Shown: positions 1 through 64,000 of the stretch, one piece after another
How the letters are laid out: each line of letters begins with the position of its first letter
Position numbering within the stretch: position 1 is the stretch's first letter
Notes under the pieces: model-generated
Database searches by the model: none
What the model saw: the letters and a program-made list of their open reading frames with translations, nothing else
Told to the model about the DNA's origin: nothing
From: Cladopsammia gracilis
Taxonomy: Eukaryota > Cnidaria > Anthozoa > Scleractinia > Dendrophylliidae
Length of the DNA: 64,000 nt
Assembly (NCBI GenBank): GCA_022457155.1
Contig: JAJGOT010000089.1
Location: 1,478,001-1,542,000, forward strand
Direction of reading: 5' to 3'
Program-made: the position numbers and the translations under genes

Positions 1-1755
1 TTGCTTGGAAATTCAAATCTCCGCTTCCGGTTCTGAAATCCGTAGAAAACAAGCATCTCCCGCATTGATAAAAAACAAGATTTTATCCCTGAAAGCTCGT
101 CTTTTTACACTAAAACGGCTTCTGAGTATCCCTTAATTAGTATCCTTGTCTTGAGTAGCAAACCGCGAAATATTCAGGGAAATAACGCCTTTAATTTAAA
201 CGGTTTCTCCGCTTAGTAAATTCACAGTAAAACATCAAAGTGTTTTTCTAGCTGACGTGACATTCGGCCGTGTAACCGCGCGAAAAACAAAGCCTCGCTT
301 TGGTTTCAACATGACGTCGTACGCGCATGTTTTCCGACGTCATACGCGCCCGCGAGCTAGTCCTGCGCGAAGGCAAGCTAGTCCTGCGCGACGGCGGAGG
401 GCGGCGTCGGGCACACGCGCGCCCGCGAAACATTCCGCTAGCCATGACCATGAAAAATGAAGGGCATCGGTTCTATGAGTATGGAGCTGCGCAGCCAGGC
501 CTTCGGCCTGGCAAGTGCTCCGCTATTAACATAAGTCCTCTAAAATTCTGGCTAAAACGACTAGATTTTGTTATTTGAAAACTAAAAAACTGTTGTTGGA
601 GTGTCGGGGCCCAGTAAATGATGTGAATGGCCCGCTTATATAGCTGTTAATAGAAATATAAAAAATATCAATGTTTTATCACTGAATATAACAAATGAAA
701 AAAAATGATCAAAATATTATACTACTCGTCAAATACAATGCTAATCAAGCACCTACGACAACAGAAACTCTGTTCAAGCTAAATATCCGAGAAAGTTATG
801 TATGTTGTTTAGAGCTAGACGAGATTCTTTACGTGCTAAGTTAAAGAAAAAATCTCTCACATGAACATGCGCTTTGTATTGTTTTTGTTGTTGTTTATGT
901 TTGCTTTTTCTTTTGAGTTTTGTTTTGTTTGCTTTTTTCTTTTTGTCTTCTTTTCTGCGAAACCGAACGTTTTTGCTTGTGAGAATGGCCTTATGCTAAT
1001 TACGTCACCCTCTCAAAAATCATTCTCAAACTTTGTTTGTGAACCAAAAAATCTTCGTATTTACACTGTTTTTGCATAAATATTCTTTTCAACTTTACTG
1101 CTTTGAGAATTCGTTATTGTGAAACTTCACAAAACTTCACTTCACACATTTGTTAAACTTCACAAGTTTACAACAATCCCCAAATGAGGTTTGAGTTGAA
1201 AATAGCTGTTGTGACGCAAGCTGTTCCACAAAATAAGAGTGAACTTCATGTCCATCTAGCCCGGACAAGACTCACAGTGAATCAGTTTGCTAGCGTCGTT
1301 CGCATTTATTAAATAGCTATATGTATTATAATTTCCCAAACTGCGACACTCTTTACTTTTTGTACAAGTTTTTCTAAATTTTTAACGTATGAGCCTCGAC
1401 AAATATCTGGATGAAACCGTAAGTTTGACGGCATGAAACAAATTTAAAACTAATATACTTTTCTATTGTTAAATAGCTGGAGTTTTTGTCAATACAACGC
1501 GCGCGTTGATTGGTTGATTCATCGTCAAATGACATCTAACAAACAGACTGTTTCCCGCCAATTGTGCTGAGCGGGCAACATTTGCGAAAGCGGGCAACAA
1601 TTTTGACGTCGGAGGGTAACATTGCACTGTTGCCCGCTAGCGCACGTGATCAGACCGTGACAAAAGGTGGCATGATTATGATGGATCGAGTGCTCGGTGC
1701 GTTTTTCAAACTGTCTTGTGTTGTGTTTTTTTTTTTGTGTTGCTATATAACAAAT
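1..1755. other. Intergenic stretch, no gene recognised
   Basis: No open frame here resembles a known family. Short frames at 250-580 arise from a CG-rich patch around 330-430 and overlap on both strands, which argues against coding. Around 1560-1640 a short motif of the form GCGGGCAAC recurs on both strands, suggesting a small degenerate repeat. This side lies downstream of the host gene, which ends at 2378. Confidence 0.5.
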
Positions 1756-1894
1756 CACTTAATGACTGATCCCTCGGGAAACAGTGAATTTTGTTTCCCT
1801 CGAATCTCGATGTTTCCCTCGACTTCGTCTCGGGAAATATCGAGATTCTCGGGAAACAAAATTCACTGTTTCCCTCGGGACCAGTCATTAAGTG
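1756..1894. repeat. Foldback (MITE-like) palindrome, 139 bp
   Basis: The two ends are inverted copies beginning CACTTAATGACTG and ending CAGTCATTAAGTG. Arms rich in GGGAAACA/TGTTTCCC motifs continue inward for about 60 bp, so the whole segment can form one hairpin. No coding capacity and no clear target duplication was found. Most likely a small non-autonomous DNA transposon. Confidence 0.75.
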
Positions 1895-2377
1895 TCTGTA
1901 TGCCATGGCACTGTTTATTAGTCTTTTTTAAGAGTAAGAGTAATTAAAGTTACTATCCTTTACAAGGTCTGGTAGTTCTTAATTTTTCAGTTTGTGAATA
2001 AAATTCCAAAATGTGATGTCCTTTCAAGTTAAAGCTCTTGAGCTACATTATTATTGAGCTACACTAATTATTGGTCTCCATTTTGCTAATTTACAATGTT
2101 GTTCTAACTTAGAAATCTCTGGGAGACCACCCTAAAGTTTGACTACTCAAATTTATGAAAGATACTGAGCTCAAGCAGTACTTTCCTGTAGCTTGTTCCA
2201 TATAAATTATATATGGGTCTATGGATGAAACTCTAAAGTGTGAACATTTCAACAGAACTTGTTGAACCTCTTCTGCACTTGTTTAATTTCTTGCCCTACA
2301 TTAATACCCTATTTAGTATCACTACAACTCATACACGACATACTGATCATGTACGTAAGTCCTTGCCCTCTTTTTGC
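1895..2377 (-). other. 3' flank / probable 3' UTR of the ROCO-caspase gene
   Basis: This region follows the caspase stop codon at 2378 on the minus strand. A minus-strand AATAAA hexamer lies at 1914-1919, about 460 nt past the stop, and is a possible poly(A) signal. Around 2110-2260 the sequence resembles the tandem repeat at 63414-63720 (motifs like AGCAGTACTTTCCTGT and AAAGTGTGA), so a diverged copy of that repeat may lie in the 3' flank. Confidence 0.4.
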
Positions 2378-3189
2378 TTAAAACAATAGCTGTTTTCGCA
2401 GGGTGTGTTTAACTTCAGGCATTTGTTTAAAGATTTTAATGTCACTCTTCCTTCCCGGTGCTGGCATTTTCATTACCATTTCGCTGACTTTTCGGTTGAC
2501 AGTAGTTAAAATACCAAGAAGGTCGTCACGATTAACACGTTCACGGAAAACGTCCACAAGAGCGCTAACATAGCGGCTTCCCAGGTCCGAACGCCTGTAC
2601 GACACATATCCGTCGACTGTAGCATAGGAATACAGGAAATCTGCATGTGTAGGACTGATTCTAGAAGCAGAAGGTTTGTCTACGTCACTTGGCGGGTCAA
2701 CATGGCCACGGGAATCCTCTAATGGAGAGGGTCTATCGGTCATAATGGCAAACCCCTCATCTTCCTCATCCCCTCTGCACGCTTGAATGAAAAAGAGCTT
2801 TGGTTTGCCTCTTAGTGTTTTACATTTGCTGAGCATGTCCTGGGCTGATTGGATAAGTAGCGTCTCCCCGTCAGAGCAAAACACCACGCCACTCTTTCCA
2901 TGACTCATGAGCCACAACACAAAACAATCATAGCCACTGTGATCTTGGCAGGCGACAGAATCCAGTTCGTTCAAGAGCTGTAGTCTTGTAAGATTCTCTT
3001 TTGTGTGTACGTCAAAACCGAGGGCATCAAACAACGCTGCAACTTCACGAACGTCTTCTTCCGACCCGTCGCGAGTTGACTGTTTTCCGTGTTCAAACAG
3101 TTTGTTATTAATGATCAGTGTTATTCCTCTTGGTCGGGCTGTCATGTTGTAGACTTCGTCTGTGCCAGGGTGATGACCTGGGCGGACAA
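2378..3189 (-). CDS. Caspase domain, last exon of the TPR-Roc-COR-caspase gene
   Basis: This exon encodes about 270 residues, a full caspase p20-p10 unit. Visible motifs are a RPRG start to the first strand, the catalytic histidine in LMSHGKSG, the catalytic cysteine in QACRG, an acidic linker containing DVDK that could be a maturation site, and a p10 segment with SYATVDGYVSYRR supplying the usual substrate-pocket arginine. No CARD or death-effector prodomain is present. The exon begins after a TTTATGCAG acceptor (ending at 3190) in phase 1, so it is not a first exon and something upstream must be spliced to it. The nearest upstream coding sequence on this strand is the COR exon. Known caspases cleave after aspartate in death and inflammatory signalling. 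The caspase assignment is firm; linkage to COR is inferred. Confidence 0.93.
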
Positions 3190-4281
3190 CTGCATAAACA
3201 AAGGTGTACATAAGTAACTGACAAATGAACAAGTTACTGTAGATGTTCGATAATGCAGACAAAGTTATAAATCTGATCTCTCAACCCTAGTCAGCCTGGA
3301 CTTTTTTTGAGTTCCTGAGCCTGGGGGGTGGGGGGCCCTGGTAACTTCGAGAGCATTAAAGATATGACAATACAACCTAGAGGGTTTATGGTACGTCCAA
3401 ATCTGTTTTCACTGTGGTCCTCAAAATGGAACGATGACGTCATATGACGTGGGAAATACGTAAGTAGTCCTGCACAGCCGCCATTTTGGTTTCACCATTT
3501 TGGATTTGTGAACTTCTCCAAAACCTCTGACAAACCGTCCAAATTGGCCCAAAAAATAATCAAAACCAATAAAGAAATGCTAACAGGGCAGCTATGAAGA
3601 AAAACTTACGTTTTCTCATTGAAAGGTAAAACAATGCAAGTCACGTCAATTTTTTGGAATGTTAATTTTCGCGACATTAATTATGTGGAGCATTAATTTT
3701 CGTAACCTTAATGTCCATTGTTATAACCCAAAATCCTGGATCCTTTCCAGCCATATTTGACACTTAGGAAACAGTAGTTTTCTTTTTTCTGCAAGCTGTA
3801 TTTCAATCGTTTACAATGTGAAAGCCTAAAGGTACAACGTTTAAAAATATTTCCAGTTCTGGTAATTGCTTTAATTGTCTTCACTTTGCAATTTCACCTC
3901 ATCTTCCGCGTCAATTTACTTTATCTGCTTTATTCGAAAGTAATATTCCCTCCAATCCCATTAATTATAGTCGCATTAATTTCAAATGCCTAACTTAAAA
4001 CAAGCGTTCCATGTAGTTTGCTATAATATGGTAACTTAAGGAGGATGGACTCTCACACTATTATCGTCATTTCATACGGCAACTTACTTATTTGTTTCTT
4101 CAGAAGATTCCATTTTAACGCTCGAGGAAACTTAATGCTCAGATGTATCAATCATTTGGCACTAGGAGTGGACTACTTATTAAGAGACCCAGTGGAAATA
4201 TTGCAACTGTTTTAAAGAAAAAAAAGCCGATTTTGTGATTTTTGTCTTATGCAGGATTAAAATTTTCATCAATCTTGATAC
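3190..4281 (-). other. Predicted intron between COR and caspase exons
   Basis: The interval ends on the minus strand with a pyrimidine-rich CTTTGTTTATGCAG acceptor. No coding frame of note, transposon ends or structured RNA were recognised. A second open stretch belongs to the COR exon if that exon is not spliced at 4282: it would then run to a stop at 4247. Confidence 0.5.
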
Positions 4282-5122
4282 TGAAAGGCTGACACAAAAT
4301 TGATTCCAAGGCTGTCACTAGAAACGTATCTCTTACATAGAATATGTCGTCACCTTTGGTTGGGAACCATTTCTCCAGTCCGTGGAGTGTCGGTGGTTCA
4401 TCGCAGAAGCTGTTTGGGCAGTGGCTCAGTTGTCCGTCCTCCAGAATTTCAAGAAGACACATACAGTCCTCTTGCGTACAGGAGACCTGGCTGTGGTTAG
4501 AACACTTATCTTCCTTTCTCGGACAATCAGGACATGCGACACGCAAGTCATACCTCAAGTTACTCAACCAGGGCAGCTCGCGTGCTAGGTTTTTCATTGT
4601 TTCTTTCAGAAACGTTCGCACAAGACTTGCCACTTCTTTTATTTCAGCAAATGACGCTCCATGGCTTGATTGTATTTGCTTCAAGACGACTTTGATGAAT
4701 CTTTTCTTGCAGACAAGGATCAACTTCTTCTCAATGAAAAACCGAGCTGCCCCATCAAACAAGTTAGGCGGCCGCTTGAATCCTCTCATAGAGCACCATC
4801 GTGTACATCGTGACACGAGCTGTGGGTACAGACCATGAGGTACAAAACCCGCCAGAAAGTGGAGATACAATGGGCATGGATCTGAAGGCGATGGCTCCAT
4901 TTCACAAAGGGGTTCAGGCGGTGTCTTCAGTTGACAGGGAACAAAATACACTGTTGGCGAGGTGGCAAACTTGACGATCAATCCGAACTGCTCCATCATG
5001 TCCAGGATGTCTTCCTTGATTAAGCCGTGCTGGCAAAACTTGGAAAAGACGTAGTCAACAAGTTCCATGTTCAGGACACCTGTTGTCTCCATTTCCTTCC
5101 ACAACTTAGAATGTCTTGGTTC
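4282..5122 (-). CDS. COR domain, C-terminal exon
   Basis: This exon encodes about 280 residues of the C-terminal COR region (C-terminal of Roc), the dimerisation module of ROCO proteins. It starts after a TTGCTCTTTTTCAG acceptor in phase 0 and joins in frame to the preceding exon, which ends SFSDM. Family-typical stretches include a winged-helix-like segment (LIKEDILDMMEQFGLIVKF) and FVPHGLYPQLVSRC. A cysteine-rich patch (CPDCPRKEDKC and following) lies in the C-terminal third. The 3' limit is uncertain: the frame stays open to a stop at 4247, but phase-1 donors exist at 4281 (A/GTATCA) and 4353 (AAAG/GTGACG), and either would fit the caspase exon. The first 20 bases of the exon are partly duplicated just upstream (about 5180-5205). 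The domain call is strong and the exact end is not. Confidence 0.85.
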
Positions 5123-5369
5123 CTGAAAAAGAGCAAAATGGAACAAATAAAGAAAACGCCTCTACATTTGTTTTCAAAACTTGGCATGTCTTGGTTCCTA
5201 ACAAATAACCGAAACAGAACAAAATAAAGAAAAAAACATTCATTCATATTGCTTTTTGTGATCATAGCAGTGATGTTATACCGATTCAAGCTGGCTTGAT
5301 GGCTCACTGATTATGTTATGTTATGTTATGTTATGTTTAAAGTAATGTTTAGTAACTAATAAAGAGCTT

Positions 5370-5592
5370 AAAAAGTACAAAATTAAGACGGATGACAAGT
5401 GTTTCTTCTGTAAATTCCCTGACTCCCTTGAACATACATTTCTGGAGTGCTCAGTCATGAATGATTTTAGTAATTACGCAATACTACATTTCAACGAAGA
5501 CAACAAAACACATCTAAATTTGTCAAAGTCTCAATTTTTGTTCAACGGTTTTACTTTGCCTTCGAATCTGCGCTCACTGCTCAAACGTTAAC
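5370..5592 (+). pseudogene. 3' end of a 5'-truncated LINE (reverse-transcriptase tail)
   Basis: A plus-strand frame of about 74 codons ending in a TAA reads as the C-terminal tail of a non-LTR retrotransposon RT, with the usual finger CFFC...H...C (KCFFCKFPDSLEHTFLEC). It sits between two TTATG-repeat tracts (5305-5340 and 5595-5645), the downstream one acting like the simple-repeat tail of a LINE. The copy is heavily 5'-truncated and lies antisense in the intron between the two COR exons. Confidence 0.65.
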
Positions 5593-5707
5593 GTTATGTT
5601 AATTGTTATGTTATGTTAATTGTTATGTTATGTTGTTATGTTAAGAATTTGAAATAGAAATAAACATATTGGAAAAATAAAGTAAAATGTTTTGAGAAAG
5701 TGTCAAG

Positions 5708-6090
5708 TTAATTTCTAACAACGACGTTTCGGGCTTGGCCCTTCATCACCTTCATCAGGTTGATGACCGTTGTTTTGAACGCGACTTGTTTTATTTGAAA
5801 AATTGTGATAGCGCGCGCTAAGCAAATAGTGTATGAAGGCGCGCAGTTCAGAGGAAATGGAAAACCGTGTTGAGCCCATGCGGTTCGCTGTTGCATGGTG
5901 CCCCCTACTGAGAACATTGCAGCTTTTTTGAATGAAGCTATGTCCCCTATTGTAAACACCCTCCAAAGCTACGTCAAGGATACTACCCATGCTCTGAACA
6001 TTTTCGATTCCTTTAAATTCACCGGTTCCGAAGCGGATCAACGTCTTCTTTTCACCATGGACATCAAGTCCCTTTACACTGTAATTCCTA
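5708..6090 (+). pseudogene. Penelope-like element fragment (terminal sequence plus RT piece)
   Basis: From about 5895 a plus-strand frame reads as the early part of a Penelope-like reverse transcriptase: a segment of the form YVKDTTHALN followed by TMDIKSLYTVIP, corresponding to the strand before the catalytic core. The frame then runs directly into a GC-rich minisatellite, so the RT is truncated. Upstream, 5715-5755 carries a sequence around ACGTTTCGGGC and CTTCATCAGG, the type of motif found at Penelope-like termini and also seen in the second fragment at 34017-34948. Not functional. Confidence 0.6.
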
Positions 6091-6320
6091 GCTGTACCCC
6101 GCCTGTACCCTTTCTGTACCCCTCCTGTACCCTTCCTGTACTCCGCCTGTACCCCTCCTGTACCCTTTCTGTGCCCTTTCTGTACCCTTCCTGTACCCTT
6201 CCTGTACCCTTCCTGTACTCCGCCTGTACCCTTCCTGTACCCTTTCTGTACCCCTCCTGTACCCTTCCTGTACCCTTTCTGTACCCCTCCTGTACCCTTC
6301 CTGTACCCCGCCTGTACCCA
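6088..6320. repeat. 11-bp minisatellite (CTGTACCCTTC type)
   Basis: About 21 tandem copies of an 11-bp unit of consensus CTGTACCCTTC, with variants in the last four bases. The strand asymmetry leaves long open frames in both directions that give repetitive peptides; these are artefacts. The array begins exactly where the Penelope-like RT frame breaks off. Confidence 0.9.
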
Positions 6321-7095
6321 TATCATTTGATCACAACAGTAAACACGGATATCTAGTTACTTTTTATATATGATCAACCCGCCTCGATTAGCTATGCTAA
6401 CTGCGGGTTGCCAACGTTTTAAAATATTGTTTTATTAATAATGAAATAAAATTGTTGTTGTTGTTGTTGTTTGCGAAAACAGCCTCGAATAATAAATTTC
6501 TTGGATGATAAACGTGGCGTTATAGAAATATACCAGTTCCCAAAATCCTTACAACCCCCGTCCGAGTTCTCCACTTTCTTGGTGTGGATAAAATTATTGG
6601 CCAGTTAAATTAAGACGTTATTCAAACGGTAAAACAAAGTGGATTTACCACAGTTGGGGTATACGTCTTCTTGTACGTCCGACTAGCATGAGTCAGATTG
6701 ATACAAGTGAATTACTTTTAAGTCAAACTGGTAAATATTGACAGTCTCATAGAAATCAGTCTGGTTATAACACACCATATGAACAAGACCGGAACAAGCC
6801 ATAACGGTTTAAATCAAACCAGTAGTTAGCTATAAAACAAACTAATATTTTCTTTAAAATGTAGTTTTATCAACTCATATAAGGCTAGCACTCGCAACGT
6901 CAGCTTTTAAATCTATTTAAGGTGGCCACTGTTTACCTTCTTAACTCGGTTGAAAAAGAAACAAAACAAATTTTCCCTTATTCACTCCCCCATCGACACA
7001 ACATCCGCCCATTCTTTTAAAACAACCCCAGTTTTGTTCATTTTCTTTTCTAACTACGATCATTATTATATACACTTCACGTTTCTTTACCTTAC

Positions 7096-7345
7096 CATGT
7101 CACTGAAGGAACGAATGGTTATTAACTGCTTGAAGACCTCAATAAGCCATTGCGCCTGCAAGACTACAGTGGTGCGGTGTTTAACAATTATGCCAAGGTC
7201 ATGATAAAAATTCAGCATAGTGGCAGCCTCATCTTCGCTTTCAATAAAGCACACTTTCTTAATTATTGCTTGAAGTTGTTCGAGGTCCAAATAGTACGTT
7301 TTCTTGGCAACCAAAGCGCGAACAACCTTCTCAAAGTTAAACCAC
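7096..7345 (-). CDS. COR domain, N-terminal exon
   Basis: An 83-residue exon bounded by a TACTTTTTCAG acceptor and an ATG/GTAAGG donor. It carries the start of the COR domain: WFNFEK, then FYHDLGIIVKH, then a VVLQAQWLIEVFKQLI segment close to the family pattern of DLG...V.H followed by V.L..QWL...F...I. The upstream Roc exon ends in VPLR with codon phase 2, and the joined codon restores VPLRWFNFEK, which is how Roc and COR abut in this family. The downstream junction is phase 0 to phase 0 with the exon at 5122. No stop or frameshift interrupts it. Confidence 0.9.
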
Positions 7346-8120
7346 CTGAAAAAGTACGTTAATCAGGAAGAAAAAAAACGACATTAGTCTATTGTTTGAC
7401 GACTAATAATTATTTTGAACATGAGTAATGAAAATTGGAACTAAGTTTGAAAAAGGATTAGACGGCATATGTATTGCTGCGTGGTGTGAGTTACTCATAT
7501 ACTTTGGCTTGTAATGACTCAGACTATTATACGCGAAACGAGAGCCGAAGGCCCTTATTCATTTGGCACACGTGCACTTTGTCTCAAAGGACGAGCCCTC
7601 TTCGTCCAGAATTTTCGCTGTCACCATTTTGCAAACAAGATGAGCTATTCATCCTTAATATTCAATGACCCATTGATTATTTGTAAGTTGTCGTTCTTAC
7701 CGGCCGTTATCTTTACTCACTTTGTCTTTCTTTTACCTCGATTCATCGTTATGAAACGGTCATTTACGATATTTTTTTTCATTTTGCGCATGCCTGACGT
7801 CACTGTCCGATTCTTTCAAAAGTATATGCATACATACAGCATATGAGCTGGTCTGAATAAAGGGCTTTTTTTCCACATGTGTTTGGTTTTAACTGAAAGT
7901 ACTTTGGAGTCTCGACAATTATGATCTCTACATAAAAATGAAAAAGATAAAAAAAAACCGCTATATACAGTGAAACCTTAATGGGCGATCATCCCTAGTA
8001 AAGACCACATGTCCCGATCCATAACAATGGATTTCTTATCTCCAGTCGAACCACTCAGACACCCATTAAGCCACCACCACTCTCAAACTGATCACCGTTC
8101 TTGGCATTTTGCTGGTCACT

Positions 8121-10117
8121 TGTATCACCCATAAATGTAATAACAACCATAAATGTAATACTCACCATAAATGTAATAAAAATCAACCATAAATGTAATA
8201 CCAACCATAAATGTAATAAGAATCAACCATAAATGTAATAAATGACTAACCATAAATGTAATATATTTTTGACCATAAATGTAATAATCTGACTCACCAT
8301 AAATGTAATACGTTTCAACCATAAATGTAATAAACTGACTATCAAGAAAATAGTCTGAAAAATAGAGTCTGAAGCTATTTTAAGTGGTTACTTAATGTCT
8401 TGAGAAGTCAACCGCATTTGAATCATTATGGAGCGAGCTTCTAACTGCCTATACCAACTGCAGTCAATTATGAAAATCCGCTTAACAACTTCATGGTCAC
8501 TTAACATATTTTGGTATTGTATGGTACGTCTGTCACTTCTGGAAAGCCTCAGATAAACGTAGATGAGAATGCTTTTTGTACAATTTTCAACAATAGCACA
8601 AATGCCGCTTTAGGAGTTTCTCCTCAGCAAGCAAAGCGTCCCACTCTCAACAGCCTAGAAGGTTTAAACTGATGTTACTATTCTTATATGTACATAGCAA
8701 CGAACCGTTTACAAAAGGTGCAATTTACGAAATTTCGATTTTTGTTGAACTCGTTTAAGCACTTTGAAATGGAACATTCCGCGTCATGATGCTTACTCAC
8801 AACTTCAGTGCTTTAAACTCAATTATAAGGGAGCGACCTTGAAGTATTGACATTTGTCCAAAATCATACCCCTCAATACCTTAGGAATATCAGGTGATCT
8901 GATATCCCTTGTTAAAAAAAGTATGTACCCGAGTTCTTGGGTTTTTTTTAATTTCTTTTCTGTTTCTCCTAAAGTTACAAAATTTGTAGTCTAAAAAATC
9001 CGACAATTTATATTTTGAACAGTTTAATGGAAAACTGATTAACAAACTTTAATAATGATCGACTCAACTATGTCTGTCTCTTTTTAAAAGCGGACAACAC
9101 AACGACAACGTAGTTTCCTAGGCCTGGAAATTTATGAAACGATAAAACGTTCGTAACCAACAACATTATTGCACCCAACCTCAACGAGACTTGATGACGT
9201 CGTATACAGCTTAGACCTAAGTGAACTGAAATGAAATGACAAGAGGCTAGGATAAATAATTGCTTACGTTCGTTCAGGTTGTGAAATGTGAATAAACGTT
9301 TCTTTTAACTTGACAGCTATTCACTCCGAACATTACTTCGTTTACATTTTATAACTGGGCCTTGGTTCCGTACTAGAAAAAGTTTATTTGAGATAATAGC
9401 AACTTTAGGTTTGGTCACGTGAATGACAGATGACGTCCAACACACCACGTTAGACAACTTCAGTTTGTCCAAGTTTGGTTGTTCGAGAAAGATATGCATG
9501 ACTGGCGAAATCCTGGTCCTCATAACTTAAGGCTGGTAACCTTTTTGTGCAAACTGAAGAACGCAGGGTAAAATCCATTATTACATTTGTGGTCAATTCG
9601 TATTACATTTGAGGGCTTTATTACATTTGTGGTCAATCCTTATTACATTTGAGGGCTTTATTACATTTGTGGTCAATTATTACATTTGTGGCTTCAACAG
9701 GGAGACTTATTGGAGAGGGGTGGTTCATAGAGAGGGGGGCTAATTAGAACGTTTATGGTAATGTATCTTCCAGTAGAGTCAGTTAATGCCATGGCAACCT
9801 ATTTCTGCCGCATACCAACGAACAGATATCGCCGATCTGTTTCATTACATTGAGTTTAAATTTGCGTGTAAACCAACCATAAAAAAGGTCGTTAAAATTC
9901 GTAATTTTTATTGGTATCCAGTTTATTACATTTGTGGTTAACACGTATTACATTTATGGTGAGTCAGATTATTACATTTATGGTTAAAAATGTATTACAT
10001 TTATGGTTAGTCATTTATTACATTTATGGTTGATTCTTATTACATTTATGGTTGGTATTACATTTATGGTTGATTTTTATTACATTTATGGTGAGTATTA
10101 CATTTATGGGTGATACA
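8121..10117. mobile_element. 2.0-kb DNA transposon with termini made of a reiterated 14-bp motif
   Basis: The element begins TGTATCACCC and ends GGGTGATACA, and is flanked on both sides by GTCACT (8115-8120 and 10118-10123), a 6-bp target duplication. Its long inverted termini are built of spaced copies of CCATAAATGTAATA: ten on the left (8128-8335) and nine in reverse complement on the right (9920-10108). Spacers between copies match between the ends, so the arms are true inverted repeats, differing by one unit. Six related copies of the form TTACATTTGTGG or TTACATTTGAGG lie internally at about 9580-9695. No transposase is encoded. The element is non-autonomous and sits in the intron between the Roc and COR exons. 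The 6-bp duplication does not by itself identify a superfamily. Confidence 0.85.
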
Positions 10118-10284
10118 GTCACTTAGGAGGGATTCAAGCGGTCATGAAATACACTTCTACAAGACTTCTAAGAATTATCGTAGAAAGAAAAAGGAAATTT
10201 AAATCAAGATTCGTAGTTCTCTGCTAATGTGAGCAAATGATAGGGGGGGATGTTTTTTTATAGTACTGTAAACTGAAAACTCAC

Positions 10285-11009
10285 CGAAGTGGTACCTCCT
10301 CCCCCATGTATGGCTCTTGCTTCAACACTTCAATCATTTGCTTCTGAAGTGCAGCAACCCCATCACCAGATGATCCTTGCGTGTTGTCAACTGAGAAGAA
10401 AGGACGGATTACGTGACCGTCGTAGTCCTTTCCAGAAATCTCTCTCTGAATCTGCAACTCCATCTCCTTGACTTCTTGATGTGGTTTATCCGCGTGTGTT
10501 CCTACGATGAATATTGGAGGACGAAGATAAGGCGGAACTTTCCTTGTCACTTTGCTTTCGTCCATTTCTTGTTTTGATGAGCACATGGTACTAACTGAAA
10601 CCAGCCACGATAACAAATTTTGCAAATTCGTTTCGTGGTTTGGGTTATTGAGATTAGTATCATGAATTCCTTGTCTGACACAAGGCTGTGCAGTGCTCCT
10701 TAAGTCTTTGGAGAGATTGTACACCAACACATAAAGTGCTCGCGAAGTTAAGAACACTGAGTGTGATGCGTAATAAAGATGCTGTCCGGCAAAGTCCCAT
10801 AAATCTAAAGTCATGTGATGCTCAACTGCTGCGGCTTCAGTTTGCAATTTTACACCTTTCAAATACTGCACAAAAAGATCTGTGAATTCTTCTGGAGGTA
10901 AAGCAGCATCAATATTCAATTCAGGAATGACGGGTTGACTTGTTGCACTTTCTTCAATATGGTGACCAACTGGACCTTCTTCTGTTTTCTCGTTTTTTTC
11001 TTCCCCAAT
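10285..11009 (-). CDS. Roc GTPase, C-terminal exon (G3-G5 motifs)
   Basis: This exon supplies about 242 residues. It holds the G3 motif of ROCO GTPases (DLWDFAGQ followed by HLYY), a hydrophobic strand ALYVLVYNLS, the G4 region IFIVGTHADKP, where THAD replaces the NKxD of Ras proteins as in other ROCO GTPases, and a G5-like FFSVDNTQG. A charged linker of about 60 residues precedes G3. The acceptor is TTTTTGATTCAG (phase 0) and the donor is CTTCG/GTGAGT. The P-loop and switch I are in the previous exon 9 kb away. The Roc domain binds GTP and acts as a switch; nucleotide-binding motifs look intact. Confidence 0.92.
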
Positions 11010-12181
11010 CTGAATCAAAAAGCAGTTTATAGTTAACCTATTGTGGTTGTACATACACGGTGGCGTTTTAAGGTATTTTCTGATTTCATGTTCCATGCAT
11101 TTTTTAAAACCTACAACTGTAGCCTCGCGAACCCGTGCGTTTTACTAATAAGAGTATTATTTGATCATTTTTGATAGCATGGTTTTTTCATTAATTAATA
11201 AAACGTCATCGACTTCGTCTGAAACCAACAAGTGAAGGAAAGGAAAGTCGAGGAAAAATGCATTAATCAGCACAGTTTGCAGAACAATACGCCAACGTAG
11301 TTTTTTCATCAGTAGAAATAGGCGTACATGTAAGTAAGGGAGAGCCAAGAAAGAGACTTGACGAGTCCAAAGAAAGTCTGTGTAAAGGCTAAAAATAAAA
11401 TAAAAATTATCAACAACCAAGATGAAGCACCTTATTGATCATTATCGGATTCAATTAACGCCAGCCTCCAATAAACGAACGACGCTTTCCGCTACTCGAG
11501 TAAACGTCTAACAATTATTTTTTTAAGGCGATCCGGTGATTATTAGCTCCCACAGTTCATTCAATTCCTTAAACCAGGTTTATTTAGTCATCAGCTATAA
11601 GACACGTTCGTTTTGACTAAATCTACGGTGAAGTGGAGTTGTTCTACTAAGCTAATTAAAAGTCATATCAAATCAGTTTTGGTTGTCGTTACGCTGTGGT
11701 ATTAACCTGAACAAAGAACATGTCCATTTATCAACATAAGGCCGGCGACAACATTTTGATCTAGTTTAAACTTTACGATGGTTTTTCTATTGAGTGTCGG
11801 AAGGAATTTCGCGGTTGTAGTCAGGGAGCATCTGTAATCCCGTGGGATTTTCTTGAAGATAACAAGCCACCTATCTAGAAGTGTCAAGGGGACCCTTAGG
11901 AACACAGAAATGTTGTCAGCAATTTTGCGACTTGCACCGGCAGCTGCTACAGTGGTTTTAAAATAGGCCCCGTACGGCTCAGCATGGAAACGAGGCTGAA
12001 ACTTAAATTGCTTATAACTATCGATAATTGCAACCAAATGTCACCAAAATTGCTCAGATTTATTATGGGATGATATCTAACATGGCAATAGTACTAGTCA
12101 TAATGATAGTTAACAAGGTCACCTGACCATGTTGACATGGAAGCGAGGCTCTAACATTAGATGGCCTATAATTATCGCTTA

Positions 12182-12427
12182 GGGACGGACCATTATTTTT
12201 TTGATGGGGGGTGTTGGAAAATTTTCACATGCAAACATATTTTTTATATGCGGCACCTGATGCAAACAATTTATTTTGTGTCTCCGTCCAACTACCATAC
12301 TTCCAGCAAACAATTTTTTTCTTTAGTGTTCGCTTGCATACAATTTATTTCAGTGTTTATAGCCTCTGCAAACAATTTATTTCAAAATTTTCCAACACCC
12401 CCCGTCAAAAAAATAATGGTCCGTCCC
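12182..12427. mobile_element. 246-bp MITE with TTA target duplication, nested in the Academ-like TIR
   Basis: Perfect-looking inverted ends GGGACGGACCATTATTTTT lie at both limits, flanked by TTA on each side (12179-12181 and 12428-12430). The opposite TIR of the host transposon, near 18550, preserves the uninterrupted sequence, which confirms the insertion and its duplication. The TWA-type target fits a PIF/Harbinger MITE. The interior repeats the motif CAAACAATTTATTT. Confidence 0.9.
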
Positions 12428-12674
12428 TTATTTGAACCAATTGTCACCAAACTTGCTCAGATTGGTTATGGGATGGTATCTGACATGTTAATAAACATTG
12501 AAGTAATGAATATCGCCACGTGACCTTTTTTACATGGAAGCGAGGCTCGAACAGAAAAATGTTTATATCCGGCATAATAATATGTAAACAAGTAACTGTA
12601 ATTTGCAACGGACCACCGTAATGAAATAGAAGCACCGGATCCTGTGGTAAAGGATCTAATCAGCTATAAAACAA

Positions 12675-12805
12675 TGAAACGATTTGATTAAAACTGAGCA
12701 AGGCTGATAAACGGTACGGAAACGACTATATTTGTAAAATATCCAAAAATATAGTCGTTTCCGTACCGTTTATCAGCCTTGCTCAGTTTTTATCAAATCG
12801 TTTCA
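12675..12805. repeat. Long hairpin, about 58-bp arms with a short loop
   Basis: The left arm from TGAAACGATTTGAT to GACTATATTT is mirrored by the right arm from AAATATAGTC to ATCAAATCGTTTCA, with about 13 bp between. The arms are nearly perfect. It lies inside a segment of about 230 bp that is missing from the matching arm at 18350-18400, so it arrived as an insertion into the Academ-like left TIR. A transcript would form a long stem. Confidence 0.85.
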
Positions 12806-13030
12806 TAATAATATGTACATTCTCTCAAAAATTACTGTCACTGTTTTCCAATGATACCTGCTTTGATACCTGCTTTGAATTCTGCTATAATAATTGAAAT
12901 TGACATAATTGGTGGTCAGCGGTTTTTTATTCGATAATTTTGGTCAGCGGTCTTTTTCATCATTTTAGCGATCCGCCATTTTGAATTGCCAGTCAGTGTA
13001 GTGAAGCTACTCACACTGTCATGATCTTTT

Positions 13031-16000
13031 ATGGCGAATTTATATGTTTCTGCTTCTCTAGACCCCAAAAAGACAAATCTAGAATTTGATTTGTGCATTA
13101 TTTGCCAGAAAGGAGAGAAGGAAAGTCTTGTTTGCAAACCTTCAATCGATTCCTACGGAAAAGATTTTGTCAAAGAATGGGCTAGTTATGGCAATAAACA
13201 GTACTCGGAGGCTTGGGTTAAGCTGCAGGATATTTCAGTGAAAGATCTTGAGGAAAAAGGTTCTTCATGGCATCGATCCTGCTACAAGGGTGTTGCCCAC
13301 ACAGTAATGATCAAGAGAGTGAAGGAGAGGTATGAAAGAGAGTTATCTGGCCCAAACGAATCCAGGCGTAAGTCTCGATCAGGAGCTGATAATATTACTC
13401 CAGAGCGTTCTGAGCTGACTCGGTCGCAAACTTCACCTTTAAACAAAACTAATTGCTTTTTTTGTGATGGTCAAGCAGGTTATAGGGAGATGCTATTTAA
13501 TGTTAGGACACTATCTGGCGGAGAATCACTGCGTAAAGCCATCACTTTGTCAGGTAACGAGAAGCTCGCCGTTAAGTTAAATACCGCCATTGCCTCCAAT
13601 GATGCGCATTCAATCGACATCAAGTACCACAAAAACTGTTGGTTGAACAGCGTGACCAATATTTTGCGTAAGCCAGCTTCCGCTTCTGGGGTCCCTGTTA
13701 GAATGGCCAGTGATGATAGCAGCCAAGATAGAATTCTTAACTTTAACTGATATTACTTTAAGTGATGGGAAGATTGTCCCGATTTCTCAGTTACAAGCTG
13801 CATACAAAGAAATTCTTAACGCAAACAACGTCGCCAATGAAACCATGAATCGTAAGGCATTGAAGCAACTACTCCAAAATGAAATTGACGACATCGAGTT
13901 TCACAGGCCGAAGCGAGTTAACGAATCGGAAAGGGTAAGCGCGAAGAAAGGAAGAGATAGAGCGATCCAAAAAACTGAAGATCAGGATGATATGAAAGAT
14001 GATGAGATGAAGACGTTATTTGATGCCGCTGCACTGATTAGAAAGTCTATCCTAAAGTGTAAGAAGTGGGTATTTACCGGCTCCCTTGATAACATCACTG
14101 ACGAAAATATACCCATGGAACTCTTCAGCTTTTTCAGGTGGGTAATACAGCGCCCATTTGACTTGCTTGCATAAGAGAAAAAGTCCAGTGAGGTACACAA
14201 GCGTGCAATGAGCCTTACTCAAAATAACGTGGCCATGTGTCTATCAGATCGCCAGGTGAAGCACAAGAAGTCAGAAACTACTAGGATGACAGCTGAGATG
14301 CCTCAACAACTGGCGATAGGACTTGCTGTCCATCAAGCTGTGCACAGCAAAGAGTTAATCAGCTTACTCCACGGGTTTGGGATGTCAGTAGATTACAACC
14401 GAGTGCTAAGAGTAGAATCCCAGATCGAATCAAATGTCCTTACACGAATGGAGCAGAATGATAGTGTCTATCTCCCTCCAGACATCGTAAAGGGACGGCA
14501 TGTGTTCTTTGCGATTGATAACGTCGACTTCGCCGAAGATACTCCCGATGGCAAGCGTACGTTCCATGGCACTGCAATGGCGATTTACCAACGCGCCGAT
14601 CCCCAAGACCAGGTGGTTCATGTTAATGTAGACCCAATTCTGCAAGGCCGTTCAATAAAAGATCTGCCAGATTCCATTACCAGCCTCGTGGAATGCCCTG
14701 CCCCGCCAATGAAGCCCAAAGGTCCTGTTAATGCCAAGTTCAGTCTTTCCGTGAAAGAACTTCCAATCCAGATAAGGATGCAAGATGCTGCGTGGCTTCT
14801 CGGGAGAAATGTGACAAGAATCCAAGCAGACAACTCCCAAGCTATCGAGACAACTGAGCAGCTAGATACTCAACCGAAGAAGATCACCAGCATCCCAGTC
14901 TGGTCTGCCTATAATTCGCTGGTCACTGACCCGATCCCCTCACCCGAGTAGGAACACCTCCTTTAGTTGCTGCGCCAGCCCATGAGTGGTCCACACTTTT
15001 GACTGTGCTCATGCAAGCACAAGATATTAATGTGAAAGTGGTCGGCCCAACAAGGAAGACAGTGATCTCGCTGGATTTAGGGCTATACCAGCCTGCAAAG
15101 AAACTCCAAATGGCACGTCGTGATCTGAAGCACCTCATTCTTCGACCTGGAGAGCTCCACATTGTGATGGCTGAACTACGTGCAATAGGCGCCTACATCG
15201 ACAACAGCGGAATCGATACATGCTGGATCGAGTCAGAGCTGTATGGCCCTTCGACTGTCAAACAGATCCTCGGCGTCAATCATGTGAAGAGAGCGCAGAC
15301 AGCTCACATGATCACTCTACAAGCGCTGTTCCTGATGTACCATGAGGCCGTTATGGAAGAAGACCCAAATTCGCACCGAAGCCTCGAAGAGTCCGTTACA
15401 CAGTTGAGCGATGCCTGTGCTAGTGGCGCCAAGGAGACAGTGAAAGAGGCGCATAACAGGCTGGTTTCTACCATAGAGTCACAGAAGATTATAGAGAAGA
15501 TGGATGTGTTTGATAAAGAAAAGGAGAAGAGTCCGTTGTTTAAAGTCGTTAGACAGTACATGAGAATGGTAATGGAAATGATGACATTCATTCGAGCCGT
15601 TCGAACTGGCGACTGGGCACTTCACCTAGAAGCTCTTGATGTATTTACCAAGTACTTCTTCGCACATGACATACTGAACTGTGCTCGGATGATTCCTGTC
15701 TATTTGGCTGAGATGCATATGCTGGAAGAGTCCGATCCAGAGATCTATGAGGAATTTCAGCGAGGAAACTGGGTTGTTAATAAAAACCCATGTGTATCAT
15801 TCTGTTCACTCGGCGCAGATAATGCACTTGAGCATGTAAATCGCTCGATGAAGGTCTCAGGAGGGCTGATCGGCATTACGCTAAACCCAAACGCTCGCTC
15901 GAAGTACTTCCTGATCGCACCAGAGCTGGCACGACTGGCAGAGAAGACAAAAGAGATGTCTGGTATGTCAGCTTGTAAGACGGAGAAGCACCATCATAGC

Positions 16001-18191
16001 CTAAGCACTGCTGTACGGGAGCGTCAAGAGAAGAACATCGAGCAGCTGGCTACAAGCTTCAGGAACTTCACAAATCCTTTCCTTGATGAGAGCAGTGACC
16101 TCTTTAACATCGCGACAAAGGTTGTAATGCCCGACAAGGTGAAAGAAGACCTCTGTCAACAAAGCGCTGTAGGGACCCAGCTGCTGAGCCGCTTCGTAGA
16201 AGAAAGGGTTACGACAGGCACATATAGCATCTGGTATCCTATGAAGAAGCGAAAGCTTAACACGTGGAAGAGTGCTACGAAGGTAATCAGAGTGAAAGCC
16301 AACGATAAAATCATTGAGCTAAAGGAAGATCGCTCCTTGTTCGCGCGCATGTCCTTGGTGGCAAAATCTCGCCCGGAGATCGACATCAAAGAAGCTGTTG
16401 GTGAATTCGAGTTTAACGTGGTACCAAAGTCGATGTTTGCTCCAGATGGCTCTATGCTTCACTGTTCCTGCAAGAGCGACTTAATGGCTATTCTAGAGAG
16501 GTTAGGTGGCACACGTACGGGTTCTAACACGGAAGAGCATGAGATCCCTCCAGAAAGAACGGCTACTCGGATGAAAGTATCTATTGTCGACGGAATGGCA
16601 GAGGTGCAAGCGCTAGACAAACTGTCTTGGGTCAAGAATTGTTTGCAACTTTCGGAACACTTCTCAACACGCATCTTTGCTAAGTACGATGACAGTGACG
16701 AAGTGCGACTAATATTTGACAGGTAAGTTTTATCATCATTCATTATCTATCACTCTACTGGCGACGGTACATTAGAAAGAAATGCGTTAGTAAATGAGGA
16801 GAGATAACGATATGAATTGTAAATTTTAGATACGATGTGCCACTATGGACAAGAGCGTCAAGACAGGGCAAACAAGCGCCAATCTACTACAAGATCACTG
16901 ATGCAACCCTCATCGCGAAAACTCCCATGAAGAGACTTATATCCCATGTAAAGACAAAGTCGGAACTGACTCAGTATCTAGCCAGGAAGGTCTTAGAGAA
17001 GGGACAGGAGAGCGGAAACAATGTGGTAGTGGCATGGGGCACTCGCTGTCACTCACAGAGATATGGCCACTCACAGAGATATGGCCCATCTCGAGAGCAG
17101 TCACGAAGAGGCAGACACCAAGCTGTTGTTGCACACTGTCGACGCGACTTCCTCCGGAGCCACCTGTATCGAGATGGTCTCACCCGACACTGACGTCTTT
17201 GTGTTGTCCCTTCGACGATACTCGCAGCTATGTGAGGACACATCATTTGTCACCGGCAAAGGAGAGCGTTATCGAAAGATCAAGCTTGGCCCAATCGTGC
17301 GTGCTCTTGGGCCTGCTAAAACTGCAGCACTTCCTGGATTCCATGCATGGAGTGGAGCAGATATCACCGGGAGCTTTGCAGGTAAACGAATGATTTCGGT
17401 TATCTGGATAAGTAGAATCTTTAGAAAGGCAAGGTAACGTTCTCATTGTTATGATGTTTCGGGTAAAGCAAAGATGTTATGCTGGAAAGCTTTCATTAAC
17501 TCTGATCAAGACAGCATCACTGCACTCGCAGACCTGGAAACCACTGTTCAGCCGAATGGAAGTACCTGTGATGGGATCGAAAAGCTAGTTTGCAAGCTGT
17601 ACCAGCCAAATACACACATCACCAAGGTAAAGGAACTGAGATGGCTCCTGTTTCGCAAGAAGCAAGCTGAATCGGAGAGACTGCCGCCCACCCTAGCCGC
17701 ACTGAAGGAAGCTATCAAGAGAGCACATCACCAGTGTATGGTATGGAACAACGACATCGTGCCAAATCCAGAACTGCCATCGCCATCGAATTACGGATGG
17801 AAATTGGAAAAAGCAACATATCAATGTAATACATGTTTATCTGAAATTATCCACCCCCATGGCCAAGAATAATTCGCAAAAACTTAATGTATACGGCATG
17901 TATCTGCTTTCATTCACAGATGAATGGTTTCCAATAATGACACCATTACAGCCAGCGCCAGATGCCGTGCTCCATCTAGTCAAGTGTGGTTGTTCAAAGG
18001 AGAGCTGCTCAACGAACCGATGCCAATGTCGCAAGGCCGGACTCCCATGCACTGATCTCTGCAGTTGTATGGACATTGAAGAAGACGAGTCCTGCAATAA
18101 TGCCATTGAGGAGGAAGAGGAGATGGGCAGCGAGTCCAGTGACAACGAGGAGGAAGTGGATGTTGATGATGACGATGAAGATGACTCGTAA
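13031..18191 (+). pseudogene. Broken Academ-like transposase gene (zinc fingers, XPG/PIN-like nuclease, CXC)
   Basis: Coding sequence runs over most of this interval in several frames. The N-terminal part has two cysteine clusters: CIICQKGEKESLVC followed by SWHRSCYKG, and CFFCDG followed by YHKNCW. The centre (14999-16722) is an intact 575-codon stretch ending at a good AG/GTAAGT donor, whose partner acceptor at 16829 restores FDRYDVP. Next comes the nuclease signature HEEADTKLLLH with SPDTDVFVL, then ALPGFHAWSGADITGSF. The C-terminus has a CXC region (CGCSKESCSTNRCQCRKAG) and an acidic tail. Damage includes a frameshift near 13710, an in-frame TAA at 14172, a frameshift near 14946 and a 17-bp tandem duplication at 17055-17088 that shifts frame inside the nuclease region. 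The gene is therefore a non-functional copy. Confidence 0.8.
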
Positions 18192-18936
18192 AAATCAAAG
18201 CTTCGGTCATCTTTTTATACCGTTTAAGTTAAAAAGGACAAATATAGAAATTTCTGAAATGAGTATTTGCAGAAAGCCTTAGGTATTTATTTAACAGCTT
18301 TGTTTCCATGCCATAAATGATGATATAAATGGCCATGTCAACATTCAAAGCAGGTGCCGTTGGGGAACAAGTGATAGCAATGTTTGAAAGAATGTACATA
18401 TTATGCCGGATATAAACATTTTTCTGTTCGAGCCTCGCTTCCATGTCAAAAAGGTCACGTGACGATATTCATTACTTTAATGTTTATTAACATGTCAGAT
18501 ACCATCTCATAACTAATCTGAGCAAGTGTGGTGACAATTGGTTCAAATAAGCGATAATTATAGCCCATCTAATGTTAGAGCCTCGCTTCCCTGTCAACAT
18601 GGTCACGTGACCTTGTTAACTATCATTATGAGTATTGTCATGTTAGATATCATCCCATAATAAATCTGAGCAATTTTGGTGACATTTGGTTGCAATTATC
18701 GATAGTTATGAGCAATTTAAGTTTCAGCCTCGTTTCCATGCTGAGCCGTACGGGGCCTATTTTAAAACCACCGTAGCAGCTGCCGGTGCAAGTCGCAAAA
18801 TTGCCGACAACATTTTCTGTGTTCCTAAGGGTCCCCTTGACACGTCTAGATAGGTGGCTTGTTATCTTCAAGAAAATCCCATGGGACTTTAAATCGCGAC
18901 TTATGCTCCCTGACTATTGCTTTGTTTTTGCATTGC

Positions 18937-19525
18937 TACCGTGTAGGAGTTTAATTTTTCGGGAGTTAATTTTTGCGGATTTTGCGGATTTCCTTTTTTT
19001 TTTCGATCCGCCAAAAAAAAAAAAAAACTCCCGCAGAAAAAACCTCCCGCAAAATTTTCCTCCGAAGAAATATACTCCCGCAGAAAAATTAGCAAATCTT
19101 GTTTTAACAGTGAACATAGTGCTCTCATAACTCCGAGGCGACCGGCGCAACAGTCATCTGTATTCCCGATTCAACTCTAGACACGTCCTCAAAAGAACCA
19201 GAGACGGTTAGTATAATCGACTAATACGTTTTTACAAGAACGTACAATAATTCACTTCGGTTTTCTCGTTGTTTATGTTTATGTTGGCGCTAGAACAGCA
19301 ACCACAACCATGGGAACTATAGAAACCTCCGGTCAGGAAGTAAAATTACAATTCAATGCCGATACTGCCTTGAATTTTATTGATACCTGACCAGAAATCG
19401 GCAAACATTTTCTCCCAGCAGAAGTTTTAGCTGTCTCGATCCGCAAAAATTTCCTCCCGCAAAACAAATTCAGTCGGCAATCCGCAAAATTTTCCTCCCG
19501 CAAAAATTTCCTCGTATAAACGGTA
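18937..19525. mobile_element. Probable MITE with degenerate TCCTCCCGCAAAA-type repeats
   Basis: The ends TACCGTGTAGGAG and the reverse complement of TACCGTTTATACGAGG form an imperfect inverted pair, with TGC adjacent to both. Subterminal motifs of the form CCGCAAAAATTTCCTCCCGCA recur several times at both ends. There is a poly(A) interruption at 19012-19027. No coding potential. The boundaries are less certain than for the other elements. Confidence 0.5.
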
Positions 19526-20125
19526 TGCTTTGTGATTGGTTAAAAAAATCTTGCGCCACTTTCTCAACCACTCAGAAGCAAAGCCAAAAGCAATTGTAAT
19601 TGCTACAATAGCTTGCACACGTTTTCCAGCGCTAATGGCGCCGGTTACATGTATTAGGCTTGAGATCTGATTGGTTCATTGGCTTGTCTGTATCTGTTGT
19701 GATTAGCCTTAGCATGATTACTTTGGTTTTGGTTTTACGACACTCGAGAGAAAACCGCTCTTTGTGAATGCTTTTTCTTTGTTCTTACAGGATACTAACC
19801 TGCTTGGTTGGCGATTCAATATTTTTGGGCTCATCCTGACTTTTGGTATCCATCTGTCTGTCTCTGTTTTTCAATCTCTTTACCTTCATCCTGATTCTCC
19901 CCAGCCACGAAAACTGTCAGTGCAGAAAAAAGGGTCGATTGTGACATGTTCATTCTTTGTTCAAATGTGTAGCAAACAGTAATTGGACATCGGCTAAGAT
20001 ATTAAGACTTCACTCTCAGGGGTTTTTAAAATACCCATTCCTGAATCCGTTAACGTTAAACGTTTTGTAACAATCTGTCATTTTTTATATAAATGTATAA
20101 GCTTGGTATCGAAATGGCTACCAAC

Positions 20126-20514
20126 CTGACTTTTCTTAGAACGTATCTCCTTTGATTTATTTTGAAGTTTTGAATCCATATGTGTTTCTTTTATTTCTTG
20201 AAGTTCTCCAGCCACCATCCTTGCAAGGTCGTTCACAAAGTAGGATACATCTAACTGTTCATCAGCGCGTTGCCAATTGTTGACCTGATCAACGTCAACG
20301 TCAAATTTTGATGGGTCAACTTCAATTCCGTCAGTGCTCTGCTCTTTAGGGTCAAATGGCAGACCTATCAAAGACTTCTTCAAACTTGTCTTGCCCGCTC
20401 GATCTTGACCTATTAGCATGATTCGAGCACGGTACACCTTCACTTTTCCAGTCTTCAAAGCATTCTCATAGGCAAGCTTTGCTCTTGGTCCTCGTGCTTC
20501 AATCTCACTTGGAA
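20126..20514 (-). CDS. Roc GTPase, N-terminal exon (P-loop and switch I)
   Basis: A 130-residue exon. It contains a lead-in helix ARGPRAKLAYENAL, the strand VYRARIMLIG, the P-loop GQDRAGKTSL (GxxxxGKT) and a switch I region with the invariant threonine in STDGIEVDPSKF. Acceptor TTTTCACTAG ends at 20515 in phase 1, and the donor is AGTCAG/GTTGGT in phase 0. Joining to 11009 places G1 and G2 ahead of G3 in the correct order. The 9.1-kb intron that splits the GTPase fold carries the Academ-like transposon. Nothing in the exon looks damaged. Confidence 0.92.
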
Positions 20515-21172
20515 CTAGTGAAAACATGAAAACAGTTTTAAATATCTAGAGGGCTTTTTATTGTTTCTGTTTTTTTTTTGGCTGTTATAAAAATATATTT
20601 TTTCACCTGAAAAAGAAATATAAAAGGTTTAAGAAATATATAAAAATAAAATACCTAATTCTTGGAGGATGACTGGAAACCTGCCTTTTCACAGTGTTTT
20701 CAGATATTTTTTGTTGTTATTTTCATTTCGCTGCGATATTAAACTTTCTCGTATCAGCGTATTCGTGAACAAAATCCCTGATAGAAGAAGTTTGTGCAGC
20801 CACTTAAGGTGGCTCGACTGGATTTTTGGGGGGCGACATCCCCTAAGTTTGAGCATTAACTACGACGCCATTAACTGCTATGGACAAATGGTCACCAGAG
20901 CTGTAATAGATAAAAATAAAAATTTGTTAAGACCAGTGTGAAATTAACATCGGAGTTGCCATAGCAACGTCATGACGCCATGACATTTTCTTTTTCCGTC
21001 GTATTTCTCGGCACCAAGAGGTTTTTTTCGGCAATCTCTTAAGGGAGCTTGTACCTCCCATAGCAGCCTCAAATATGGCAAAGATTGAACAAACTCTATA
21101 AGAGCATTTTAGAAATGTTTGGGGATGAAGTTTTCGGGATTATAAAGTAAAAAGACACAGCGAAAAACATAA

Positions 21173-22587
21173 CATAGGCGTACGGGCAATGTTTTGCCAG
21201 GGAGGGCGGTGAAAAATTTGCCCAAAAAATTCTCGCAAGTTGCCCAAATTTTTATGAAACATGTACAGTCGCAAAGAAACAAGGGTCGTACGATGCACTA
21301 ACATAGGCCTACATACGAAGTAAAAATATTCTTACATATGAATTTATCATATGAGCTCATAAAACACGTTGAAAGAAATAGCTGTCTCTGCCATTTAGAC
21401 GGCCGAAAATATCAATGATACGATTCATGTCATTGTTGACTACAGAGTTGGCATATGCCCTTTCAATGTTAATAAGTGTAATGTTACTGACATAAGTTTT
21501 CAATCTGCGCAACGCACTGTATGATCGTTCTGCAAAACACGATGTAGCAGGTGTCACTGCAAGGATATGTACCACATTAGAAAACTCTGTAAACGTATCA
21601 AATAGATCATTCTCGTGCATCGTCTCAGCATTTCTGAAACAGTCATGTAGCCTAATCCGTGCACACGACAAAAACCTGTGTACATTTTCTGCTCGGCTTC
21701 TAGAGTCTTATTCCAGAGTATACCTGCCAAGTCTCACGCCTTAGACGTGAGTCCCACGCCTGCGAGCACAAAACTCCGATCTCACGCCAACTCACGCCTT
21801 TTGAGCAATTTCTGAAGCCTAACTTACAGATTTGAGCTATCAGCCTAAACTGATCGCATGATCCAATTCACAGTATAGTTACGTTTATGAAAATTTGACA
21901 CTTTTTTGTAGGCTTTTATCGTTCTGAACATTACGATTACAAATGGATGTTATTAAACGGAGGTCTGAGGTCCATGGAAACTTCCGAATTCTTCGGAACA
22001 TCTTCGGACATATTCGGTATAAATCGGGTTGTCTTCGGATTTGGTCGGGTCGCCATCGGAAATCAGCAACGCGGGAGAAGCTTTCTTTATAAGGTCAGTT
22101 TCACTGTGACAGATATTTCCTAAAACACAGAGTATTTCCTGGTCATTTCCGCTAAACCTGAGCTCAAGCTCGGACAGCACCTTGTCGATGGATGTATAGT
22201 TAGTGTTAATACGGTGGTGCGATTCCGGTGTCATCTGCGTTTGTCTTTGCGCATGTTCACCTACTAGGGCTTAATTCACGACTGGAAATACCTCCCACCA
22301 GCTAGTACAGTGCAGACAGTGCCCAACAACCAAAAAATTACAAATATGATCCCCTTCACTAATAACCAGAAACTAATCACGTGCTAGGCAACCACTGTCT
22401 CGTATGAATTTAACTGGCTTTACCACGCTGACTTCAGGTTAAAATAGAAAATAGCTATCTCTTCGAAAAAAAACATGGAAACTACTTTAAAAACTGGCTT
22501 TGCTCAAATTTCTCCTGCATGCTGCCCAAAAAATCGGAGTTGCCCAAAATTGCTCCCCCCCCCCCCCCCCCGACCCGTACGCCTATG
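21173..22587 (-). mobile_element. hAT-type transposon remnant
   Basis: Inverted ends CATAGGCGTACGGGC and GACCCGTACGCCTATG bound a 1.4-kb segment. Two minus-strand frames inside read as hAT transposase. At 21953-22234 is a segment with LSELELRFSGNDQEILCVLGN, and at 21357-21671 is the C-terminal dimerisation region with VTPATSCFAERSYSALRRLK. Most of the transposase is missing and a poly(C) tract lies near the right end. The paralogous sequence at 23290-23316 shows the uninterrupted site (AAAACATGCTATCGACATAA), but a clean 8-bp duplication is not visible. Confidence 0.75.
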
Positions 22588-22990
22588 CTATCGACATAAT
22601 TGGCTAATATCTAAAGAAAACAATGCGCTTTGGGGATGTAGTTTCATCTCACAGTAGTTTGTTTCCTTTTCAAATCGTGTGTAGAAAAGAATGGGGATTG
22701 CTTTTGGCCGATTGCGAGAAAGAAGGATTTGACTGGTGTGCGTTCAGCTGCTCTTGTTGCCATTTTTTATGTTATTTTGTCTACGCCTACAAATGTGATG
22801 ATAATTTGGAAACCGCTTGATAATTTTTTTTTAAACTTTGATAATCTCGAGATTAGTCATCAATTTATATGGCTTGCTAGTTTCAAGGACATTGAAATTA
22901 TGTAAGGTAACAAAATAGGGCCTCCAATGTAACAATTTTTCCCGCAGATTTTGTGTTTACAAGTGAGTGTCTTCATTATTCAAGGGTATT
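22588..22990. repeat. Dispersed repeat, related copy at 33396-33790
   Basis: About 400 bp here and at 33396-33790 are clearly homologous direct copies, sharing for example ATCTAAAGAAAAC, GGTGTGCGTTCAG, CTCGAGATTAGTCATCAA and TAGGGCCTCCAATGTA. A second pair, 21038-21145 and 23174-23290, shares GGGAGCTTGTACCTCCCATAG. No coding capacity was found. These appear to be old repeats into which the hAT and LTR elements later inserted. Confidence 0.7.
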
Positions 22991-23118
22991 GTTTTCAAGT
23001 TTCATATGCACGTGCACAACTTTAGCAAAAAAACGCATTTGCATCGAACAGAACGCTCGATTTAATTCCGAAGAATATTCCGAAAACATGCTAATAATTG
23101 GCTTGAGAATTGCTATAC

Positions 23119-23161
<43 letters not shown>

Positions 23162-23316
23162 TCGAGTAATCGCTTAAGGGAGCTTGTACCTCCCATAGCC
23201 GCCTCGATTATGGCAAAGATTGAACAAATTCTATAAGAGCGTTTTAGAAATTTTTGTGGATGAAGTTTTAGGGTTGTAAATACAGTGAAAAACATGCTAT
23301 CGACATAATTGGCTTA

Positions 23317-24528
23317 TGTAAAATAAGCTTTGTCGGGGACTAGCAACTTATTCTACATTCACTGGTTTTGGACTCAATAAAACAGTCTTCAGTTGTTGGC
23401 TCTGGATTTTACTCTTGATTAGTCTTCTACTGTTCTTTACAGTTCAGCTACTTCACAATATTCTCTGCAGTACTCTCTTCAAGAGTTTTACAGCAATCTC
23501 TCCTAATTCGAAGTTGTCCAAGTCATTTTATAGCGATGGGTACCTGTCATGAAATGTCAACGGTGTAACCGTGATTGAGTGACAGGTGTCTCAAATTTAC
23601 GCTAACGTAATGGTTGCGCAATGGGTTCTACGCAGAGATACGCCTTCATTTTAGAATGATTACCATAAATCTGCTCGAGGAAGGTTACATTGTCAAAATC
23701 ATTTTCGTGTCTAAATTTCACGACTATCGCCGAAGTATCCCATCAAAATAAAACAACCTGAACAATATAAAAATTACAGACAACGTTTTTACCGTTTAAA
23801 ATTTTACATTTGTAAGTGAAACATGAGTAAAAATAAAGATTATAGATTATAGTAATTCATAAAAATTACAAGGTGTTAACCTTCTTCATGGTTTGTGATA
23901 GGCTAGATTTAGCCCAACCTTCTCTAACTTAGTCCAACCCTTTTCCATATCATTAAAGTTACCACATGTTCACGAGTTGGAACGTGTTTCAATTAGCAAA
24001 CAGAGGATTTTATGAATTGACACTAGGACTTGCGCCTTTGTGTGAAGTGTGAGCAGAATTCATAAATAATTAAACAGCTCTAACGTTAAATCCGAAATAA
24101 GTCACTTAAATCGATACAGTTTTACTGAAAAACAAGACAATAAAATAAGGATAAGTTACTCTAACTAAAAATGCTATTTCCAGGAAGAGCGCTTAGAAGA
24201 ACTTGACCTGAGTTTTATTTCATTATCTAAGGTTGATACCTATCGGAGCATAAGGCCAATAGATCAATCAGGGCATGTAAATACTTTAATATCATAGATA
24301 TTTTTACCAGCGAGCTGTTGCTCAGTGAAACATAGATAAATGAAAATAACGAGTAAACCTTCGAATGACTTTTATCCCATGAACATACGATATTTTATCC
24401 CTTTAATATTATTACTTACTATTTCAATATATAACTTTCCAAACCAAAACCAAGTTTCCCTTTTTACCATTTCATAAAATAAATAATTGTGCAAGTCTGT
24501 TCATTGTCTGCATTTTTATTGTTTAACA
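23317..24528 (-). repeat. 3' LTR
   Basis: A 1212-bp terminal repeat. It differs from the other LTR at about three positions, for example AATAAAAC here versus AATTAAAC and CAGAGGATT here versus CAGAGCATT. Read on the minus strand it begins TGTTAAACAATAAAAA and ends TTTTACA. Confidence 0.95.
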
Positions 24529-24541
24529 TATTCTCCCTACT
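24529..24541 (-). other. Polypurine tract of the LTR element
   Basis: Immediately upstream of the 3' LTR on the minus strand the sequence reads AGTAGGGAGAATA and then TGTTAAAC. A short purine-rich run touching the LTR is where plus-strand DNA synthesis is primed in this class of element. Confidence 0.6.
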
Positions 24542-24904
24542 CAGTCTGAGCTAGTCCCTAGCTCACTCCGGAAATAAAATTAATGCAGCAATGAAAGACG
24601 CACATGCTGGTGGCAAAACAAAGTGATAAAATCGTAAAACCAATATACCGTGGATCTCAAACAAACACCGATATTCCGAGGATCTTTGTTTTGTTTTGAT
24701 TTTTTTTTTTTTTTTGTTTTTTTTTGTTTTGTTTTGTTTGTGTGTGTGTTTTTGTAATGAGAAGAAAGAACGCGCTGCCATGACTGATGGTGAAAGAAAA
24801 ATATACGAGGAGAAAAGTAATGTTACCTTTGATTAAGCCTGGATGCTACGGCCTTAAGGTATGTACCGTGTGTTCCCGTTTCATGAGCAGGACTAAATTT
24901 ACCA

Positions 24905-27040
24905 TTAATACAGATAAAAATATACAGTCTTTGCATGGCATAATACCACAGTGTATAACATTAAAATAACGTGACGCTTTATCAAAGGAAAATTGCATAA
25001 GCGGGTGAGCGTTAGGAACAGTGTTGGTGAAAATGTACTTTGAGAAGCACCCTTAATAAGGCCAAATAATACCGTGAGTAACAATCGGTTGGCGGCAGTC
25101 GCAATGTCGGGAGGGGGAAAGAATTTCCCAAACGTTTGGTACCATGGGTGAGAAAACAAACGTATGTGTGAACCAAAATTACCAATATTGGAAACGGCAT
25201 GCGGAACTGATAAGTAGAGCGTGTCCGAACTTTTTCTAGTCGTTGAGTATCCGGATGTAATAGATTTGTAGTATGTTGGTAAGTGACTATGGTTTGTGTG
25301 CGGAGATTCGTGAACTGCAATTTTTCTGTGGTATTTCTGTGTACTATTTATAACGTTTTCCACTGGAAATTGGTCACGAGTACGATTTGCATGGATTGGA
25401 AATTTCTGAAATGTATCCGGTTCACTTAGAACTCGTTGGAACATAAACTTTAAAATAAAAATTGCTTTTAGATGGTTTATCGCACTAAACTCATTATCGA
25501 AAGGCAAAAGAACTAAATGAAGGCAATAAAATGATAACAGTATAAGCTCAAGAAATGTGTAGATTTTGGTGTTGGTACAAAACACTTGTGTGTCACTTGC
25601 GTTGCAATTTAATTGAAAGCAACGTTGGCGGCGTCGCGGTTTTAATTGGTCGAGCGAGCGGCTGGTAAAATCTTGTTTTTGCGTAGCAGAAGATTGGTAA
25701 GGGTCACTTAAAACTAGCATAATAGTCTGTGAATAGACGGGCTCTAATGTAATATTCCTGACATTTACAATTGGTTCATCAAAAATGGTTGGAGTTTCGT
25801 CAAAATTGTCATCTTCAATGCTATTAATAGTAGTAAATATTGCAGGTGCAATTTGCACAATTTCAGAACAATAAATGGCATGTGTATTGACCGAGTTAGT
25901 CACCGGCAAATAACGATGTTTGGGAAAAGACATGAATTGACCGCTCTCAATGTGGTAAAGAAGTGTATGGCTCTTCAAATATTCATCTAATGTTGGTAAT
26001 AGCATTGCCTCGTCGTATGTTGGTAAAGGAGAGTTAAATAGGTTTCGTTTATCATTGGTTGCATATGATACAAGTGTATCTTCAATGTTCTTGTCGCGGA
26101 TTGGTTCATTAGAAAAGTTTGATGGCGCGCTTTCATTCGGAGGATTGAAACTACTTGCGAAAATTTCATTTAATGTATTCGTGTCATTACTTAGTCCACT
26201 TATAAAATCTATATTTGATTCTTGTATTCTATGTTTATTCTGAATTTGATTGTCCGCTTGAAAAACGGCCGTATTCTCTTCAATGGTTATGAACTGCGAA
26301 TTTAAAGAGTTTGGTATGTCTCTTGTATCCTCGAAATCTTTATAACTTTTAATATTTGTATCGTTTCTATAATCCTCTGCGATTTCGATTTCCTCATAAT
26401 AATTCTCGGTAATTTCATTAGTATTTGTCGCAGCAAGTTCATTTCGCAAGCCATTGTTTTGGTTCTCAATTTCATTATTCATAACTTCATTTTCATTTTC
26501 GATAAAATTGTTGCGCAATTGGACATCCTCTGTAGCGTAAATATTTTCATTACTGCGCTCTGTATCTTCGCATGTAGCTTCAATTTGGGTACTGTTCTCT
26601 GTATCATATTCAGTTTGAACTTCTTTAATGTGTTCATTGTAATTTGTGCTCAAGTGGATATTTTCAATATTTTCAATGAAAACGTCATTAGTTTCGTCTT
26701 CAATACCTTCTATAATAACATCATCTTCATTTTCAGCCGCGGAATCTCGAGGTAAAGGTAAATTGGCCAATGTGTTACCCATAGGAAAATATGTGCGAGT
26801 TAAATTTGGAGCCGTGCTGGGATCAGGCCGACTACAACTTAGTGGACTAGCAGTTCCCCGGTTAACTACTTCATCCGAAATAGACAGTTGTGAACCAGTG
26901 GCTCCGCAATAAGAGTTATTGGTTAAATTACTAAAATTCGAAATAGTTACATCAGCATTATATGTACAAATGGGGCGTGATCTATGATTGGCTCTTGCAC
27001 GGGGGGTAGGGCTTCCGGCAAGAGCCCTTATTCGTTTAAA
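24905..27040 (-). CDS. Second frame of the LTR element, probably made as a -1 Gag fusion
   Basis: The frame is open from the TTTAAAC heptamer at 27040 to a stop at 24905, about 711 codons. The first ATG comes only after 86 codons (26782), which fits expression by frameshifting from gag. The N-terminal half is rich in Asn, Glu and Ile and has a late-domain-like LPTYDEA. The C-terminal half has several hydrophobic runs, for example LELILLSFYCLHLVLLPF and LLLTVLFGLIKGA, and could be membrane-associated. No aspartic protease, RT, RNase H or integrase motif is visible. Possible origins are a leftover 3' reading frame after loss of pol, or an env-like or accessory protein. The function is unknown. 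Confidence 0.6.
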   Translation of the reverse strand, partial: FKRIRALAGSPTPRARANHRSRPICTYNADVTISNFSNLTNNSYCGATGSQLSISDEVVNRGTASPLSCSRPDPSTAPNLTRTYFPMGNTLANLPLPRDSAAENEDDVIIEGIEDETNDVFIENIENIHLSTNYNEHIKEVQTEYDTENSTQIEATCEDTERSNENIYATEDVQLRNNFIENENEVMNNEIENQNNGLRNELAATNTNEITENYYEEIEIAEDYRNDTNIKSYKDFEDTRDIPNSLNSQFITIEENTAVFQADNQIQNKHRIQESNIDFISGLSNDTNTLNEIFASSFNPPNESAPSNFSNEPIRDKNIEDTLVSYATNDKRNLFNSPLPTYDEAMLLPTLDEYLKSHTLLYHIESGQFMSFPKHRYLPVTNSVNTHAIYCSEIVQIAPAIFTTINSIEDDNFDETPTIFDEPIVNVRNITLEPVYSQTIMLVLSDPYQSSATQKQDFTSRSLDQLKPRRRQRCFQLNCNASDTQVFCTNTKIYTFLELILLSFYCLHLVLLPFDNEFSAINHLKAIFILKFMFQRVLSEPDTFQKFPIHANRTRDQFPVENVINSTQKYHRKIAVHESPHTNHSHLPTYYKSITSGYSTTRKSSDTLYLSVPHAVSNIGNFGSHIRLFSHPWYQTFGKFFPPPDIATAANRLLLTVLFGLIKGASQSTFSPTLFLTLTRLCNFPLIKRHVILMLYTVVLCHAKTVYFYLY
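26990..27040 (-). promoter_or_regulatory. -1 programmed ribosomal frameshift signal at the gag end
   Basis: On the minus strand the gag codons CAT TTA AAC contain the canonical slippery heptamer T TTA AAC (27040-27034), two codons before the gag TAA (27030-27028). After a 7-nt spacer comes a perfect 9-bp stem, GGCTCTTGC (27026-27018) pairing with GCAAGAGCC (26998-26990), with a 19-nt loop. A -1 slip enters the long downstream frame exactly. Heptamer, spacing and stem all match classical retroelement and viral frameshift sites. Confidence 0.88.
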
Positions 27041-28215
27041 TGTGAGTTAGGCTGCCTAAGGTTAGATTGCCCTGAAAACTGTGGCCTATTAGGAACACTA
27101 ACTTGTAGTCGCGAATCCTTTCTGCGCTGGTGACATGTACGCCATATGTGCCCTACGCGTTGGCAAAAAGAGCAAATGGGATCTCCTTCTACCGTACGAA
27201 AATTGCGTCCGTAAGAATGAAAATCAGGGCGACGTGGATTTTGATAGCGCCGTAATTCGTTTTCTAGGCGAGTTACCTGCCTCTGTAACTGGTCAATTTG
27301 ACGATTTGGTGATCCCTGCCAATTGCGCGCTTGAGAAAAATGCAATGGAACACTTTGAGACTGGTCGTAAGCAGCTACGCCTGCGGCAGAAACTGTATGC
27401 TGTTGAGTTTGTTCGTGCAGTTGTTTAATCTGCCTAGATAGTTCATCAAAACGCCTGTCCAATTGTGATGGGACAGACTCTGCGGAAACGGCAGCAATAG
27501 TTTGTGAATGTCCTGACACTGGCTGTGTCATTAATTTCTTAAACATTGTCTCCATTTGCGTTAGTACTGTCTGAGTCTCTGACACGCTTTGATTACTGTC
27601 TACTAATTCCTTCATGCGAGCTGAAGATTCCGCTTCTTGAAAACTTTTAGGTCGGGTTAAGATGACATAGCTTTGTATATTAGGCTGGAGGCCTTGAATA
27701 AAATAGCGCGTCGAATCTGCGTCTGACAACTTTAGGCGCTTGCATAGGCGTATAATATCTGTTATGTAATCATCAAGGCGTTCACCTTTCGCCTGCTTAC
27801 GAGTGCTTAATTGTTGGCTAAGAATCCAATCTTGTGGTCCCGAAGCAAAACGCTTTTGAAATGCGGCCTAAAGCTGACCTAAATCTGACTTCATCTCTTC
27901 AGATAAAGAAAGGAACCATGCATGAGCCACGCCTGATAGATACAGCGGTAAAGCATTGAGTTGATTTTCAACTGACCAGTTATTGATGTTAGCGATTCGT
28001 AAAAAGGAATCGAGCCAAGTTAAGGCGTCTACGGTAGGATTGCCGTCAAACGCATCTGGTTGTAATCCGATGGAACTTGATTTTTTATCAAGGCGAGTCT
28101 GAATTAACTCTAATTGCGTTCTCTGTGTGTGTGACTCCTTGGCGAGATCTTGTCTTAGAGATGAACACAAATCGTGGAACATTTTCTCAATTTCTTTCTT
28201 TTGTTCTTCGTTCAT
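27028..28215 (-). pseudogene. gag of the LTR element, one in-frame stop
   Basis: The frame begins at an ATG at 28215 and runs to 27028, about 395 codons. It contains a retrotransposon Gag capsid-like region (DAFDGNPTVDALTWLDSFLR, then YLSGVAHAWF), a continuing segment with LDDYITDIIRLCKRL, a Gln-rich coiled stretch, and one CCHC zinc knuckle, CSFCQRVGHIWRTC. A single TAG at 27868-27870 interrupts it just before the sequence AAFQKRF, and coding resumes in the same frame. The copy is thus disabled by one nonsense change, or the stop is read through; the former is more likely. The 3' end carries the frameshift site. Confidence 0.85.
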
Positions 28216-28969
28216 GTCTGTAGTTTTGCGGTGTGCGGGGCATGTACAAATATCAGTGTGAGTCTGTGTACCTAAAGTTTGTGCTTTACGGTTTTAAGAT
28301 CGAGTGACAATTTGCCTAGAAGGAACAGGTTTATGCATGCACTGAGACAATACCTATCGCTCTTGGCTGATGCATTATTTAGGATAAGTAAAATTAAATA
28401 ATTATGAGAAATAAAATTAGTACTGATTCTAATACTCCTTAAACTGTGACAATAGCGGTCATAATGTTCGCCTCCTAATATCCGTATGCTTGTGTCTTTT
28501 TCTTGTTTGTCCTCTTGTTTGGGCTTCGTTGGTCTTCAAGTACGCGTCTGCCTCTTCTCAGTTCACTGGTCCTATTAGAATTCTTCGACGCACTATCGAC
28601 CCGTCACAGCTTCAACGCACAAGCGTTTGTTCTTCGTCCGAGGACAACGCCCCGGCAATGTTCGTTTTTATTTGCTTATTTGGTTGTTCTGTGTTTGCTT
28701 GGTTGTTAATATCGTTCCAGTGTCGGCATCTTTCTGGAGGTAGTCGTTCTTCGTAGGACTCAAACTGCATAAATTTAGCACAACAAATCGTAGGGAGGTT
28801 CCACCAACGTTTCGCTGTTGGATCGGCGAAGAGAGCTGTGGGTACCAGTCGGGTATTCTGCCACCACCCTGTAGAAGAAACTGCCACGTCCACAGCCACT
28901 AAGACCAGGCATCAATCAGTTTGGGCAGCGAGAGGAAAACCGCGGAGCGTCCCGGTTCGACCACCACTT
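28216..28969 (-). other. 5' leader of the LTR element, with possible primer-binding site
   Basis: About 750 nt separate the 5' LTR from the gag ATG. Three bases past the LTR on the minus strand is TGGTGGTCGAACCGGGACGC, which begins with the TGG expected of a primer-binding site. The TCGAACC element sits too close to the start for a standard tRNA 3' end, so primer identity is unclear. No coding frame is supported. Confidence 0.5.
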
Positions 28970-30181
28970 TGTTAAATAAGCTTTGTCGGGGACTAGCAAC
29001 TTATTCTACATTCACTGGTTTTGGACTCAATTAAACAGTCTTCAGTTGTTGGCTCTGGATTTTACTCTTGATTAGTCTTCTACTGTTCTTTACAGTTCAG
29101 CTACTTCACAATATTCTCTGCAGTACTCTCTTCAAGAGTTTTACAGCAATCTCTCCTAATTCGAAGTTGTCCAAGTCATTTTATAGCGATGGGTACCTGT
29201 CATGAAATGTCAACGGTGTAACCGTGATTGAGTGACAGGTGTCTCAAATTTACGCTAACGTAATGGTTGCGCAATGGGTTCTACGCAGAGATACGCCTTC
29301 ATTTTAGAATGATTACCATAAATCTGCTCGAGGAAGGTTACATTGTCAAAATCATTTTCGTGTCTAAATTTCACGACTATCGCCGAAGTATCCCATCAAA
29401 ATAAAACAACCTGAACAATATAAAAATTACAGACAACGTTTTTACCGTTTAAAATTTTACATTTGTAAGTGAAACATGAGTAAAAATAAAGATTATAGAT
29501 TATAGTAATTCATAAAAATTACAAGGTGTTAACCTTCTTCATGGTTTGTGATAGGCTAGATTTAGCCCAACCTTCTCTAACTTAGTCCAACCCTTTTCCA
29601 TATCATTAAAGTTACCACATGTTCACGAGTTGGAACGTGTTTCAATTAGCAAACAGAGCATTTTATGAATTGACACTAGGACTTGCGCCTTTGTGTGAAG
29701 TGTGAGCAGAATTCATAAATAATTAAACAGCTCTAACGTTAAATCCGAAATAAGTCACTTAAATCGATACAGTTTTACTGAAAAACAAGACAATAAAATA
29801 AGGATAAGTTACTCTAACTAAAAATGCTATTTCCAGGAAGAGCGCTTAGAAGAACTTGACCTGAGTTTTATTTCATTATCTAAGGTTGATACCTATCGGA
29901 GCATAAGGCCAATAGATCAATCAGGGCATGTAAATACTTTAATATCATAGATATTTTTACCAGCGAGCTGTTGCTCAGTGAAACATAGATAAATGAAAAT
30001 AACGAGTAAACCTTCGAATGACTTTTATCCCATGAACATACGATATTTTATCCCTTTAATATTATTACTTACTATTTCAATATATAACTTTCCAAACCAA
30101 AACCAAGTTTCCCTTTTTACCATTTCATAAAATAAATAATTGTGCAAGTCTGTTCATTGTCTGCATTTTTATTGTTTAACA
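28970..30181 (-). repeat. 5' LTR
   Basis: This is the 5' LTR with respect to the minus-strand element. It is the same length as the other LTR (1212 bp) and almost identical. Immediately to its right is CTTA, matching the bases to the left of 23317. Confidence 0.95.
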
Positions 30182-30184
30182 CTT

Positions 30185-30380
30185 ATTACTCATGCGCGTA
30201 GCGTCATGAGGTAAGGTTTCGGCTCCGTTTTTCTTGTTATTATTATTATTTTTATTATTATTACTCATGCGCGAAGCGGCATGAGGTAAGGTTTCGGCTC
30301 CGTTTTTCTTGTTATTATTTTTATTACTCATGCGCACAGCGCAAGAGTTAAAATTCGCCCTCCGTTTTTCTTCGTATTTT
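30185..30380. repeat. Short tandem repeats with TTATTACTCATGCGC units
   Basis: Three imperfect units of about 75-85 bp share TTATTACTCATGCGC and a GTTTCGGCTCCGTTTTTCTT-like core, separated by TTATTA-rich runs. The following sequence (GTGTCACGATTTTGCATGCA) recurs in the repeat at 32240-33405. Confidence 0.75.
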
Positions 30381-30707
30381 TTGTGTCACGATTTTGCATG
30401 CAAATTTATGCACGCATATTTTAGTGTACGCGAATTCGCCCCTGCCTCCCCTAGAAAGTTATTTTTGCCCCTATTGTTATAAAAGGCTTCAGGAACGGTT
30501 AAACCAATCAGAATCCGTCTACTAAGCACATGTCTGGATTTTAGTGGGGACTAGAGAGAACCGGTTTGTCACTCAGAGAAGACTCAGATTTCAAACAAAT
30601 ATTTGTCCTTCTGTACTCTACACTTCAATTTTTCAGACGTTCATTTTCCATTACCAAAATATAAACACGCCTTTTAAGACATCGAAATGGAAAGAAAAAG
30701 TCCTTAA

Positions 30708-31124
30708 AGGCCTATTTACACGCTGCGATTTGTCGTGCCGATTTGTCGGCCCCGAGAAATCGTGAAGCAAATCGGCGCGTGTAAATGGCGACCCGATGGC
30801 GCTCGACTTCAGTCCGACATGTCGGCCGATTCGGAAAAAATCTGTGATCGCTTCACAGATTTTCGCGTGTCGGGCCCGATTTTAAGAACGAAAACGCAAT
30901 CTGGACAAGAAATCACGCAAAACAAATTATATGTGCAGTATTTAAACTAACAACAACCTAAATAACCTATTGGATATCATTTGTTTTTCAAGAAGTTCTT
31001 AGAAGAAAAGTTTTGAAATAAAAAAAGTTCATGTACAATGCTTGCACTGTACAAAAAGTGCGCGCACGATTTGTCGTGGCCGTCGGCAAATCGGCCCGAC
31101 AAATCGCAGCGTGTAAATAGGCCT
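30708..31124. mobile_element. 417-bp MITE with TAA target duplication
   Basis: Inverted ends AGGCCTATTTACACGCTGCG and its complement bound the segment, flanked by TAA on both sides (30705-30707 and 31125-31127). Subterminal motifs of the form AAATCGG / CCGATTTGTCG recur within. TWA duplication and non-coding content fit a PIF/Harbinger-type MITE. Confidence 0.88.
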
Positions 31125-31557
31125 TAAGACGATTTGTATGCCTCTGAAGTGGCAATTAGAGAGCTGAAAGCGATGGAATCTTCCTGTGATTTATCACAAA
31201 GCGGGACATCTCGAAGCGCGAAGCGGCAGACTTTACTAAGAATTTTCAAGCATTCCTGGAAAACTACGGTAAAGAAAATAACATTTTTGAATGTCCATTT
31301 ACTTTGTAAGAAACATTTCATGGACTGTTTGTTCTTCGACATGTGCTAACATTTGCTTGCGTTGATGACACGGCTTCCTCGATGCGATAATTTAACGCAT
31401 TTTGCTCTTGAGACTAAACTAATAGATATTTGAATAAAACGTTCAACTGAGAGAATTCGTTGTCCTTTTTCCCGTGTAAAGGCAAATTGCGATTAAACTT
31501 GTTCTTTCTGGAATATCCCAATGAAATAGAAATAATTCACGGTTTAGGAAGTATTAA

Positions 31558-32082
31558 GGCCGGCACACACTAGGGGACATGTTGCGGGGACAAGCCCCTT
31601 CGTGTGCACAGCATACTGGCGCATGTTGCAGGGACAGTACGAAAACTGGTGCACACAAAGCGGATTGAGGTATAAAAATCACAGAAATCACTAAGGGCCT
31701 GGGAACTAGTATACGAGCAAGGAAAGATGGCGGACTCTATGGTTAGGAAAAAGGAGCTTCTACTACTGTCAATGATATTACTAGATGAAGAAATGTGTAA
31801 TTATGTTGACCGAAAACGATGGATACTACACCTATTTTGTAGCGGGGACAGTTTGCAAGAGCAGTGCACACGATGCGACATCGAAATGGGGGTCATTTTG
31901 TCCCCGCTTCATGACGCACGAATTCAAACCAGCTAAATTTCGTGCAACATGTTGCGGGGACAAAATTGTGTCCCCGCAACAGAACTTTTTCGCAAAAACA
32001 GGGATGTCACACGAGGAAAACTGCCGCTGCAACATGTCCCCGCTTCATGTCCCCGCAACATGTCCCCTAGTGTGTGCCGGCC
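31558..32082. mobile_element. 525-bp MITE flanked by TTAA
   Basis: The ends read GGCCGGCACACACTAGGGGA and the complement, flanked by TTAA at 31554-31557 and 32083-32086. The motif TGTCCCCGC / GCGGGGACA recurs throughout both arms. TTAA targets are used by piggyBac and Kolobok types. A short plus-strand frame starting ATGGCGGACTC (31727) has no recognisable domain. Confidence 0.85.
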
Positions 32083-32239
32083 TTAAGACTAGTGTGGGTT
32101 TGATCAGGAATCAACAAATTAAATATTCAAAGCGAGTACAGAAAAATTGGTAGCTTCAATCAACATGTCTTGTGTGATGGTGCAATGTGTGTCATGCAAA
32201 ATTCGTTGACGGGGGAGGGGTGCGTGACCCGTTTAAAAT

Positions 32240-33405
32240 AAACCGTAAAACTTTCTTACGCAAGCGCATGAGTGTAGGCTACAATAGTAGCCTCTTGTTT
32301 TTATTATTATTATTATTTTTATTTTTTGTGTCACGATTTTGCATGCAAATTTATGCACGCATATTTTAAGTTGTGCACTTCCGGTTCATGTCTTCGCCAT
32401 TTACACTTCCTGTTTAGTGACTTCCGGCTACTGTACTTACGGTAAAAGAGCGTTACTTACGTGTCACGACAGCATCTCCTACAACCCTACATACATTACT
32501 ATGTTCACGTTTGGTATACAGCTGTTTGATTAAACGTTGTCACTGATCGGTCTTACCCCTACGCGACCAGACCGAAAGGGAGTATGGGTGAATTAAAATG
32601 CATGATTAATTATTCTATATCGCGTTTACAACGGAGAACAAAACTCATGTTTGTCTTCGCGTGTTACGCAAAGACAACCAGAGTCGCTTCGATAAGGACG
32701 TTCCGTATTTTGATAATGTGCAGTTATTGAATGTGAATTGATTTCTCCCCATAATCCTTTTCGGTCTGGTCGCGTAGGGATGAGACCGATCAATGACAAC
32801 GTTTAATCAAACAGCTGTATATAAGACTTAGAAGAATCACTGGCTTCATTGTGATACAGCCTTCATTTCCAAAACATTCAATAGTAAACAACGTGGTTTG
32901 CAGGAACGATGACTGAATGAAAGGAGTAACTTATCTCCAGGTCGGACATCTTCTTATCATGTTTAAAATATATCATAAAATTTTCTTACGCATGCGCATG
33001 AGTAAAGGCTGCTTGGAGCCTCTTGTTATTTCTTGTGTCACGATTTTGCATGCAAATTTATGTACGCATATTTTAAATTGTACACTTCCGGTTCATAGCT
33101 TTGCCACTACAGTTCCTGTTTAGTGACTTCCGGTTACTCTCACTTCCGGTAAAAGAGCGTTACTCAAGTGTCACGACAGCGTCTCCTACTTGGTTTATAT
33201 AAGACTTAGAAGAATCATTCCCTTCGTTGTGGTACATTTCCAAAACTGAATCAATAGTAAACAACATGGTTTGCAGGAACGATGACTGAATGAAAGGAGT
33301 ACTCTTCGCCATGTCGGACATCTTCTTATCATGTTTAAAATATATGATAAAACTAACTTACGCATGAGCATGCGCATGAGTAAAGGCTGCTAGGAGCCTC
33401 TTGTA
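32240..33405. repeat. Tandem direct repeat, units of about 370 bp
   Basis: Two full units and a partial third share a TTCTTACGCATGCGCATGAG-like start, GATTTTGCATGCAAATTTATG, CACTTCCGGTTCAT, and ATATAAGACTTAGAAGAATCA. The first unit is lengthened by the MITE at 32519-32817. No coding potential. Confidence 0.8.
32519..32817. mobile_element. 299-bp MITE with about 60-bp TIRs and TATA flanks
   Basis: Near-perfect inverted arms start CAGCTGTTTGATTAAACG and are flanked by TATA on both sides. The second repeat unit at 33190-33210 retains the empty site (TTTATATAAGACTTAGAAG), confirming insertion. A TA-type target suggests a Tc1/mariner-related MITE. Confidence 0.88.
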
Positions 33406-34016
33406 TCTAAAGAAAACGATGCGCTTTGGGAATGCAATTTCATCTCATAATAGTTTGATTCCGTCTCAGATCGTGTGCGAAACTATGAACGGATTGCTTT
33501 GGCCGATTACAAGAAAAAAAAGATTTGATTGGTGTGCGTTCAGATTATCTTGTTGCCATTTTTGTATGAAATTTGGTGTACGCCTACAAATGTGATGATA
33601 CTTGGAAACCGCTTGATATATATTTTTTTAAATTTGACAATCTCGAGATTAGTCATCAATTTATATGGCCTGCAAGTTTTAAGGACATTGAAAACATGTA
33701 AGGCAATAAAATAGGGCCTCCAATGTACCATTTTTCCCGCGGATTCCGTGTTTACAAGTGAGCGTCCTCATTATTCACGGGTATTGTTTTAACTAACATT
33801 TGAACCACAGCCAAAACGTGATAACTTTACGCTACTCCACTCAGGTGGGGTATGTAATTCAAGTATTTCTATTTTGCGCATTTCGCAAAAAAAAAAAGAC
33901 AAGACAAGACTTGAAATTCATCAGGTTAAATTGGTAAAATTTGGATATGAAGTGTGCCTTTTGAAGAGTCTGAATATCGACGATTTGCTGTTTTTAGTTT
34001 GGAGACGATATCAGAT

Positions 34017-34948
34017 AATAGGTGAACGCTTGTTCGTTTGTCTCACGATGGAGTCACTTTGAAATGTTGATAGCGACGTTTCGACTGCTATAACTGCTAG
34101 TCTTCATCGGGCGATGAGGTCGATTGGTTACGTGTCGCTTATGTAGTACGTTGGTTTATTGCAATAAGTGCATTCCGATCGTCATTATTATTCCTAATGG
34201 ATGTTGTTCCTTCACAGGTCCGATTTGTTATCGATCGGCTGTTGTGCTTCTTGATTGTAGGCATCAATGTTTCAGGAATTTCTATTCCACTATCTCTGTT
34301 GATGTTCTTAGGATGAAGTTTTATGTGGATGGCCTCTTTGACCCTACGGGTTCCCGGTCTTGTTATCGTGTTCCGAAACCGCGAAGGTTTGAGTACGAGC
34401 AAGCCGTATATCTCTATCGTGTTTTTTTTATCCTTTCATGCATCGATCTCCCGTTTCGACCCTGTTTCCCCGATATTTACTTTGCGGTATTCGCAAGGAA
34501 TCTTATAAACAACACCATCTTGTTTATTAGAGTCAAGGACGTCTTTAGGTCGCGGCCAAGTGTGACCTAAGCGTTGTGTCAGAATTGAAAACAGTGCGTA
34601 CGCCTTGTTATACGCCCGTTTATAGGATTAAATGACGGCGGTATAGTAGATTTAAAATCCTGCGTGGGTTCTTCCTTGACTGTTGGTCTTTTTGTCTTTG
34701 GGATCTTTTACGCAAACAAGGAAGGATATCCGTTAGAAACAAGAACTGACTGATTATCGATGGTCTTATATTTTGAAGAGGTGTTTGGCTCGGTCATACA
34801 GACAAACCAACGTACTACATAAACGACACGTAACCAATCGACCTCATCGCCTGATGAAGACTAGTAGTTATAGCAGTCGAAACGTCGCGAAGAAAATCTC
34901 AAAGTGACTCCATCGTGAAACAAACCGGCGAACAAGCGTTCACCCATC
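34017..34948 (-). pseudogene. Penelope-like element 3' fragment with inverted termini
   Basis: Arms of about 135 bp (34017-34152 and 34798-34948) are inverted copies sharing GACGTTTCGACTGCTATAAC and GATGAGGTCGATTGG. Between them, the minus strand reads in shifted frames as the GIY-YIG endonuclease end of a Penelope-like polyprotein: a GVVYKIPC-like strand, NIGETGS, and then a family-typical tail EAIHI-LHPKNINRDSGIEIPE. Several frameshifts break it. The RT is missing. Inverted terminal copies are a known arrangement in this class. Confidence 0.75.
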
Positions 34949-35267
34949 ATGCACACTACGATGGACAACAAACACATTTTTAACAACATGATATCAGACA
35001 AATATAAATGACAAAAGCTTACTATGTTAGATAAGTCAAACCATTAAACATCGCTTTTAGGCTAATCAATAACGTCGATGATTTGGCTATCACCGTTAAA
35101 ATGCTTTGGCGTCAATTTTCGGTGAGCCCGGGGTCTGTTTTGTACAATTTACGGTATCATTATTTTTCTTCAAACTGCTTTCATCAATCGAAAAAGCTAT
35201 TTGCGGCAGTCAATAAATCTGTAATATAATCGAGATTGAATGTATGGATATTTTCGGACCTCTTTAC

Positions 35268-35402
35268 CTGAACTGCTACTTGGAAGTCCTGCGTGGGCTG
35301 CATATTCCTCTTCTTTAATTTCTTTGAAATCTCCTGAACCTGACCGTTCTTCTGAACCTCTTTCTGCCAGCAGTTTTCCTCGTATGTCATCGCGAAAACG
35401 TG
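35268..35402 (-). CDS. Short linker exon between TPR array and Roc
   Basis: A 45-residue exon with a GTTACATGTAG acceptor (phase 1) and a TTCAG/GTAAAG donor (phase 1). It is charged and serine-rich (FRDDIRGKLLAERG, then EEEYAAHAGLPSSSS), likely a flexible linker. Its phases fit the TPR exon on one side (ends CCAG in phase 1) and the P-loop exon on the other. The identification rests on splice signals, phase and lack of stops, not on homology. Confidence 0.65.
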
Positions 35403-35946
35403 CTACATGTAACAGTAAAATACACAACAAGAATGACTACATTGTAATAACAAATTACGCTTGTGTATTTCTCTGATTGGACTTTGATAGTTTTTGATAG
35501 CTAGCGTGAGATTTTGCTGTCGGTTCTAACATGCAACATAAAAGCAATGGTTACGAAGCACGGCAAACGTCTTTGTTGCATGGTTTTGTTAGCTGACCAG
35601 TAGAAACCATAAATTACTATTATCGAGATAAAAATTGATATTTGACCACGTTCGGAGCTCATTGCATGCCTTAAAAGCTTTTGCGTTTTGAAAATCCTTC
35701 TGAGAGCCCTCTTTTCCACTAATTTCTAATTATAAATCGTCGCTAAATAGTTTCTGCTACTGATTGGCCTTTGTGATCACATGACGCAATTAATGGGCAT
35801 GATGCTTGTTCGCCTAGAAACAAAATCAGCAAAATAATATTTCTTGTCGTTCTGTATAGTGAAACAGTTACATAATACGTGTTTGTCTGATCACTGAATA
35901 TACACGTATGCTCTGCTGCAATCATAGTCGGTAACATTCACGCAAT

Positions 35947-36042
35947 TAGCCTGTTCCAGGCTCCGAGATATCTCATTTTTTCCCCCTTTTTTTTACTTCG
36001 CGCGTTCCCCACTTTCTCGGAGCTCGAGCCTGGAACAGGCTA
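35947..36042. repeat. Small inverted repeat (TAGCCTGTTCCAGGCTC)
   Basis: A 96-bp segment starts TAGCCTGTTCCAGGCTCCGAG and ends with the near-complement CTCGAGCCTGGAACAGGCTA. Non-coding, a MITE-like hairpin. Confidence 0.8.
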
Positions 36043-36746
36043 TCACACAATAGTTTTCGTAGTAGGTCATGCTAATGATTTCGATGTTTCCCTTCAACAA
36101 AACTCATTGCGTTTGATGCCTGAATAAGACAAAACATGAAATTCATGTTAATTCGGTAAAATCTGGATATGAAGTGTACCTTTTGACGAGTCTGAATATC
36201 GACGATTTGCTGTTTTTAGCAAAGCTTGGAGACAAGCGGTAAAGAAATATTAACCAAATATTAACCAAATAAACATTATAATAATATCCCCCAAGGCATG
36301 CCCCTATAAGCTCCTATATGATTAATTATGATAATATTGTATAATGGATATCAGATTAAATAGAAAGCTAGAATGAAAAAGGCTATATTAAAAAAGAGTC
36401 TAACATACTGGCTTTATACTTAATTATGCCGGGTTTACCTTATCCACTAATTTCTAATTTTAAATCGCTGCTAAATAGTCTCTTCTCCTGAATGGCCTAA
36501 GCGATCACATGACGCAATTAATGGTGCTTGTTCGCCTGGAAACAAATCAACAAATAGTGCAACCTTGGTAATAGCGCTCGTTACCGTTACCCGTCCAATA
36601 ACAAATTTGGTACATTTCATTTTAAATCGTTACCGCTCCAAACAGTTTACCTTGTGATCTATATCGTTATGTTCAAAGAGTTTGTCAGAAGCAAAATCCA
36701 TACAATCGAAGCCCGGCTACATTTAATCCTTAAGGACGTTCGCGCA

Positions 36747-36778
<32 letters not shown>

Positions 36779-36832
36779 TCTGATCACTGATTTTCTAATG
36801 CTCTTTTTTGCAAATCTTGCTATACTCATTAC

Positions 36833-38174
36833 CTGGAATGTGATCTCCATGTAACTGATACAACTTGGTTAGAACATCGTACGCTGCTGCTTCCCTTTCC
36901 TTGTCTCCTGTTTCCTTGGCAACACTTAGTGCTTGTTTGCCTTCTTCTATGCTCTTTTTGTAGTCTCCAGCCTCGTAATACGACTTGGCTAGAACAGTGT
37001 ACGCGTCAGCTTCCCTTACCTTGTCTCCTGTTTCCTTGGCACCACTTAGCGCTTGTGTTCCTTCTTCTATGCTCTTTTTGTAGTCTCCAGCCATGTAATA
37101 CAACTTGGCTAGAACATCGTACGCTTTTGCTTCCCTTGCCTTGTCTCCTCTTTCCTTGGCAACACTTAGTGTTTGTTTTCCTTCTTCTATGCTCTTTTCG
37201 TAGTCTCCAGCCATGAAATACGACCAGGTTAGAACTTTGTACGCTTCTGCTTCCCTTTTATTGTCTCCTGTTTCCTTGGCAACACTTAGTTCTTGTTTTC
37301 CTTCTTCTATGCTCTTTTTGTAGTCTCCAGCCTTGTAATACGACCAGGCTAGAACATCGTACGCTGCTGCTTCCCATTCCTTGTCTCCTGTTTCCTTGGC
37401 AACACTTAGTTCTTGTTTTCCTTCTTCTATGCTCTTTTCGTAGTCTCCAGCCTTGTAATACGACCAGGCTAGAACATCGTACGCTGCTGCTTCCCTTTCC
37501 TTGTCTCCTGTTTCCTTGGCAACACTTAGTTCTTGTTTTCCTTCTTCTATGCTCTTTTCGTAGTCTCCAGCCTTGTAATACGACTTGGCTAGAACATTGT
37601 ACGCTGCTGCTTCCCTTTCCTTGTCTCCTGTTTCCTTGGCAACACTTAGTTCTTGTTTTCCTTCTTCTATGCTCTTTTCGTAGTCTCCAGCCATGTAATA
37701 CGACCAGGCTAGAACATCGTACGCTTCTGCTTCCTTTTTCTTGTCTCCTGTTTCCTTGGCAACACTTAGTTCTTGTTTTCCTTCTTCTATGCTCTTTTTG
37801 TAGTCTCCATCCCTGAAATACGACTTGGCTAGAACATCGTACGCTTCTGCTTCCCATTTCTTGTCTCCTATTTCCTTGACAACACTTAGTACTTGTTTTC
37901 CTTCTTCTATGCTCTTTTTGTAGTCTCCAGCCTCGTAATACGAACAGGCTAGAACACGGTACGCTGATGCTTCCCTTTCCTTGTCTCCTGTTTCCTTGGC
38001 AACACTTAGTAATTGTTTTCCTTCTTCTATGCTCTTTTTGTAGTCTCCAGCCTTGTAATACGACCAGGCTAGGGCAGTGTACGCTGCTGCTTCCCTTTTC
38101 TTGTCTCCTGTTTCCTTGGCAACACTTAGTGCTTGTTTTCCTTCTTCTATGCTCTTTTCGTAGTCTCCAGCCAT
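36833..38174 (-). CDS. TPR-array exon of the TPR-Roc-COR-caspase gene
   Basis: Eleven consecutive 40-residue units of consensus GDYxKSIEEGKQxLSVAKETG followed by DKxxEAxAYxVLAxSYYxA, a TPR/TPR-like helical hairpin of the kind found in kinesin light chain and LGN proteins. Such arrays form superhelices that bind peptides or proteins. At DNA level the 120-bp units are nearly identical, implying recent unequal exchange or gene conversion. The few differences fall at repeated positions and change amino acids. The exon ends ATTCCAG/GTAATG in phase 1, matching the linker exon. The start is uncertain: the ATG at 38174 lies inside repeat 0, and the frame reaches back to about 38257, where a 19-bp deletion relative to other units brings in a TAG. 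The true 5' exon is not identified. Confidence 0.85.
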
Positions 38175-38265
38175 GTTATACGACTTGGCTAGATCAACGT
38201 ACGCGCGAGCTTCCCTTTTCTTGTTTCCCGTTTCCTTGGCAGCACTTAGCGCTTGCTTTCGTAGT
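36840..38265. repeat. 120-bp tandem DNA repeat underlying the TPR array
   Basis: Roughly twelve direct 120-bp copies. On the plus strand each unit carries TTGTCTCCTGTTTCCTTGGC, TCTTCTATGCTCTTTT and TAGTCTCCAGCC. Variation is concentrated in about six codons per unit. Confidence 0.95.
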
Positions 38266-38269
38266 CTCT

Positions 38270-39600
38270 AGCGTAGCACCTTTCATAACCCTATCCTCTT
38301 GTTTCTAGTACTTTTCGTCAAGTAAACTGTCAACAACTGAAATTAAAATCATAAATAAAAGTATTATTGGTTAAAAAAAATGACTTAAATATGTCTTAAA
38401 AATGCTGATCTACCGAGCTGCATTAAAAGTGCAAACAACATGCGTGATGAATAAAGCAACCTGCAAACAAAATATACCTGACATACGTGATTGTCAAAAC
38501 TGTACACCCCCAAAATGATCCCGAGCCCGTAATGATATCCAACACCGAAATAAGATTCCAAATTGACCCTGAAATAATCGCGACTCAAAATGGATTCCCT
38601 TTTTCATATTTCCCTCGAAATTATCCCCAAGTAATTGTCGTAATGGCGTTCGATCCTGAGTCAAAAGGGTGGAAAGTTGCAGCACAAGTAAAAACGAGCA
38701 CTTTTTATCAGACTAGACTTACGCTCTCAGTTTGGAATGCCTTCCGCCGGGTAGCCTGCGAGTCGGCCGGTTATTTTTCAAGAGCTTGGAAAAAAAACTA
38801 CTGCACGATTCTGAAGCTAGTGAAGTCCCCGGTCCTCGGGGCAACAGTGAATAGTAAACTATGTTCCACACACGCTACTTTATTTTTGGGATTATCAAAC
38901 CGTTATTTTTGGTATATGCAATAAACGAAGCTTTAAAATACCACTAAATCGGAATTTCGTGATTTTTTTTCTTAACACTTAGAATGTTTGTATTCAGATA
39001 TAAATTTCACTGAGTTTTGTTTTCATCAATTTCTGTGCAATCCTCTAGGAAAACCTTTTACGTACTCTTCCTCTCTAATTCTAAACACTTTTTGTCTTTA
39101 TTTAAAAAAAAAGTTGAAAATACAAAATAAAGAATTTATTTAAGCAAACTGTACATTGCCTGCTGGTATTCAGCCATTTTGCAATTCCCTGAATATAAAA
39201 TGTCAGAAATCCGTGTGCAATGTTCGAACGCTGAGACGTTACAATCAAATTGGTTCTAAACTGGTTCAGCCTAATGCCCACGAAGTTTTTGAGTTACATT
39301 TTTAAGTTTTATCGATCTCATTTAACGTTGCGCTGGCAGGCCAGTGACAGAAATGAAATGAAATGAAAATGAAATGAATTTTTTTTTTGTCGACGCTCAA
39401 ACAGAATACCGATTGTTAGGCCCGGTTCAAACGCCGAACTTTTCATGAGCGAACCTAATACCTTGGATTAAGAACATGAAAATTTCGGCGTCTGAATCAG
39501 TTAAGAACGGCTATTTGAATTTGGAACGGCTCAGCCGTTCTTCCTGCCTGGCTCAGCCAGGAATTTCGACTTTGGAACGGCTTTGATTCAGATATACCCC
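38270..39600. other. Upstream region of the ROCO-caspase gene; 5' exon not resolved
   Basis: On the minus strand there is an acceptor-like TTTTAATTTCAG at about 38337 and a donor-like CAG/GTATAT at about 38477, so a non-coding or short 5' exon may lie here, but no start codon in the TPR frame is convincing. A 145-codon plus-strand frame at 38487-38924 has no recognisable domain. From 38940 onward the sequence is AT-rich with no feature. Confidence 0.4.
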
Positions 39601-39619
39601 CTCCTGCCCCCTTGCTACG

Positions 39620-39775
39620 ATCCTGCTGTATTATATTATAATGTATTGTACTGTACTTTACTGTACTGTACTCTAATTGTACTGCAATGCGCTGTACTGC
39701 ACTGTACTGTAATGTACTGCACTACATTGTACTGCATTGCATTGTACATTGTACTATATTGCATTGTATTGTCCT
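39620..39775. repeat. Low-complexity TGTACTGTACT tract
   Basis: Irregular repetition of TGTACT, TGCATTG and related 5-6-mers over about 150 bp. Simple sequence, non-coding. Confidence 0.85.
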
Positions 39776-40017
39776 GGATTAAAGACTCTCTAGACACACA
39801 CTGTATGTGAGTGTTTAAAATGTCTACAAAATATTAACAAGAATCTCTCTAAGGTTGTTAGACCTAATGCAGACAAATCAGGACCTAGCTGTTTTATAAT
39901 GCGCGTATTTGCTCTCTATGCGCAGTTCAAAGAAGAATTCATAAATTCATATTTAATCACTTAGTTCGATGAAAAAGGGTAAAAGAAAGACGTGAATCAT
40001 AACCTATATTTTGATTA

Positions 40018-40278
40018 CCGTATTTTCTCAATTAAACGCCCCCGGCGTTTATTTCAAACTTGGCCTAGTGGACCCGGCGTTTCTTTGAATCAGCAGTTTT
40101 TTCTCCCCCGTCATTTTTTAAGAAAGGGTTATTATCCGTTTTTCTTGGCAGCCGTGTACCTTGCCCGTAAATCTTAAGTTTATTATACCGCAAATAAACG
40201 TTTGAGGGGCTTACTTACGACTTCCTCTATTATACCCGGCGTTTATTCGGGGCCCGGCGTTTTATCGAGAAAATACGG
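40018..40278. mobile_element. About 261-bp MITE with TA target duplication
   Basis: Inverted ends ACCGTATTTTCTCAATTAAA and the complement of ACCGTATTTTCTCGATAAAA, flanked by TA on both sides. The motif CCCGGCGTTTATT is repeated on each arm. Non-coding. Confidence 0.8.
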
Positions 40279-40876
40279 TAAGTAAAAACGGAAACAGATA
40301 GATTGAGATTTTTCTTAATTCCAGTCTTCAAAATAGACATATTTCTTTAGAAAACTTATCAAGTCGTATTCGACAGAAAAGGAAGTTCAAAATCTAAAAG
40401 AGCGGTCAAATACATGCATTGTCTGTGATCATAATCGGGTAACATTCACGCACTGTTTTTCATGGAAGGTCATGCAAATGATTTTGATGTTTCCCTCGAT
40501 CAAAACTCACTCCATTTGATGTCTATAAACAACTAGCTCAAATTTTCTGTTCCCCGAGTTTTCTAAAGTACGTTGTTATAATAAAAAAAAAACATTATTA
40601 GTGCAATATGATCATAATTTTGAATCTACTGAAATGTAGCAACTGTTCCTGAAATACAGAATTAAGATTAAATGTAAATGACCGAGTCGTACTTTTTTAA
40701 CTATTCCCTTTAAAAGAAAAGTTCATCAATCAGATGAGAAAGTAATGGGAAAGACAGAAACCGCACATGCAAAGTGTAGTGTGTACAAGTTAGGATACCC
40801 GGCTAGTGTTAGCGTTACCCTAGCAAGTGGGTTACCCTTTCACTCTCACGTTTCTTCTTTTTTTACGCATTGTCTT

Positions 40877-41645
40877 TACAAGGCCGCTAGGGTAACCCTG
40901 GCGCAAGGGTTTCCCTACCTGGGTTCTGGGGTAACCCTACCTGTGTGCTGGGGTAACCCTAGCACACAGTTAGGGTAACCTACTTGTGTGCTAGGGTTTA
41001 CCTGTGTGCTAGGGTTACCCTACCTGTGGGCTAGGGTTACTTACCCTACCTGTGTGCTAGGGTTACGCTACCTGTGTGCTAGGGTTTCCCTACCTGCGTG
41101 CTGGGATTACCCTAGGGACAAGTTTTTTCCTTATAAACGCTTCAGATATATATAGGGTCAACTCACCTACCCGGGACAACTTTTTCTGGTTCCCAGACCT
41201 CTGCATCTCTTCAGAACAAACGCCCATGCAACAATGGCGGGTCGTAACACTGAGGTAAACAATTTCGAATGCTTCTTTCAGCCTTAGCAGAAGGCGACGA
41301 ATCTCATTATCGCCGGCCCACAGCTAAATATGGTTTATTTCGCCTACAGAAAAATATTTTTCAATTGCAAGGTATTTCGTCGGCGAGAGTTTTGTTTTTA
41401 TGCTTGCGCCAAAGACTGTGATAACGGATGTTTTTGTTTTGTTTATGGACGCAAAAAAGTCTGTCTACAAATGTTTTTCGATTCAAGATCGAACTTTAAC
41501 TTTGTTTAGGTTTGAGTTCTATGGGGTAGGCGAGTTGTCCCTACCTGAAAAATTTCCTTGTTAAAAAAAACAGGATAACTTCGTCTCGGCTGCTAGGGTC
41601 ACCCTGGCACTAGGGTTACGCCACCTCCTTGTAAACAGGCCTTAA
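40877..41645. repeat. GGGTTACCC-type minisatellite inside a possible MITE
   Basis: From about 40895 to 41115 a unit near CTAGGGTTACCCTACCTGTGTG is repeated about ten times with variation. The outer sequences TTTACAAGGCC...AGGGTAACCCTGG near 40877 and its approximate complement near 41585-41640 suggest inverted ends. The GGGTTA hexamer within is part of a longer, palindromic unit and is not a telomeric array. Confidence 0.6.
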
Positions 41646-43636
41646 ATCACGCAGTTTTAGCAGAATTCATGCTTATTTATTTCTAGGACTTCTCGCCTCA
41701 ATCAAAACTGCGTCTTGTTTGTTTTCCAAATTATACATTACCCGAGATTTCTAAATTACTAATAATATGATTATGACCGTTACGTCAAATAATTTAATGT
41801 TCTTTATCATATCAAACACGAAGAAGAGTGTTCCATCTAGGGTATCTAAGATTTGGGTTGAAAAAAGCCAGGCGCGGCCGAGGTTTTTTTTAAGCCACTT
41901 TGAGGTGTTTGGATACCTGATAAAAAAAAACATACTTTTTGTAGCTTTTTAAACTGAAAATAAAGAAAGGAAGGAATAAAATCGCCAAAATCTATGCTGA
42001 TTAAGATCCGGTTTCCAAACAACCGTCACGCTTATAATTTTTTTATGAATTATTATGTGGAAAACGCGTGACATTGCGTGACGTTGCAGTATAAGGACTT
42101 ACTCGCTCGCTCTAGAGTTATGAGCTTGCGAGATAGAGCAGTTTTCAATTGAGTGTGGTGAAACCAAAACCGAAGTAATTACTCTGACGAATCACAGCAG
42201 TCGTACAGAATCTAATGAACCAATCAGAGCTCGAAGCAATTACATGTCGGCGGCGCAAAGCGCAAAGCGTAGCAATTAAAAACCAAAGCAATTATGTAAT
42301 TACTTTTAATTCCATCTTCAATTTAACGTATTCCTTCCAAAAACTTATCAAGTACTTGACTGCTACATTGCAAAACAGAAAAGACAATTCAAATAAAAAA
42401 TAGAAGCCAAATATTACTCTGTTCATTTTGGGATCAAAATCAGCTATAACTCATGCATTTTGTCGTGGCAGTCTGTTCACGCAAATTGATCGTCCTCGAT
42501 CAAAACTGCGTTCAGATGTTTGAACTCTGTGTTTTTCATTTAGTGTTGCCCGAGATTTTGCTGTTTTGCTGGGCTAAAGTATTGTGCATTATAGTGAAAA
42601 CTGATAATGCATAGCATTTGATTGATTGGTTGATTAAAACTTTGCGTGACTGGGACACTAGAGCATGATTTAAAACATACATGGACGAAAATTCAAACTG
42701 TCGCAGACAAGTAGGACATTCCGAATTGCTTGACTTGAGCTTTGCCTGGAGACAAAAGCATGTGGTTTGCATGTAAACATGAATGATATATGGGGAAAAT
42801 ATTTCTTTCTTGTGTGAAACAACAATGAAAGAAAACTTCATTGGCAATTGCTATGTTGTGAAGAATTCAGAGCAGTAACGGCAAAATAACGTATAACATA
42901 GCCTATGATTCGATCACGGTTAAAAACAGAAATTTAGGACCATTTAGGGATTGATCGTTTTGATTAACTGATTAACAATTCGTATTATTTCATCAAAATT
43001 GAAACGGTTTCTTTCAAAGATGTATCAAGAACTTGGCTAGTCGGATTTCTAGTGTAACAGAATGACTTCGCATGCCTTGGCTGAAGGTGGACTTCAAAAT
43101 TAAATTAAATGGGAAAATGTTCGAAATTAAAAGCAGATCATCATGACAAGCTGCAAGTATAAATAGGAACCACGAAACCGGTGAACCTGTTTTAGTTAAA
43201 GGATTTCGAAACCTTTAACTGAATTTTCTTTTTTTAGCTTGTTGTGGTCAGCCTTTCGAAACAGGAAGAATCTTTTCCAAGTCTTATTTTGGAAAATCCT
43301 CATGACATTTTCTAGACAAACAGGCAAGACAAAAAACCTCGAAAAGTCTTTCAAAACATATTTACAAGACCTTGCTAAGGTTTCTGACCTAATGCAGACA
43401 AATGTTGCCGCAGTTGTGTTAAGCGGAATGGAATACATATTTATTTCTACTAATCCGTAGAAATAATTCATAACATTTTATATGATTTTTTAACAAGATT
43501 TTTGTTAAAGAAGGAATGGCAAAATAACTTTGCATAACCCATGATTTGATATAGTTTAACTTGACGCAGACAGAAACTGGGACTTTCTCATTTTTCGCCA
43601 CTATATTCTACTTTCTCTTCAAAATTCCATCTTCAA
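41646..43636. other. Non-coding, includes diverged fragments of the downstream repeat unit
   Basis: No gene was recognised. Segments at 42330-42540 and about 43260-43440 resemble parts of the large tandem unit, sharing GAAGCCAAATATT, GGGATCAAAATCAGCTATAA and CTAATGCAGACAAAT. The region is probably older, decayed copies of the same repeat family. Confidence 0.5.
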
Positions 43637-43829
43637 ATTTGCTCTGTTGTGATCACATAAAAAGCAAACATTTATTCATTTTAATTTCCTGTTGGTTGAC
43701 TTCTTATAATGAATGAACACTTGTAATGAAATATGACCGTGTTCTTATATTATTATATTTAAACGTTATTTACTGTAAACAATGTGCGGAAGCCATATAG
43801 CACAGACTATAAAAACATTTTCTAATTTT

Positions 43830-44060
43830 TTATCTACTTATACTGACCCACAAAATCTTAAACCGCGGTCTAAGTTAGAGCTTCGTTTAAATAACCGGCT
43901 CAGTGTGTTTCTTGGTTGCAAACCTCATCAAACTATTAGCTTCTGTAAATGCATAAATATTCGTTCTTCCCTAGAACAATCCCCGTCTGGAATGGCCTTC
44001 CTTATTCAGTGGTACATGCGTCTGATCTGTCAACATTTTCAAAGTCAGGATTGTGCTTAA
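43830..44060 (+). pseudogene. LINE reverse-transcriptase 3' fragment (unit A)
   Basis: Paralogue of the fragment at 49515-49739 and more decayed. Remnants of the RT tail are visible in broken frames (RLNNRLSVFLGCKPH, then a frame-shifted copy of the FFPRTI-like motif). Non-functional. Confidence 0.5.
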
Positions 44061-44289
44061 TTGGTCACTCGACAGTTATTTTATTAGCTTTCTGTTCTTA
44101 TCAGCTGCTTGTGTAATAATTGTGTAATGTAAATTGTGTTTCCTTAGCTAGCCGTTGACCAGCCATTGCCAGATTGGTGTACTAATGGCAATTATCTCAA
44201 TTTCAGACATAGGCGACATAACAAACTGTTGCTTGCAAGTTCTAGGCAATCAACATAGAATAATTACTAGCTAATGTCTTGAATATTGC

Positions 44290-47200
44290 GTTTGTACTTA
44301 CCTGTACTTCTGTCAAACGACAATGAATTTTGCTGCAACTACCACCAGTTGAAATCTTTTTCCTCGGTCTATAATCAGGCGAGAAAAAGCTTTACAAACT
44401 GCTGTGGGCAAGCTTTGAGTAATCATGTAAGAAACGTTAATCTAAATCACGCGATTTATCGGTAGGTTTCAAACCCTAACCAACTATCTTTGTGTTGAAT
44501 ATTGCGTGTTTACCTTTACTGTACTTGTGCCAAGCGACAGTGAATTTTGCTGTGGCATCCAATAGGTGAAATCTGTGCTCTCAATTTATAAGCAGGCGAG
44601 AAAATGCTTAAAAGTATAGCGAATGCTTTTAATGGCTGGCGAATAATTGAAATGTACACCGCCTCTCGGGAATGAGGAAGTTCTTGCGCAATCATCTGAT
44701 ACCAGAAATTAAAGTGGGCTTACAGCGTGACCATATGAATTTTTCACTAAGAAAGATGTATGTATGATCTTTCGGTGATTCAAATGTTATCAGGTTGGAC
44801 AACAGCTTTTCAAAAACTTACACAGTGCAGTGAATTTAGCGACTACTGTAAGTACAAAACTGAACTGGGCAGCGCTCTTGTCACGCTCAAACGAGGATTT
44901 TCAAATCAATCAGATACAACGGGATACAAGAACCCATTAGAATACGATATCTTTTACTTTATAAAAGCCTGGTTTTCTCGTTAAAAATTGAAATTATGAA
45001 ACCTACAAGAACAGAACACTAATTTTTTATCTACTTAAAATGACCCATAAAATCTTAAACCGCCATTTAAGTTAGATCTTCGTTTAAATAGCCGGCTCAG
45101 TGTGTTTCTTGGTTACAAACCTGATCAAACATTTTAGACACAGGCGACACAACAAACTGTTGCTTGCAAGTTCCAGGCAAGCAACATAAAATAATTACTA
45201 GCTAATGTCGAATATTGCGTTTGTACTTACCTGCACTTCTGTCAAACGACGATGAATTTTGCTGCAACTACCACCAGATGAAATCTCCTTCCTCAATCTG
45301 TAATCAGGTAAGAAAACGTTTCACAAACTGCTGTGGCGAGCTTTAGGTAATCATATAAAGACAGATTAATTTAAATCATTCATCGCAGCGTTTTACACTG
45401 GATTTTACACCCTTACCAACTATCTTTTGTGTTAAATTATGAGTTTTTACCTGTACTATCCTTTTGTCAAACGATAGCGAATTTTTCTGCGGCAACTAAA
45501 ATCTGAAATCTTTATACCAGGCGAGGATGACGGAATGCTTTGAACGGTGGTTAAAATAATTGAAATGTACATCGACTCTCGGAAATGAGGAAGTTCTTAC
45601 GCAATCATACTATTGATTCGTAAGCGTGGCTACTCAGCCCGTTTCTGATGGTCAAATGGCAAATGGTAAACGCCAATCTCGAACGGAATTTCCCGTTTAA
45701 AAGTATAACTTACCATTTGCACAATCCGTGGACCAACCGATTTTCCCATGACAAGGTAAACACTGACTATCACGCAAACTTGTCCAGGCAGTATGCAAAT
45801 TATAAATAGCTGTCAAAAGATACATAATTCGCACACGACCCGCAGTCTCACGATAAGGGATCACTCGTTTAAACAAAATAGCTTCGCTTTCGTTCTTTTA
45901 TAACATCTGACCACAGCACAAGGCGCACAAAAATGCAAAGTTTTTAAGCAGTTTACACTGAATTAGCTGTTTTGATTGCGCCGCGGGCAAAACGACCATG
46001 CATTTGTCAAACGTAAGAGCACGGAATGTAACGTATGGCAAAAATGAAGCATTTTAACACCTAAGACAAACGTTTACGTTTACGAATAAACGGCAGTAAT
46101 GCGAAAAATCGTTGAGGCTGCGAAAAATCGCAAATTTTGTAAAATTCGCAACCCGCTATTGATATGAAACAAAATATGAAACATATGAAACATATGAAAC
46201 AAAAAATCGTAAAATTTGCAGGGTCAACCTCAACGAAAAATTGTAATTTTTGCTGATACGTACTAGTACATTGCATAACAGAGCTGCAGAGAAGGCAAAA
46301 TAGAAGCCAAATATTGCTCTGTTAATTTGGGATCAAAATCAGCTATAACTCCTGCAATATCGCAATTTGTCGTCGTTGTCTGTTCACGCAAGTCGATTGC
46401 CCGTCAGAAAAAGCCGATGCAACATACTGTCGCGTGCAAGGCCTTGGATGAACTTGAATCGATTCTGCTAATTTAACCGTTTGCAATACTAGTATTGTGG
46501 TGAATAATGCATTTGTAGCTTAATTACTTCTACTGTTATTTCCACAAATATTGGCCAGCCTTACGGGTAAGGAAACAGACTGTGGAATTTCTAAACGAAC
46601 GATGAACTTTGTATAATTTTCGTTACATTCCTCAGAACAAAGCGAAACGCGCTAAGTAGTCAGTCACTCTATTCAAAAGTTTTGTCGCTTTGGAAGCGGA
46701 CTTAAAATTTTGCGAAACACTTATTTATAAGAAAGAACGGTTTGAATCAACCTAAAACAAAAATGACAGAGAAATAAAAACTTCGAATGCAAAATTGCAA
46801 CCATATCATTGCTTAACTTGCATGACCTGTGTCAAGAGACAAATTATGGATTTTAAAAAGCAGGTATCAGTATTACTATTCTGTTGTATAGTTCACGGAA
46901 TAATTCATAACCATTTTCAAGTTTTACACAAACGTTTTTCAGAAGAAGAAATAGCAAAGTGTCGTGACATAACCTATGATTTGATAAAGATGAAACGCAG
47001 ACGTAAATTTCGGGATATTCCACTTTTTGCCATTATAAAGAACATTCCTAATTCCATCTTCAAATTTAACATATTTCTTCTGAAAACTTATCATTGTACT
47101 TGACTAGGACATTGCAAAACAGAGAAGACAATTCAAATACAAAATAGAAGCCAAATATTGCTCTGCTCATTTGGGATCAAAATCAGCTATAACTCCTACA

Positions 47201-47790
47201 TTTGTCGTGGTAGTCTGTTCACGCATATCGATTGTCCTCGATCAAAACTGCCTTCAGATTTCTGAACTCTGTGTTTTTCATGTTGCCCGAGACTTCGCTG
47301 GGCTAAAGTACTGTGCTTTTTTATGATGAAAATTAATAGTGCAATATGATCGTGATCTTAAATCTGCTCTCGCGGCTTTTCCTGGAAGACAGAAGTTAAG
47401 ATCAAATACAAATCATCGGTGTCTATCGTTTTGTCGGGACTTTTCCCTCAAGACTGCATGCATTTGCAGGACGAGAAAGTAAATAAGAAACAAAGAAACC
47501 GTCGACACAACGTATTTTTAGGTTTGCAAACCTCCTAAAACTTTTCAGACAAAGCCAATACAACGGTATACAACAAACTGTTGTGTGCAAGTTCTAGACA
47601 ATCAAAATACAGATTAAGTTTCTAATCACGCGACTCATCGATGCGCTTTTACGCCAAACCTAACTGTTTTATGTGTTGAAAATTACGTTTCTACACGTAC
47701 CTGCACTTCTGTCAAACAACGCTGAACTTTGCTGCGGCTACGCAGGATGAAATCTTTTCCTTCACTGATTTATAACCAAGCGAGAAAGTG
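44290..47790 (-). promoter_or_regulatory. Five TATA-leader-donor modules in unit A
   Basis: Modules lie near 44290-44385, 44505-44605, 45224-45320, 45436-45525 and 47690-47790. Read on the minus strand each has TTTCTCGCCTG or TTTCTCGCTTG, usually a TATA-like box just after it (TTATAAATTGAG, TTATAAATCAGTG, TTATAGACC; degenerate in the third module), then about 30 nt later GATTTCA, a conserved leader including GCAGCAAAATTCA and CGTTTGACAGAAG, and GTACAG/GTAAGT-like donor sequence followed by AAACGCAATATTCAACAC. They could be first exons of a repeated gene family or small RNA genes. No start codon lies in the leader and no partner exon was found. Confidence 0.45.
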
Positions 47791-47897
47791 CTTAAAGAAA
47801 GAGCGACTGCTTGTTGTCGAAATAACTGAAATGTACACCGCCCCTCTCAACACGGAAATCTGCAATCATATATGATTCATCTGTCATCACTTTAAAC

Positions 47898-48323
47898 TTA
47901 TACCTATACTAAACCTATACTAAACTTATACTTTATACTTATACCTTATGATTCTAGAATCTGTACTATTTGCAATGATAACAGGATTGGCGATGAGCTA
48001 CATTACATAACTGAATGCAATAACCATGAATTTGTCAACTTGAGAAAGGACTTTCTTCAAAAGTTATATTGCGTCAATGATGTTTTTCGTGTATTTGATA
48101 AGGGGTCTTTATTTCTGTATTTGTTCTCAATGAAGGATGTTTCCGTTATTAATATATCTTCAAAATATTTTCATGATGTTTTGGAATTAGCAAAAGAATT
48201 AATAGATGTGTAATTGTTTTTGCAATGACATTATATTTTGTACTTTACTCATATTATCTAGTATTTTTTTGCCAATATATCTGTAGGGATATAAGGTATA
48301 ATAAAGTTGTTGTTGTTGTTGTT
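47898..48323 (+). mobile_element. 5'-truncated LINE insertion with CTTTAAAC target duplication
   Basis: Present in unit A and absent from units B and C. CTTTAAAC flanks both sides (47890-47897 and 48324-48331). The insert encodes the tail of a LINE RT with CTICNDNRIGDELHYITEC, stops at 48213 and ends in a TTG repeat tail. It inserted after the large duplication. Confidence 0.82.
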
Positions 48324-49142
48324 CTTTAAACCCGCGCGAGTATGGCGCGCGAGTTTCCACGATAATGCTCGGGCTGCGCTTTCCCGCCTGCCGTTTTCAA
48401 CTGCAACAGCTTTTGTCAATTTGTTGTGTGCCAAGACTTAAGGGTCTTTTGAATACGAAAATTTCCTTGATCAATAATTGTGCCAGAGTTGTGAAAAGTC
48501 AACTGGATAATTTTTTTTATTAACGCGGTTAAAATTCCAAACTGAAATAACTCGGTGAAAAGGTGTTTGTAGTGAAATAACGGAGTTTATTTTTATGAGC
48601 GGCCGCACTTCAGATAGATCATGTTATCATTTGCCCTATTCTTTATTCTTTTTTAACATTGCTAAGTTTCTTTTCACCTGATGGGAACGAAGAATGAAAT
48701 TAGCCTGCCAAAGCATCCAGAAAGTGAAGACAAATTTGTATCGCTTGAGATTATTGTAAGGGTAACAGTCATGCAGTTCATGCAAATGATTTCGATTTTT
48801 TCTTCCAACAAACCTCATTGCGTTTGATGTCTGAAATCTGCCATCAAACTTTCTGTTCCTCGAGATTTCCAAAATAATTTAATCTTTAATCTTTAATCAC
48901 AGTTCGTAACCATACATAACTGATACAAATGTAATGAATGTATAATGTGTAATGTGTAATGAATGTGCAATGTGTAATGTGTAATGTGTAATGTGTAATG
49001 AATCTACTAAAATCTCTCGACTATTCCTGGAAGTCAGAATCAAGATTATACAAAATGCAAATAACCGATTTGTATCGTAAGGGAAAGCGAGAAACCGCAC
49101 ATGCGAAGTGTTTCAAGGCTTGCAAACCTCGTCAGACAAGGA

Positions 49143-49246
49143 AGTACCACTTATGGGTTTCTGGTGGGAGTTATAAGTTATCAACCCCCGCAAACATTTT
49201 TGGTTAACGAAATATTCCTATTTTTCTGAACAAAATGCCGCAAAAA
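49143..49246. other. Spacer between tandem units A and B
   Basis: About 100 bp not shared with the other unit junction. Nothing recognised in it. Confidence 0.4.
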
Positions 49247-49514
49247 ATTTGCTCTGTTGTGATCATATAAAAAGCAAAAATTTATTCATTTTAATTTCCT
49301 GTTGGTTGACTTCTTATAATGAATGAACACTTGTAATGAAACATGACCGTGTTCTTATATTATTATATTTAAACGTTATTTACTGTAAACAATGTGCGGA
49401 AGCCATATAGCACAGACTAGAAAAACATTAATATAATTTTTTTATCTACTTATACTGACCCACAAAATCTTAAACCGCGGTCTAAGTTAGAGCTTCGTTT
49501 AAATAACCGGCTCA

Positions 49515-49739
49515 ATGCGTTTCCTGGTTGCAAACCTCATCAAACTATTAGCTTCAGTAAATGCGTATAAATATTCGTTCTTCCCTAGAACAATCCCTGT
49601 CTGGAATTGCCTTCCGTTTTCAGCGGTACATGCGTCATCTGTCAACCTTTTCAAAGTCAGGATTGTGCTTAATTGGTCACTCGAAAGTTTTTTTATTAGC
49701 TTTCTGTTCTTATCAGCTGCTTATGTAATAATTGTGTAA
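49515..49739 (+). pseudogene. LINE reverse-transcriptase 3' fragment (unit B)
   Basis: A 75-codon plus-strand frame containing NAYKYSFFPRTIPVWNCLP, a hallmark of the C-terminal end of non-LTR retrotransposon RTs, followed by a VNLFKVRI segment. 5'-truncated and part of the duplicated unit. Confidence 0.72.
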
Positions 49740-51062
49740 TGTAAATTGTGTTTCCTTAGCTAGCCGTTGACCAGCCATTGCCAGATTAGTGTACTAATGG
49801 CAATTATCTCAATTTCAGACATAGGCAACATAACAAACTGTTGCTTGCAAGTTCTAGGCAAGCAACATAGAATAATTACTAGCTAATGTCTTGAATATTG
49901 CGTTTGTACTTACCTGTACTTCTGTCAAACGACAATGAATTTTGCTGCAACTACCACCAGTTGAAATCTTTTTCCTCGGTCTATAATCAGGCGAGAAAAA
50001 GCTTTACAAACTGCTGTGGGTAAGCTTTGAGTAATCATGTAAGAAAGGTTAATCTAAATCACGCGATTTATCGGTAAGTTTCAAACCCAAACCAACTATC
50101 TTTGTGTTGAATATTGCGTGTTTACCTTTACTGTACTTGTGCCAAGCGACAGTGAATTTTGCTGTGGCATCCAATAGGTGAAATCTGTGTTTTAATTTAT
50201 AAGCAGGCGAGAAAATGCTTAAAGGTATAGCGAATGCTTTTAATGGCTGGCGAATAATTGAAATGTACACCGCCTCTCGGGAATGAGGAAGTTCTTGCGC
50301 AATCATCTGATACCAGAAACTTAAAGTGGGCTTACAGCGTGACCATATGAATTTTTCACTAAGAAAGATGTATGTATGATCTTTCGGTGATTCAAATGTT
50401 ATCAGGTTGGACAACAGCTTTTCAAAAACTTACACAGTGCATTGAATTTAGCGACTACTGTAAGTACAAAACTGAACTGGGCAGCGCTCTTGTCACGCTC
50501 AAACGAGGATTTTCAAATCAATCAGATACAAGAACCCAGTAAAATACGATATCTTTTACTTTATAAAAGCCTGCTTTTCTCGTTTAAAATTGAAATTATG
50601 AAACCTACAAGAACAGAACACTAATTTTTTATCTACTTAAAATGACCCACAAAATTGCAGATTGTGCTAGGCTACAAGGTAGCTGAAGTACAATCAGAAT
50701 TCTATTATTGTTGCACGAAGAATTCACTAATTGGTCTTGGCCTCAAATGTATAGAAATACCAAAGTCATTAAAAGCGAAAATATGCAGCGCGAAAAAGTT
50801 TCCACAAAAGGTCATGCATACCATATATGGACCAGGCAATCCCATAAGCCTAGGCGCCAGCATCGAGCCGGCGGCCATTGAACTTTGCCACAACAAAATA
50901 AACAGACTATGGAATAAGATAAGCATCTTTAATAAAAAAACTTTTTAAACAATACAGTGCAACAAAGATCTTGGAACCAGTAGACAAAATGAGTCCAATC
51001 TGCAACGAGATAAAAAGGACAATGTTGGCACGGTAGTCATGTAAATAGGGAGGGCGGGAGGG

Positions 51063-51178
51063 AATTAGTGAATTCTTCGTGCAACAATAATAGAATTCTG
51101 ATTGTACTTCAGCTACCTTGTAGCCTAGCACAATCTGCAATTCTATAGCATGTTGCACTCCGAATTCACTAATTGGTC
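51063..51178 (-). repeat. Internal complementary region of the DIRS element
   Basis: The first part (about 51063-51142) is the complement of the left terminus (50656-50733). It continues directly into the complement of the right terminus (about 55548-55584, CTATAGCATGTTGCACTCC). A segment that joins complements of both ends is the template used to complete the ends through a circular intermediate in DIRS replication. Confidence 0.9.
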
Positions 51179-51196
51179 TCGTTCAAAGCAACTGAC

Positions 51197-54100
51197 CTAT
51201 GAAATGACTGCTGTGCCAAAGGAAACAGAGTGGCGAGGACGGTAATAAAAGCGATTGAAAGTTGTCTCCCGGGACCAGTCCGCTGCCGTCAGGATATCTT
51301 TCACTGATACACCACACTGTCTTGCTGCAGAGGAAGAGGCGCCTCTTGTTGAGTGAGCCTTAAAGACACTGGTGTCAATCCCAGCATCTTGTAGAGTCAG
51401 CTTCAGCCATCTACCTATGGAAGTTGATGAAATGGGAGAAAAAGGTCTCTGAGTGGCTAAAAATAAGGGCTGACTAACACCACTATGGCTGCGGTGAATT
51501 TCTGTCTTCTTAATGTATTCCTTCAGACAGGCAACTGGGCATAACTGAACATTGCCTTTAAGGGCTGGGAAAAAGAATGTGACATCTTTTCCAGGAACTC
51601 TGGTCTTAGTTAGCCCTGGAATCCTGAACTCCACACCCTCTGGTAAATATTGCATGAATGCCAAATCCAAGGCATGTAAATCAGACTGGCGCTTTGCACT
51701 TGTTAGAGCAAGTAACATTGCACACTTCCTCGAGAGACGTTTGATATCTAAGATACTGTTATCTGGCCACTTTTCAAATAGATCAGTAACCAGAGAAACC
51801 TCCCAAGTGGCAGAGTAACGGGGTTTAGGTGGTCTCCTATTAAATACCCCTCTCATAAAGTTACACACAATTTCGTGTTGACCCAAGGGAGTTCCTTCCA
51901 AGGGTGGAACTGTGGAGCTAATAGCTGATCTATAAGTATTAATTGTAGAATACTGTTTACCTTGCTCAAACAACTCAGTGAGAAAGTGAACTAAATCACT
52001 CACAGCTGGACGAAAGGGATCAATTTGTCGTTGACGACTCCAGCTACACCACTTAGCCCAACAGGACTTGTACTGAGCATTTGTTGATCTGCGTTGGGCA
52101 GAGAGGAGAATATCTGTAGCTTCTCTCGATATGCCCTCTGATGAGAGGTGATCCCTGAGACTCTCCATCCTGCTAGTGGCAGGGAGTTGTTGGTGATCAT
52201 TGGATGTCTGTCCCCCATTGGGTTTAACAGCAGATCGTTGTGGGACGGAAGCAAAACTGGATTGTCTGTGAGCAGCTGCAGAAGGTGGGGGTACCACGCC
52301 TGGGCTGGCCACACTGGGCATATGATCAACAGAGCTGCTCCTTCGAGGCCTATCTTCCTCAGGCATTTGCTGATCAAATTGAAAGGGGGGAAGGCGTAAG
52401 CATTCTCCTCCCTCCAAGGTTGAACTAGGGCATCGAACTGTTCCGCTAGGGGATCTGGCAGATAACTGAAGAATCTCTCCAACTGAGTGTTGTTCCTGTT
52501 GGCAAAAAGGTCTATCGTAAAGGGACCGAAACTGTGATTCAGAACCTTGAACACTCTTGAATCGAGCTTCCAGTCCGCTGCATCTGGTTTTGCTCGAGAC
52601 TCTGCATCTGCCACAACATTCAGTCGACCCGGGATGTGCTCCGCTCGAAGAGTGATCTTCCTTGCGAGGCACCACTCCCAGAGGGAACGAGCATGTTTGT
52701 CTAACACACTCCTCTTGGCTCCCCCCATTTTGTTTACATAAGCTATAGCTGATGTGTTGTCCATTTGTATTAGGACATGGGCATTGTTCAGGGATTTGGT
52801 GAAGGCCTTGATTGCATAGGTGGCTGCCAGCAGCTCCAGGCAATTTATGTGAAGTGAGGATTCGTGAAGAGACCAGGTTCCCCTTGTCCCGATCCCGTTG
52901 CACACCGCCCCCCAACCCGACCCCGAAGCATCCGATTGGATAAGCATATTTGGAAGGAGGGGCTTCACTGGCCTGGAGTTGGCCATAGGGAGGTTGGTTA
53001 TCCACCAATCTAGGTCTAATCGAACCTCTATGTCTAGAATTACCTTCTGATGGAGGGGAACTCCCTGGTGGTCTAAGAAATTCTTCAGGTGTTGAAGTGC
53101 TCTGTAATGGAGTGGAGCCTGGAAAACAGCTGCCTTTGCTGCTACCATTTTTCCAATTAAGTGTGCTAGATCTGACTGTGAAGCACTCCTGGAACTTAGA
53201 AGACTTCTGCATTCCTTCTGGAGGTTTAAAACTTTGCTGTCTGGGAGGGAAAGGCTCATGGTTATGGAGTTGACCAATACACCTAGGAATTCCATTTCCT
53301 GTGAAGGGAGTAGAATAGATTTGTCCATATTCACAACAAACCCCAGATTCTCCAACAGGTAAATCATTAGAGACACATCTCTTATAGCTCCCTCCCTCTG
53401 AGAATTTAGGATTAGCATGTCGTCTATGTAAATACAAATCCTTAGACCCAGTCTCCTGACATAGGCTACCAGGGGCTTCAGCACTTTTGTGAAGACCCGA
53501 GGTGCTGAAGTGAGACCGAAAGGTAGGCATTTGAACTGGTAAGTTACATTTTTGAATTGAAAGCAAAGAAGCTTTTGGTGTGCCGGGTGGATGGGGACAG
53601 CAAAGTATGCGTCCTTGAGGTCTATTTTGCACATGAAGTCGAAAGGGCGAAGAATGTCCGCAACCACCTTCAAGTCCTCCATTTTGAAATGATGGTGGCA
53701 TACAAAAGAGTTTAGCTTGGACAAGTTTATCACTGGACGCTGCCCGCCCCCTTTTTTCTCCACTAGGAAAAGGTTGCTGTAAAAGAGGTTGCTGTGGTAG
53801 GGGACTTGACGTATGGCTCTCTTGTCTAAGAGGCTGGCAATCTCGTCCTCTACTAAGGCCAACTGACTGGCATTTAAAGGATGTGGGGCGGGCAGCCTTG
53901 ACTGCCTGGGAACCCCTGTCAGCTCTAATTTGTAACCCCTCACAGTGTTGATAGTCCATTGGTCTGATGTTAGGAGTTCCCAGTTCTGGAGAAAATACTT
54001 TAGCCTCCCCGCCCTGGGGATGTCCTCTAAGTTGACGTGGACAAAGGGAAGGGGGGAAGGTGAATGAGAATGGAGAAGGGTTACCTCTGTTTTCCTTGCA

Positions 54101-54484
54101 TGTAGATCCTGTTGGGAGCTTGTGTGGGTTGTTTGTTGGACTTCTGTTCGAACGCAAGCCTTCGGTCTGCCCCTCCCAGGGCAGGCTTCTCTTGGGAGGG
54201 GGCCCTCCGAAAAGGCCGGTTGTTATCATAGGGCCTTTTCCTGTTAAAGCTCTGACTGCTTTGATTTCCGGAAGGCGAATGGGCTTGGTGAGAGGATTGA
54301 TCATTCTGCCCTTGAATAGTTGTTGAAGTACTGCCTCTAAAAGATCTCTTTTTGAACTGGTTTTTCTTGCTTTGAGGCTGGATGGCTTTAGAAACTTTCT
54401 CAGCCAATTCACCAACAAAGTTAAGTTCCTTGGCTTTAGATTCACCAAAGAGGTACTTTTGCATAGAATCAGAGTGTTTTCCAA
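51197..54484 (-). CDS. Tyrosine recombinase frame of the DIRS element
   Basis: A 1095-codon open frame. The last 300 residues are a phage-type tyrosine recombinase: an N-terminal SAM-like segment (RSTNAQYKSCWAKWCSWSR, then STINTYRSAISS), the first catalytic arginine in LTSAKRQSDLHAL, the HxxR box in KAHSTRGAS, and a C-terminal tyrosine in the TTFNRFYYRP segment. This enzyme integrates the circular DNA copy. The first 780 codons overlap the RT frame entirely and are rich in Ser, Pro and Arg, with no known domain; they may be translated or simply unblocked. Recombinase and RT frames overlapping is a known DIRS1 trait, and the length of the overlap here is notable. Confidence 0.88.
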   Translation of the reverse strand: MENTLILCKSTSLVNLKPRNLTLLVNWLRKFLKPSSLKARKTSSKRDLLEAVLQQLFKGRMINPLTKPIRLPEIKAVRALTGKGPMITTGLFGGPPPKRSLPWEGQTEGLRSNRSPTNNPHKLPTGSTCKENRGNPSPFSFTFPPSLCPRQLRGHPQGGEAKVFSPELGTPNIRPMDYQHCEGLQIRADRGSQAVKAARPTSFKCQSVGLSRGRDCQPLRQESHTSSPLPQQPLLQQPFPSGEKRGRAASSDKLVQAKLFCMPPSFQNGGLEGGCGHSSPFRLHVQNRPQGRILCCPHPPGTPKASLLSIQKCNLPVQMPTFRSHFSTSGLHKSAEAPGSLCQETGSKDLYLHRRHANPKFSEGGSYKRCVSNDLPVGESGVCCEYGQIYSTPFTGNGIPRCIGQLHNHEPFPPRQQSFKPPEGMQKSSKFQECFTVRSSTLNWKNGSSKGSCFPGSTPLQSTSTPEEFLRPPGSSPPSEGNSRHRGSIRPRLVDNQPPYGQLQASEAPPSKYAYPIGCFGVGLGGGVQRDRDKGNLVSSRILTSHKLPGAAGSHLCNQGLHQIPEQCPCPNTNGQHISYSLCKQNGGSQEECVRQTCSFPLGVVPRKEDHSSSGAHPGSTECCGRCRVSSKTRCSGLEARFKSVQGSESQFRSLYDRPFCQQEQHSVGEILQLSARSPSGTVRCPSSTLEGGECLRLPPFQFDQQMPEEDRPRRSSSVDHMPSVASPGVVPPPSAAAHRQSSFASVPQRSAVKPNGGQTSNDHQQLPATSRMESLRDHLSSEGISREATDILLSAQRRSTNAQYKSCWAKWCSWSRQRQIDPFRPAVSDLVHFLTELFEQGKQYSTINTYRSAISSTVPPLEGTPLGQHEIVCNFMRGVFNRRPPKPRYSATWEVSLVTDLFEKWPDNSILDIKRLSRKCAMLLALTSAKRQSDLHALDLAFMQYLPEGVEFRIPGLTKTRVPGKDVTFFFPALKGNVQLCPVACLKEYIKKTEIHRSHSGVSQPLFLATQRPFSPISSTSIGRWLKLTLQDAGIDTSVFKAHSTRGASSSAARQCGVSVKDILTAADWSRETTFNRFYYRPRHSVSFGTAVIS
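52000..53943 (-). CDS. Reverse transcriptase / RNase H of the DIRS element
   Basis: A 647-codon intact frame. The RT has LVEKKGGGQRPVINLSKLN, the IDLKDAYFAVPIH motif with the first catalytic aspartate, FGLTSAPRVFTK, and the active-site YIDDML. RNase H follows with SDASGSGWGA, the glutamate in CLELLAATYA, the aspartate in MDNTSAIAYVNKMGG, and the last aspartate in VADAESR. The C-terminal third matches the extension typical of DIRS pol proteins (CPVWPAQAWYPHLLQLL). All catalytic residues are present. The start chosen is the first ATG in the frame; the true start may be further upstream. Confidence 0.95.
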   Translation of the reverse strand: MRGYKLELTGVPRQSRLPAPHPLNASQLALVEDEIASLLDKRAIRQVPYHSNLFYSNLFLVEKKGGGQRPVINLSKLNSFVCHHHFKMEDLKVVADILRPFDFMCKIDLKDAYFAVPIHPAHQKLLCFQFKNVTYQFKCLPFGLTSAPRVFTKVLKPLVAYVRRLGLRICIYIDDMLILNSQREGAIRDVSLMIYLLENLGFVVNMDKSILLPSQEMEFLGVLVNSITMSLSLPDSKVLNLQKECRSLLSSRSASQSDLAHLIGKMVAAKAAVFQAPLHYRALQHLKNFLDHQGVPLHQKVILDIEVRLDLDWWITNLPMANSRPVKPLLPNMLIQSDASGSGWGAVCNGIGTRGTWSLHESSLHINCLELLAATYAIKAFTKSLNNAHVLIQMDNTSAIAYVNKMGGAKRSVLDKHARSLWEWCLARKITLRAEHIPGRLNVVADAESRAKPDAADWKLDSRVFKVLNHSFGPFTIDLFANRNNTQLERFFSYLPDPLAEQFDALVQPWREENAYAFPPFNLISKCLRKIGLEGAALLIICPVWPAQAWYPHLLQLLTDNPVLLPSHNDLLLNPMGDRHPMITNNSLPLAGWRVSGITSHQRAYREKLQIFSSLPNADQQMLSTSPVGLSGVAGVVNDKLIPFVQL

Positions 54485-55343
54485 GCTCAGTTATGTCAGT
54501 AATATGTGAGGACTTAACAATATCCTGGCGTCTGTGTTTGTTGATTGTAGCCACAGCATGTCCCAGCAAGCGGAGACTTTTGAGAACCAGGTTAATTGCC
54601 TCACCGACCTGAAGAGCCCGAGGGTCCCGTTTCAAATGCTGGAGAAGGATGCAAAGTGGACCTGCTGCATCCATATAGTTTCTTTCCGTCACTTGGAGAT
54701 CCTGTTCCCAGCGAAGATTAGCTAGAGACTGCTTACCTTGAATAAGGACAAGCCATTTATCAAGCTCTGGGACATGGAGGGCAGGAACGTCGGGCTTTGG
54801 GAATTGTTTGACGAGCTCGTTATGAGCTTTGTCCTCCATGCACGATCGGAAATAAATATCAATGATTTCCTTGAGATCCGTATCGATATTCCACATACAA
54901 TAACGAGTATTTGTAGAGCCAGAAGGCGGAGGAGTTTCATCGACTACTGTCACTTTAGAAGCGTGTTTCTTCGCCTCCTCTTTTGCCGCCAATAAGGCTG
55001 AGGCAAAGGGGTCGGTAGAACCGCCTTCGGAAACCTTAGCGACTTTGCTCAAGGGTTCCTTATCCCGGTCAGAAAGGCAGCTAGGGGCTGCAACGCTGAG
55101 CAGACTAGCTGCGTAGGATCTCTTTTGGCCGGTTTGCTGTTCGTTCGAAGCAGGCGAGAAACCGTTCATTGACAAACGGGTTTCTTGCAAGGCCGACTGA
55201 TCCTGCGAGGCGCCGGTTAGTTCGCCTCCTTCCAGCGTAGAATCGCCATTCAACGATCCCCTTGGGGATGTAGGCGAAGCCTCATCAGTTACCAAGCCCG
55301 TAGACTCGTGATAAGACACAATTTCTTCATCCATTGTAGCCAA
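54081..55343 (-). CDS. Gag-like first frame of the DIRS element
   Basis: A 420-codon intact frame beginning just inside the right ITR with an ATG in good context (ACAATGGATGAAG; the annotated start is two codons further up). It is acidic and Ser/Thr-rich at the N-terminus, has a central helical region (SLANLRWEQDLQVTERNYM), and a basic, Gln/Ser/Arg-rich C-terminus suited to nucleic-acid binding. It occupies the position of gag in DIRS elements. No zinc knuckle is visible. Its 3' end overlaps the recombinase frame. Confidence 0.82.
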   Translation of the reverse strand: MATMDEEIVSYHESTGLVTDEASPTSPRGSLNGDSTLEGGELTGASQDQSALQETRLSMNGFSPASNEQQTGQKRSYAASLLSVAAPSCLSDRDKEPLSKVAKVSEGGSTDPFASALLAAKEEAKKHASKVTVVDETPPPSGSTNTRYCMWNIDTDLKEIIDIYFRSCMEDKAHNELVKQFPKPDVPALHVPELDKWLVLIQGKQSLANLRWEQDLQVTERNYMDAAGPLCILLQHLKRDPRALQVGEAINLVLKSLRLLGHAVATINKHRRQDIVKSSHITDITELGKHSDSMQKYLFGESKAKELNFVGELAEKVSKAIQPQSKKNQFKKRSFRGSTSTTIQGQNDQSSHQAHSPSGNQSSQSFNRKRPYDNNRPFRRAPSQEKPALGGADRRLAFEQKSNKQPTQAPNRIYMQGKQR

Positions 55344-55404
55344 AAAACTCCCAAAAAGCTTGTACAGAATAAAGCGCGGTCAAACCAAACACTCGCAAAG
55401 TGAA

Positions 55405-55584
55405 AATGGCCGCCGGCTCGATGCTGGCGCCTAGGCTTATGGGATTGCCTGGTCCATATATGGTATGCATGACCTTTTGTGGAAACTTTTTCGCGCTGCA
55501 TATTTTCGCTTTTAATGACTTTGGTATTTCTATACATTTGAGGCCAAGACCAATTAGTGAATTCGGAGTGCAACATGCTATAGA
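55405..55584. repeat. Right inverted terminal repeat of the DIRS element
   Basis: Reverse complement of the left ITR over the segment from AATGGCCGCCGGCTCG to CCAATTAGTGAATTC, plus a unique outer end GGAGTGCAACATGCTATAG that is copied in the internal complementary region. Confidence 0.92.
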
Positions 55585-58500
55585 ATCTTAAACCGCCATT
55601 TAAGTTAGATCTTCGTTTAAATAGCCGGCTCATTGTGTTTCTTGGTTACAAACCTGATCAAACATTTTAGACACAGGCGACACAACAAACTGTTGCTTGC
55701 AAGTTCTAGGCAAGCAACATAGAATAATTACTAGCTAATGTCGAATATTGCGTTTGTACTTACCTGTACTTCTGTCAAACGACGATGAATTTTGCTGCAA
55801 CTACCACCAGATGAAATCTCCTTACTCAATCTGTAATCAGGTAAGAAAACGTTTCACAAACTGCTGTGGCGAGCTTTAGGTAATCATAATACAGATTAAT
55901 TTAAATCATTCATCGTAGCGTTTTACACTGGATTTTACACCCTTACCAACTATCTTTTGTGTTAAATTATGAGTTTTTACCTGTACTATCCTTTTGTCAA
56001 ACGATAGCGAATTTTGCTGCGGCAACTAAAATCTGAAATCTTTATACCAGGCGAGGACTGATTGACGGAATGCTTTGAACGGTGGTTAAAATAATTGAAA
56101 TGTACACCGACTCTCGGAAATGAGGAAGTTCTTGCGCAATCATACTATTGATTCGTAAGCGTGACTACTCAGCCCGTTTCTGATGGTCAAATGGCAAATG
56201 GTAAACGCCAATCTCGAACGGAATTTCCCGTTTAAAAGTATAACTTACCATTTGCACAATCCGTGGACCAACTGATTTTACCACGACAGGGTAAACACTG
56301 ACTTTCACGCAAGCTTGTCCCGCCAGTATGCAAATAATAAATAGCTGTCAAAAGATACATAATTCGCACACGACCCGCAGTCTCACGATAAGGGATCACT
56401 CGTTTAAACAAAATAGCTTCGCTTCCGTTCTTTTTTACATCTGACCACAGCACAAGGCGCACAAAAATGCAAAGTTTTTCAGCAGTTTACACTGAATTAG
56501 CTGTTTTGATTGCGCCGCGGGCAAAACGACCATGCATTTGTCAAACGTAAGAGCACGGAATGTAACATATGGCAAAAATGAAGCATTTTAACACCTAAGA
56601 CAAAAGTTTACGAATAAACGGCAGTAACGCGAAAAATCGTTGAGGCTGCGAAAAATCGCAAATTTTGTAAAATTCGCAAACCGCTAGCGAAAAATCGTTG
56701 CCTTCCCATATGAAACAAAAAATCGTAAAATTTGCAGGGTCAACCTCAACGAAAAATTATAAATTTTGCTGAAGAAGCCAATCCTGGACATACGTACTAG
56801 TACATTGCATAACAGAGCTGCAGAGAAGGCAATTCAATACAAAATAGAAGCCAAATATTGCTCTGTTAATTTGGGATCAAAATCAGCTATAACTCCTGCA
56901 ATATCGCAATTTGTCGTCGTTGTCTGTTTACGCAAGTCGATTGCCCGTCAGAAAAAGCCGATGCAACATACTGTCGCGTGCAAGGCCTTGGATTCTGCTA
57001 ATTTAACCCTTTGCAATATCAGTATTGTGGTGAATAATGCATTTGTAGCTTAATTACTTCTACTGTTATTTCCACAAATATTGGCGAGCCTTACGGGTAA
57101 GGGAAACAGACTGAGGAATTTCTAAACGAATGATGAACTTTGTATAATTTTCGTTACATTCCTCAGCACAAAGCGAAACGCGCTAAGTAGTCAGTCACTC
57201 TATTCAAACGTTTTGTCGCTTTGAAAGCGGACTTAAAATTTTGCGAAACACTTATTTATAAGAAAGAACGGTTTGGATCAACCTAAAACCTAAAACAAAA
57301 ATGACAGAGAAATAAAAACTTCGAATGCAAAATTGCAACCATATCATTGCTTAACTTACATGACCTGTGTCAGGAGACAAATTATGGATTTTAAAAAGAA
57401 GGTATCAGTATTACTATTCTGTTGTATAGTTCACGGAATAATTCATAACCATTTTCAAGTTTTACACAAACGTTTTTCAGAAGAAGAAATAGCAAAGTGT
57501 CGTGACATAACCTATGATTTGATAAAGTTGAAACGCAGACGTAAATTTCGGGATATTCCACTTTTTGCCATTATAAAGAACATTCCTAATTCCATCTTCA
57601 AATTTAACATATTTCTTCTGAAAGCTTATCATTGTACTTGACTAGGACATTGCAAAACAGAGAAGACAATTCAAATACAAAATAGAAGCCAAATATTGCT
57701 CTGCTCATTTGGGATCAAAATCAGCTATAACTCCTACATTTGTCGTGGTTGTCTGTTCACGCATATCGATTGTCCTCGATCAAAAATGCCTTCAGATTTC
57801 TGAACTCTGTGTTTTTCATGTTGCACGAGACTTCGCTGGGCTAAAGTACTGTGCTATTTTATAGTGAAAATTAATAATGCAATATGATCGTCATCTTAAA
57901 TCTGCTCTCGCGGCTTTTCCTGGAAGACAGAAGTTGAGATCAAATACAAATCTATCACTTTGTCGGGACTTTTCCCTCAAGACTGCATGCATCTGCAGGA
58001 CGAGAAAGTAAATGAGAAACAAAGAAACCGTCGACACAACGTGTTTTCAGGTTTGCAAACCTCCTAAAACTTTTCAGACAAAGCCAATACAACGGTATAC
58101 AACAAACTGTTGTGTGCAAGTTCTAGACAATCAAAATACCAAATACAGATTAAGTTTCTAATCACGCGACTCATCGATGCGCTTTTACACCAAACCTAAC
58201 TGCTTTATGTGTTGAAAATTGCGTTTCTACACGTACCTGCACTTCTGTCAAACAACGCTGAACTTTGCTGCGGCTACGCAGGATGAAATCGTTTCCGTCA
58301 CTGATTTATAACCAAGCGAGAAAGTGCTTAAAGAAAGAGCGACTGCTTGTTGTCGAAATAACTGAAATGTACACCGCCCCTCTCAACACGGAAATCTGCA
58401 ATCATATATGATTCATCTGTGGGTCATCTGTCATCACTTTAAACCCGCGCGAGTGTGGCGCGCGAGTTTCCACGATAATGCTCGGGCTGCGCTTTCCCGC

Positions 58501-59149
58501 CTGCCGTTTTCAACTGCAACAGCTTTTGTCAATTTGTTGTGTGCCAAGACGTAAGGGTCTTTTGAATACGAAAATTTCCTTGATCAATAATTGTGCCAGA
58601 GTTGTGAAACGTCAACTGGATAATTTTTTATTAACGCGGTTAAAATTCCAAACTGAAATAACTCGGTGAAAAGGTTTTTGTAGTGAAATAACGGAGTTTA
58701 TTTTTTTATGAACGGCCGCACTTCAGAGAGATCATGTTATCATTTGCTCTGTACTTCATTCTTTTTTAACATTGCTAAGTTTCTTTTCATCTGATGGGAA
58801 CGAAGAATAAAATTAGCCTGCCAAAGCATCCAGAAAGTGAAGACAAATTTGTATCGCTTGAGATTATTGTAAGGGTAACATTCATGCAGTTCATGCAAAT
58901 GATTTCGATGTTTCCTTCCAACAAACCTCATTGCGTTTGATGTCTGAAATCTGCCATCAAACTTTCTGTTCCTCGAGATTTCCAAAATACTTTCAGTGTA
59001 ATGAATCTACTAAAATCTCTCGACTATTCCTGGAAGTCAGAATCAAGATTATACAAAATGCAAATGACCGATTTGTATCGTAAGGGAAAGCGAGAAACCG
59101 CACATGCGAAGTGTTTCAAGGCTTGCAAACCTCGTCAGACAAGGTAGTA

Positions 59150-60640
59150 CAACAAACTATTGTATCACTATTATTCTGTTGCATAGCTCAAGGAATAATT
59201 CATAATCATTTACCTGTACGAGTATCGTTGTTAACCAACATTTTTTCCGAAGAAGACATGGCAAAGCGTCGTGACATAATCTATGATGTCTATGATTTGA
59301 TAAAGTTGAAACGCGGACGGAATTTTCCCCTTTTTTGCCATTAAGAACATTCCTAATTCCATCTTCAAATTTAACATATTTCTTCCAAAAACTTATCAAG
59401 TACTTGACTAGGGCATTGCAAAACAGAGAAGGCAATTCAAATACAAAATAGAAGCCAAATGTTGCTTTGTTAATTTGGGATCAAAATCAGCTATAACTTC
59501 TACATTTGTCGTGGTAGCCTGTTCACGCAAATCGATTGTCCTCGATCAAAACTGCCTTCAGATTTCTGAACTCTGTGTTTTTCATGTTGCCCGAGACTTC
59601 GCTGGGCTAGAGTGCTGTGCTTTTATAATGAAAATTAATAATGTAATATGACCGTGATTGCTCTCGCGGCTTTTCCTGGAAGACAGAAGTTGAGATCAAA
59701 TACAAATCCATCGTTTTGTCGGGACTTTTCCCTCAAGACTGCATGCATCTGCAGGACGAGAAAGTAAATAAGAAACAAAGAAACCGTCGACACAACGTGT
59801 TTTTAGGTTTGCAAACCTCCTAAAACTTTTCAGACAAAGCCAATACAACGGTATACAACAAACTGTTGTGTGCAAGTTCTAGACAATCAAAATACAGATT
59901 AAGTTTCTAATCACGCGACTCATCGATGCGCTTTTACACCAAACCTAACTGTTTTATGTGTTGAAAATTGCGTTTCTACACGTACCTGCACTTCTGTCAA
60001 ACAACGCTGAACTTTGCTGCGGCTACGCAGGATGAAATCTTTTTCCTCACTGATTTATAACCAAGCGAGAAAGTGCTTAAAGAAAGAGCGACTGCTTGTT
60101 GTCGAAATAACTGAAATGTACACCGCCCCTCTCAACACGGAAATCTGCAATCATATATGATTCATCTGTCATCACTTTAAACCCGCGTGAGTATGGCGCG
60201 CGAGTTTCCACGATAATTAACGCTCGGGCTGCGCTTTCCCGCCTGCCGTTTTCAACTGCAACAGCTTTTGTCAATTTGTTGTGTGTCAAGACTTAAGGGT
60301 CTTTTGAATACGAAAATTTCCTTGATCAATAATGGTGCCAGAGTTGTGAAACGTCAACTGGATTATTTTTTTTTTTATTAACGCGGTTAAAATTCCAAAC
60401 TGAAATAACTCGGTGAAAAGGTGTTTGTAGCGAAATAACGGAGTTTATTTTTATGAACGGCCGCACTTCAGAGAGATCATGTTATCATTTGCTCTATACT
60501 TTATTCTTTTTTAACATTGCTAATTTATTTTCATCTGATGGAAACGAAGAATAAAATTAGCCTGCCAAAGCATCCAGAAAGTGAAGACAAATTTGTATTG
60601 CTTGAGATTATTGTAAGGGTGACATTCATGCAGTTAGTTT
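59150..60640. repeat. Partial third copy of the tandem unit (C)
   Basis: Matches unit A from about 46870 to 48790 (without the LINE) and unit B from 57405 to 58890. It includes one leader module near 59980-60080. Identity is a little lower than between A and B in places (for example 59211-59340), suggesting an older copy. Confidence 0.8.
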
Positions 60641-60697
60641 ATACGATCAAATGCCCCACCACCGTCAGGAATTTTTACGACGTTTCACACCTTTTAA

Positions 60698-61049
60698 AGG
60701 GAACCTCCATTGTTATAACAAATTGACGTTAAATTGTTGGAAATAAAGTCTAAATTAAAAAATTTTAAAGAACAGGTGCAAATGTAATTTTAGTGTACAA
60801 AATAATGGATATGAATATCGCCTATTTTTCTTTTAAATTTCCCGCGCGCCGCCATTTTGAATATTTATGACGTGTTACGGTTGTCTAATTGTTGCATACA
60901 AAAGAACTTCGATTCTTAACAATAGCGGCAACCGTAACACGTCATAAATATTCAAAAAATTATATTTGCACCTGTTTTTTAAAATTTTTTAATTTCGACT
61001 TTATTTCCAACAATTTAACGTCAATTTGTTCTGACAATGAAGGTTCCCT
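60698..61049. mobile_element. 352-bp MITE flanked by TTAA
   Basis: Long inverted arms of about 85 bp begin AGGGAACCTCCATTGTTA and AGGGAACCTTCATTGTCA, and are flanked by TTAA (60694-60697 and 61050-61053). The interior holds a second inverted pair around ATATTTATGACGTGTTACGG. Non-coding, piggyBac/Kolobok-like target. Confidence 0.88.
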
Positions 61050-61149
61050 TTAATGTAACAATTTATACAATTTTTTATTTATACAGCAAGCCCACATTGG
61101 ACAAGCCTTTTCAAAAACGCAGAGACGCACCAACAAAACGGATAATATA

Positions 61150-61150
61150 A

Positions 61151-61221
<71 letters not shown>
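61150..61221. repeat. (AT)n microsatellite, about 70 bp
   Basis: An uninterrupted run of about 35 AT dinucleotides. Confidence 0.97.
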
Positions 61222-61223
<2 letters not shown>

Positions 61224-61380
61224 GTATAAAACATATATAAATTATGAAAAGTTGCCATAATTTATTCCATTACCGAGTACAAGGTCTGGGTCGAGTGACG
61301 TCACGTAAGGAGATGGATTTTTATCATCTCAAGGATTTCAAGTGACTTGTTGCTGCGAAAATAGCTCTGCTCTGCGAAAA

Positions 61381-61524
61381 TGCCAACGACTCGTGTTGCT
61401 CACGGCTGCAAAAATATTTTGAACCCAAGGGCAGGTATTGGGCTTCATAAAATAGCTTACTTCAATGATGGCCGTGTTGAAGCCAAAAAGCGACGTCAGA
61501 AATAGGTCGATTTTGTGAACGTAG
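61381..61524 (+). pseudogene. THAP-type zinc-finger fragment
   Basis: A plus-strand ATG opens MPTTRVAHGCKN followed by GIGLHKIAYF and a basic EAKKRRQ, matching the first half of a THAP domain. The next codon is TAG where the family normally has tryptophan, after which VDFV continues in frame. The second half with the CxxH pair is missing. THAP fingers occur in P-element-like transposases and in host regulators; this is a dead fragment. Confidence 0.6.
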
Positions 61525-61559
61525 TGTCTATTGTAAATAACCGCAGCCAGGAAGTGTTT

Positions 61560-62760
61560 TCAAAATGCTAGATACCCGGCAGTTTGAAATTTTTATCGAA
61601 TTTCGACGAAATATCTCGTTTAATTCTTCTGGGAATAGTCGATCTTTGTTTAGAAATCTCGAGCGATTTCAAACATTATCTTGGCTTCGAAGTTAAAGAA
61701 ATTTTCGAGCTTGGGCACACTACAAAATCTCGATGGTTGTAACACAAAAAATTCGTGCTGACTCGCCGAGTCAACTCTCACGGGAATATCTCCTCAAAAA
61801 TTATCACTGAAACTTCTCGTGAGTATTCCATTTTTGTTCAGAAATGCCAAGCGATTCTAAATGATGTTTTCGTTTTTATTCTCCGGCTTGGGCATACTAT
61901 AGAATCTCGACTGACCGGCACGGTTTTCGAAATACTAGATACCCAGCTGTCTGAAATTCTCAGTCGAATTTTCACTAAATATCTCATTAAACTCTCCTGA
62001 GAATAGTCGATCTTTGTTAAGAAATCTCAAGCGATTTCAAACATTATCTTGACTTCGAAGTTGAAGAAATTGTCAAGCTTGGGCCTACTATAAAATCTCG
62101 ATCGTTTTAACACACGTTCCTCTCAGTTTATACGCTACCGAGTAAAGATGGGAGACGACCCATTATTCCCCAGGGCGGATTTGCGCCACCGCACGCAGTT
62201 GTATTTATTATTTATAACATGTGCATCCATGCTTGGTATTTCTACACAGAGATCATAGTTAATCGAGGGACTGGTTATAAAGCCTTGTACACTTCAATGG
62301 CGATAACAAAGGAGCTACAATTTATGTTGAACCGTACTTGACCGTGCACATTTTTTGTTTTTTGATCACACGCTATGACTGGATAGAGTGATTTTACTTC
62401 AACTGTGAAACTAAGTTTACTCTAAGTTTACTCTACCGAGTAAAGATGTGTGAGGACCCTGGCCATGATTCCCCAGGGTGGATTTCCTCCACCGCACGCT
62501 GTTGTATTTATTATTTTTTACAATATGTGCATCCATGCTTGGTATTTCTACACAAAGATCGAGTACTCTCAGCAGGTTCGAATGAGAATTTTCATGAAAA
62601 AAAAAAAAAAAACGGTAAGAATTTCAGACTACAGTACCGGGTATCCGGTATTTTGAAAACCGTGCCGGTCAGTCGAGACTCGGCGAGTCAGCACGAATTT
62701 CAGTGTCGAAACCATCGAGATTTTATAGTGTACCCAAGCTCGACAATTTCAAAAATTGAA
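61560..62760. repeat. Imperfect direct and inverted repeats
   Basis: Segments around 61600-61745 and 61985-62110 are direct copies sharing GAATAGTCGATCTTTGTT and CAAACATTATCTTG. The sequence near 62660-62760 is an inverted copy of that near 61700-61790 (CTCGGCGAGTCAGCACGAATT and complement). A second direct pair, 62140-62230 and 62440-62560, shares GAGTAAAGATG and CAGTTGTATTTATTA-like sequence. Probably a foldback element in decay. Confidence 0.6.
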
Positions 62761-62864
62761 CAAAAAAGACAAAACAACGGCTAGAAACCCCCTCAAAATT
62801 CCAACAGAATGGTTATTTTGATTTCTTGATCGCCTGTCACGAAATCAAAATTGATGAACTGTAA

Positions 62865-63125
62865 TCCACTTCCATCCTTGTAATCCTGCACTTTTTTCTC
62901 CAAACTACTGCTTCTGTTTTGCTCTATAGAATCTTTTTATCCAATTAAGCTGTATATTTGGTGGCATTTGGCGATATAACGTGGAGAACTGTAATCCACT
63001 TCCATCCTTGCAATCCTGTACTTTTTCTCCAAACCACTGCTTCTGTTTTGCTCTGTAGACCTTTTTATCTAATATAGTTGTATATGTGTATTTGGTTGTA
63101 TTTTGCGATATAACATGGAAATTAA
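62865..63125. repeat. Tandem duplication, unit about 125 bp
   Basis: Two adjacent copies share AACTGTAATCCACTTCCATCC, CTGCTTCTGTTTTGCTCT and TTTGGCGATATAAC-type segments. Non-coding. Confidence 0.85.
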
Positions 63126-63413
63126 GAAGCAAAATATCGTTATTTCTGCGGCAGTCTCCCTTACACTGTAATTAAACAAAGTAGTATTCAAACAACAACA
63201 CAACAAGTTTATCAAAACACGCAAGGTCTCTTTAATCTTCTATGTATAAACAAATTGAACAAACATTTGGATGATGAAAATGTCACGATCAACATAATTT
63301 TTTTTGAGCTCGAGTTTCATCACCACAGTGAAATATTGAAATAAAAAAAGAAACTATGCTGCTAAACCAGTCTTCTCTGCCTCTCACTGCATTTGATTCC
63401 AACTTAAAAGAAA

Positions 63414-63720
63414 CCAAGGTGGTTCTAACTTTTGAGTCTGTGTATGAAATCCTAAAGTGTGACCATTCAAATGAAAGCTACTGAGCAGTACTTTCCTGTG
63501 GTGCTGTTTATTATGCTGTACAAGGTGGTTCTAACTTTTGAGTCTGTGGATGAAATCCTAAAGTGTGACAATTCAAATGAAAGCTACTGAGCAATACTTT
63601 CCTGTGGTACTGACAACCGTTTATAATGCTGTACAAGGTGGTTCTTACTTTTGATTCTGTGGATGAAATCCCACAGTGTGATATTTCAAACGAAAGCTCG
63701 TCAGCAGTACCTCCTAATCG
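63414..63720. repeat. Tandem trimer, unit about 105-115 bp
   Basis: Three copies share CAAGGTGGTTCTAACTTTTG, GATGAAATCCTAAAGTGTGA and GAGCAGTACTTTCCTGTGG. A diverged relative lies at 2110-2260. No coding potential. Confidence 0.88.
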
Positions 63721-64000
63721 TACTGTTTGTTTTTCAGTACTTTCCAAAATGAATTTATGATGTTCTCGATTTTTGATTCTGGCCTCTCTTGGGAGTAAAA
63801 AGGTTCAGATATTATTACCAAAGTGACCAGCCAAAAATTTGTCCAATAAGAGATAGGCCAACTTGATCCACCACACGTGTAATGTGTTACTATCATTTGA
63901 GAAGCCAATCTAAAAGGAGAATTTATGCTAGTCCGATTTACCTTGCCTATTTTCAGAGTCGCTAATTAATAAACTGGAACAAAACTGGAACAAAACGGGA
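63721..64000. other. Window end, nothing recognised
   Basis: No gene or repeat could be supported in the last 280 bases. Confidence 0.4.

Follow-up and report, generated by a model that had tools for sequence, protein, structure and literature searches.

A multigene family of predicted single-chain Roc-COR-caspase proteins in the coral Cladopsammia gracilis

Results

The gene analyzed here is very probably a member of a multigene family encoding single-chain Roc-COR-caspase proteins, which have an N-terminal TPR array in the window and in the paralog C377 and would act by a GTPase-gated, adaptor-free death or immune mechanism. The window is the whole stretch of 64,000 nucleotides of Cladopsammia gracilis contig JAJGOT010000089.1 that was analyzed; the gene region occupies positions 2378-38174 of the minus strand. 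Exon order, conserved splice sites and intact GTPase and protease motifs are evident at the level of sequence. The prediction that Roc-COR and caspase reside on one chain is well supported because paralogs keep both the order and the splice sites.

Exon structure and domain content

A first-pass annotation had described seven minus-strand exons (TPR, linker, two Roc, two COR, caspase) with agreeing phases; order, strand and phases were reproduced by script, the junctions from TPR to caspase being 1-1, 1-1, 0-0, 2-2, 0-0 and 1-1. Phase-1 introns are located at all three domain boundaries, the frames are open and the motifs intact. The TPR exon, originally bounded at 36833-38174, is matched by the TPR-Roc-COR relatives P0003, P0005 and P0019, and is followed by a linker exon of 45 codons (35268-35402, phase 1-1). 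Roc exon 1 (20126-20514) contains the P-loop GQDRAGKT, and Roc exon 2 (10285-11009), identified by Pfam and by paralogs, contains DFAGQ and THAD; we take these three to be the G1, G3 and G4 nucleotide-binding motifs. COR exon 1 (7096-7345) holds the start of COR-A. COR exon 2 with its Cys-rich tail (4354-5122) ends at a phase-1 donor after 4354. The caspase exon (2378-3189), recognized by Pfam and by paralogs, follows a phase-1 acceptor AG at 3191-3190 and ends at a stop codon. The caspase reading frame has an in-frame Met at its 5' end.

Pfam searches were carried out with the window pieces separately and gave matches to TPR_12 (8.3e-67), to Roc as two halves (6.9e-8 and 1.9e-6), to COR-A (1.4e-6, under Pfam's own cut-off) and to Peptidase_C14 (1.2e-52). 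The COR exon 2 piece by itself had no Pfam match; relatives match it strongly, namely 98 of 248 proteins among the matches listed at E <= 1e-10. A Roc GTPase followed by COR, as is characteristic of Roco proteins, was also found in the intact paralog C377, where COR-A scored 33.4 bits against a Pfam cut-off of 35.3 bits, and a profile built from Roc-COR relatives matches 4wnr, 3dpu and LRRK2. The caspase has both the catalytic His (SHG) and the catalytic Cys (QACRG) of peptidase family C14, with caspase-8 as the nearest solved structure. Neither NACHT nor NB-ARC, the mark of NLR and STAND proteins, was matched by Pfam in the window pieces or in C377. The CARD or DED prodomain of classical initiator caspases had no match in the window pieces, in C377 or in ten frames in or beside the COR-caspase gap; for the TPR piece this check covers the best 25 of 29 families. 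The window and C377 Pfam results contain TPR instead of the LRR front end of bacterial AP-GTPase conflict proteins; the effector, a caspase after COR, is C-terminal to Roc-COR as in those proteins.

Paralogs in the genome

The gene had initially been treated as a lone case. It turned out to belong to a multigene family of related loci in the same 878-Mb genome, and precedents exist in bacteria, amphioxus and Exaiptasia. Twelve paralogous loci, selected for proximity of both exons, have the order Roc2-COR-caspase. One paralog, C377, is an intact TPR-Roc-COR-caspase gene of 1256 aa from ATG to stop with phases 1, 0, 2, 0 and 1. The full chain including TPR is supported by this one intact paralog. 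The nine contigs whose length is known carry 25 caspase exons, of which 17 were found at most 16 kb downstream of a same-strand Roc exon; under random placement on the same contigs this count averaged 1.95 and never exceeded 7 over 2000 trials, and Roc-caspase proximity therefore exceeds chance. Among all 31 near caspase exons, 17 were located in this manner, 14 lay farther than 16 kb from any Roc exon, and five had none upstream on the same contig and strand; 16 of 51 Roc2 exons were served by a near caspase exon at 20 kb. The loci are not uniform. Roc exon 1 was detected in 4 of the 12 and was not found in 5.6-7.5 kb upstream of Roc2 at C1401b, C1094a and C1094b or in 12 kb at C409a; COR exon 1 was not found at C1259a, COR exon 2 is broken at C995, and C1094 has one Roc2 followed by two caspase exons.

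Judged from these copies, purifying selection acts across the paralogs. Against older paralogs, dN/dS was about 0.2-0.4 in Roc2, COR2 and caspase and about 0.1 in COR exon 1; Roc2 gave 0.6-1.5 against the closest copies, with few changes. Catalytic SHG and QACRG are kept in 14 of 14 caspases, DFAGQ and THAD in 13 of 13 Roc2 exons, the P-loop in five of five Roc1 exons, and GTD precedes the caspase domain in all 14 copies. The caspase exon and the Roc-COR exons have conflicting histories (AU p = 0.004), which indicates that paralogs have exchanged or sorted their effectors. As an alternative to exon exchange, ancestral tandem caspase exons may have undergone differential loss, as suggested by the two caspase exons behind one Roc2 on C1094.

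COR-caspase junction and 5' end

The total length had been given as 4494 nt, with donor 4354 named as an alternative to 4282. Donor 4354 ranks at the 98.4th percentile of 3603 minus-strand GTs, scored with frequencies from general knowledge rather than from a tool; donor 4282 ranks at the 31.7th, and its surrounding sequence is not kept in older paralogs. Matches of relatives end within COR2 residues 252-256 in 75 of 98 cases (earlier in 9, later in 14), and donor 4354 falls after residue 256.33. With donor 4354 instead of 4282 the chain is therefore 4422 nt long. Beyond this donor the frame stays open to a stop ending at 4247 (4247-4353) and an AATAAA is present at 3934, as would be expected from two adjacent genes, a Roc-COR gene stopping at 4247 and a separate caspase with its first exon or promoter in 3190-4247. 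This arrangement is very improbable. The read-through frame is still open in the four closest paralogs, but the sequence is unrelated or stopped in older ones; the COR donor, in contrast, keeps its codon position and phase in all 12 paralogous loci, and the caspase acceptor is conserved in 13 of 13. The stop at 4247 was accordingly rejected as the usual end for family members; a caspase-free isoform ending there is possible in the closest copies. The longest minus-strand frame between COR and caspase in the window is 66 aa, the lack of a prodomain match in the gap frames also argues against a separate caspase, and the nearest short caspase predictions in the protein database mostly show unrelated sequence ahead of the same V-R/C-P boundary.

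At the other end, the TPR frame is open from 36795 to 38267 and includes 11.6 repeats of a 120-bp unit (36870-38260), with a likely 5' acceptor AG at 38338-38337. The start proposed at 38174 did not hold, as it is merely the first in-frame Met, inside a repeat unit. It is unlikely that the TPR exon (36.8-38.2 kb) comes from another gene and that the window protein of an otherwise real family starts elsewhere. Such an origin would agree with the 15 kb between linker and Roc exon 1, which include retroelement sequence, and with the upstream DNA retrieved separately for four paralogs, where TPR was found at C377 and not at C694, C995 and C409a; in the loci as first retrieved, little upstream DNA being covered in most and introns holding insertions, TPR was seen in none of 12. 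However, the linker exon, whose proposal is hereby supported, is homologous to the 3' end of the TPR exon of C377, where linker and TPR form a single exon, and Oculina, Stylophora and Acropora have predicted TPR-Roc-COR proteins. There is a greater, though still minor, chance that the window copy is decaying and yields a shortened protein or none, with other copies working. An ATG at about 38286 corresponds to the C377 start codon but lies in another frame, the first repeat unit is interrupted, the 5' end looks disturbed, and several mobile-element frames occupy the introns; against decay, the exons from 38174 onward are open, the splice sites good and the catalytic motifs all intact, and the start-codon reference is one copy only, C377. 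Doubtful to a similar degree is a chain whose caspase is not gated by Roc-COR, being a tethered scaffold or still dependent on an adaptor or a further caspase for its activation. Roco proteins frequently serve as scaffolds, and gating is itself something that we infer; the catalytic motifs of all 14 copies argue against an inactive scaffold, though not against activation by something else.

Relatives and known systems

Parts of Kaur et al. 2021 (PMC8195603) describe bacterial LRR-Roc-COR proteins with C-terminal caspases. These AP-GTPase (Roc)-COR conflict proteins likewise combine N-terminal repeats, a Roc-COR core and a variable C-terminal effector, including caspase, TIR and GT4, and one genome may hold several paralogs with differing effectors; in contrast to the coral family, those described there are bacterial, carry LRR rather than TPR and do not form a single exon-shuffled animal family. 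The predicted Branchiostoma belcheri proteins P0101 and P0102 share the order repeat-Roc-COR-caspase on one chain, but their sensor is LRR. The predicted Exaiptasia 'Caspase-8' P0086 (944 aa) is Roc-COR-caspase, its caspase lying a short distance past the COR W-F motif; it spans 95% of the Roc-to-caspase query with 34% caspase identity, and the predicted protein lacks TPR and the N-terminal Roc half. Its AlphaFold model, with a mean pLDDT of 66.5 and a weak caspase part, was set aside. In the best tree, the window caspase falls into a 100/99 clade with P0130-P0135 and P0137, and P0086, P0101 and P0102 lie outside. Separate caspase joinings in the window, Exaiptasia and amphioxus lineages would nevertheless be too strong a conclusion, as AU tests do not reject one clade (p 0.099 with P0086, 0.172 with P0101/P0102, 0.197 with all three).

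Coral and actiniarian proteins (P0003, P0005, P0019, P0063) have the same Roc-COR core with up to 64% match, and P0003, P0005 and P0019 have a TPR front end; after COR, such relatives carry Death, GT4, OTU or TIR and no caspase. Across relatives, the same Roc-COR block is joined to Death, GT4, TIR, kinase and OTU domains. By hand count, 47 of 120 relatives among the matches listed have a Death domain, which follows COR in P0005, P0019 and P0063. Actiniarian NG1/NG3 appear, in parts of PMC5094078, among TPR/LRR/TIR/kinase-Roc-COR-Death/GT4/OTU proteins. The caspase query against long proteins gave 10 matches, all without Roc; since it missed the known P0086, P0101 and P0102, this result does not demonstrate absence. 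In P0135, Pfam matched caspase alone, the front part giving no match. Caspase-8/10, CARD-caspases and the amphioxus TNFR-caspase and LRR-caspase hybrids share the caspase catalytic core, and the hybrids shorten the path from sensor to protease as the coral chain would; they bear DED, CARD or receptor domains, and the sections of PMC2575513 consulted do not mention Roc-COR. The TPR-Roc-COR-caspase architecture was not met in the portions consulted of the Roco, caspase, coral, cnidarian and amphioxus literature, including PMC7159879, PMC4715348 and PMC3196919.

Discussion

Animal initiator caspases are normally switched on via death-fold adaptors. The gap between COR and caspase contains no CARD or DED match and relatives carry a Death domain, so that it is natural to infer a bypass of the death-fold adaptor; the family, as predicted, suggests a death or immune receptor without need for an adaptor protein. 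In the proposed mechanism, the TPR array would bind a cue or partner and the Roc GTP cycle would alter how the COR dimer pairs. Two C-terminal caspase domains resembling caspase-8 would thereby be brought together and activated by proximity, and may cleave themselves within the Asp-rich linker between the subunits, with the conserved GTD ahead of the domain as a further possible site. Cell death or an immune response would then start without a CARD, DED or Death adaptor. Sensors and effectors could be exchanged by exon shuffling, because phase-1 introns flank the Roc-COR block on both sides.

A broader proposal, to which we give even chances, is that a family of caspase receptors, free of adaptors and gated by a GTPase, arose in corals from phase-1 exon modules as an animal equivalent of the bacterial Roc-COR conflict proteins. 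Its Roc-COR chassis would be common with Death- and GT4-bearing relatives, and its caspase module would have been exchanged between paralogs, recombining sensors and killers in one genome.

Roc-COR and caspase on one chain already have precedents, in bacteria as described in parts of PMC8195603 and in proteins predicted for amphioxus and Exaiptasia. Discordance between the Roc-COR and caspase trees provides a case of effector exchange or sorting in one genome. A GTPase switch and a caspase on one chain would permit a direct test of GTP-controlled caspase activation. Furthermore, the family could bear on a possible common design of Roc-COR defence proteins in animals and bacteria, and on the control of coral cell death in disease or bleaching.

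Exon structure and domain composition

The gene on the minus strand of the window comprises seven exons, which encode a TPR array (38174-36833), a linker (35402-35268), the two halves of the Roc GTPase (Roc1, 20514-20126; Roc2, 11009-10285), the two halves of the COR domain (COR1, 7345-7096; COR2, 5122-4354), and a caspase (3189-2378). The first-pass annotation had proposed this order with agreeing intron phases, and the exons could indeed be joined in frame throughout with a single terminal stop. With the donor at 4354, the chain is 4422 nt long instead of 4494 nt. The three domain-boundary junctions (TPR/linker, linker/Roc, COR/caspase) are in phase 1; the introns within Roc-COR are in phases 0, 2, and 0. 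Exon shuffling is classically marked by symmetric phase-1 modules.

Pfam analysis of the separate pieces corroborated the previously read domains TPR, Roc (as two halves), and Peptidase_C14; COR-A scored below threshold, and the COR2 piece by itself gave no Pfam match. A profile built from 12 Roc-COR relatives matched 4wnr, 3dpu, and LRRK2; among solved structures, caspase-8 was nearest to the caspase.

The COR donor had been placed at 4282 or 4354. Scoring of 3603 GT sites with generic consensus frequencies ranked donor 4354 at the 98.4th and donor 4282 at the 31.7th percentile. Donor 4354 falls after COR2 residue 256.33; similarity to COR2 ended within residues 252-256 in 75 of 98 relatives (earlier in 9, later in 14), and in the Oculina protein P0003 similarity to the window ended at 4355. 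The donor (A/G)AAG|GTG was found at the same codon in all 12 paralogous loci read in this genome; the acceptor of the caspase exon, (C/T)AG ahead of (C/T)TG, was retained in 13/13 paralogs, i.e. these loci and C1094c, which was matched by its caspase alone. Beyond the donor, older paralogs carry unrelated sequence or stops; hence the poorly scoring donor 4282 and the 4247 stop are not family-wide features. The read-through frame remains open in the four closest paralogs, so a caspase-free isoform is possible in these copies.

An intact paralog and the 5' end

The full chain was supported by a second locus, C377:1110718-1101490, which contains an unbroken frame of 1256 aa from ATG to stop. Its exons are ordered TPR, Roc1, Roc2, COR1, COR2, and caspase, with a linker homologue inside the TPR exon; its intron phases 1, 0, 2, 0, and 1 match those of the window gene, and Pfam identified TPR, Roc, Peptidase_C14, and, below threshold, COR-A.

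As compared to C377, the window gene has retained a likely acceptor ahead of the TPR exon (AG 38338-38337), the counterpart of the C377 start (ATG at about 38286) is in a different frame, and the first TPR unit is interrupted. The first in-frame Met, at 38174, lies inside a TPR unit. Judged against this single reference copy, the window copy may start at 38174 or may be decaying.

The paralog family

For Roc exon 2, the genome (877.8 Mb, 1469 contigs) yielded at least 150 matches (150 out of 220 candidates scored), and for the caspase exon it yielded 61 (64/64 candidates scored). Twelve loci were picked for Roc2 and caspase exons near each other on one strand; their co-occurrence there is thus by selection, and the test consisted in the intervening exons and splice sites. 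COR2 was present in 12/12 loci (broken at C995), COR1 in all except C1259a (11/12), and Roc1 in four. Roc1 was not found in 5.6-7.5 kb upstream of Roc2 at C1401b, C1094a, and C1094b; for the remaining loci without Roc1, 1.8-3 kb upstream of Roc2 were covered in the first reading. At C409a, the 12 kb upstream of Roc2 gave no match to Roc1 or TPR; a search for TPR upstream of Roc1 was likewise negative over 25 kb at C694 and 11 kb at C995.

Spacing was counted for 31/61 caspase matches (E to 1.8e-57) and 51/150 Roc2 matches (E to 2.5e-70). Of the 31 caspase exons, 17 had a same-strand Roc2 exon no more than 16 kb upstream, 21 within 40 kb, and 24 within 60 kb; five had no Roc2 match anywhere upstream on the same contig and strand. 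Conversely, 16/51 Roc2 exons were followed by a caspase no more than 20 kb away. On nine contigs of known length, 17/25 caspase exons lay within 16 kb downstream of Roc2 on the same strand, as compared to an average of 1.95 and at most 7 in 2000 random placements.

Apparently, the window gene belongs to a family encoding single-chain Roc-COR-caspase proteins, with TPR in the window and the intact paralog; we consider this very probable and hold it short of certainty because the 12 loci were preselected and TPR and Roc1 were often missed. That both were missed in considerable upstream DNA of paralogs would fit a TPR exon that belongs to another gene, the protein then starting elsewhere; this is unlikely, however, as TPR, linker homologue, Roc-COR, and caspase share one intact frame at C377.

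Conservation and exon histories

With the window counted in each case, all 14 caspases had SHG and QACRG, all 13 Roc2 exons had DFAGQ and THAD, and all five Roc1 exons had the P-loop. In comparisons with older paralogs, dN/dS was about 0.1 for COR1 and about 0.2-0.4 for Roc2, COR2, and caspase. The closest copies gave values of 0.3-0.5 for COR2, 0.4-0.6 for caspase, and, on very few changes, 0.6-1.5 for Roc2.

Trees of Roc2 and COR2 grouped the window with C694, C1051, C1259a, and C1259b (100/100). The caspase tree broke this group: the window, C1259a, and C1051 fell with C1094a, C694 and C1259b with C1401b and C1094b (support 85/90), and forcing the five-member group was rejected (AU p 0.0043). 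Judging from these trees, caspase exons would have been swapped among paralogs, or ancestral tandem caspase exons differentially lost. At C1094, one Roc2 exon (308983) is followed by two caspase exons (304804, 295025), perhaps alternative last exons.

Mobile elements and repeats

The linker-Roc1 intron contains, at 24905-28293 (minus), a Ty3-like gag (Retrotrans_gag 6.2e-5, just under the cut-off) and a 713-aa frame without Pfam match. Mobile-element-like frames, one matching DUF6589, occupy 13025-18214 on the opposite (plus) strand in the Roc1-Roc2 intron, and the Roc2-COR1 intron carries opposed CCATAAATGTAATA arrays (8124-8334, 9578-10114) that resemble a fold-back element. A 33-bp repeat block at 6092-6319 in the COR1-COR2 intron resembles one in the same intron of C694; its insertion would therefore predate the duplication, or it was copied along with it. 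Outside the gene, a DIRS-like retroelement (51197-55379, minus) has a reverse transcriptase in ORF 52000-54222 and, by eye, a tyrosine-recombinase-like end; inverted copies of one short frame (50646-50948, 50907-51182) adjoin it. Near-identical 115-aa frames lie 10.5 kb apart at 46756-47103 and 57294-57641 (plus). At C694, genes named by eye as Polinton-like lie upstream (L031-L032, C694:160001-180000), and the COR2-caspase intron (L019) holds a 1263-aa frame, LINE-like by eye.

Relatives in protein databases

A Roc-to-caspase query yielded 128 proteins, 120 of them listed, whose precomputed domains were counted by hand. Among these 120, at least three combine Roc or COR with Peptidase_C14 (P0086, Exaiptasia 'Caspase-8'; P0101 and P0102, Branchiostoma belcheri), at least seven TPR with Roc, and at least 47 carry Death; none unites TPR, Roc, and caspase. 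The nearest caspases among the best 120 of 377 were short predictions (P0130-P0133, 65%; P0134, 58%); their similarity begins at the same V-R/C-P boundary, preceded by mostly unalignable sequence. P0131 and the C377 caspase share 88% identity, so that another assembly probably contains a close relative of this copy.

The best tree placed the window caspase in a clade (100/99) with P0130-P0135 and P0137, and P0086, P0101, and P0102 outside; a constraint uniting these three with it was not rejected (AU p 0.10-0.20), hence single and repeated joining of Roc-COR and caspase are both compatible with the caspase tree. In the Roc-COR tree, the window fell into one group (SH-aLRT 98) with the TPR-bearing P0003 and P0005 and with P0017, for which TPR is not listed.

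Excerpts of earlier papers describe bacterial LRR-AP-GTPase-COR proteins with at least 24 C-terminal domains, caspase, TIR, and GT4 among them, and >500 GT4 paralogs in Acropora digitifera (PMC8195603); coral caspases combined with CARD, death-fold, a second caspase, or glycosyltransferase (PMC4715348, in which the term 'roc' is absent); amphioxus LRR-caspase and TNFR-caspase hybrids (PMC2575513); and actiniarian Roc/COR proteins bearing TIR, kinase, or Death (PMC5094078). TPR-Roc-COR-caspase is not described in these four excerpts.

Proposed mechanism

The TPR array would provide a platform for a ligand or partner and Roc-COR a switch and dimer, by which caspase domains would be drawn together. 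Caspase-8 is activated by proximity, and the same activation may follow here. Candidate cleavage sites are Asp residues of the inter-subunit linker and GTD ahead of the caspase domain; GTD is found there in 14/14 copies and aligns near caspase-8 LDKVYQM. P0005, P0019, and P0063 carry a Death domain at the position occupied by the caspase in the window protein; such proteins would recruit a caspase via an adaptor, whereas the window chain would bear the caspase itself.
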